DNA from: a virus
Length of the DNA stretch: 27,876 nt
Reading direction: 5' to 3' (one strand)
IMG/VR virus record: IMGVR_UViG_3300031251_000088
Location: 1 to 27,876 of that record
In this document: one piece after another, positions 1-27,876 of the stretch
How the letters are laid out: every line of letters begins with the position of its first letter
Position numbering within the stretch: position 1 is the stretch's first letter
The notes under the pieces: model-generated
Databases searched by the model: none
What the model was told of the DNA's origin: nothing
The model's input: only the letters and a program-made list of their open reading frames with translations
Made by a program: the position numbers and the translations under genes

Positions 1-252
1 GTCGACCTCCTGAGCCATCCGGAAGGCATGTCGCATCACCATCGCCGGGTGAGGGCCATCCACAAAGAGGGAACCCATGGCCTGACGGAAGATGGCGCCG
101 CGATCGGGTTCCGGTTCGCCCTCCTGCTCCTCAAGAATGTCCCGTGGCGTGCGCGCATCGTACACTTGCGGCCCGTCGACGGTCCAGATGGCGCCACGTG
201 GCGCCGGGTGGGCAGATCCCAGGGCGAAGTGATCCGAGCGCGGCTTCGTCAT
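1..252 (-). CDS. Hypothetical protein, C-terminus cut by window edge
   Basis: The leftward frame opens at ATG 252-250 and stays open to the window edge, giving 84 codons of a longer protein. Its start shares one base with the stop of the transglycosylase gene (TGATG), which points to translational coupling in one operon. The visible part is polar and acidic in the middle (EEQEGEPEPDRG) and ends in a Met-rich helix-like stretch (HPAMVMRHAFRMAQEVD). I do not recognise the family. It lies on the far side of the attachment site from the integrase, so it may be host, neighbouring-element or other-arm phage DNA. Confidence 0.6.
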   Translation of the reverse strand, partial: MTKPRSDHFALGSAHPAPRGAIWTVDGPQVYDARTPRDILEEQEGEPEPDRGAIFRQAMGSLFVDGPHPAMVMRHAFRMAQEVD

Positions 253-734
253 CAGCGAAGCCCTTTCGCTTGCCTGGCGTGAAGAAAATCGACGTAGAGG
301 TTGGCCACTCGTTGCGAGGAATCGACCCGACGGGAGCCTCGGGCATTGTCTGCCCCGAACCTCCAGCCGGCAGCAAGGACCTCGGGGCTGTCGCCGAATC
401 CACGAGCCACGAGCTCCCGGCGCAGCCAGGCCAAATGCTCGCGCGCGACCTGACGTGACAAAAGTCGATCGCGCCCGGCGAAGATGAACGGCACACGGGT
501 ATACTGCGACCACGTGGCGGCCATGAACTGATACTCCGTGCGCTCACCGGCGGCACCGATTGCAAGTGGGTTGTTGGCACTCTCCACCTGGGCAATCGCA
601 TCGAGCAGAATCTCGTCCCGATACCCGGGCGCCTCTGCCTCTTCCTTCTTGCGCAATGGCGCAGCCGCCGCCTCGACGGCCGCCAGTACGAAAACGGCGC
701 AGCAAATCATGAAGCCGAGGGCGATGCTCTTCAT
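252..734 (-). CDS. Secreted lytic transglycosylase / lysozyme-fold protein
   Basis: 160 aa. Residues 1-24 form a signal peptide (MKSIALGF, then a hydrophobic run ending in AAAA), so the product is probably periplasmic. The mature part begins with DEILLDAIAQVESANNPLAIG, the helix carrying the catalytic Glu of SLT-type transglycosylases. It is followed by GERTEYQFMAATWSQYT, which matches the usual G-x-x-Q-F/I-M-x-x-T-W strand and helix. Such enzymes cleave the glycan of peptidoglycan. They serve in cell-wall turnover, in conjugation (VirB1-like) or as phage lysins. The start at 734 is chosen because AAAGGAG precedes it by 7 nt; its ATG overlaps the previous stop as ATGA. An in-frame start at 758 lacks this support. 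The role is uncertain because it lies across the attachment site. Confidence 0.72.
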   Translation of the reverse strand: MKSIALGFMICCAVFVLAAVEAAAAPLRKKEEAEAPGYRDEILLDAIAQVESANNPLAIGAAGERTEYQFMAATWSQYTRVPFIFAGRDRLLSRQVAREHLAWLRRELVARGFGDSPEVLAAGWRFGADNARGSRRVDSSQRVANLYVDFLHARQAKGLR

Positions 735-1234
735 GCGAGAGCTCCTTTCCGATACCAAGGGTCCGACGCAGGCGCGGCGGTTGTCCGGAGCGACTCTAAT
801 CCCTCTGCCGTTGCCGTGCCGCCGCGCCCCGTGGAAATTAGATCCCGCAACTTGGCCGCCGCAGTGCCCGCGCCCAACTCCTCGAGCTCGCGCGCGAGCT
901 CGGGCAACGCGGCCTCAGCGTAGCACGTGCGGCCCGCGCTCAGGATCCAGTGGCCAGGGCACCCCCAGTGGTTCGGCCGGAAACGGAAGTGCAGCTCGTG
1001 CGCATCGATGCCGCAGATCCCCGCGATGTAATCGAGGAAGAGATAGGTCTTCCCGGTCTTGAGGTAATCGATACGGACAGCCGAGCCCATGGGCGTGCTC
1101 GCCGCGGCAGCCTCACGGCGTGGCGCAGCCCGGCTGGGCTCTTCGCCCCGGTCCGCATCGAAGACATGCGCGCCACCGTTCGGCGCAAATGAGTCGGGAG
1201 TGATATCCCGAACGGCCTGCCAGAGACGCTTCAT
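731..1234 (-). CDS. Hypothetical protein, first gene of the left operon
   Basis: 167 aa, ATG start with GGGAGG 6 nt upstream. The N-terminal 50 residues are Ala/Arg/Glu-rich and look disordered. A compact central part follows (RIDYLKTGKTYLFLDYIAGICGI, then HELHFRFRPNHWGCPGHW), rich in aromatic residues, His and two Cys (C-x-x-G-H-W), which could be a small metal or redox site. The C-terminus is again Ala-rich. The stop overlaps the transglycosylase start by four bases. I do not recognise the family. As the gene nearest the attachment site but pointing away from it, it marks the start of a separate transcription unit. Confidence 0.6.
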   Translation of the reverse strand: MKRLWQAVRDITPDSFAPNGGAHVFDADRGEEPSRAAPRREAAAASTPMGSAVRIDYLKTGKTYLFLDYIAGICGIDAHELHFRFRPNHWGCPGHWILSAGRTCYAEAALPELARELEELGAGTAAAKLRDLISTGRGGTATAEGLESLRTTAAPASDPWYRKGALA

Positions 1235-1266
1235 GCGACCCTCCCGGGGCCATGAAGGCCCTCATT

Positions 1267-1285
1267 TTGGTGCCGGCTTGGTGCC
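1267..1285. repeat. Paired direct repeat TTGGTGCC, left of attachment core
   Basis: TTGGTGCC occurs at 1267-1274 and 1278-1285, 11 bp apart, just left of the tRNA fragment. The same octamer is paired again at 1408-1425 on the integrase side. Candidate integrase arm-type sites; this is inference from spacing and position. Confidence 0.5.
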
Positions 1286-1302
1286 GCGCTACCGTCTGAG
1301 AG

Positions 1303-1330
1303 TGGTGGCAAGTCCCGGAATCGAACCGGG
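1303..1330 (-). other. Attachment-site core: 3' end of a tRNA gene
   Basis: Read on the minus strand, this is a textbook tRNA 3' end: T-stem CCCGG, T-loop TTCGATT, T-stem CCGGG, acceptor strand ACTTGCC, discriminator A and CCA. The matching 5' acceptor strand (GGCAAGT) and the D and anticodon arms are absent in the preceding 90 bases, so this is only a fragment. A tRNA 3' end next to an integrase gene is the usual integration target. In a prophage this would be the displaced 3' end at the integrase-side junction, with the intact tRNA beyond the right edge. In free phage DNA it would be attP. Confidence 0.8.
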
Positions 1331-1344
1331 GAGTATAGGGGTGC

Positions 1345-1365
1345 CTGTGCAAACCCTGCGCAAAC
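1345..1365. repeat. Paired direct repeat CTGYGCAAAC
   Basis: CTGTGCAAAC at 1345-1354 and CTGCGCAAAC at 1356-1365, 11 bp apart (about one helical turn), between the attachment core and the integrase. Candidate protein-binding sites in the attachment region. Confidence 0.5.
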
Positions 1366-1367
1366 AG

Positions 1368-1396
1368 TTGCATTCAGCAGGAAAGGGCTTGCATTC
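1368..1396. repeat. Paired direct repeat TTGCATTC
   Basis: TTGCATTC occurs at 1368-1375 and 1389-1396, 21 bp apart (two helical turns). Helical phasing on one DNA face fits an intasome or excisionase binding array. Confidence 0.5.
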
Positions 1397-1407
1397 GATA
1401 TGCATGC

Positions 1408-1425
1408 TTGGTGCCACTTGGTGCC
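1408..1425. repeat. Paired direct repeat TTGGTGCC at integrase start
   Basis: TTGGTGCC at 1408-1415 and 1418-1425, 10 bp apart, running directly into the integrase ATG at 1426. It is the same octamer as at 1267-1285. Integrase bound here would also cover its own translation start, so autoregulation is possible. Confidence 0.5.
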
Positions 1426-2520
1426 ATGAGAAGAGGCTACTCGGTGTTCCAGCGCCCAGGGCGACCGGTGTGGTACGTTAAATACCTGTCCGTCGAGACG
1501 CTGGACTGGAAATCCGAAGCCACGTCCCACCGCTTGGACGATCCGGCGGGCAAACGAAAGGCCGTGCACTACGGCGAGGTGAAGGCCGCGGAGTTCGCCA
1601 AAATGGGCTCCGTGCGCCGGCAGGAGGCCTGGTCCGCGTGGGTGCTGCCGTTCCTGAAGGGCCGGGGCAGCGATCCTTTGACCGTGACGAGCTACAAGGC
1701 CGCGTGGAGCTTCCTCAGCACGTTTCTGCTCGAAAGGCGCGTCATGTCCCCCGCGCAGCTCACCTACAGCCACGGGAAGGAGTTCCTCGCCTGGCGCATG
1801 AAGGTGAAGCGCCACTGCGGCAAAACGGTCAGCAAGAACACTGCGATCGGCAACCTGAAGGTGCTGAGCCTGATCATGGGCGAGGCGGTGAAACGCGGTT
1901 TCGCCCTGATGAACCCCGTCCTGCGGATGGGCATCCGGCGCGACCCGCCGAAAGAGAAGGTAGAGCTGACGCAGGCGGAGGTGGCGACAATCCGCGCCGC
2001 GGTAGTCGAGCTCGAGGCGGAAAGGCCGATCACTGAGCGCTGGATGACCGTCTCCTTCGAGATTGCCTACTACCAGGGCTGTCGGCTGAGCGAGACCCGG
2101 GTGGCCATGACCGACGTGGATGAGGCCCGGGGCGAGATCCGCTTCTTCACCAAGGGCCGGGGCGATGGGCGCCGGGAACACCTGACTGCGCTTCATCCCG
2201 CCCTGGTGCCGCTGATCAAGCAGCTGCGCGCCGCCGGTGCCACGCACACCTGCACCCTGCCGCGCATGGCGGCGAAGGAATGGTGGGCATTGCGCCAGAA
2301 GCTGAAGTTGGGGCATACGTGCTTTCATTCGACGCGGGTGGGGGTGATCAGCGAGATGGCGCGCAAAGGGGTTCCGGAGCAGCAGGCGATGCGGTATGTG
2401 AACCACTCGTCGGTTTCGGTGCATCGGATTTACCAGAAGCTGAACGTCCGCGACCTGCAGGCGTGCGTGACGGCCCTGAATTTTTCGCCGGGGAGCGCGA
2501 CCACTGGTGGGAAGGAATGA
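1426..2520 (+). CDS. int: Tyrosine-recombinase integrase
   Basis: 364 aa site-specific recombinase that would integrate the phage at the tRNA 3' end beside it. Residues 1-60 form the small N-terminal arm-binding part and about 70-165 the core-binding SAM-like domain. The catalytic domain runs from about 178. All catalytic residues are visible: R220 (GCRLSETR), K243 (FFTKGRG), H301-x-x-R304 (FHSTR), H327 (VNHSS) and the nucleophile Y336 (RIYQKL). The ATG at 1426 is chosen over an in-frame TTG at 1408 because that TTG lies in the repeat pair and adds only six residues. No clear SD. Its 3' end overlaps a convergent small gene by 173 bp. Confidence 0.95.
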   Translation: MRRGYSVFQRPGRPVWYVKYLSVETLDWKSEATSHRLDDPAGKRKAVHYGEVKAAEFAKMGSVRRQEAWSAWVLPFLKGRGSDPLTVTSYKAAWSFLSTFLLERRVMSPAQLTYSHGKEFLAWRMKVKRHCGKTVSKNTAIGNLKVLSLIMGEAVKRGFALMNPVLRMGIRRDPPKEKVELTQAEVATIRAAVVELEAERPITERWMTVSFEIAYYQGCRLSETRVAMTDVDEARGEIRFFTKGRGDGRREHLTALHPALVPLIKQLRAAGATHTCTLPRMAAKEWWALRQKLKLGHTCFHSTRVGVISEMARKGVPEQQAMRYVNHSSVSVHRIYQKLNVRDLQACVTALNFSPGSATTGGKE

Positions 2521-2698
2521 AGTCCCGGTGGGCTAGCTTCCACTTGCGCAGATCTGACGCATAGCCACCGCTGCGGCCGATGAAGGGGCAGTCAGCCTGG
2601 GCGCGGGAGAATTTATGGATGCTCTTCAGCTCGTAGACGCTGACGCCCGTCGCATCGGCGAGGGCGGTGTAGCTGGTGCAGAAGAGTTCGGTGGGCAT
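2348..2698 (-). CDS. Small HTH-like protein, possible excisionase or regulator
   Basis: 116 aa, convergent with and overlapping the integrase 3' end. Only the first 66 residues look like a natural protein: SYTALADATGVSVYELKSIHKF resembles a helix-turn-helix, followed by a basic segment (SDLRKWKLAHRDF). The remaining 50 residues are Ser/Pro/Ala-rich and antisense to the integrase, so the tail may carry little function. A small DNA-binding protein transcribed against int and next to the attachment site suits an excisionase or directionality factor, but other regulators are possible. No SD is seen; the start is set by where protein-like sequence begins and by the direct repeats directly upstream. 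Confidence 0.5.
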   Translation of the reverse strand: MPTELFCTSYTALADATGVSVYELKSIHKFSRAQADCPFIGRSGGYASDLRKWKLAHRDFIPSHQWSRSPAKNSGPSRTPAGRGRSASGKSDAPKPTSGSHTASPAAPEPLCAPSR

Positions 2699-2733
2699 GG
2701 ATCGGGGAAAATCTGATGGCTGGATCGGGGAAA
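2698..2733. repeat. Direct repeat in promoter region of the small HTH gene
   Basis: TGGATCGGGGAAA occurs exactly twice, at 2698-2710 and 2721-2733, 23 bp apart. The first copy touches the start codon of the leftward HTH gene. Such placement is typical of an operator for an autoregulator, or of excisionase binding sites. Confidence 0.5.
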
Positions 2734-2762
2734 CCCTGAGTGGGATGGGCAAAAAAAGGGGG

Positions 2763-3341
2763 CTAAGCGGCGACGAGAGCCAGGTAGTTGCGGAGGAGCT
2801 CGGCCTGGGGCGCCTTAAATTTGAGCAAAGTATGCGTGCGCGCACCGGCCTGATAGACGTCGGCCGTTGGCGAACGAAGCATGAGGCCTTCGCCGCCGGC
2901 TGCGGCGACGGCATCGAAGAAACCGCCGAGCTCATTGATGCTGGGAAGCACCTCGTGAGCGACGATCCTCAGCTGCGGAGTCTCGTCAAAATAACTACGG
3001 ACGCCCGCCATGCGGTGCAGCCATGTGCCGTTTTCGCCAGGAGAATCGAAAACATGGAACGCGGTGCGCGCGGTGAAGCGGCCGAACTTGGCGGCGACTA
3101 CGGCCTCGGAGAGTCGACCTCGGCCGGCCCAGATCTCACCATCGAGCGCGATCCGCTGGGGCAATGCGGCGATAAACTCGGCAGGAGCGTTGATCAGGTT
3201 GCCCGAGCGGGTCCAGAGCTGGCTGCCATCCCAGTAGGCGCGAACCCCGTCGAGCTTCTCAGTGATGAGCCAGTTGGCGACGTCGACGGCCGGCTGCCAG
3301 TCGCGCCCGTGCATCAGGAGGGATTCAATATCGGGCTTCAT
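2763..3341 (-). CDS. ATP-dependent DNA ligase adenylation domain without OB fold
   Basis: 192 aa nucleotidyltransferase domain that would bind ATP and form a lysyl-AMP intermediate. The motifs are in order: motif I EKLDGVRAYW with nucleophile K29; TRSGN at 45-49; LDGEIW at 67-71; FHVFD at 95-99; motif IV EGLMLR at 151-156; motif V LLKFK at 172-176. The protein ends 16 residues after motif V, whereas usual minimal ligases continue into an OB-fold domain of roughly 80-100 residues. TAG is a clean stop, and only about 60 bp precede the next gene, so no OB domain remains in any frame nearby. The ATG overlaps the previous stop (ATGA), placing it third in an operon after an RHH gene. It may be a partner-dependent ligase, an adenylated sensor or a decaying gene. 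Confidence 0.85.
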   Translation of the reverse strand: MKPDIESLLMHGRDWQPAVDVANWLITEKLDGVRAYWDGSQLWTRSGNLINAPAEFIAALPQRIALDGEIWAGRGRLSEAVVAAKFGRFTARTAFHVFDSPGENGTWLHRMAGVRSYFDETPQLRIVAHEVLPSINELGGFFDAVAAAGGEGLMLRSPTADVYQAGARTHTLLKFKAPQAELLRNYLALVAA

Positions 3342-3664
3342 GACAGATGGGCCCTTTCGCTGATCGCATGGTCCGCTCGCGCGCTGCGCTGGATAAACCG
3401 CCGAGCCTTGCGAAGAAGAGATAGTTCAGAACGCGTCACCTTTCCATCACGAGTAACTTGCTCGATGATCTGGGCGGCGGCGAGGTCGGCCTGCTCGGCG
3501 GAAAAGGCAGTCTCGGCCTGAGCGCGCTGCTCGCGGACAATATCATTGGCAATGGCGCGCGTGATGCGGAGATGAAACAGGGCACCGAACCAGCGCCGCG
3601 CACGGCAGGTAAGCGCAAACGTGGACAGCTGCCCACGGAGTTCGTTGATGGCGTTGGTGGGCAC
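3338..3664 (-). CDS. Hypothetical helical protein, 108 aa
   Basis: Probably all-helical. The N-terminal half is basic (LTCRARRWFGALFHLRITRAI), the middle is Ala/Gln/Glu-rich (EQRAQAETAFSAEQADLAAAQIIEQVTRDGKVTRSELSLLRKARRF) and looks able to form a coiled coil. GTG start with no SD, 6 nt after the RHH stop; its own stop overlaps the ligase start. I do not recognise the family. Its fixed place between the RHH protein and the ligase domain suggests a co-regulated accessory role. Confidence 0.6.
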   Translation of the reverse strand: MPTNAINELRGQLSTFALTCRARRWFGALFHLRITRAIANDIVREQRAQAETAFSAEQADLAAAQIIEQVTRDGKVTRSELSLLRKARRFIQRSARADHAISERAHLS

Positions 3665-3670
3665 GAGATT

Positions 3671-3922
3671 TTAGGCTGCGGACTTTTCCTTCCGGCGAAC
3701 GGCCGCGGCGAGGACGTTGGGGATATCTACTTTGGCGGCCTTGGCCTCGACCACGGCTTGGGCGATCTCCTCGTCAGCAGCGGGTTCACGGACCTTGAGA
3801 TATTCCTCGAGGGCAACCTCGCAGAGGTTGGAGAAATTCCGCTTGTCGGGCTCGGCATGGGCGAGCGCGCGGTCGTAAACATCCTTGCTGATGCTGATGG
3901 TTGTGCGGGCCGTCTCGCTCAT
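3671..3922 (-). CDS. Ribbon-helix-helix DNA-binding protein
   Basis: 83 aa. The first 45 residues fit an RHH (MetJ/Arc) fold: a short strand TTISISKDV that would enter the DNA major groove as a dimer, then two helices (YDRALAHAE and FSNLCEVALEEYLKVRE). The rest is Ala/Glu/Lys-rich. The gene is divergent from a second RHH gene only 12 bp away, and its own promoter contains a palindrome, so autorepression is likely. Similar proteins serve as antitoxins, plasmid copy-control proteins or phage repressors. No toxin is evident next door; the following genes are a small helical protein and a ligase domain. Confidence 0.82.
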   Translation of the reverse strand: MSETARTTISISKDVYDRALAHAEPDKRNFSNLCEVALEEYLKVREPAADEEIAQAVVEAKAAKVDIPNVLAAAVRRKEKSAA

Positions 3923-3924
3923 TG

Positions 3925-3953
3925 GTTATAGGGTATGATAACATCATACACAA
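3925..3953 (-). promoter_or_regulatory. Sigma-70-like promoter of the leftward RHH operon
   Basis: On the minus strand: TTGTGT (3953-3948) as -35, a 17-bp spacer and TATAAC (3930-3925) as -10. Both boxes are one or two bases from consensus. The expected start of transcription falls at or inside the ATG at 3922, so the message would be leaderless or have almost no leader. Confidence 0.55.
3933..3949. promoter_or_regulatory. Palindromic operator GTATGAT-AAC-ATCATAC
   Basis: Perfect 7-bp inverted repeat with a 3-bp centre. It fills the -35/-10 spacer of the leftward RHH promoter and covers the apparent start codon (3935) of the rightward RHH gene. One bound dimer could shut both directions. Confidence 0.65.
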
Positions 3954-4303
3954 AACGCAAGGACAATCTTGCGCGCATTTTCGGGGGCTGCTCCCTTTCC
4001 AGCGTGCCGCGCCCGAAGCCATTACCGGATCTCGTTCCAATCCGGACTACCATCAGTTTGCCGACGATACTCGATCTGCGGGTACGCGCGGAAGTCAAAC
4101 GCCGACAGGCTAGGGGCCTTAAAGCGGACTACTCGTCGGTGGTGGCCGCAGCCTTGGTGGAGCACCTAGACGCCTACCAGCAGCAGCTCGAGGAGGTCCC
4201 TCGCCTGGTTGCCGAGGAGCTCATGACAGATCTGGAGCGAGCAGACAGGGCGCGGCAGGCAAAGAAAGGTCAGGGGAATACCAGCCGCGCGCCGCACAAA
4301 TGA
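3935..4303 (+). CDS. Second ribbon-helix-helix-type protein
   Basis: 122 aa. Residues about 36-75 look like an RHH unit: strand RTTISLPTI, then LRVRAEVKRRQARGL and YSSVVAAALVEHLDAY. A charged helix (LEEVPRLVAEELMTDLERADRARQAKK) follows. The first 30 residues are poor in predicted structure, and the annotated ATG lies inside the operator palindrome, so the real start could be the GTG near 4000 (VPRPKPLP). Divergence from another RHH gene over a shared operator suggests cross-regulation. The 3' end overlaps a candidate leftward gene by 83 bp. Confidence 0.65.
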   Translation: MITSYTKRKDNLARIFGGCSLSSVPRPKPLPDLVPIRTTISLPTILDLRVRAEVKRRQARGLKADYSSVVAAALVEHLDAYQQQLEEVPRLVAEELMTDLERADRARQAKKGQGNTSRAPHK

Positions 4304-4436
4304 GCTCCCACTCCTCACGGGCAGCAGCGAGTTGGATCTCGGACATGTGGGCCATCAGGACGCGGGAGAATTCGCGACGAAGCTCGCGTTCCTGGATGAG
4401 TGTGAAGGTTATTTTGGGGATGTCGGGATGGGGCAC
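4221..4436 (-). CDS. Possible small regulatory protein (cro/cII position)
   Basis: Candidate of 71 aa using GTG at 4436; the frame is open to 4628, so the start is uncertain (another GTG at 4514, ATG at 4355). The central part is protein-like: TLIQERELRREFSRVLMAHM, then EIQLAAAREEWELICAARGW, two charged helices. It would be divergent from the XRE repressor gene with a palindrome between, the usual place of a Cro-like antagonist. No SD is seen and it overlaps the 3' end of the RHH gene by 83 bp, so it is tentative. Confidence 0.35.
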   Translation of the reverse strand: MPHPDIPKITFTLIQERELRREFSRVLMAHMSEIQLAAAREEWELICAARGWYSPDLSLPAAPCLLAPDLS

Positions 4437-4458
4437 ACACCAAATGGGTAGAAAATCT

Positions 4459-4472
4459 TGTGTTATAACACA
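4459..4472. promoter_or_regulatory. Palindromic operator TGTGTTATAACACA
   Basis: Perfect 14-bp palindrome 37 bp before the XRE repressor start, in an AT-rich intergenic stretch between it and the leftward candidate gene. This is the expected operator for the XRE protein; a TATAAC-type -10 may be embedded on the minus strand. Confidence 0.6.
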
Positions 4473-4508
4473 TGGGAGATTACGTAGGCGGATTGGTATG
4501 ATTTCAGT

Positions 4509-4739
4509 TTGCACCCATCCCCGAAGGAGCGACAGGTTGCGCTCGGTCTCGCGATCCGAAAAGTACGTAAGACTATGAATCTGACCCAGGTCGAGCTTGC
4601 CGACCTTTGCGAAATGGATTCCGCTCACATCAGCCGAATCGAAGGCGGGTACGTCAACCTCTCGCTCGATAACTTAGCACGTATCGCGAGTGCGTTGCGC
4701 CAGCAGCCGTCCTGGCTGCTCGACAAGGCGGGGATGTGA
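4509..4739 (+). CDS. XRE-family HTH repressor
   Basis: 76 aa single-domain Cro/C1-type regulator. The five-helix HTH spans about residues 12-70: LGLAIRKVRKTMNLTQVELADL, AHISRIEGGYVNLSLDNLARIASAL and PSWLL. It has no C-terminal dimerisation or RecA-cleavage domain, so control by classic LexA-like autocleavage is not expected. The start is TTG at 4509; no ATG is available before the HTH. Its stop overlaps the GTG of the following membrane-protein gene (ATGTGA), so the two are coupled. Likely the lysogeny repressor or an immunity regulator acting at the palindrome upstream. Confidence 0.88.
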   Translation: MHPSPKERQVALGLAIRKVRKTMNLTQVELADLCEMDSAHISRIEGGYVNLSLDNLARIASALRQQPSWLLDKAGM

Positions 4740-5164
4740 AGACCTTCCTCGCAACCTTTGCGGCGATCCTGTGCGCGGCGGCAGTGATCTGGACAGTATG
4801 GTCGGCCAAGACTGCTCGGGAAACGAGCAGGGCGATCCAGGAGCAGTCGTTTGCCGATACCGCCGCGCATGCCGAGAGGATGCGCATGCTTCAACTCGGA
4901 GACGACTCTTGGCATCCCGAGATGATCAAGCCGGAGGATCCTTTTGCAGGCGTCGCGGAGTGGGTCGACGTGCTGAGCGCCCGTGGGACACTCGAGCGGT
5001 TGAAGGGAGTTACAGAGCGAAGCTGGTCGATTCAGAACAGCGTCAGGGATTATCTGCGCCATCAGCGCGGCTTCGTCGACGACCACAAGAAATACTTTCC
5101 AGCTTGGGCTTCCGAAATGACGAAAACTCTCGATGCGATCGAGGCTGAGGCGGGAAAGAAATAG
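4736..5164 (+). CDS. Small membrane-anchored protein coupled to repressor
   Basis: 142 aa. Residues 1-24 form one hydrophobic segment (MKTFLATFAAILCAAAVIWTVW) with little after it to suggest cleavage, so the rest probably projects from the membrane as a helical domain (ETSRAIQEQSFADTAAHAERM, then MTKTLDAIEAEAGKK). The GTG start overlaps the repressor stop, so it should be made in the lysogen. A membrane protein made with the repressor is in the classic place for superinfection exclusion or another lysogenic-conversion function. I do not recognise the family. Confidence 0.65.
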   Translation: MKTFLATFAAILCAAAVIWTVWSAKTARETSRAIQEQSFADTAAHAERMRMLQLGDDSWHPEMIKPEDPFAGVAEWVDVLSARGTLERLKGVTERSWSIQNSVRDYLRHQRGFVDDHKKYFPAWASEMTKTLDAIEAEAGKK

Positions 5165-5194
5165 CCCTACTTCGCTCGTTGAGCTTCGAAGGGC
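5164..5194. repeat. Hairpin repeat copy A
   Basis: Ends are GCCCT and AGGGC; inner stem CTC-GTT-GAG lies between TTCG and CGAA. It sits between two convergent genes (stops at 5164 and 5203) and may also act as a weak bidirectional terminator. Related to copies at 6529, 17226, 17693 and 18262. Confidence 0.7.
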
Positions 5195-5202
5195 GCGGCC
5201 GC

Positions 5203-5823
5203 TCAGTGGTTCACCAGGAAGCGCTGGACTGTATCGAAGAAGGCGCCCTCGGCGGACGTCAGATAAAGGATGCAGCGGTAGGGCTGGGAGGGATTCAGGA
5301 ACACCGGCCGGCAGCCCTTTAGCGACCACCAGGTCACGGGGGAGCCATCGGAGGTGGTGAAGTTGAGGTAGATATTTTTGCAGGGCAGCGCGCTCTGATC
5401 GGAGTAGTCGTCCAGATCAACGTCGACCTGCTGGCCGTGCTTCACGATCACGCCGCTGAGCGTGATGCCATCGCAGCCGCCCTTCAGGGTGCAGATGTAG
5501 AGGCCGCCGCTGGACCAGGAATCGGAATGCACCGTGAGATTGGTGCTGCCGTTGTTGGCATCCACGCAGTCTTCGCCGCCGCCCTGGATGAGCTGGGCCG
5601 TAAGGTGAGCGTCGTGCGCATTGGAAAACTTCAGGGTGTCCTGCCAGGGAGCGAACGTGGCCGGGGGCACCAACTGGCCGAGATCCGCCGTGCCGACAGT
5701 CGTGCTGCCGTAGCTCAGGAAATTCTTATCGGGGGTGCTGTGGGCGCAGCCGCCGCAGAAGACGGCCGTGACGAGCGCCGCCAAGACGAACAGCAGCCGA
5801 AACGGATTCGGATGGGCGTTCAC
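5203..5823 (-). CDS. Predicted lipoprotein with beta-rich, Cys-rich body
   Basis: 206 aa, last gene of the late operon. The N-terminus has Arg then LLFVLAALVTAVFCGGC, a signal peptide with a lipobox-like FCGGC (Cys at the -3 position is unusual). The body is Asn/Ser/Thr/Gly-rich with alternating hydrophobics (STNLTVHSDSW, GLYICTLKGGCDGITLSGV, KNIYLNFTTSDGSPVTWW), suggesting a beta-helix or beta-sandwich with several Cys for disulfides. The GTG start overlaps the previous stop (GTGA). As a distal late or moron gene it may alter the host surface or exclude other phages, or act as an outer-membrane spanin. Family unknown. Confidence 0.65.
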   Translation of the reverse strand: MNAHPNPFRLLFVLAALVTAVFCGGCAHSTPDKNFLSYGSTTVGTADLGQLVPPATFAPWQDTLKFSNAHDAHLTAQLIQGGGEDCVDANNGSTNLTVHSDSWSSGGLYICTLKGGCDGITLSGVIVKHGQQVDVDLDDYSDQSALPCKNIYLNFTTSDGSPVTWWSLKGCRPVFLNPSQPYRCILYLTSAEGAFFDTVQRFLVNH

Positions 5824-6134
5824 GATCCAGGCGGGGGCTCGATGGCGAAGAGATCGGTCTCGAGCTGGGTGGCCTCGGCAATGCGGTCGGCCGCTTCCTT
5901 GCGCAGGCGCACGATCATCTGGGCCGCGGTTTCAACCTGGACGGCAGAGTCGGCCATGGCGTCTTCGAAGCTGGCGAGCTGCGAAGCCGTGCGCTGGCCG
6001 GTCTTTTCGATGAAGACCCGCCACTTGGGCTGGTCGGGGGCGGAAGTACTCACAGCGCACTCAACCGAAATGGGACAGCCGAACTTCGCGGCGTAGGGCT
6101 TGATCAGGGCAAGCAATTCATCGGGGGCGGACAT
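5820..6134 (-). CDS. Hypothetical 104-aa protein
   Basis: N-terminal half is an alpha/beta-like segment (ELLALIKPYAAKFGCPISVECAVS, PKWRVFIEKTG); the C-terminal half is a long charged helix (MADSAVQVETAAQMIVRLRKEAADRIAEATQLE). ATG 6134 is preferred over an upstream TTG. It lies 11 nt after TTTGACAT, with no SD. Helical tail next to holin-like genes could suggest a lysis accessory role, but nothing in the sequence proves it. Confidence 0.62.
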   Translation of the reverse strand: MSAPDELLALIKPYAAKFGCPISVECAVSTSAPDQPKWRVFIEKTGQRTASQLASFEDAMADSAVQVETAAQMIVRLRKEAADRIAEATQLETDLFAIEPPPGS

Positions 6135-6145
6135 GCCACGGGGGC

Positions 6146-6153
6146 ATGTCAAA
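6146..6153 (-). promoter_or_regulatory. TTTGACAT leader motif, 11 nt before start 6134
   Basis: Minus-strand TTTGACAT in the gap 6135-6200, upstream of a gene without SD. One member of the recurring set in the late operon. Confidence 0.5.
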
Positions 6154-6200
6154 TTTCCCCGCCTTCGTCCGCCGCCGCCGAGCCTATGGCGGACAGGCCC

Positions 6201-6437
6201 TCACTCGAAGAGGTCGCGGCGATGCCGGGCTTTGCGCTCGCGCCACGAATCCCGCTGGATCCGCCAGGTGTAGTAGCCGGCCATGAAGCCGAAGACTGCG
6301 CCACCCAGGGCGAGAATTTGCGCGATGGCCGTGACGTGCGTGAGCAGCCAGCTGATCCATGAAAGGAACAGTGCCAGGAAACTTCCGAACCAGCCAAGAG
6401 AGGGATGCGCCTCGAGCGCGGCCTTGAGTGAGTTCAT
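6201..6437 (-). CDS. Two-TM holin candidate
   Basis: 78 aa with two membrane helices (about 17-33, GSFLALFLSWISWLL; about 38-58, TAIAQILALGGAVFGFMAGYYTW) and a strongly basic C-terminus (RIQRDSWRERKARHRR). Size, topology and charged tail fit class II holins, which make inner-membrane holes for lysis timing. Its ATG overlaps the previous stop by four bases. A second two-TM protein is encoded at 7541-7804, so one may be holin and the other antiholin. Confidence 0.6.
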   Translation of the reverse strand: MNSLKAALEAHPSLGWFGSFLALFLSWISWLLTHVTAIAQILALGGAVFGFMAGYYTWRIQRDSWRERKARHRRDLFE

Positions 6438-6850
6438 GGCGCGGGCCTCCCCATCTTGTGCCAGATATTCATCCGCACGAAATATACCAGGTGCTGGCGA
6501 TCGATGATGTATTGGCCAGCGATCGGGTCCTCCTTCGCTAAAGCTTCGGAGGGCGCGCGCACGAGACCGGCATCGGCCTCGAGCCGCGGCGTAAAGGCGG
6601 GGCCGTAGATGGCGATGAGCTGGTTGTAGCGATCGCGGAAGTGGGGCGTGACAAGGTAGCCGGTGGGCGTGGCGGCGATGATGCCGCTGTTTTGCTCATT
6701 AGCATCGAAGCTGGCCGCGGAGCTCGTTACCGGATCAGGGATCACCGTACCGCAGCTGCTCAGCAGCAGGCTGCCAAAGCCGGCTGCGATGAGGATGAGC
6801 GCAATCAAGGCCCATTCGGAATGGGCGGAATCTCTGCGGGCCCGGTACAT
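6434..6850 (-). CDS. Predicted small lipoprotein, 138 aa
   Basis: Basic N-terminus, then ALIALILIAAGFGSLLLSSCGT: signal peptide with lipobox LSSC, so probably lipid-anchored. The mature part has no family I know. Residues APSEALAKED are encoded by a copy of the window's hairpin repeat (6529-6554), an in-frame insertion that the protein tolerates. The start at 6850 gives the TGA-CG-ATG junction seen elsewhere in this operon; GTG at 6856 (GTGA overlap) is an equal alternative. In a lysis region a small lipoprotein could be an outer-membrane spanin; inference only. Confidence 0.62.
   Translation of the reverse strand: MYRARRDSAHSEWALIALILIAAGFGSLLLSSCGTVIPDPVTSSAASFDANEQNSGIIAATPTGYLVTPHFRDRYNQLIAIYGPAFTPRLEADAGLVRAPSEALAKEDPIAGQYIIDRQHLVYFVRMNIWHKMGRPAP
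6529..6554 (-). repeat. Hairpin repeat copy B, inside a gene
   Basis: CCTCC and GGAGG arms around TTCGCTAAAGCTTCG. Translated as APSEALAKED within the lipoprotein gene, the same frame as copy C. Confidence 0.65.
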
Positions 6851-6852
6851 CG

Positions 6853-7056
6853 TCACTCGGCAGCGTCTTTGCGGATTTTGTCCAAGTCGCCCGAGGCGAC
6901 ATCTTCAGCGGCCGCGTCGGAGACTTTGGCATCAGCCTGGCCGACGGCGGCGGCCTTGACGTCGGGCGCGTTCTTCGCGGTGAAGCGGACGTAGGCCAGC
7001 TTCAGCCCCTCGCCGAGGGCGCCGAAGAACGCAGTGATGGCGGACAGCACACCCAT
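6853..7056 (-). CDS. Small protein with membrane-helix N-terminus
   Basis: 67 aa. MGVLSAITAFFGALGEGLKLAYV could be one short membrane or amphipathic helix; the rest is charged and Ala-rich (ADAKVSDAAAEDVASGDLDKIRK). ATG 7056 follows the upstream stop as TGA-CC-ATG, which fixes the start. Length and layout would suit an inner-membrane spanin or a small holin partner, but there is no diagnostic motif. Confidence 0.55.
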   Translation of the reverse strand: MGVLSAITAFFGALGEGLKLAYVRFTAKNAPDVKAAAVGQADAKVSDAAAEDVASGDLDKIRKDAAE

Positions 7057-7058
7057 GG

Positions 7059-7544
7059 TCAGGGCGACGGATGCGCAGTCTTCCAAGTGGCGACGCCGTT
7101 CTTCAGCCCAGTGGAAAAGGCTGCGAGAATGATCTGGACGCCAGGATCCGTCGCGGTGGATACCTTCAGCCCGTAAGTGGCCTCGTATTGGGAGATCGCG
7201 ATGGAGAGACCGTTGGCGACGAAAGCGATGGCGTCAGGGCTGAGCGCGAGGGAGGCCTTGGCGTTGAGCGTATTCAGCGCGGCTGTGATACCCTCGGGCG
7301 TGAGGTTGCCGGAGCCCAGAAGCACCGGGATCGAGTCAGCCAGGATGTCGATCGCGGGCGCATAGGACGGATTCTTCTCGAGGACGAGCGGGACGGCGGC
7401 CTGAGCCATGGGGGTGACGAACTGGGCGATCGATTGGGCGGTCGGAACGGCGACGACGGGTTTCGAAGTGGCGGAGACGCAGCCCGTCAGAAGTGACGAG
7501 AGACAAGTGACGAGTGACAAGAACAGGAGGCTGAGCTTTTTCAT
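7059..7544 (-). CDS. Predicted lipoprotein, 161 aa
   Basis: MKK, hydrophobic LSLLFLSLVTCLSSL and the perfect lipobox LTGC at 19-22. The mature part is helical and Ala-rich (QSIAQFVTPMAQAAVPLVL, ITAALNTLNAKASLAL, IAFVANGLSIAISQYEATYGL). Probably membrane-anchored after lipidation. Function unknown; it lies between two holin candidates. Its stop precedes the next ATG by 2 nt, and its start lies within the previous gene's stop (ATGA). Confidence 0.68.
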   Translation of the reverse strand: MKKLSLLFLSLVTCLSSLLTGCVSATSKPVVAVPTAQSIAQFVTPMAQAAVPLVLEKNPSYAPAIDILADSIPVLLGSGNLTPEGITAALNTLNAKASLALSPDAIAFVANGLSIAISQYEATYGLKVSTATDPGVQIILAAFSTGLKNGVATWKTAHPSP

Positions 7545-7804
7545 GGTTTTGAGGGAGGGAAAGGAGCGATGGTGGCGGTGGTCTCCTGTTCCTCGGGCGG
7601 CACAGGGGCCTGCTTGAGATACAAGGCGGCGGAAACAACGGCGGAGATGAGCGTGAAGTGCCAGAGCTTCTCCCAGCCGGTGTCGAAGTTGAATTGATCC
7701 GGGGCGACGACCATGACGCAGATGGCATTGGCGCCACCGCCGACGACAGCGCCGATGAGACCGCGGATCCAGAGGCGCCAGTTGGTGATCGTCTTGGTGG
7801 CCAT
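7541..7804 (-). CDS. Two-TM holin-like protein
   Basis: 87 aa. Membrane segments at about 12-33 (WIRGLIGAVVGGGANAICVMVV) and 48-63 (WHFTLISAVVSAALYL); the tail is Pro/Glu/Thr-rich. ATG 7804 lacks an SD but lies 13 nt after ATTGACAC. It is first of the lysis-like cluster after the fibre gene, the usual place for a holin. Confidence 0.58.
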   Translation of the reverse strand: MATKTITNWRLWIRGLIGAVVGGGANAICVMVVAPDQFNFDTGWEKLWHFTLISAVVSAALYLKQAPVPPEEQETTATIAPFPPSKP

Positions 7805-7817
7805 TGGCGTGCGGGCG

Positions 7818-7825
7818 GTGTCAAT
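7818..7825 (-). promoter_or_regulatory. ATTGACAC leader motif, 13 nt before start 7804
   Basis: Member of the recurring leader set, in the 28-bp gap after the tail-fibre gene. Confidence 0.45.
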
Positions 7826-7832
7826 TCTCGGA

Positions 7833-10800
7833 TTACGAGTTGACCGCCTTGATGACGGCGAAACCGAGCACGAGCGTCTCCACCAGGGCACCGCCGCTAA
7901 AATTGTGGATCTGGATCGTGCAGGAGCCTGATCCGACCGCCACGACATCGAAGTGGTAGGAGTTCAGCGAGCCGCCTGAAACCATCCAGACGTGGACCAT
8001 GTCGGTTGCGGCGATCGAGGAATCGGTCAGGACGAAGCTGACCGCAGTATTGGCGGCGAGACTGGCGCCATTCGCTGTAATCTGGCCCGTCATCTTGTTT
8101 AGCGTAACACCGGTTGACTTGCTCGTCGCTTGGGTGATGGTGCCTCCCGCGCCTGGCGTATACCCAATCCCAAGCGTGCCAGAGCTTGATGTGATGCCGG
8201 CAGTCGTAGAAAACCCGGCACTATTGATTGTTGCAAAAAGCAGCGCGCCGGCACCCGAACTCTTGACGCCAGTAAAGGCAAAGGTGCCGTACGTGGACGA
8301 ATTCGGACCTAGCGAAAAAAGTCGAGCGGTCCCACCGCTGTCGGTATCAAGAACAAATATGTTTGGAGTCGTCAGCCCTGGATTTGATCCGTTTACCGTA
8401 GAATAAAAAGAAGTAGTTGAAGTAAAAATGCTTGCCGCGGGTGTAACAGATCCAATCGGAGTGTTCTCCAGCCCAGAAGCTGTAATGTTGCCAATGAAGC
8501 GGCCGGCCCAGTTAGTGCTGGCTCCCGTTGGAGCGTTCACAGTGATGCCGGAGGCCGTGGTCGTATTGGATACGGCGCGCTGCTGAATCAGCAGGCCATG
8601 AGTATTGGTGAGAGTTGCAGAAGCGCCACCGGAGGGAGGCCCATCGATCGCGAGTGTTGCATCGTCGGTCACAACAGAAGCGCCGACGAAGGAATCCGTT
8701 GGGGCGTTGATCACCACGTGCCGCTGGGTGGCGAGCGCGCCGGCGGCATGCTGCTTCGTCTGGTTGAGATTGATCTGGAAATCGATGGCCTCGGTCGCGG
8801 TGGTCATGCCAGAGTCGGCGGCGCCGGTGAAGAGGAACTGCGTTGCCACGCCGGCCGTGCGGGGGGCGGCCGTGGCGGTTGTGGCGCCCGTGGTTTGGAG
8901 AGCGAAGTTGTTGGTTGCTCCCGTGGGAGCGTTGAAGGTGGCCGCGAAGGCATTGGTTACCGCACCACCGAGCGCCTTGGTCGGCACATAGATCGCGTGG
9001 GCGTTGGTCAGCGTGGCGTTGGTGCCCCCAGAGATCGGGCCGTCTACCGAGAACGTGGCATCGTTTGTAACAACGGAGGCGCCGACGAAGGAATCGGTGC
9101 CGCTCAGCACGCTGACGTGGCGCTGCGTAGTGAGCGCGCCGGTGGCATGCTGTTTCGTCTGCGAGATGTCGATGAGGTAATCCACGGCTTCGCCCGACGC
9201 ACTCAGACCTGTATCTGCGCCGCCAGTGAAGACGTGCTGCGCTGCGGTGCCGCTCGTGCGGGCGGTAGGAGCGAAAGTATGGATGCCCGTCCATGTCGGC
9301 GCAATTGCCTGACTGAGCGCGGGAGCACCGTCGGAACGAATGGAGGTGGCGGCGCTGCCGTTGATGGCCGTCAGGCCGATTGTGGCTGTCGGATTGGCCA
9401 CACCGGAAACATTGGTCGACGTGACGTTGCCGAGCTCATCGACCGAGAACTTGCTGACGCCGCCGACCTGGAGGTCGATCAGCTTAGAGGCAGAGTTGCT
9501 GGCGGAATTGGTGACGTTCTGCTTGATGCCGGTAAAAGTGACGGCGCCGGAGTTCCACGTCTGCGTGATATCGATCGGGTGGGTATCGGCGCTAACCGTG
9601 CCGCCTGTGATCTGGACGGCATTGACGGCGTCCGCCGCGCCACCCACGCCGAGACGTGTGAACTGCGGCGTGGAGGCCGTGGTGAGGCCAGCGACGTCGG
9701 CCTGCGCGATGGCAAGCAGCGTCTTCGATTGGGCGACAGTAAGGGCGAGCGGGACTGCCGGGGAACCCGTGTTGTTGCCGATGAAGGAATTGGCGGCGAG
9801 GTTCGCCATCTTCGCCAGGGTGACGGTGCCGGCGGGAATTGTGGTCGTGATCGCGGTCGTGCCCGATCCGGTGGTGTCACCGGAAAGCGTGATCGACTGA
9901 TTGGCAGTGAGGTAGGTGTTGGTATCGATCGATAGCGTGCCGACGCCGCCGCCGGTCTTGATGAAGCCGTTGGTCGTGAGATTGGAGAGAGTCGCGATGT
10001 TCTGGCTCGGGTTGACCGTGATCGTGTTGGTCGTGCGTGTGAGGCCGGTCGAGAACGTGAGGGGGACCTCATAGGCGCTGGTCGCGGTATAGGCGGCAGT
10101 GCCGAGTGTGCCACCCGAGCCGACATTCAAAGTCGAGCCGTCCGTGCCGGCGAGCGTGAGCGTGGCATTGAACGTCAGGATTTTCGCCGCTGCACCGGTG
10201 ATGGTGTAGGTGCCTGTCGTGAATGTGTTGCCGTTGAGACTGGTGGCCGTGGCGACGCCAAGGGTCGGCGTCGTCAGGATCGGACTCACGAGCGTCTTGT
10301 TTGTGAGCGTCTGCGCTTTGCCGATCAAATCGAAGGTATCGCTGACGCCGGCCATGTCGGGGACGGTTAGGGTCGGGGCACCGATGGTCTGCGCGGCAGT
10401 CGCAATGGTCACGGTCTGCCCGGTGGCATCAGCGGGCAGCAGCTTGAGCGCGCCGGAGGTTTTGCCATTCACCTGGATGAAGCCGGTATTGGTCTTTCCG
10501 GCTGCGGTCGTGAGAGACGGAGTCGTGGCGTCAGCAATGGTCACGGCACCGCTCAGGGTATTGGCGCCGGTCGAGGTGATGAAGGGGCCCGTGCTGCCGG
10601 CGAACGTGTTGGATCCAGAGCCCGAAGCAGTGAAGCCGCCGGCCAGGACCGGGGTGTTGATCGTCGGGGATGTGCCAAAGACGTTTGCGCCGGTGCCAGT
10701 TTCATCTGTCAGCACGCCGGCCAACTGGGCAGACGTCGTCGCGGCGAACTGGGAAAGAGGATTCGACGTCAGCGCGTTTCCGCCGCCTGTCAGGGCAGTG

Positions 10801-11228
10801 AAAACGAGCGCAGTCTCGCCGGCGTTTACGCTTACCACTTTTAGCGCCTGACCGGTATAGGAGGCCGGGACATCGGTCAGCGCCGTGAAGGTCGTCGCCG
10901 GGCCAGCAGCCCACTTCATGCCCGTCGCTTGTGTGCTGTCTGCGGTGAGGACCTGGCCATTGGTACCGATGGCCAGGGTACCGAAGGTCGTAGAGGCAGT
11001 CGCGGGCGTGAGCGTGCCCTTGGCCGGCGTCCCGGTGTAGTTAACGATGCCGTTGATGGGACCGAAAACCGAGACCGCAGGGAAAAGGAGGGCGCCCGTT
11101 GTACTGTTGACCGTCACGCTGGCCTGCGTGACGACGGGCGTGGGCTGAGAAAAAGCCATCTGGGCCGCGAGGGCGAAGACGGCGAAGATCGCAGATCGGA
11201 GATGGGAGATCGGGACAGGCGATTTCAT
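7833..11228 (-). CDS. Tail fibre / receptor-binding protein with signal peptide
   Basis: 1131 aa, Thr/Ala/Gly/Ser-rich and almost all beta. The first 28 residues look like a Sec signal (MKSPVPISHLRSAIFAVFALAAQMAFSQ), unusual for a cytoplasmically assembled fibre. Middle: repeated beta strands such as GTSPTINTPVLAG and KTLVSPILTTPTLG, common in phage fibres. Residues about 650-780 and 783-910 are a tandem domain repeat (shared: QTKQHA-x-GAL, TQRHV, DSFVGASVV, DATL/F, GATN). The C-terminal about 100 residues (VTLNKMTGQITANGASLAA, then SGGALVETLVLGFAVIKAV) match a domain I know from the ends of phage tail proteins. ATG at 11228 follows the upstream stop as TGA-TC-ATG. Likely determines host range. 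Confidence 0.88.
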   Translation of the reverse strand: MKSPVPISHLRSAIFAVFALAAQMAFSQPTPVVTQASVTVNSTTGALLFPAVSVFGPINGIVNYTGTPAKGTLTPATASTTFGTLAIGTNGQVLTADSTQATGMKWAAGPATTFTALTDVPASYTGQALKVVSVNAGETALVFTALTGGGNALTSNPLSQFAATTSAQLAGVLTDETGTGANVFGTSPTINTPVLAGGFTASGSGSNTFAGSTGPFITSTGANTLSGAVTIADATTPSLTTAAGKTNTGFIQVNGKTSGALKLLPADATGQTVTIATAAQTIGAPTLTVPDMAGVSDTFDLIGKAQTLTNKTLVSPILTTPTLGVATATSLNGNTFTTGTYTITGAAAKILTFNATLTLAGTDGSTLNVGSGGTLGTAAYTATSAYEVPLTFSTGLTRTTNTITVNPSQNIATLSNLTTNGFIKTGGGVGTLSIDTNTYLTANQSITLSGDTTGSGTTAITTTIPAGTVTLAKMANLAANSFIGNNTGSPAVPLALTVAQSKTLLAIAQADVAGLTTASTPQFTRLGVGGAADAVNAVQITGGTVSADTHPIDITQTWNSGAVTFTGIKQNVTNSASNSASKLIDLQVGGVSKFSVDELGNVTSTNVSGVANPTATIGLTAINGSAATSIRSDGAPALSQAIAPTWTGIHTFAPTARTSGTAAQHVFTGGADTGLSASGEAVDYLIDISQTKQHATGALTTQRHVSVLSGTDSFVGASVVTNDATFSVDGPISGGTNATLTNAHAIYVPTKALGGAVTNAFAATFNAPTGATNNFALQTTGATTATAAPRTAGVATQFLFTGAADSGMTTATEAIDFQINLNQTKQHAAGALATQRHVVINAPTDSFVGASVVTDDATLAIDGPPSGGASATLTNTHGLLIQQRAVSNTTTASGITVNAPTGASTNWAGRFIGNITASGLENTPIGSVTPAASIFTSTTSFYSTVNGSNPGLTTPNIFVLDTDSGGTARLFSLGPNSSTYGTFAFTGVKSSGAGALLFATINSAGFSTTAGITSSSGTLGIGYTPGAGGTITQATSKSTGVTLNKMTGQITANGASLAANTAVSFVLTDSSIAATDMVHVWMVSGGSLNSYHFDVVAVGSGSCTIQIHNFSGGALVETLVLGFAVIKAVNS

Positions 11229-11230
11229 GA

Positions 11231-12046
11231 TCAGACGGGAAGGGTGAAGCCGGCGGGATCGTAGCCGCTGGTGAGTTGGGTGCCGGAGCCTGTGAGGAGC
11301 TCCTGGTGAAATTTGCTGGTTGTGGGATTCCACGGGGCCGGAACGCCCTCCTTCATCACGCCAACGAGTTCCCAGATGTAGCTGGCGTCATTGGTGCTGA
11401 GGATCAGCCAAGGAAGACTCTGCGAGCTCGCGCCCTTCAGGCGGAGCCGGTAATCGGCGCGGATGGAACCCGTGAAGAAGACCGAGATGATCGGGTTGCC
11501 GCTCTTGATCGTCGAGATGTCGAGGGCGGCGAGGGAATTGCCGCCGCTGGTCAGAGCTGTGATATCGGAGCGATTGAGAACGTAGTTCGGAATCACCCCC
11601 ACGGTCTGGCCGGCCACGCCGGACGGGGCGTCAGTGCGGTAGATGCAGGCGCCGAAGGTTTTGTTGGCCTGGGTGGCATCGTAGGCCAGATCCAGCTTGC
11701 ACGGCCCGCGCAGGAGATCAGGCGTGACGACGCGACCGCTGGGGAGCGTGGCTTGCGCGTAGTAAAAATAGTCACCCCAGCTGTCGGCGGTAGCAGTGTC
11801 AGCGGCGGCGATCGCGAGATCGACGATGCCGGAAAGCGGTGACGTCAGCGTGAAATTCGCCAGGACTTTGCTGACGATCGCGTAGGTGTCGGCAATGTAG
11901 GCATCGCGCTTGATGACGAACTTCAGCGCTGTGACGCCGGTCAGATTAATGGGCGTGCCGTCATCCTCGAGAAAGATGAGGCGCAGAGCGGCAGAGGTGC
12001 CTTTAAGAAGAAGGAGAAGCGGGCCCAGCCCGGCGGTGGAGCTCAC
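11231..12046 (-). CDS. Tail-tip/baseplate protein with BppU-like N-terminus
   Basis: 271 aa, GTG start. Residues about 18-100 (TSAALRLIFLEDDGTPINLTGV, ALKFVIKRD, SGIVDLAIAA, GDYFYYAQATLPSGRVVTP) follow the pattern of the Ig-like N-terminal domain of BppU-type baseplate upper proteins, which attach receptor-binding proteins to the tail tip. The rest is beta-rich without a known match. It ends 2 nt before the fibre gene, consistent with a fibre adaptor. No SD; the motif TTTGACAC lies 12 nt upstream of the GTG. Confidence 0.68.
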   Translation of the reverse strand: MSSTAGLGPLLLLLKGTSAALRLIFLEDDGTPINLTGVTALKFVIKRDAYIADTYAIVSKVLANFTLTSPLSGIVDLAIAAADTATADSWGDYFYYAQATLPSGRVVTPDLLRGPCKLDLAYDATQANKTFGACIYRTDAPSGVAGQTVGVIPNYVLNRSDITALTSGGNSLAALDISTIKSGNPIISVFFTGSIRADYRLRLKGASSQSLPWLILSTNDASYIWELVGVMKEGVPAPWNPTTSKFHQELLTGSGTQLTSGYDPAGFTLPV

Positions 12047-12058
12047 TCAGGGCCGAGG

Positions 12059-12066
12059 GTGTCAAA
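12059..12066 (-). promoter_or_regulatory. TTTGACAC leader motif, 12 nt before start 12046
   Basis: Member of the recurring set, in the 34-bp gap after the phosphoesterase gene. Confidence 0.5.
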
Positions 12067-12080
12067 CCCTGCTGCGCCGC

Positions 12081-13031
12081 TCAGGCGGCCCGCTGCAGGC
12101 CGGGCTTGGCCATGCGAGGCTCGGTGTGGATCTGGTGGCCGCGGAAGGTCCAGTCGAGCCAGCAGGCGCCGATGGGCTTGGGTGGGCCACCGCGCTCGAT
12201 GTGCCAGCCCCCGAAGCCGTCGGCAAATTCCTCCTTGTAGCCCGGGGTGCAGATGTGGAGCTGCTCGCCATGCTTGACCACGTTAAAATCGCTCAGGTGC
12301 TGCTGCTGGATCGGCATGATCCAGGCGTCGTGGGTGTGGCCGGTGGCGATGTAGTCGGCGATGGTATAGACGGCCCGCCGATTGGTTTGGATGACGCCGC
12401 GGGTCACCGGGCCGCCGCCACCGTAGCCGTGGTGATACCACAGGCGGCGACTATGGCGCTCGGAGCCGCAGACGGTAAACTGGAATCTCACCCAGCCTGA
12501 GAATCCGCCGACGCGGACGGGGCTCTGCGGGACCCGGGCTTTGATCGCCTCGACGAGCCGGTCGATCAGGTAGGTCTCGTGGCGCTTGGCGACTCCGGTC
12601 TCGTGGTTACCGGGCCCGATCACTGCGAGGATCATGGCGTAGGGCGCGAGCCAATCGGCGGCCGTGGTGACGAGCTGGTCGAGGTAGTCGCCCTTGGCGT
12701 GTTCGGGCCGGATGTCGTTTTTATTGGAGCGCTTGTCCCATTTGCCCTGCATGGCGCAGAAGAAGTCTCCGTAGATGATGACCGGCGCGCGGAGGGCGAG
12801 GGCTTCCTCGAGGTGCTGCCGCATGAGCTCGCGATCGCTGTGGGGATTGTCCCAGTGGTGGTCGCTCGAGAGGAGGGCGGATTGCTTCCAACCGCTGCGG
12901 ACATTATCGAAGCGGATCTCGTGCACATTGCGGGCGTGCTCGATCACGCGCCAGGGCATCGCCCGAGGGACGACTGCCAGTTTCTTCAACAGCTTCGTGG
13001 CCTTGGGCTTGACGCGATGCTTATGCGGCAT
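12081..13031 (-). CDS. Calcineurin-type metallophosphoesterase in tail module
   Basis: 316 aa. The metal-binding motifs are complete and in order: D57-x-H59 (SSDHHWD), D89 (YGDFF), N142-H143 (GPGNHE), H200/H201 (WYHHGYG) and H232-x-H234 (GHTHD). The family binds two metal ions and hydrolyses phosphomono- or diesters, including nucleic acids. A basic N-terminus (PHKHRVKPKATKLLKK) precedes the domain. ATG 13031 is chosen because family-like sequence begins just after it; the upstream 100 codons are antisense-like Pro/Ser/Arg. It overlaps the previous gene by 11 bp. Its place among tail-tip genes suggests a virion-borne enzyme acting on cell-surface phosphates or incoming DNA, or simply a moron. 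Confidence 0.88.
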   Translation of the reverse strand: MPHKHRVKPKATKLLKKLAVVPRAMPWRVIEHARNVHEIRFDNVRSGWKQSALLSSDHHWDNPHSDRELMRQHLEEALALRAPVIIYGDFFCAMQGKWDKRSNKNDIRPEHAKGDYLDQLVTTAADWLAPYAMILAVIGPGNHETGVAKRHETYLIDRLVEAIKARVPQSPVRVGGFSGWVRFQFTVCGSERHSRRLWYHHGYGGGGPVTRGVIQTNRRAVYTIADYIATGHTHDAWIMPIQQQHLSDFNVVKHGEQLHICTPGYKEEFADGFGGWHIERGGPPKPIGACWLDWTFRGHQIHTEPRMAKPGLQRAA

Positions 13032-13413
13032 GGGGAGGGGGCGTTGTCCAAAGCTCTCGAGCCGCACTGAGCCCGAGGATGGGTTTTCCGAGACGGACGT
13101 TGACTGCGTTGTGAGCTTCGACAGTCCAGGCAAAGTAGTCCGCCCAGCGCGGGGGATGTGCGGCGCACCACCTATGCCAGTCCTCGCCGCAGCAGGTGCG
13201 GGGGATGGCTGTGGAAAATTCTGCCATCCAGGCGGCATCGGGAGCGCCGTTGCTTGAGAGAGCTCTAAGATGCAAGGTTGCCCAGAGCTTGGGGCCGTTC
13301 GGTGCGGGTTCAGGATTTCCGTAGTCAGGGAAAGCATCCATCGCAGAGGCGGCCGGGTCGACGCAGGGGATAATATCTCCAGACGGAGAAATACAGATTT
13401 GCGTGATTGTCAT
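13021..13413 (-). CDS. ERV/ALR-like protein with degenerate CxxC
   Basis: 130 aa. The C-terminal half reads like the second half of an ERV/ALR sulfhydryl-oxidase domain: IPRTCCGEDWHRWCAAHPP at 70-88, then FAWTVEAHNAVNVRLGKP at 94-111. The HNxVNxxLGKP motif binds FAD in that family. In ALR the first part is YPCEECAEDL; here the first Cys is replaced (R-T-C-C), leaving C74/C75 and C83. So a normal CxxC redox pair is absent. The N-terminal half is unlike ALR. It lies among tail genes and overlaps the phosphoesterase start. It might help fold disulfides in fibres, or use the fold structurally. Confidence 0.6.
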   Translation of the reverse strand: MTITQICISPSGDIIPCVDPAASAMDAFPDYGNPEPAPNGPKLWATLHLRALSSNGAPDAAWMAEFSTAIPRTCCGEDWHRWCAAHPPRWADYFAWTVEAHNAVNVRLGKPILGLSAARELWTTPPPHAA

Positions 13414-13418
13414 GGAAT

Positions 13419-14327
13419 TCAACTGATCGAGACGGCTTTCAATCTATATTCGTTCGTTACCAAATCGATTTGGAGCTGGGGAACAGCCAACCAGGGGAGC
13501 ACCAGGGCTTGGGCGCCGGCTTTGAAGACGATGTTGTATCCGCGCGGCGCGTTACTCCAGGCACCGCCGCTGCCTCGCGGTCTCAGCTCAAAGGTGAAGA
13601 TGGCATGGTAGACATTCCCCGGCGTTAGGCCTGTGGCGATGCCCTGCCATTCAACCATTCGATATGAAAAAAGCCCGGAGGAATTCGCCGCGCTTACGAA
13701 GGTGGAAGTGCAATCCGCGGGAACGTCATAGCTCGAGTTGGCACTGAGAATGTAGGGATCGACCGGAGTTGAGTTTTGCCAGTAGAGGATTTTCTGGAGA
13801 TAGCTGAACGGCGTGAAGAAGAACACGAATCCCGCCGCCAATAGCCCAAAAGTGATCCCAACGAGGGAACAGCTCGCCGAGGCGATGGACAAAATTCCAA
13901 AGCTACCCAGGTGAGGGACGTCAAATGTGCTTCCCGAAGCGAGTGCCACCGGGGCAAACGGCGAAACGGCGACAGAGGCATACCAAGGATCGCCATTGGG
14001 AGCGCCGGTCACGCTGAAAGTTACGGTGTATCGCCAGTAACCGTTTCCCAGATTAAAACCACTGAGACCCACCGAGTAGCTCACGGGATAACTTCCCAGT
14101 CCCGAGCAGAATGCCGTTCCAGCGCCGGAGGTGCTTAAGGTAGAAGCCTGGCCAGGACCAGCGACAAGTTGACTCCTGAGACAAGGCCCGCGACATTCGG
14201 TGAAATTAGCGCCCGAGTTCGGCTTGAAAACCGGATAGCTGTAGGTCGATACCCCGTCGAACGAGGCGAAAAATGGAAGGGTGAGCGAACCACTCTTGGA
14301 GCGACAACGTGTAGCGATCGCGGGCAT
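13419..14327 (-). CDS. Probable tail-tip or fibre-associated protein, 302 aa
   Basis: Ser/Gly/Tyr/Phe-rich and beta-like (YSYPVFKPNSGANFTECRG, GYWRYTVTFSVTGAP, YHAIFTFELRPRGSGGAW), with a hydrophobic stretch near 150-185 (GILSIASASCSLVGITFGLLAAGFVFFF) that could be a membrane-interacting helix. No family recognised. The DNA is visibly poorer in GC than its neighbours, especially near 13430-13480 and 13780-14060, suggesting recent acquisition, as is common for host-range genes. Confidence 0.62.
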   Translation of the reverse strand: MPAIATRCRSKSGSLTLPFFASFDGVSTYSYPVFKPNSGANFTECRGPCLRSQLVAGPGQASTLSTSGAGTAFCSGLGSYPVSYSVGLSGFNLGNGYWRYTVTFSVTGAPNGDPWYASVAVSPFAPVALASGSTFDVPHLGSFGILSIASASCSLVGITFGLLAAGFVFFFTPFSYLQKILYWQNSTPVDPYILSANSSYDVPADCTSTFVSAANSSGLFSYRMVEWQGIATGLTPGNVYHAIFTFELRPRGSGGAWSNAPRGYNIVFKAGAQALVLPWLAVPQLQIDLVTNEYRLKAVSIS

Positions 14328-14333
14328 GGCGCG

Positions 14334-14945
14334 TTATTGCTGGCCCCAGTAGTAAACAGCGGAGGCGCACCGAACAAAGGTGAGTGAACTCACCTTGGCG
14401 TTGCGGATGGCTTGGACCACGAATCCTGCCCCCGATGCGATCACATCCACCTCGCCAAGAGTATTGTAACCGAAGCTGGCATCGTCGGCGGGTTGCGGAC
14501 CGATGGCCACCTGCACCGTGACGACAGACGCGCTGGAATCGATTTTGAGGTAGACCCTGTAGGTGCCGGCGGCGGGAAGATTGTGGACCGGAGGCGAGGC
14601 GGAAGCCAGCGACGTGCCGTCCAGGGTGGGAGTGATGGCGTTAACCAGGCCGTAGGTGACGCGGAGATTGGCGACGGGCGTCGTGCCAGGGACGGTGGCG
14701 TCGATGATCTGGAACGGTAGGATGGTAGCGACTGGAGTGGTGGTAGCGGGCGTGGGCTGCGTGGGTTGGTTTTTCGTCCGCAGGATCGTGCCCTGCTTCG
14801 TGACGGAACCGAAGACGTCGCCGACATTGGCCGGCGCCAGCATGTCGCCCATCTCGATCAGCTGATTCAGCAGGAGCTTCAGCTCGGGATCGCTGCACTC
14901 CTTCACATACCGGATGCCGAGGCGGCTGGTGCCCTTGGCGTCCAT
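14334..14945 (-). CDS. Tail protein, 203 aa, unknown
   Basis: Residues 1-50 are helical (GIRYVKECSDPELKLLLNQLIEMGDML), followed by a Thr/Pro-rich linker (NQPTQPTPATTTPVAT) and a beta domain (LRVTYGLVNAITPTLDGTSL, GTYRVYLKIDSSASVVTVQVAIG). Helix-linker-beta layout fits a virion appendage with an N-terminal assembly domain. No SD; it follows the previous stop by 3 nt. Family unknown. Confidence 0.62.
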   Translation of the reverse strand: MDAKGTSRLGIRYVKECSDPELKLLLNQLIEMGDMLAPANVGDVFGSVTKQGTILRTKNQPTQPTPATTTPVATILPFQIIDATVPGTTPVANLRVTYGLVNAITPTLDGTSLASASPPVHNLPAAGTYRVYLKIDSSASVVTVQVAIGPQPADDASFGYNTLGEVDVIASGAGFVVQAIRNAKVSSLTFVRCASAVYYWGQQ

Positions 14946-14948
14946 GGC

Positions 14949-15665
14949 TCAGGTGTAAATCGCGGCGTTCCAGCCGGCGGGGCCGGATGCGCGATAGGTC
15001 TCGACGATGCGCCAGATCGAAGAGGCCGTGCGGCGCCACGTGCGGGCAGTCAGCAACCAGGTGGCCGCGCCGGGCAACGTGGGCGCGCCCGTGGGAGCAG
15101 CGGCGATCTTGCCCACATCGGAACCGATCGGCAGTGTCGTGGCATTGTAGGCGAATTGGTATTGCCCCTTGGGCAGCAGATAGTTTTCCAATCCGTAGAA
15201 GGCGCCGGGGCCGAAATAAGTGAAGCGACCGCTGGTGGAATCGTAGCCGGACTGGCCGAAGGCGACGCCCTTCGCGTCGAGCCAAACCGCGCCGTTGGCC
15301 GGCGCGGTGGAACTTCCGGCGAAGGTCGCAAAACTCGCATGGCTCGTGATCGGCTCGAGCTCGGCGATGTTGTCGAATTCCTGCTCGATTTGGGAAGAGG
15401 CGACGGAGATCGGGGCCGTGAAGACGATCTCGAGGATGGTGACGTTGGGCGCGACGCGTTGCCAGCGATACGTCGAGCACTTCCACGATCCACCGTAAAG
15501 AGGATGCGTGGTGGTTCCAACCGTGGGAAACTGCCCAACGAGCGCGGAAGTCAGCACGGCGTAGAAAACGGAAGTCTGTGCCGTACCGTCGGCGTTGTAG
15601 CTGCCATCCCCGTAGTGGATGAGCTGCTTGGCCGCGAGATTGTTGCCTCTGAGAGTGGATGCCAT
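14949..15665 (-). CDS. Tail protein, 238 aa, unknown
   Basis: Begins MASTLRGNNLAAKQLIHYGDG and continues as a beta-rich protein (TSVFYAVLTSALVGQFPTVG, RVAPNVTILEIVFTAPISV, RFTYFGPGAFYGLENYLLPKGQYQFAYN). The N-terminal MAST-L/V-RG-x-x-L is shared with the putative tail-tube protein (17325-17666), suggesting a common assembly segment or ancestry. ATG 15665, 4 nt after the tape-measure stop. The place just after the tape measure is that of distal-tail proteins. Confidence 0.65.
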   Translation of the reverse strand: MASTLRGNNLAAKQLIHYGDGSYNADGTAQTSVFYAVLTSALVGQFPTVGTTTHPLYGGSWKCSTYRWQRVAPNVTILEIVFTAPISVASSQIEQEFDNIAELEPITSHASFATFAGSSTAPANGAVWLDAKGVAFGQSGYDSTSGRFTYFGPGAFYGLENYLLPKGQYQFAYNATTLPIGSDVGKIAAAPTGAPTLPGAATWLLTARTWRRTASSIWRIVETYRASGPAGWNAAIYT

Positions 15666-15669
15666 GGGA

Positions 15670-16533
15670 TCAGCGGACGATCGAGAAACTTCTGGCGGTG
15701 CCACCGCCGCCGAGAATGACGAGCATGCGCTGGAGAACAGCCGTCTGGGTTTTCAATTCAGCAATGACGGGGTTGACGGGACCGATTCCGTTGACGTTGC
15801 CGCCGCCCCCGATCGCGGCCAGGGTGTCGGCGGAGATGTTCTCGCGGTAATCGTTGGCTTTTTTGTCGAGCGCCGCCGGTTTCTCCGGGGCTTTCTTGCG
15901 CGGCACGGCGTATTTGTTGAACGAATCCCAGTCCATCCCATTGGCTTCGGCGTCTTTTTTGCCCTGCTCATCGAGCGCCGCGGTCCACTTCTCGGCTGCG
16001 AGCTTTTCCTTATTTTTCGCGGCGACTTGGAGCTGGCTGACTTTTTCCTCGAGGGTCTCGACCTTCTTCTTTGCCTCCGCCGATTCCTTTTCATCTTCCG
16101 GCGATCGCTGCTTTTCGAAATGACCGCCTGCGGGGCCCATGGTGAAAACAGTCGCTGACGTCTTGGCATCAGCGGCCGCTTGGGCGGTCTTCGCGGCCTT
16201 AAGGTTCTTCTCGGTGATGCTGAGCTCCTGCTCCGGGTGTGAGATCAGGATCATGCGCTGGATGTGCGCCAGCGTCTCGGCGCTCGAATCCTCGATGGTC
16301 TTCGCGGCTTCGGCAGCGTCGCTCCAATATTTTGCGACCATCGAGGCGGCTTTTTCCGCAACGGCAAAGCCGCTGCCGAGTCCAATGCCGTGCAGCACAG
16401 ACCCGGCGAACCTCGCCGGTGAAAAATGCCGATTGAGATCCTCGGCGAATTTCTCGCCCTCAGCGGAAAGCTTCTGGAGACCGGTCTTGAAACCCGATGC
16501 ATCGAGCCCGGCTTCGATAACGACTTTAGCCAC
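15670..16533 (-). CDS. Short tape-measure-like protein
   Basis: 287 aa. The opening VAKVVIEAGLDASGFKTGLQKLSAEGEKFAEDL is typical of tape-measure N-termini, followed by SVLHGIGLGSGFAVAEKAASMVAKYW and a long coiled coil (KKKVETLEEKVSQLQVAAKNKEKLAAEKW). GTG 16533 is chosen because GAGGAGG lies 6 nt upstream; the in-frame TTG at 16551 would put that SD inside the gene. The gene overlaps the previous one by 8 nt. Tape measures are usually 600-1500 aa and set tail length; at about 0.15 nm per residue this one predicts a tail near 40 nm. Confidence 0.72.
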   Translation of the reverse strand: MAKVVIEAGLDASGFKTGLQKLSAEGEKFAEDLNRHFSPARFAGSVLHGIGLGSGFAVAEKAASMVAKYWSDAAEAAKTIEDSSAETLAHIQRMILISHPEQELSITEKNLKAAKTAQAAADAKTSATVFTMGPAGGHFEKQRSPEDEKESAEAKKKVETLEEKVSQLQVAAKNKEKLAAEKWTAALDEQGKKDAEANGMDWDSFNKYAVPRKKAPEKPAALDKKANDYRENISADTLAAIGGGGNVNGIGPVNPVIAELKTQTAVLQRMLVILGGGGTARSFSIVR

Positions 16534-17308
16534 TGGAGGCCTCCTCTCCAAATAATTCAGGGGTGAGCGCAGGGCGGCCGGATTCCGCTTCTCCGAAGTG
16601 GGCGGGAATCGGGATTTCGCCGGCCTGAATCTTGCGCAGCACTTCCATCAAATCGCTCTCCTCATTTTCCAGTAGCCGGGCGCTGCTCAACTGCTCGACA
16701 GCCGCGGCGTAGGAAAACAGCGCTTTGCCGATCGGCATGGTGAAAACGCGCCGCTCATCGAGATGCAGCTGCATCTGCAGGAAGACGGCCTTCGCGAGGA
16801 GCCCAGGCGCCGTGAGCGGCGTCGTCTGCTCATCGAAGAAGAGATCAGGCGCGCTCTCGTAGTCGTTCTGGTAATTTCGAAACGCAGCGCAGTGCCAGGC
16901 GAGGGCGGTGCCAGGGCGGCGGCGCAGCCAATGAACGAAGGTCAGCCAGCGGACCCGCAGGTGCCAGAGAAGTCCGACGGAGGGAAACTGGATCTCCTCC
17001 TCGTAGGGTGCCGTGCATACGATCACGGCCGCGAAAAGATCGCCCCAGCTGATGCGGGCATCACTGCCGACGGCGGCGGCGCCAAGAGGATTGTTGAGCG
17101 CCTCGAGCAGCATGACGTGATGCAGGCAGAACGGATCGAGCAGGCGGCCGGCCACACGGTGGCGGCGATTTATCCAGGCCTCGGCGAAGCGCTCGGCGAG
17201 GCTCGGCTTCGATGGAATCGGCTGGCCCTCCGTCGCTGAAGCTTTGGAGGGCGCGTCCACAACTTCGTTGAGGCGCGGCGCGGCTGCGGACTTTGAGGCT
17301 TCGCTCAT
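16526..17308 (-). CDS. Protein in tail-assembly-chaperone position
   Basis: 260 aa, helical, rich in Trp, Leu and Arg (LLWHLRVRWLTFVHWLRRRPGTALAWHCAAF). N-terminal 40 residues are low-complexity, and APSKASATEG is encoded by a hairpin repeat copy (17226-17256). ATG 17308 has GGAGG 8 nt upstream. Between tube and tape measure, phages encode chaperones (lambda G/GT) that coat the tape measure, often with a frameshift. I see no clear slippery site, and the tape measure has its own SD, so the role is inferred from position only. Confidence 0.62.
   Translation of the reverse strand: MSEASKSAAAPRLNEVVDAPSKASATEGQPIPSKPSLAERFAEAWINRRHRVAGRLLDPFCLHHVMLLEALNNPLGAAAVGSDARISWGDLFAAVIVCTAPYEEEIQFPSVGLLWHLRVRWLTFVHWLRRRPGTALAWHCAAFRNYQNDYESAPDLFFDEQTTPLTAPGLLAKAVFLQMQLHLDERRVFTMPIGKALFSYAAAVEQLSSARLLENEESDLMEVLRKIQAGEIPIPAHFGEAESGRPALTPELFGEEASSG
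17226..17256 (-). repeat. Hairpin repeat copy C, inside a gene
   Basis: GCCCTCC and GGAGGGC arms around GTCGCTGAAGCTTT, followed by GCG. Translated as APSKASATEG in the same frame as copy B. Confidence 0.65.
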
Positions 17309-17324
17309 CGCGGGAGCCTCCGAC

Positions 17325-17666
17325 TCACGTGTAGGTGATGCCGGTGATGCGGCGCAGGGTCAGAGTCCACATCTCGACCTGCTTGATGTTGTTGACGCGC
17401 TTCAGCTCCTTGAGGGTGTAGATGATGCCGTTGAAAGTGATGGAGCTCGCGAGCGCAGGCTCGACGGCGGTCGCCAGGGGGATGACTGTGAGCGACAGGG
17501 TTTGGATCAGCTCAAAATTCTCGATCTCAGTGAGGCCCTGGCCGTCCTCATCGTAGACCTCGAAGCTCGCCATCTTTTTGTCCAGGTCTTGCGCTTGCAC
17601 GACGTAGGTCGCGAGCGTGATGGTGCCGAATTTCAGGAGGGCGGCGCCTCTCACAGTTGATGCCAT
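17325..17666 (-). CDS. Minimal tail-tube protein candidate
   Basis: 113 aa, in the lambda V position (after the tail terminator, before chaperone and tape measure). Pattern is beta-sandwich-like: LKFGTITLATYVVQAQDL, ASFEVYDEDGQGLTEIENFELI, LSLTVIPLA, SSITFNGIIYTLKELKRV and VEMWTLTLRRITGITYT. Tube proteins form hexamer rings; usual length is about 140-250 aa, so this would be a single-domain version. Start ATG 17666 lacks SD and has TTTGACAT 12 nt upstream. Shares the first residues with the 238-aa tail protein. Confidence 0.6.
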   Translation of the reverse strand: MASTVRGAALLKFGTITLATYVVQAQDLDKKMASFEVYDEDGQGLTEIENFELIQTLSLTVIPLATAVEPALASSITFNGIIYTLKELKRVNNIKQVEMWTLTLRRITGITYT

Positions 17667-17678
17667 GCGCAGCCGCGC

Positions 17679-17686
17679 ATGTCAAA
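17679..17686 (-). promoter_or_regulatory. TTTGACAT leader motif, 12 nt before start 17666
   Basis: Follows hairpin repeat D by 6 nt on the minus strand. Confidence 0.5.
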
Positions 17687-17692
17687 AACCGT

Positions 17693-17723
17693 GTCCTACT
17701 TCGCCCGTTGGGCTTCGAAGGAC
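17693..17723. repeat. Hairpin repeat copy D
   Basis: Ends GTCCT and AGGAC; inner stem CCC-GTT-GGG. Compared with copy A, both outer (GCCCT/AGGGC) and inner (CTC/GAG) stems differ by paired, compensatory changes. Confidence 0.75.
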
Positions 17724-17741
17724 AAAATGAATGAGGCCGCC

Positions 17742-18233
17742 TCATTCATTTTGCATCTGGGCAATTATCGTGACCACGAGGCGATCCATCCAGTGCTGGG
17801 CGGTCTGATCGCCATCCTCGTGGGGAGGCAGCACATCGTAGATCAGGATGCCCTTCACGACGCGCTGATCTGGCGATGGCGAAGGATCGTTACAGAACGC
17901 TAGAATTGCGGCTTTGGAGCACGGACCGATCCATTCGGCGATCATCCCGACGCGCGAGGCATGGTTGATGGCGGCGTTGGCTTCCGTGGCAAGGGAACCG
18001 ATGAGGATGGTGAGTTCGATCTGGCTGAGGCCGGTGCCCTGCGCCGCCTCATCCTCTGCGCCGCGCGCACATTCCAGGATGACCATCGGGAAGGTGCGAT
18101 TGGTGACCTGCTGGCGAAGTAGGATATTGGTGCCGTCTAGAGCGGAAGGAGAGACAGCGGAGATCCTGCTTTGAAGGTAGGATTGCAGCGAAGCTTCGAC
18201 TTTCTGGCGCAGGGCGTAGGGAGCGTTGGGCAT
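17742..18233 (-). CDS. Tail terminator / minor tail protein
   Basis: 163 aa. Opening YALRQKVEASLQSYLQSRI resembles the first helix of tail-terminator (gpU-like) proteins, followed by strands (FPMVILECARGAE, SQIELTILIG, GILIYDVLPP, RLVVTIIAQMQ) separated by a helix. These proteins cap the finished tail and join it to the head. It lies between the neck protein and the tube, the expected slot. No SD; TTTCGACAC lies 16 nt upstream and a hairpin repeat just before that. Confidence 0.65.
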   Translation of the reverse strand: MPNAPYALRQKVEASLQSYLQSRISAVSPSALDGTNILLRQQVTNRTFPMVILECARGAEDEAAQGTGLSQIELTILIGSLATEANAAINHASRVGMIAEWIGPCSKAAILAFCNDPSPSPDQRVVKGILIYDVLPPHEDGDQTAQHWMDRLVVTIIAQMQNE

Positions 18234-18249
18234 GGTGTAGTAGTGAAGG

Positions 18250-18257
18250 GTGTCGAA
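18250..18257 (-). promoter_or_regulatory. TTCGACAC leader motif, 16 nt before start 18233
   Basis: Variant with C for the central T; follows hairpin repeat E by 4 nt. Confidence 0.42.
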
Positions 18258-18261
18258 ATAC

Positions 18262-18312
18262 CCCTACTTCGCTCTGCGAGCTTCGAAGGGCTCGTCCTCA
18301 GCGAAGCTGAGG
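18262..18312. repeat. Hairpin repeat copy E plus second hairpin
   Basis: 18262-18291 is a family copy with inner stem CTC-TGC-GAG (loop changed, stem kept). Directly next to it, 18296-18312 is a perfect hairpin CCTCAGC-GAA-GCTGAGG. The compound element lies in the gap after the neck gene. Confidence 0.7.
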
Positions 18313-18316
18313 CGAG

Positions 18317-19039
18317 TCAGCGGGTGTCGAAGCCGGAATCCCGGGCATCCCGGTTGAGGATGTAGGCCGTCTCGCGGTTGAGGGCGTTGTCCGCGTAGCC
18401 GATGGCGTAGTCGAGCCGGCGAGTGAGCTCGTTGACGAGGCCATCGGGGACTTCGTTGTTGGAGACAGTGAGCTGGTAATTGAACATCTCCAGGATCAGC
18501 CGATGGGATCCGCGACTCGAGCCGTGGCGGGCAACCCAGGCTGGCGTGCCGGAGACGCCGAGGGCATCCGCGCCCGCGAGCCAGCCGGAGGCGAGCTTGC
18601 CGACGCGGCCCTCGAGGGCGACAACGAGGGCCTTCAGCTTGTTCTGGTCCACGTAATAGGGCTGCTTGCGGCCGCGGGTGAGCGGGCGCCCGGGCTGCTT
18701 GTATTTGATGAAGAGTTCGCGGTGCTTGTCGTTGACGTTGGGAGTGACCTCGCGCCGCTCGTGTTTCAGGGTGACCCCCGAAAAGACGGCCGCGAGATCC
18801 CGGATGATGGCGCTGTCGCCGCGGGCCTTGTCGGCGGAAGTGAGACCGCCGCCGTCGCCGCGCGGCGTACCGAGCTCGCCGATCGAATTGCCGGGGGGCG
18901 TGATGCCCATGGCACGCTTGACCACACCGCGCATGGCGCGGACGAAGCTATCGCGCAATGAGCGCTGCGACACCCCGGAGTAGCGGACGATCGAGCGCTG
19001 CAGATCCGTCAGGTCGGCGCGGAAGGTGGCGTTGACCAT
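18317..19039 (-). CDS. Neck / head-tail connector protein (HK97 gp10-like)
   Basis: 240 aa. N-terminus VNATFRADLTDLQRSIVRYSGVSQRSLRDSFVRAMRGVVKRA is typical of minor capsid or head-completion proteins of the HK97 gp10 type. A central basic region (PLTRGRKQPYYVDQNKLKALVVALEGRVGKLASGWLAG) follows. ATG 19039 is preferred over 19084, which would add residues that look antisense-like and would overlap the previous gene. Fits between the 111-aa head-completion gene and the tail terminator. Confidence 0.65.
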   Translation of the reverse strand: MVNATFRADLTDLQRSIVRYSGVSQRSLRDSFVRAMRGVVKRAMGITPPGNSIGELGTPRGDGGGLTSADKARGDSAIIRDLAAVFSGVTLKHERREVTPNVNDKHRELFIKYKQPGRPLTRGRKQPYYVDQNKLKALVVALEGRVGKLASGWLAGADALGVSGTPAWVARHGSSRGSHRLILEMFNYQLTVSNNEVPDGLVNELTRRLDYAIGYADNALNRETAYILNRDARDSGFDTR

Positions 19040-19050
19040 TGGAGAAGCGG

Positions 19051-19386
19051 TCAGTCCAGGACGGAGCGGACGGTCATGACCCACTCGGGGGCCCGGGGAT
19101 TGTCCTGCACCGCGTCGATCTTGTAGGAAAGGCCGGTCTCGACGACGGTGAACGTCTCGTCGAGCAGCGGCCGGCTCGTGAGGAGAATGCGCTGGATGCG
19201 CATCGTGGCCTGGACGGTCTGTTCAAAGCCGCCCGGCGAGAGATCGTGGGTCTCCTGGAGGGAGGAGAGGATTGCGGCGATGACGGAACCGCGATAGGAG
19301 ATGGAGACCGGGAAGGTCGACGCACGCTGGGCGGCGCCGCGGGCCGCAAGATGGTTGGCCTGCGTGGAGGAGAAAGAGAGCGGCAT
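19051..19386 (-). CDS. Head-tail joining protein candidate, 111 aa
   Basis: Alpha/beta: STFPVSISYRGSVIAAILSSL, then MRIQRILLTSRPLLDETFTVVETGLSYKIDAVQDNPRAPEWVMTVRSVL. The C-terminal beta part, ending in the W-V-M-T-V pattern, resembles small head-tail joining (gpFII-like) proteins, which bind the portal ring and present the tail. It is the first gene after the coat gene and a hairpin. No SD; TTTCGACAC 12 nt upstream. Confidence 0.6.
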   Translation of the reverse strand: MPLSFSSTQANHLAARGAAQRASTFPVSISYRGSVIAAILSSLQETHDLSPGGFEQTVQATMRIQRILLTSRPLLDETFTVVETGLSYKIDAVQDNPRAPEWVMTVRSVLD

Positions 19387-19398
19387 GCGGAGGCGCTG

Positions 19399-19406
19399 GT
19401 GTCGAA
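19399..19406 (-). promoter_or_regulatory. TTCGACAC leader motif, 12 nt before start 19386
   Basis: In the 111-bp gap downstream of the coat gene, after the hairpin at 19448-19475. Confidence 0.45.
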
Positions 19407-19447
19407 AACCGGATTTTTGAAGGAGAAGCCACGAAGCGGGAACGAAA

Positions 19448-19475
19448 CAGGCCGCTCCGGGAATGGAGCGGCCTG
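19448..19475 (-). terminator. Hairpin after coat gene, possible weak terminator
   Basis: Perfect 11-bp stem (CAGGCCGCTCC / GGAGCGGCCTG) with a 6-nt loop, followed on the minus strand by TTTCGTT. The stem is strong but the T-tract is interrupted, so partial termination or 3'-end protection of coat mRNA is likely. Confidence 0.6.
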
Positions 19476-19497
19476 TGAATTCGAGGACCGAGCAAAC

Positions 19498-20790
19498 TCA
19501 GCCGAGGAGGATCGCCATGTGCTCGGGCTTGACGGCGAGCGTGCCCCAGCAGACGCCGATCTCGTAGAGGATCATGCGCTGGCCGGGCCAGACCACGAGC
19601 TCGAAGCTGAGGCCCGACAGCGGGTCGGTGATCGTCTCGCGGAGGATGGCGAGATCGCCTTCCTCGGGGCAGGCCGGCAGACGGGTGGCCAGCAGCATCG
19701 CGTTGCGGGACAGGCCCACATTCGCGGTGTAGTTGCCGCCGATCGTCATGGCCTGGGCGGAAGCCGGCAGCGCCTGCATCAGGCCGGGGGCGGCGATCGT
19801 GATGGTGCCGGGGGCGGCGACGCCCACGGTGACCACATACTTGTTCGTATCACCCGCGAAGGTGATGACGTCACCCGCGACCACCGTGCCGGAGCCGGTG
19901 ATGATCGGGATGGAGGTCGTGCCCTTGGCGAAGCCGGCAGCGCTCGAGGTGTAGAGCGTGCCCGTGCCCTTCGTGATGGATTGGACCTGGGCGGCCTCGC
20001 GGAACTTGAAGCCGTTCACGTCGAGGATCATGCCCTGGCGGGTCATGTCGCCGGTGAGGGCGATATTGGCGTTCAACGGATTGTTGAGCAGGGTGCGCAG
20101 GGCGGCGCCGCCGGTCGTGTTGATGACGATGCTGCGGTCCGCGGCGGGCGCACCGTTGTCATCGAGAATCTTCTTGAGCTGGGCGGACTCCGCCAGGTTG
20201 GTGGCGAAGGGCGTGGTGCCGGCGGTGCCGTAGGCGCGGCTCGAGCCGAGCTGCGCGGCGACCGCCAGGTCGACCTCGATTTCGTTCACCGCGGCGCGCA
20301 GCGCCTGGGCAATGTTGAATTGGCGGACGTTGAGATAGCCCGGGCCCGTGTTGATCGACTTCTGTTCCTCACCCGTCCAGTTGAACGGGAAGGCACGCTG
20401 TTTCGTGATCGTCAACGACTTGTTGCCCGGCGACTGGTCGGCCGTGGTCGGGAAGGACATCGCGGGCGCGATATTGCGCCCCGACGTGTTCGCCGTGGTC
20501 TGCAGGACGCGGAGCGTCTGATTGAGGGCCACACGGTCAGCCGAGGAATCGCGGGTGACCGACGGAATGAAACCCACCAGCTCGCGCGACACGACATCGA
20601 GCGCAGCATAGCAGTCGGGGATGAGGCTCGTCAGCGTGTTGAGGCCACAGGCGAAGACCGACTTCACGCCGAACAGCGCGAGGAAATTGGCGAAGACCAC
20701 CGCGATGGCGGCGATCAGGACCGCCGCGAGGCGGAAAGACGCAACGCTCAGGGCTGCGACGAGGCGGAAGGGGAGGCTGAGGAATTTCAT
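19498..20790 (-). CDS. Major capsid protein (P22-coat/HK97 fold) with hydrophobic leader
   Basis: 430 aa. From about residue 51 (NTLTSLIPDCYAALDVVSRELVGFIPSVTRD) the sequence looks like P22-type coat proteins, which start at this point. The C-terminal pattern NVGLSRNAMLLATRLPACPEEGD, GLSFELVV and VCWGTLAVKPEHMAILLG also fits that group. An insertion-like Thr/Gly domain lies at about 270-350 (SGTVVAGDVITFAGDTNKYVV). Residues 1-50 are unexpected: three basic residues and a 22-residue membrane-like helix (LAAVLIAAIAVVFANFLALFGV). The frame has no internal ATG before residue 100; a GTG at about residue 42 is possible. No SD and no TTTGACAY at this gap. Confidence 0.82.
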   Translation of the reverse strand: MKFLSLPFRLVAALSVASFRLAAVLIAAIAVVFANFLALFGVKSVFACGLNTLTSLIPDCYAALDVVSRELVGFIPSVTRDSSADRVALNQTLRVLQTTANTSGRNIAPAMSFPTTADQSPGNKSLTITKQRAFPFNWTGEEQKSINTGPGYLNVRQFNIAQALRAAVNEIEVDLAVAAQLGSSRAYGTAGTTPFATNLAESAQLKKILDDNGAPAADRSIVINTTGGAALRTLLNNPLNANIALTGDMTRQGMILDVNGFKFREAAQVQSITKGTGTLYTSSAAGFAKGTTSIPIITGSGTVVAGDVITFAGDTNKYVVTVGVAAPGTITIAAPGLMQALPASAQAMTIGGNYTANVGLSRNAMLLATRLPACPEEGDLAILRETITDPLSGLSFELVVWPGQRMILYEIGVCWGTLAVKPEHMAILLG

Positions 20791-20839
20791 GATGTGGGAC
20801 GTGGGAAAGGGGAAATGGAGGGAGAGGAGAGCGCGCCGC

Positions 20840-21523
20840 TCAGTTGTTGCCGGAGACGACGGCGGCGAAGGGGCCGATGAGCTTCACGGAGCTGAGCTGG
20901 CCACCGGCGCGGAAGAAGTTCTGCTTGCCGGTCGGGCTCAGCTTGCTGAAGGCCTCGTAGGACAGGACCTTGTCGCTGCCGGCATTCGCATCCGGGGCGG
21001 CGATCGACGGGAGGCCGCTCAGCGGGAAACCCAGCTCGGCGAGCTTGTCCGTCGTGTGGGCCACGACGCGCGAATTGAAGGCGGCCTGCATTTCGGCGGC
21101 GGACTTGCCGGCGAGTTCCTCGGGCTTCAGCCCGATGGCCGTGGCGAAACTGGCGAGTGTCGCGGTGAGCGCAGTGACCTTGGTCTCAACCTCGGTCTTG
21201 GCCGTGACGGCGGCAGCGTGGGCAGCGGCGGCGGTGTCCTTTTCGGCGGTGGCCGTCGCGAGTTTCGCGGTCAGGTCGGCGACCTTGGCTTTTTCGGCGG
21301 CGACTTCGGCAGCCAGAGCCTGCTTGTCGGTGAACGCGGCGGAGAGCTTGGCGAGAAATTGGGCGGGGCTCAGCTTGACGGCATCGTCGGTGTCCTTGCT
21401 CGCGTCCGTGTGCTGGGCAGCGAGCGCCTGCAGCGTGGCGAGCTCGGACTTTTCGGCGGCGGAAAGGGTGGCGGCATCCTTGGCGAGCAGGGCGGTGAGG
21501 CGGAGACGCTGAGACTTTTTCAT
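20840..21523 (-). CDS. Scaffold protein candidate
   Basis: 227 aa, Ala/Lys/Glu-rich. Residues about 65-120 are a long coiled coil (KQALAAEVAAEKAKVADLTAKLATATAEKD). The C-terminal third is compact and ends in a small hydrophobic patch. Composition and place between protease and coat fit a scaffolding protein that guides shell assembly and is removed afterwards. ATG 21523 (MKKSQRLRL) is chosen; the frame is open to 21592 but that stretch covers a terminator. TTTGACAC lies 16 nt upstream. Confidence 0.72.
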   Translation of the reverse strand: MKKSQRLRLTALLAKDAATLSAAEKSELATLQALAAQHTDASKDTDDAVKLSPAQFLAKLSAAFTDKQALAAEVAAEKAKVADLTAKLATATAEKDTAAAAHAAAVTAKTEVETKVTALTATLASFATAIGLKPEELAGKSAAEMQAAFNSRVVAHTTDKLAELGFPLSGLPSIAAPDANAGSDKVLSYEAFSKLSPTGKQNFFRAGGQLSSVKLIGPFAAVVSGNN

Positions 21524-21539
21524 CGTTGCGTTTCCGCAC

Positions 21540-21547
21540 GTGTCAAA
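21540..21547 (-). promoter_or_regulatory. TTTGACAC leader motif, 16 nt before start 21523
   Basis: 15 nt downstream of the terminator hairpin, in the gap between protease and scaffold. Confidence 0.5.
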
Positions 21548-21556
21548 AGTCGGCAC

Positions 21557-21586
21557 AAAAAAGCCGCGGTCCCGAAGGACCGCGGC
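21557..21586 (-). terminator. Intrinsic terminator after protease gene
   Basis: Perfect 10-bp stem GCCGCGGTCC / GGACCGCGGC with a CGAA tetraloop (21563-21586), followed on the minus strand by TTTTTT (21562-21557). This is a strong Rho-independent signal in the middle of the late operon, so either read-through or antitermination, or a fresh promoter, is needed for scaffold and coat. Confidence 0.8.
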
Positions 21587-21606
21587 GAGCACTGCCTGGT
21601 ACGAAA

Positions 21607-22509
21607 TCAGCCGAAGTTGATCGGAGCGGAGAGCAGCGCGCCGACGGCGCTTTGCACTTCAGCGATCACATCGGAAACACTGTCGACCACCTTGTCGGCG
21701 AGACCGAGATCAACGGCCTGGGCGCCATCGAACCACTGGCCCTCCATGGTGGAATCGGCGACGTTGGCGCGCTTGGAGCGCACCGCGGCAAGAAATTGAT
21801 CGTTGGTGCGACCGACGGTCTCGTCCAAGAAGGCACGGGCGTCATCATCGAGCGGATTGCCAGTGACGCCGATCGCCTTGAATTTGCCGCGCTTGAAGAG
21901 CTCGAGCTTGACGCCCATCTGCGCGAGATACTCGGAGTAATCGTAGAGTGCGATGTAGGTGCCAATGCTGCCGACCTGCGCGCTGGCGGTCGTGTAGAAA
22001 AACGTGGCCTGGCTCGCCAGCCAGTAGGCGGCGCTGCAGGCCTGCAAGTCAGTCACGGCCACCACGAGCTTCGTCGCGGCGAGGGCAGCGATCTGGCCGC
22101 CGAGCTCGGGGATCCCGATGACCATGCCGCCGGGGGAGTCGATTTTGAGGACCACAGCGACGACATCGTCGCTCGCAGCAAGTTCGGAAAGAGCGGCCTG
22201 CACGCGATCCGTACTCGCGCAGCCGTAGAACCAGGCGGTGATGGGATCCAAACCCTTCATCAATGCGCCACTGATCTCGACGACGGCCACCCCGTTCTCG
22301 ACGGTGAAGATGGGAACCTCCCATGGGTAGCAGGGCTCGTCCTGATCCTCATCATCGGCCGGCATGTCGGCGCGGGTCGCGATCGGCGTGCGGACCGGCT
22401 TGCCCGCGGCGATGTCGCGGATCAATCCGACGAAGCAGTCGGAGCGGAGGAAAAGCGGCGAGGCCAGAAGCTTGGCCAGGAAGGCGTTGGAGGAAAGGGC
22501 GGTTTTCAT
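21607..22509 (-). CDS. S49-family (SppA-like) prohead protease
   Basis: 300 aa. The family core is clear: ALMKGLDPITAW, LKIDSPGGMV at 121-130, the nucleophile-bearing ACSAAYWLAS with S159, GSIGTYIALYDYSEYL at 180-195 and a Lys-rich segment KRGKFKAIG near 206-213 that should supply the catalytic lysine. Phage S49 enzymes cut scaffold and coat leaders during head maturation. ATG 22509 is preferred over TTG 22521. It follows the portal stop by 8 nt. Because S49 relatives digest membrane signal peptides, the hydrophobic leader of the coat is a plausible substrate. Confidence 0.9.
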   Translation of the reverse strand: MKTALSSNAFLAKLLASPLFLRSDCFVGLIRDIAAGKPVRTPIATRADMPADDEDQDEPCYPWEVPIFTVENGVAVVEISGALMKGLDPITAWFYGCASTDRVQAALSELAASDDVVAVVLKIDSPGGMVIGIPELGGQIAALAATKLVVAVTDLQACSAAYWLASQATFFYTTASAQVGSIGTYIALYDYSEYLAQMGVKLELFKRGKFKAIGVTGNPLDDDARAFLDETVGRTNDQFLAAVRSKRANVADSTMEGQWFDGAQAVDLGLADKVVDSVSDVIAEVQSAVGALLSAPINFG

Positions 22510-22517
22510 GAAGAAAA

Positions 22518-24188
22518 TCAATCACCGGCCGCGCCGCCACCCCGCTCATCTGCGCCGGCCTGGGTATCGGCGTCGTCGTTGGCATTCGTCGGATCATCCG
22601 TGCTGGCACCGACGGCGGGCGCGCCCGTCGACATGCCACTGCGCTGGTAGAACCGATTGAGAACTTCCGCAGGATCGAGGCCGCGTTCCACCGCGCCGGC
22701 GGCGATTTTCTGGTATTCGTCCATCCACTCGGCGAGTTCGTGGTCCGAGTCGAGACCCTGCATGCCGAAGAAGCGACGGAAAGTGAGGGCGCCGCTGCGC
22801 AGCTGGTCGAGGTAGAGCTTGCCGTCGCGGCCGTAGTCGGCCGTCCAACGCGCGGGAGCGATCCAGTCGTGGCGCCACCACATCGGATCGGCGCACTTGC
22901 GCAGGCGACCGGCCTTCATGTCCTTCGCGGTGAACCAGATCAACTGGCGGCCGAGAACGGCGTCGATCAGGTGCTGCTGCTCCTGCTCGACGAAGGACTG
23001 CGCATCGGCGAGGACGATCCGGGAATTCGCGCCTCCGAGGGCGGCGATGTTCCACAGGATCTCGGGCGAGAGATCCACGCCCCAGGACATGTCGCGGGCG
23101 AGGTGCTCGAAAAACGCCATGGAGTTGGGGTGCGGCCGGCTGTCGAGCAGCTGCTTGATCTCCTGGCCGGCGGCCAGGTCGGGGATCTCGCCACCGGCAG
23201 CCGCGAAAAGTTTCTCGGTGCGGACCGTATTTCCGCTCACATCGGTCACGACGGAGGTGCCCGCCGGCGCGCGGCCGCGGAGGCTGGGGGCAGTGCTCGC
23301 CCCGACCTGTCGGCCAATGTAATAGCCGATGCGGGAGGAGGCCTTGAGGCCACTCTTCAACGCGGCATCGAGCTCGGAAATATCGAGCAGGTTGTTGACG
23401 GCGTGCGTCAGGATGGACGTCGCGCGGTGCGCACCCGGGCTCGAGTATTTGCCGAAGTAGATGAAATTCTCGACGCCGATGTCGACCTGGCTGCCGTCAT
23501 CGTTGGAAATGCTGAGGCCGTAGGGATTGGCATGGCCGCAGATGCGATAGGAAACGGCGGCGTTGTATTGGTCGACGCGCACGCCATCGAAGAGCGAGAG
23601 CTCATCGCCCGGCACCGTCTGGCCATTGGAAATCTGGTGCGACTCGTAAAACGCCATGCGGCCGAGGCCGGCCGCGGACTCCGCGAGCACCATGCCCATG
23701 TCGCCATCGCGGTACCGGCAGTGCAGATTCATCGCCTGCGCCGAGTAGAAATTGTAGCGGCGACCGACATCGTAGATCGCGGCGGTGCCGACGCGGTTTT
23801 CGAAATTCTGGAGGGCGAGCTTGTTCCACTCCTTGTCGGAGCTCATGAAACGTGGCATCAGGCCGGTGCCGGCCACCATGCGCGGGATGCCATCGAGCAC
23901 GCGGCGGGTGAAGCCGACATTGGCATAGAGGTAGCGCACCCGGCGCAGCGTCTCGACTCGGGTGCGCATCGTGATCTCCTTGCGCGTATCGAGCTGGGGA
24001 AAGTAAACGTAGGCGCGATCCGGGGAGCGACTGGCCGACTGGTAGCCGTTGGAACCAACGGCGCCGTAGGGCCAACCGGTGAGCAGCGAGGAATCGGCCA
24101 TCGGTGTGACCATGGGCTCGTCGGCAAGCGGCGCCGGTGAGCGGCTGGCGCGCGCGGCGCGCGGGGCGGTGGATTTTGCGCGGGCCAT
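22518..24188 (-). CDS. Portal protein (lambda gpB family)
   Basis: 556 aa. Family-like segments include TMRTRVETLRRVRYLYANVGFTRRVLDGIPRMVAGTGLMPRF, the DGDMGMVLA strand, and the helical stretch HLARDMSWGVDLSPEILWNI, then RIVLADAQSFVEQEQQ. The C-terminal 40 residues are disordered and acidic. A dodecameric ring at one vertex would act as DNA conduit and assembly nucleus. Starts as TGA-CC-ATG after the 104-aa gene. Length is normal for the family. Confidence 0.9.
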   Translation of the reverse strand: MARAKSTAPRAARASRSPAPLADEPMVTPMADSSLLTGWPYGAVGSNGYQSASRSPDRAYVYFPQLDTRKEITMRTRVETLRRVRYLYANVGFTRRVLDGIPRMVAGTGLMPRFMSSDKEWNKLALQNFENRVGTAAIYDVGRRYNFYSAQAMNLHCRYRDGDMGMVLAESAAGLGRMAFYESHQISNGQTVPGDELSLFDGVRVDQYNAAVSYRICGHANPYGLSISNDDGSQVDIGVENFIYFGKYSSPGAHRATSILTHAVNNLLDISELDAALKSGLKASSRIGYYIGRQVGASTAPSLRGRAPAGTSVVTDVSGNTVRTEKLFAAAGGEIPDLAAGQEIKQLLDSRPHPNSMAFFEHLARDMSWGVDLSPEILWNIAALGGANSRIVLADAQSFVEQEQQHLIDAVLGRQLIWFTAKDMKAGRLRKCADPMWWRHDWIAPARWTADYGRDGKLYLDQLRSGALTFRRFFGMQGLDSDHELAEWMDEYQKIAAGAVERGLDPAEVLNRFYQRSGMSTGAPAVGASTDDPTNANDDADTQAGADERGGGAAGD

Positions 24189-24190
24189 GG

Positions 24191-24505
24191 TCAGGTAGCG
24201 TGGAAGCGCGAAGAGAAGTCGATGACCGTCGCCAGGCTGCCGGGAGTGGGAATGGTCGGCGCGGTCGGATTGAGGGTGGCGTCCAGCTCGAGCAGCACCT
24301 GCTCGACAGCGGAAAGATAGGCGAGCGCCTCAAACGTGATCTGGCCCTGGACGGTGGCGCCCTCGGCAGAATGACCGGTCAGAGTGACGGCCTCGGCACC
24401 GGTGGACATGATGGCTGCCGCGAGGGCCTTCAGGCCGTCCATGTTGTTGGCGTAAGTGCGCCGGAGATACTGCATCACCGCCGCGATCCGGGCTTCGTCG
24501 TCCAT
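24191..24505 (-). CDS. Small head protein in gpW position
   Basis: 104 aa. N-terminal half helical (DDEARIAAVMQYLRRTYANNMDGLKALAAAI), then GAEAVTLTGHSAEGATVQGQIT and a helix. Between terminase and portal, lambda-like phages encode a head-completion protein (gpW, about 68 aa); this is longer and similarity is not clear. ATG 24505 has TTTGACAC 12 nt upstream and no SD. Tight coupling to the portal suggests a head role. Confidence 0.62.
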   Translation of the reverse strand: MDDEARIAAVMQYLRRTYANNMDGLKALAAAIMSTGAEAVTLTGHSAEGATVQGQITFEALAYLSAVEQVLLELDATLNPTAPTIPTPGSLATVIDFSSRFHAT

Positions 24506-24517
24506 GGACGGGCGGAG

Positions 24518-24525
24518 GTGTCAAA
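24518..24525 (-). promoter_or_regulatory. TTTGACAC leader motif, 12 nt before start 24505
   Basis: 19 nt downstream of the hairpin at 24545-24573. A second copy of the octamer at 24648-24655 overlaps the stop of the 61-aa gene and has no start codon after it. Confidence 0.5.
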
Positions 24526-24534
24526 CTTCCGGCA

Positions 24535-24573
24535 GAAAAGCAGACGGCCCGGCGGGACTCGCCCACCGGGCCG
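24535..24573 (-). terminator. Hairpin, probable terminator after the 61-aa gene
   Basis: Long GC stem (CGGCCCGG, then GGG, against CCC, then CCGGGCCG, with one mismatch) at 24545-24573, followed on the minus strand by TCTGCTTTTCTG. It lies in the 144-bp gap between the 61-aa and 104-aa genes; the stretch 24574-24647 holds nothing else I can identify. Confidence 0.62.
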
Positions 24574-24649
24574 CTGACCGTATGCCAAGCATAACCGAAC
24601 TACTACAACCCGCGCAGTTACCAGCTACGCGAACGAAGGAACGGGCGTG

Positions 24650-24835
24650 TCAAACTTTCGGGACGGCAGGAGATGACGCCGGCGGAGTCAAAGCCGCGGG
24701 AGTTTCGGCCGCCGTCGGCACCGGCACTTCGATGATGGCGAGGCCTTCGATTTCGTAGAGCGCCTTCAGAAGGCCGGCGCGTTTGGCGCTGGCGACGATG
24801 CGGTCGAAGTCTTTGCGGGGGGCGGGATTTTCCAT
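24650..24835 (-). CDS. Small protein after large terminase, 61 aa
   Basis: A short amphipathic helix pair (KDFDRIVASAKRAGLLKALYEIEGL) and a Pro/Ala-rich tail. Start ATG 24835 lies 4 nt after the terminase stop. Size suits a small head-joining protein, but the sequence is not diagnostic. Confidence 0.55.
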   Translation of the reverse strand: MENPAPRKDFDRIVASAKRAGLLKALYEIEGLAIIEVPVPTAAETPAALTPPASSPAVPKV

Positions 24836-24839
24836 AGAG

Positions 24840-26729
24840 TCAGGCCGCCGCTGGCGCGGCTGCAGGTTTGGCGGCGAGTGCCTCCTCGGTGGCGATCTCC
24901 TCGAGGAGATCGTTGATGATGACGTGAGCCAGGACGGTGAGCATCTTCAGGGCGTCGCCCCAGTCGTTGGTCCAGCGCTTTTCCCAGAGGAGCTTCTCAA
25001 AACCGGAGGGCAGGATCTTCGGCACCATCTGCTCGCCCATCAGCTCGTGCAGGACTTCGCGGTCGATGTCCTTGGGAAGCCAGATCCTCGTCATGCGGGC
25101 CTGCCCCTTCTTGATCCGGTCGAAGTCGCGGATGCGATCGAGATAGAGCGCCTGCTTGAATTTGTCGTCGTTGAAGTGGTAGCAGTTGAATTCCTGGCCG
25201 TCGTGGATCGTCAGGCTGGGAGCGACGAGCTGACCGCGCATCTGATTCAGATTGCCGCGGCCCTTGCATGGGAGGAATCGATAGTTGGAACGGATGCAAA
25301 ATTTCCGGACCTCATCGGTTTTGAAACCCTCGTCGATCAAGCCGGCGATCACGTTCCAATCTTTGCCGGCACCGTCGCGCACGGGCTGGTCGGCCTCGAT
25401 AGTCAGGTCGTCGAAGGCGAGGCACTGGCCCCAGTCGACGACGTAGAGATCGCCGAGTCGATCGAAGGCAGCCTTCATCCATTTCTTCACGCCGCCCTGC
25501 ACGTCGGAAGCCATACCAAGATAGATGGCGGCCTGAGGCATCGTGCCGCGAGCGTAGTCGCCGCAGAGTTTCAGGAGATCATCCTGCTGCACCTCGACGC
25601 GGCGGCCCTTGTGCTCGAGGCCGAAGCGCCCGGACTGGACGGCTTTCTGGCGGGCGGGATTTTTGATGGCGTCGATCAGGTCGAGCGCGATGCGGCCGAA
25701 GTTGGCGTCAGCGAAGAGGGAAAATAGGTCGGAGGACTCGAGGCTAAGATGGCCGGGTTCGGGGTTGAGGTTCGTTGCTCGCCATTCGCAGCGCAGGGCC
25801 ATGTCACGTTTGTGGCGATCGTAGATTTTCCCGTCGGAACAAGCGGGCGTCCCGGATCGAACGCACGAGTAGTAGGTCTCGGTGGCCACGCGTTTCTTGT
25901 CGTAGTCGCCGGAAGGAAGTTTGCAGTGGTCGAAGATGAGGCGCTCCTGCACCAGCACCTGGAAGTGACCGCAGTGCGGGCACGGCAGGTGGCATTTGTG
26001 CATCGTGCCGCGGCGAAATTCGGTGGTGGTGATGTCGGTCTCCTCGTTGGGTTCGGAGAGCACGATGAGCTTGCCACCGGGGACTGTCTTGAAGCGGGAC
26101 TTCATTTCCTCCACGAGGTGCTTGTGGCCGCCAGCGACGCGCGGGATCTTGTCGGCCTCGTCGACGATGCCGACGGAGATCACCTTGTTGGCCGCGGCGC
26201 CGATCGAACCGCCGCCGATGAACATGATGAACATGTCGCGGAGATAGAAGTTGAGCGCGCTCATGTCGTCCTCGTTCTCGGAGATCGCCTGGGCGGTGAG
26301 CGGACAGCGCTCGAGCGTGGGCTTCAGACGGATGCGGGCGAGCCGCTTGGCCTCGTTGACGGAGTCGATCGCGTAGAGGACGTTTCCAGGATCGTGAGCC
26401 ACCCGGTAGCGCAGGTAGTTCATGATCGCCTCGGTGAAGCCGCCTTGGGAATTTTTCTTGATCGTAAACTGGCGCCACTGCGGGTCGGTCAGCGCCTCCT
26501 GCAGAAAGCGCGTGTGCGGGGCGATGCGGGAATCGTAGGGCCCGGGGTTGGCGGGCGACGCGATGGCGTCGAGCACGATGTGCTTCTCAGCCCAGCGCCA
26601 GACGTTCTCCGGTGGCAGCTCGGCGAAGACGCGCTCGAGGAGGCCGGGCAGGATGGATCCCGGCACCCAGGCCGGCGAACCGGCGGAGCCGGGCGCCGCG
26701 TCAAGCTGGAGCTGTGACAGGTGATACAT
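24840..26729 (-). CDS. terL: Large terminase subunit (lambda gpA family)
   Basis: 629 aa DNA-packaging motor. The ATPase P-loop is the lambda-type deviant form: K-K-N-S-Q-G-G-F-T-E at 91-100, with Lys at the front and an aromatic at the usual Lys position (lambda: KSARVGYSK). Walker B is VISVGIVDEAD with D190/E191. A zinc-type cluster CHLPCPHC (246-253) is characteristic of this family. The nuclease region begins near YLGMASDVQ. ATG 26729 is chosen because GGAGG lies 6 nt upstream; it overlaps the small-terminase gene by 29 bp. The lambda-like family suggests cos-type packaging. Confidence 0.95.
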   Translation of the reverse strand: MYHLSQLQLDAAPGSAGSPAWVPGSILPGLLERVFAELPPENVWRWAEKHIVLDAIASPANPGPYDSRIAPHTRFLQEALTDPQWRQFTIKKNSQGGFTEAIMNYLRYRVAHDPGNVLYAIDSVNEAKRLARIRLKPTLERCPLTAQAISENEDDMSALNFYLRDMFIMFIGGGSIGAAANKVISVGIVDEADKIPRVAGGHKHLVEEMKSRFKTVPGGKLIVLSEPNEETDITTTEFRRGTMHKCHLPCPHCGHFQVLVQERLIFDHCKLPSGDYDKKRVATETYYSCVRSGTPACSDGKIYDRHKRDMALRCEWRATNLNPEPGHLSLESSDLFSLFADANFGRIALDLIDAIKNPARQKAVQSGRFGLEHKGRRVEVQQDDLLKLCGDYARGTMPQAAIYLGMASDVQGGVKKWMKAAFDRLGDLYVVDWGQCLAFDDLTIEADQPVRDGAGKDWNVIAGLIDEGFKTDEVRKFCIRSNYRFLPCKGRGNLNQMRGQLVAPSLTIHDGQEFNCYHFNDDKFKQALYLDRIRDFDRIKKGQARMTRIWLPKDIDREVLHELMGEQMVPKILPSGFEKLLWEKRWTNDWGDALKMLTVLAHVIINDLLEEIATEEALAAKPAAAPAAA

Positions 26730-27606
26730 CGGCGGCCTCCTTCCAGTGCTTGGCGCCGCGGAGGAGCTGCTCCTCGCGTGTGCGCTCGAGCGCGACGGCG
26801 GAGCGCACGAGCTCGAGATGCGCGGGCGAGAGATCACCGGCGAGGGCAGAGCAGACGTTGTCGACCATGCGGGCCCGCATCATCTTCTGCGACATGAGGA
26901 GCGTGGACCAGTCTTCGCGCACCTCCTTCAGCGGGACCAGGTCACCGCGCTTCTTCTGCATTTCGAAGATGCCGACCTCGGCCTTGCGGAGGAGATCGAG
27001 GCCTTTCTCCACGCTGCGCTGCAGGCTCGAGATCAGACCCTCATCGAGGCCGGTGAGCATGGCGGTGCGCAGGCGCTCCTGCGTGGACCAGACAGTTTTT
27101 CGGAGCTCCTCCACGCTCTCCTCGAGACCGCCTGGCGTGGAGCTGAAGGTGTAGGGCGCTGCAGTCGGCGCGGCTTGTTCTAACTTTATTCCAGTTTGCT
27201 CTAAACTAGGATGAGACGGCGCTGAGCGCGCGGTCGGTTGTCCGTAGTGAAGCAGCCCCTGCGACGGCCGCTGCTTAAGGATGCCGCGGGCCTGCATTCG
27301 ATTCCACCATGCGAGAAGCGCCGGCGGATCATCGAGCGGCGGCAGCTCGCGCGGCTGCGAATCTTTCCCGATGGAGATCCAGCGCTTCAACGTGCGGACG
27401 GCGACGCCGATTTTCCCGGCGTAGTGCTCGAGCTCGTGCGTGTAGGCCGCGCGCGCCCGCGGCGGATTCGCGAGGACTGAAGCCGATAGCAGATGAGCGA
27501 GCTCCGCGGACTCGGCGGTCGGTAGCCGCTCGCCCGCCATGAAGCGCCGCAGCAGCACGACCTCGCGCGAGTGCGCCCGAGCGTACTCTGTTTGCTCTTC
27601 GCTCAC
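26701..27606 (-). CDS. Small terminase / DNA-recognition subunit candidate
   Basis: 301 aa, first identified late gene. An HTH-like segment (HELEHYAGKIGVAVRTLKRWISIGKDS, residues about 60-86) would bind the packaging site. A Pro-rich linker follows, then a long helical part (SSLQRSVEKGLDLLRKAEVGIFEMQKKRG) that may form the oligomer and contact TerL. GTG 27606 is chosen: GGAGG is 7 nt upstream, while ATG 27612 touches the SD. The frame stays open to the window edge, but that part looks non-coding. Longer than lambda Nu1 (181 aa). Confidence 0.75.
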   Translation of the reverse strand: MSEEQTEYARAHSREVVLLRRFMAGERLPTAESAELAHLLSASVLANPPRARAAYTHELEHYAGKIGVAVRTLKRWISIGKDSQPRELPPLDDPPALLAWWNRMQARGILKQRPSQGLLHYGQPTARSAPSHPSLEQTGIKLEQAAPTAAPYTFSSTPGGLEESVEELRKTVWSTQERLRTAMLTGLDEGLISSLQRSVEKGLDLLRKAEVGIFEMQKKRGDLVPLKEVREDWSTLLMSQKMMRARMVDNVCSALAGDLSPAHLELVRSAVALERTREEQLLRGAKHWKEAADVSPVTAPA

Positions 27607-27704
27607 CCGCATCCCTCCGGCGCAGTTTTCATAATCGTTTACCTTATCCCACCGGTGCAAAAGTTGGCCATCGGGGCTTCGTGCGGATCCGGAGATCCGG
27701 CCAG

Positions 27705-27803
27705 TCAACTCACCGCCAGGAGCGAAGTGCGCTCGAGCGCACTTCGCGAAGATCCACCGCGCGCGGCGCGCCTGGTGCGATCGGGCTGGTAAAAACGGTC
27801 CAT
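27705..27803 (-). CDS. Possible 32-aa leader peptide
   Basis: ATG 27803 lies 11 nt after TTTGACAT and has GAGGG close by. Product MDRFYQPDRTRRAARG, then Ser/Arg/Leu-rich; very basic. It contains the 26-bp palindrome. No family; may be a leader peptide or chance. Confidence 0.25.
   Translation of the reverse strand: MDRFYQPDRTRRAARGGSSRSALERTSLLAVS
27722..27747. promoter_or_regulatory. 26-bp perfect palindrome upstream of terminase genes
   Basis: Half-site GCGAAGTGCGCTC repeated as its reverse complement, with no mismatch and no spacer. It lies about 115 bp before the small-terminase start. Candidate operator, cos-linked site or mRNA hairpin. The rest of 27613-27876 holds no convincing gene; it also contains GATCCGGA repeated next to it near 27690. 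Confidence 0.55.
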
Positions 27804-27814
27804 ACCCTCTGGCG

Positions 27815-27822
27815 ATGTCAAA
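27815..27822 (-). promoter_or_regulatory. TTTGACAT leader motif, 11 nt before ATG 27803
   Basis: Ninth member of the set; it precedes a possible very small gene rather than a known one. Confidence 0.35.
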
Positions 27823-27876
27823 GGGACAAAGATTTTTTGATCCTTGGCCGCGAAAACACGGTTGGGGACGCCCAAC

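Follow-up and report, generated by a model that had tools for sequence, protein, structure and literature searches.

The window, by which we mean the whole stretch of DNA analysed here, is a 27.9-kb virus record (27,876 nucleotides) with a G+C content of 63%. Its plus strand encodes an integrase, and the minus strand holds a long late operon whose genes include a lambda-type portal, a GpA terminase, an S49 head protease and a P22-coat-5-like major head protein. The N-termini read from the ATG are common to orthologues. The major head protein has about 50 extra hydrophobic N-terminal residues (window 20640-20790) ahead of the conserved coat domain, and a signal-like hydrophobic stretch is also present at the beginning of the coat gene of G167:C51 (L179). 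Beside the integrase gene, positions 1302-1335 resemble the 3' end of a tRNA gene and are likely the attachment site; ARAGORN found no complete tRNA there. A short motif recurs in the gaps of the late operon:

5820 to 27803, minus strand: late operon with terminase, portal, head protease, coat, tail and accessory genes, holding the motif sites
27815 to 27822, minus strand: motif TTTGACAT at the head of the late operon, 11 nt before ATG 27803
24647 to 24654, minus strand: orphan copy TTTGACAC, lying across the stop codon of gene 24650-24835
24518 to 24525, minus strand: motif TTTGACAC, 12 nt before ATG 24505 of a small gene preceding the portal gene
21540 to 21547, minus strand: motif TTTGACAC, 16 nt before ATG 21523, with a C|A step between bases 12 and 13 after the motif (N12/N13)
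19399 to 19406, minus strand: variant TTCGACAC, 12 nt before ATG 19386, with the hairpin that follows the coat gene upstream
18250 to 18257, minus strand: variant TTCGACAC, 16 nt before ATG 18233
17679 to 17686, minus strand: motif TTTGACAT, 12 nt before ATG 17666
12059 to 12066, minus strand: motif TTTGACAC, 12 nt before GTG 12046
7818 to 7825, minus strand: variant ATTGACAC, 13 nt before ATG 7804
6146 to 6153, minus strand: motif TTTGACAT, 11 nt before ATG 6134

The original prediction had listed these copies and placed eight of them 11-16 nt before the start, in every late gap over about 25 bp except that of the coat gene. All copies were found again, save that the one given as 24648 begins at 24647, and the spacing applies to all nine copies followed by a start, including the ninth at 27815. 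Late starts behind gaps of more than 25 bp are those at 6134, 7804, 12046, 17666, 18233, 19386, 20790, 21523 and 24505; eight of these nine have the motif or a one-base variant 11-16 nt ahead, the exception being 20790 (coat gene), and none of the starts with smaller gaps has it. The exact word TTTGACAY occurs seven times on the coding (minus) strand and not once on the plus strand, and 400 dinucleotide shuffles gave a mean of 0.44 and a maximum of 3, none reaching seven. TTYGACAY with an ATG 10-16 nt later was observed seven times, with a shuffle mean of 0.13 and a maximum of 2, and the observation is confirmed. When one mismatch is allowed anywhere, the total of 20 is at chance level (19.7). 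Thus the signal consists of the exact core, the strand and the position. The two TTCGACAC copies (18250, 19399) are weak variants, because the second T of TTGACA is rarely altered across phages. As for the extra copies said to lack a start, those at 7680 and 18324 lie within genes, apparently by chance, and the one at 24647 reads TT-TGA-CAC on the stop codon; no start is near it, yet it has a C|G step at N13.

A search with the coat protein yielded 80 loci in viruses and 30 in genomes; an Opitutaceae MAG (72% identity) and the isolate IMCC26134 were among the best genome matches. Terminase and portal scans for relatives found little; the terminases are too divergent for a profile-alignment scan. 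In a subset of the coat-protein loci the motif stands ahead of starts on the coding strand, and no fewer than 12 related phages and prophages carry it, most of them from Opitutaceae and Verrucomicrobiaceae; several of the phage records are fragments. Loci from named Proteobacteria have at most one site each. In the hosts the motif was near-absent from starts (0 of 147 in IMCC26134, 2 of 193 in a Verrucomicrobiaceae host), and a host translation signal was rejected on the basis of these two chromosomes. The word followed by an ATG 10-15 nt later occurs six times in the 4 Mb of IMCC26134 (CP011265), three of them within its prophage at about 3.96-3.98 Mb. In 200 genomes of the IMCC26134 host family the full pattern was close to the chance level. 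Contigs with same-strand pairs point to prophages, among them a new one, G167:C51, with sites at -18, -21, -19 and -19. Among 68 genomes of the other host family, close same-strand clusters marked a known prophage and a contig of a Verrucomicrobiaceae genome, G259:C116 (L206-L207). The latter prophage was found by the motif alone, with six sites at -19 or -21; two coat-protein queries did not match it, and its terminase and portal are only about 24% identical.

The pooled phage genes allow the site to be described more closely. Of 309 genes, 30 have TTGAC beginning at -19 and 53 have it anywhere from -24 to -17, whereas not one has it from -16 to -8; the genes were called by codon use alone and their start codons by a simple caller. 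At -22 to -18, TTGACA was found 43 times (1.1 expected) and TTGACT 13 times (0.2 expected), other one-base variants being rare. Relative to the predicted start, the consensus [T/A]TTGAC[A/T][C/T] spans -20 to -13, so that TTGAC begins at -19. In the aligned sites it is followed by about seven positions of 83-92% G/C (a G/C-rich stretch at about -12 to -7) and then by featureless sequence up to the start region, where G is preferred at -2 and a pyrimidine-purine pair occupies -1 and +1. The motif is nearly confined to late genes, with sites ahead of terminase, portal-side, head and tail genes; in near-complete phages the early regions have almost no copies.

Is this a signal for the ribosome? 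Close to the original prediction, one could propose that a phage factor on UUUGACAC in late mRNAs recruits ribosomes 12 nt downstream without an SD. The spacing to the start is tight, the motif never occurs at overlapping genes across phages, and the claim that genes with a good SD lack the motif and vice versa holds in the window as well as across phages, where an SD-like 4-mer precedes 1 of 64 motif genes and 35 of 331 other genes. A positional analogue exists in the Start-Associated Sequence (SAS) of Cluster K mycobacteriophages, a 13-bp repeat (GGGATAGGAGCCC) with an SD core, 3-7 nt from the start of non-structural genes (PMC3203893). Both are short asymmetric repeats in one orientation upstream of many phage starts and absent from the host chromosome. 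Here, however, TTGAC lies at -19, an SD is nearly lacking and the genes are structural. Moreover, the G/C block makes the start region more structured, not less, and would reduce its accessibility; host genes do not use the motif; and TTGAC also lies 26-60 nt from the start in 19 called genes, including the coat gene of some relatives. The motif is retained ahead of the coat gene in IMCC26134, L069 and L043, and ahead of one head gene in four phages, with leaders that are longer and A/C-rich. The spacing has a sharp lower bound and a long upper tail (N20 to N53), which speaks for a start point rather than a ribosome contact, and we regard a translation element as improbable.

Features of the start region are expected to track the start codon if the codon is what matters, and the motif if it is the motif that fixes a 5' end. 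A pyrimidine-purine step at N12/N13 was found in 28 of the 40 sites whose start codon lies beyond N13, where 7.6 were expected from motif-less genes at matched offsets (p 3e-12, an optimistic value since related sites are not independent, for a test framed after the G at -2 had been noticed). The neighbouring steps N11/N12 and N13/N14 are of this type in 10%. With leaders of at least 8 nt the step is present in 12 of 14 sites, among them the coat gene and the head gene, with leaders of at least 16 nt past base 12. The step is thus anchored to the motif and not to the start codon, which also argues against the translation element. A pyrimidine-purine step is the usual look of a transcription start in bacterial DNA, and here it probably marks one. 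In the main class +1 would then coincide with the first base of the start codon, A or G, and these mRNAs would be leaderless.

The favoured interpretation, to which we assign a probability of roughly 0.55, is a set of dispersed late promoters, unusual in their architecture, which have the motif as their core and give rise to leaderless or short-leader mRNAs. A phage-encoded or phage-recruited factor would redirect RNA polymerase to the step, and at every copy, in an operon gap, a new late transcription unit would begin. Most commonly the first transcribed base would be the start codon's own A or G; other arrangements would have a leader of 1 to about 40 nt ahead of it. The motif-anchored step and the coat and head genes that keep the motif with longer leaders count for late promoters. 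So does the G/C block, in which C prevails in most phages but G in L069 and G259; this strand-symmetric, DNA-like property points to double-stranded DNA. The phage-only distribution (the 200 and 68 host-family genomes are near chance, prophages apart) counts in the same direction.

Conservation among orthologues adds to this. The motif is retained near the start in 21 of 24 orthologue pairs at 40-60% protein identity and in 16 of 36 below 40%, the comparison rate for genes in general being 17% and sites from related phages not being independent. Eighteen pairs have the motif at -19; their flanks share about 30% identity, and the sixth base, which was no requirement of the motif search, is 100% identical. 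Such a conserved footprint amid diverged flanks again favours late promoters. The small gene before the portal gene has the motif in 8 of 8 phages listed, and the copy at 24518 is retained in the orthologues of G167, G052, IMCC26134 and G014; the site at 12059 is common to the orthologues in G014 and G001:C71.

The presence of the motif at the head of the late operon also counts for late promoters. In the window, ATG 27803 opens a 32-aa ORF (27705-27803) upstream of the probable terminase small subunit, and a copy is present at the operon head in eight other phages, mostly at the TerS start codon; re-reading of the terminase small-subunit gene gave a GTG start about 12-14 nt past the motif in several phages. 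In G002, G014, G167 and G052 a conserved block AAGGAATCTTTTT (AAGGAATCTCTTC in G052) lies upstream of this gene, about 90-100 nt before the motif, a position that suggests a cos site. The location of some sites after hairpins counts weakly for late promoters: a hairpin and a T-run lie just upstream of site 24518, and site 21540 directly follows the terminator-like CCGCGGTCCTTCGGGACCGCGGCTTTTTT. Terminator-like hairpins occur in 12 of 23 wide gaps with the motif and in 20 of 52 without it, which is no clear enrichment, and terminators as such were rejected as the explanation of the sites. Related hairpin repeats CCTTCGAAGC...GCGAAGTAGG were also seen in the window gaps 17690-17750 and 18260-18320, immediately upstream of the motif.

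The nearest rival of the late promoters is RNA processing, in which an endonuclease would read UUGAC[A/U] in a long late transcript and cut at the pyrimidine-purine step about 12 nt downstream, again yielding mRNAs with a short leader or none. The step, whose distance is fixed, could equally be a cleavage site, which counts against late promoters, and the sites lie in operon gaps, as do the RNase III sites in the late genes of T7. Yet a block that is C-rich or G-rich depending on the phage would be odd for a single-stranded RNA site. The motif is not enclosed by a hairpin, stems being no commoner than with the upstream arms swapped, and no candidate nuclease was found. We consider processing unlikely, the least so of the alternatives. 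The original prediction, a non-SD translation-initiation or mRNA-processing element, therefore holds in that the element is real, start-linked and independent of SD; both of its proposed functions are disfavoured by the TTGAC copies 26-60 nt from starts, the structured start region, the C- or G-rich block and the motif-anchored step, with processing at that step keeping some probability.

The late promoters face difficulties of their own. TTGACA and TTGACT resemble the -35 box of Sigma-70, but no -10 box follows at 16-18 bp and the predicted start is 13 nt downstream of the element, not about 30. A -35 box with a -10 inside the coding region, or a -10 upstream, was rejected because the sites show no such composition, in agreement with the earlier statement that TTGACA so near the ATG is not the -35 of that gene. 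Composition around the aligned sites revealed neither a -35 nor a -10 box around the predicted start, which counts against late promoters. Polymerase normally melts DNA where the G/C-rich stretch lies, and this is a main difficulty. Wide-gap late genes without the motif, some even after hairpins, count against them as well. The late promoter of T4 is a single 8-bp A/T-rich element (TATAAATA), a -10 box read by gp55. It shares with the present motif the single 8-bp element, the late-gene specificity and the dispersal before late genes; the present element, in contrast, spans -20 to -13 and is followed by a G/C-rich stretch, and a search of six phage records for sigma region 2 found no homologue.

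Sigma region-4-like matches were sub-threshold only, one being in an HTH protein beside a ParB-like gene. This divergent HTH protein lies next to the ParB-like protein at L171:4080-4598, L153:7357-8118, L200:2276-2971 and window 1-513; the pair is present in the near-complete motif-bearing phages except G040, and one HTH member is weakly sigma-region-4-like. The HTH protein may serve as a lead for the reader of the motif, on the basis of this sub-threshold match. As the reader itself it was set aside: the AlphaFold model is too poor (pLDDT 53), no PDB relative was found, and it was not found in G040. The ParB-like protein was rejected too: it is strong in near-complete motif phages, but motif-negative ones also have weaker homologues.

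In sequence and orientation the closest known system is the stoperators of Cluster A mycobacteriophages. Their stoperator reads CTTGACA..CACC along transcription and also covers early genes and promoters. By analogy, a phage repressor on one-directional sites could block elongation through the late operon in lysogens. As in L5 and RedRock, a TTGACA core runs along transcription, G/C-rich bases follow and the sites lie in short gaps; they are asymmetric, in one orientation, intergenic, present in several copies and absent from hosts. In RedRock, several stoperator sites with no more than one mismatch are 23-30 nt ahead of a start and point the same way as it does, and orientation dependence of stoperators is known (PMC9283540). 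However, stoperators are fixed 13-bp sites at early and late genes with loose spacing and a dedicated repressor, whereas here the motif is almost limited to late genes, early regions of near-complete phages being nearly free of it, and the spacing is far tighter with a mode of 12 nt. A tblastn search for homologues of the L5 gp71/Bxb1 gp69 repressor matched the control only, though a non-homologous repressor could take its place, and the pyrimidine-purine step would be left unexplained. We rate this as the least probable of the three alternatives.

The evidence as a whole suggests that the motif marks where the late messages of these phages begin, without the usual promoter boxes and often leaderless. 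A more tentative proposal, falling just short of an even chance, is that it defines a new class of late promoter without -35 and -10 boxes, with TTGAC at -19 to -15 and a G/C stretch, read by a putative initiation factor, so that many late mRNAs of Verrucomicrobia phages would have their first base at the start codon or only a few bases away. In the literature on gene expression in Verrucomicrobia and their phages nothing was found; the field is almost undescribed. A signal this precise, confined to phages and to late genes, yields base-level predictions of about 80 transcription starts, for example at the A of the ATG at 3963002 on the minus strand of IMCC26134. If they are true, there is a promoter type without the two classical boxes, and many late genes are translated from leaderless mRNA. 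Searches for the motif can likewise reveal such prophages independently of protein homology, as with G259:C116. In L152-L153 (G004:C158), several late-gene leaders consist of tandem pyrimidine-rich repeats, e.g. CTCTGCTCTCTGCTCTC and TTCTGACTTCTGACTTCTGAC.

Follow-up and report, generated by a model that had tools for sequence, protein, structure and literature searches.

Filamentous phages make their pVIII coat with a Sec/YidC-type leader, and hydrophobic segments preceded by a basic N-region are recognized by SRP/Sec or insert into membranes. No description of a signal-like leader on an HK97-fold or tailed-phage coat was found in the literature searched, a negative that is weak evidence because most subscription journals were outside search coverage. 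In the tailed phage SPP1, procapsid precursors are built at the cytoplasmic membrane, and membrane-located procapsids have been observed in several tailed phages; in both cases the mode of binding is stated as unknown (PMC13212656). The membrane association of SPP1 depends on the portal and not on the coat (PMC13212656), which counts against targeting by a coat leader. In P22, the N-arm of the coat protein lies on the inner face of the procapsid, where it is bound by the scaffold hook; N4 is a gp5 residue in contact with the scaffold (PMC9965877).

The window analyzed here, a 27,876-nucleotide stretch of viral DNA (IMG/VR record IMGVR_UViG_3300031251_000088, positions 1 to 27,876), encodes a P22-type coat protein that begins with a genuine, protein-coding, membrane-helix-like extension absent from most of its relatives (Table 1). 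The family's usual coat start, (M)ANTLT, corresponds to window residues 50-51, so that the frame opens 50 residues earlier than expected; the PHROG 283 (major head protein) profile covers the protein from residue 51 only, and among 71 homologues from phage records the matches listed as best begin at window residue 51 or 52. The leader has four basic residues (K2, R9, R20, and K43) and no D or E, and its N-terminal portion is Sec-like, with K2, R9, and R20 followed by the uncharged core; hydropathy peaks over the 12 residues from 21 to 32 (mean Kyte-Doolittle 3.18). A first-pass annotation had described a hydrophobic stretch of about 22 residues accompanied by basic residues, its position ahead of the usual P22-like coat start, an uninterrupted coat frame, and adjacent scaffold and S49 genes. 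All of these descriptions hold: the frame stays open on the minus strand over all 430 aa, and immediately upstream come a probable scaffold gene and then the S49 gene. On the opposite strand, a 613-aa open frame antisense to the coat gene (19039-20880, plus strand) is most likely a GC-rich mirror frame and not a gene.

Table 1. Features of the coat gene and its upstream neighbors (window positions)
Feature	Position	Strand	Basis or remark
Major coat ORF, 430 aa	19498-20790	-	ATG 20790 to stop at 19498; PHROG 283, P22-type fold
Coat N-terminal leader, residues 1-50, MKFLSLPFRLVAALSVASFRLAAVLIAAIAVVFANFLALFGVKSVFACGL	20641-20790	-	Upstream of PHROG 283 match start
Uncharged hydrophobic stretch LAAVLIAAIAVVFANFLALFGV, residues 21-42, exactly 22 residues	20665-20730	-	Sequence
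In-frame GTG, residue 42, candidate internal start	20665-20667	-	No SD-like sequence
Possible signal peptidase I site V45-F46-A47/C48, just N-terminal of canonical coat start	20647-20658	-	Sequence pattern by eye
P22-type coat core, residues 51-430	19501-20640	-	PHROG 283, E = 1.9e-78; best structural matches P22 procapsid coat 8i1v
Probable scaffolding protein	20840-21523	-	ATG 21523 (listed ORF from GTG 21592)
S49-family head maturation protease	21607-22521	-	Pfam PF01343, E = 1.7e-24; phrog_53, E = 2.3e-59
Lambda-type portal protein	22518-24188	-	Pfam PF05136, E = 1.5e-26

Structure prediction, proposed in the first-pass annotation, places the leader in a single helix (residues 6 to 39) on a flexible linker. 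In the AlphaFold2 model of the window coat (mean pLDDT 84, coat core confident), block means over this helix, which includes most of the uncharged stretch, are about 58 to 79, and the linker between helix and core (residues 41 to 53) is of low confidence, below 50. The best solved matches of the model in Foldseek are P22 procapsid coat chains (8i1v, E = 1e-17, TM 0.60), consistent with an HK97 fold like that of P22 gp5.

Scans of viral contigs, genome contigs, and phage records yielded 218 distinct coats, of which 39, called by a hydrophobicity threshold, bear in-frame leaders of 23 to 70 residues; most others begin with (M)ANTLT. The first-pass annotation had held that homologues lacking the leader would speak against it, and most do lack it, but the trait is polymorphic and not absent from the family. 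An N-terminus without a leader is usual in PHROG 283, not obligatory, and since the leader is polymorphic there, the 50-residue extension by which the window coat departs is no bar to membership. The nearest coat core to that of the window (72%), L082 from an Opitutaceae MAG, bears a leader as well, as do L126 (MKKSILLSIAAVCAMALSSVALA...), L130, L058, and a Burkholderia-type group around L093. Coats of two Rhizobium phages, P106B and RHph_X2_24, open with MRKN and are annotated in their records with the leaders MRKNLILPSLAAPFILSGAYASA and MRKNILLGGSVLAAPFIGHLSAYASA, respectively, each running directly into NTLT. Further copies were almost absent from 387 genomes of the phylum of L082 and 399 genomes of the order of L093. 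In the Burkholderia-type group (L093, L112-L121), the leaders are amphipathic, not strongly hydrophobic, and fail the signal-like filter defined below. A separate small hydrophobic gene in leaderless relatives was considered and rejected, with a candidate ORF in only 3 of 171 gaps and no consistent gene. The coat of L101 (Gilliamella sp. Pra-s52) has the N-terminus MAKSSLTTNQGIRFTHALLIPTIYTALD, without the NTLT motif, and possibly represents another type of N-terminal replacement.

An extension of this kind might be a functionless, chance product of GC-rich DNA, and the window leader, which has neither a significant sequence relative nor an SD-like sequence, would fit that explanation. For all 218 coats, in-frame extensions of 20 to 75 codons before the coat were compared in the three frames of the same DNA, with signal-like defined as a basic, acid-free N-region followed by a 12-residue core of mean hydropathy of at least 2. 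Signal-like extensions are specific to the coat frame (29/46, against 0/53 and 0/55, or 0/108 together, in the shifted frames), and their background rate was 35 in 1,667 other ORFs of the same loci. L174, one of 30 coats flagged as signal-like, is probably a chance case because its relatives start at MTILTLTG. In leader groups of relatives, pN/pS values for leader and core were 0.16 versus 0.13, 0.31 versus 0.31, and 0.36 versus 0.53, and in the Rhizobium phage pair 0.24 versus 0.34; these values come from relatives' leaders, not the window's, and pairs inside one leader group are not independent. They indicate that several leaders of relatives are under purifying selection as protein. On the frame control we reject a chance open frame, and given the leader of L082 and selection elsewhere in the coat family, we regard a functionless extension as extremely improbable.

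The charge order is the same in 28 of 28 leaders examined, with no acidic residue before the core and an N-region of +1 to +4, and leaders of different groups have little sequence in common (between-group mean Z of 0.1 to 1.3, versus 13.3 and 7.8 inside the two large groups). Unrelated leader groups thus share one Sec-like architecture, and what is conserved is therefore physics and not sequence. The window leader is a sequence singleton, with no significant relative among the leaders compared; homology to the leaders of L082 or L025 was rejected as not significant against shuffles, though BLAST reaches into the L025 leader.

When the leader label is mapped onto a tree built from 158 coat cores without their leaders, 18 changes are needed, at least 11 of them forced by well supported branches, although these are changes on a quick tree and cannot separate gain from loss. 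Leaders have also been swapped between cores: those of L130, L058, and L193 are 69 to 78% identical, with cores only 53 to 65% identical and in different clades. Conversely, L122 and L123 have cores 97% identical, different N-terminal leader halves, and unrelated scaffolds. These two coats, from the same metagenome, show that modules immediately before the coat core have been exchanged in nature. The near-sisters L130, with a leader, and L145, without one (core 82%, scaffold 80%), are nearly identical over about 100 nucleotides of 5' flank; what separates them is a clean insertion or deletion of the leader at the coat start codon, and the leader therefore uses the coat's own translation start.

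Both pairs bear on the possibility that, in the manner of the HK97 delta domain, the hydrophobic leader packs with scaffold inside the procapsid and never meets a membrane. This explanation retains some weight because the P22 coat N-arm faces and touches scaffold on the inner procapsid wall (PMC9965877), and the leader type can switch with the scaffold gene, as in L122 and L123. However, L130 and L145 are near-identical coat and scaffold pairs with a leader in one alone, the universal basic, acid-free N-region of unrelated leaders is left unexplained, the low-confidence linker is the sole connection between leader helix and core in the AlphaFold2 model, and a protease gene was not found in most leader-bearing loci. 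We consider such an internal segment unlikely, with appreciable probability nonetheless.

Translation signals bear on a different alternative, in which an internal start (GTG42 in the window) yields the virion coat and the leader form is minor or regulatory. The GTG that the first-pass annotation placed near residue 42 does exist, 9 residues upstream of the canonical start, and the Burkholderia-type leaders retain an ATG at -10. SD-like sequences were found neither at this GTG nor at the coat ATG or the other head genes inspected in the window. Elsewhere in the family, SD motifs precede the leader start in several proteobacterial loci (for example, L128, L133, L140, L195-L200, and L204), and internal start codons are generally without SD, whereas many leader starts have it. 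No nearby internal start codon occurs in L082, L130, L058, L258, L070, P106B, or RHph_X2_24, the last two having none between the first ATG and NTLT. Together with protein-level selection on the leaders of relatives, these findings make the internal start quite improbable.

Other features of these junctions were observed. In L064, leader codon -2 is a TTG exactly at the would-be leaderless start (TTG-A-N-T-L-T), possibly a relic or an alternative start. The scaffold stop codon of the window is the site of a short inverted repeat, GAGCG-GCG-CGCTC (20825-20842, minus strand), and L130 and L145 have a terminator-like hairpin with a T run in the same place, before the coat start.

The gene upstream of the coat is called a scaffold from its position between protease and coat, its coiled-coil-like composition, and a weak PHROG match only; a search of viral contigs returned no relatives of it. 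Beyond it lies the S49 gene, and the first-pass annotation had suggested either assembly of the coat at the inner membrane or a leader serving as an internal scaffold that the protease removes. Among loci with at least 3 kb upstream, S49 was present in 4 of 30 with leaders and 24 of 136 without (Fisher p = 0.79), and nearly all members of the window's clade with enough upstream DNA carry it, leader or no leader. The upstream genes scanned in L130, L126, L117, and P106B matched phrog_145 portal, phrog_241 head morphogenesis, or phrog_784/206 scaffold, with no dedicated protease among them; the phrog_241 proteins have in common a weak match to phrog_595, called a head maturation protease. The S49 search profile was grown from the window's own protease, and very distant proteases could therefore escape detection. 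We reject S49 as the leader's partner in any general explanation. The protease half of the earlier suggestion is thus not supported, S49 not being associated with leaders, and the membrane half is plausible and has been strengthened by the many unrelated Sec-like leaders.

We tentatively interpret the leader as a Sec/SRP-type segment that targets or anchors newly made coat at the membrane, an interpretation that we hold with somewhat less than even confidence and that is favored over all rivals on account of the position of the P22 N-arm, the recognition of such segments by SRP/Sec, and the SPP1 precedent. It is from the architecture of the leader that we infer a membrane function, including the targeting, its timing, and the leader's fate. 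The basic N-region and hydrophobic helix would target the nascent coat, and a flexible tether would join them to a normal P22-type coat, kept against the inner face of the cytoplasmic membrane during procapsid nucleation by scaffold and portal. Because the P22 N-arm lies on the inner procapsid wall, the leader would emerge toward the scaffold and end inside the shell. Host signal peptidase I, or perhaps, in the S49-bearing clade only, the phage protease, might later clip it near the canonical coat start, or it might be left in place inside the shell. The amphipathic Burkholderia-type leaders would at most bind the membrane surface. Full Sec export of the coat would be incompatible with DNA packaging; this, the expected final position inside the shell, the amphipathic leaders, and the lack of a sequence relative for the window leader all count against targeting.

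A variant explanation is a cleavable signal peptide, which host signal peptidase I would cut at or near A/NTLT, so that the mature virion coat looks leaderless; targeting would then serve maturation at the membrane. The leaders of P106B and RHph_X2_24 end in AYASA/NTLT and that of L070 in SVYA/NTLT, several others (L126 and L129 among them) carry an AxA motif downstream of the core, and the putative cleavage context in the window is VFA/CGLNTLT. Alanine before NTLT is nevertheless weak evidence of cleavage, because it is also the second residue of leaderless MANTLT coats, with which the window's junction alanine is confounded. Some leaders terminate in V, S, L, or P, and the periplasmic location of signal peptidase I activity fits a cytoplasmic coat poorly in topological terms. 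We judge this variant rather improbable.

Our findings suggest that, in some tailed phages, coat protein is delivered to the cell membrane during shell building. That tailed phages repeatedly gain, swap, and lose, at the start codon of a single coat family, unrelated Sec-like leaders that tether the coat to the inner membrane for procapsid assembly is a broader proposition, possible but doubtful at present; if true, the leaders would constitute a gene-encoded mechanism for membrane-associated procapsid assembly. Evolution can treat the N-terminus of a coat gene as an interchangeable module, and leaders of this kind may go unseen where annotators trim start sites. With the leader present and absent in close coats (L130 and L145), and present in the database phages P106B and RHph_X2_24, the question of membrane binding is directly testable.

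Comparison with known systems places the locus among several precedents. It resembles P22 in its core fold (gp5, HK97 fold with insertion domain, 8i1v), the position of the N-arm helix, and the neighboring scaffold gene, but P22 has no leader and no adjoining S49 protease. With the delta domain of HK97 and T5, a scaffolding domain at the N-terminus that the prohead protease cuts off, it shares an N-terminal coat extension, possibly removed here too. A delta domain stands in for a scaffold gene and is cleaved by a linked protease, whereas the window leader is short and hydrophobic, a separate gene probably encodes the scaffold, leaders show no association with S49, and most leader-bearing phages here show no prohead protease. 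Filamentous pVIII is likewise a phage coat with a leader, but its fold is unrelated and its assembly is of the extrusion type. SPP1 shell assembly is also proposed to begin at the cytoplasmic membrane, but it needs the portal, and no coat leader is reported (PMC13212656). The coats of vB_RglS_P106B and RHph_X2_24 belong to the same family and have the leader annotated as part of the coat; their leaders differ in being shorter (23-26 aa) and ending in AxA, and P106B differs in being without the S49 module.
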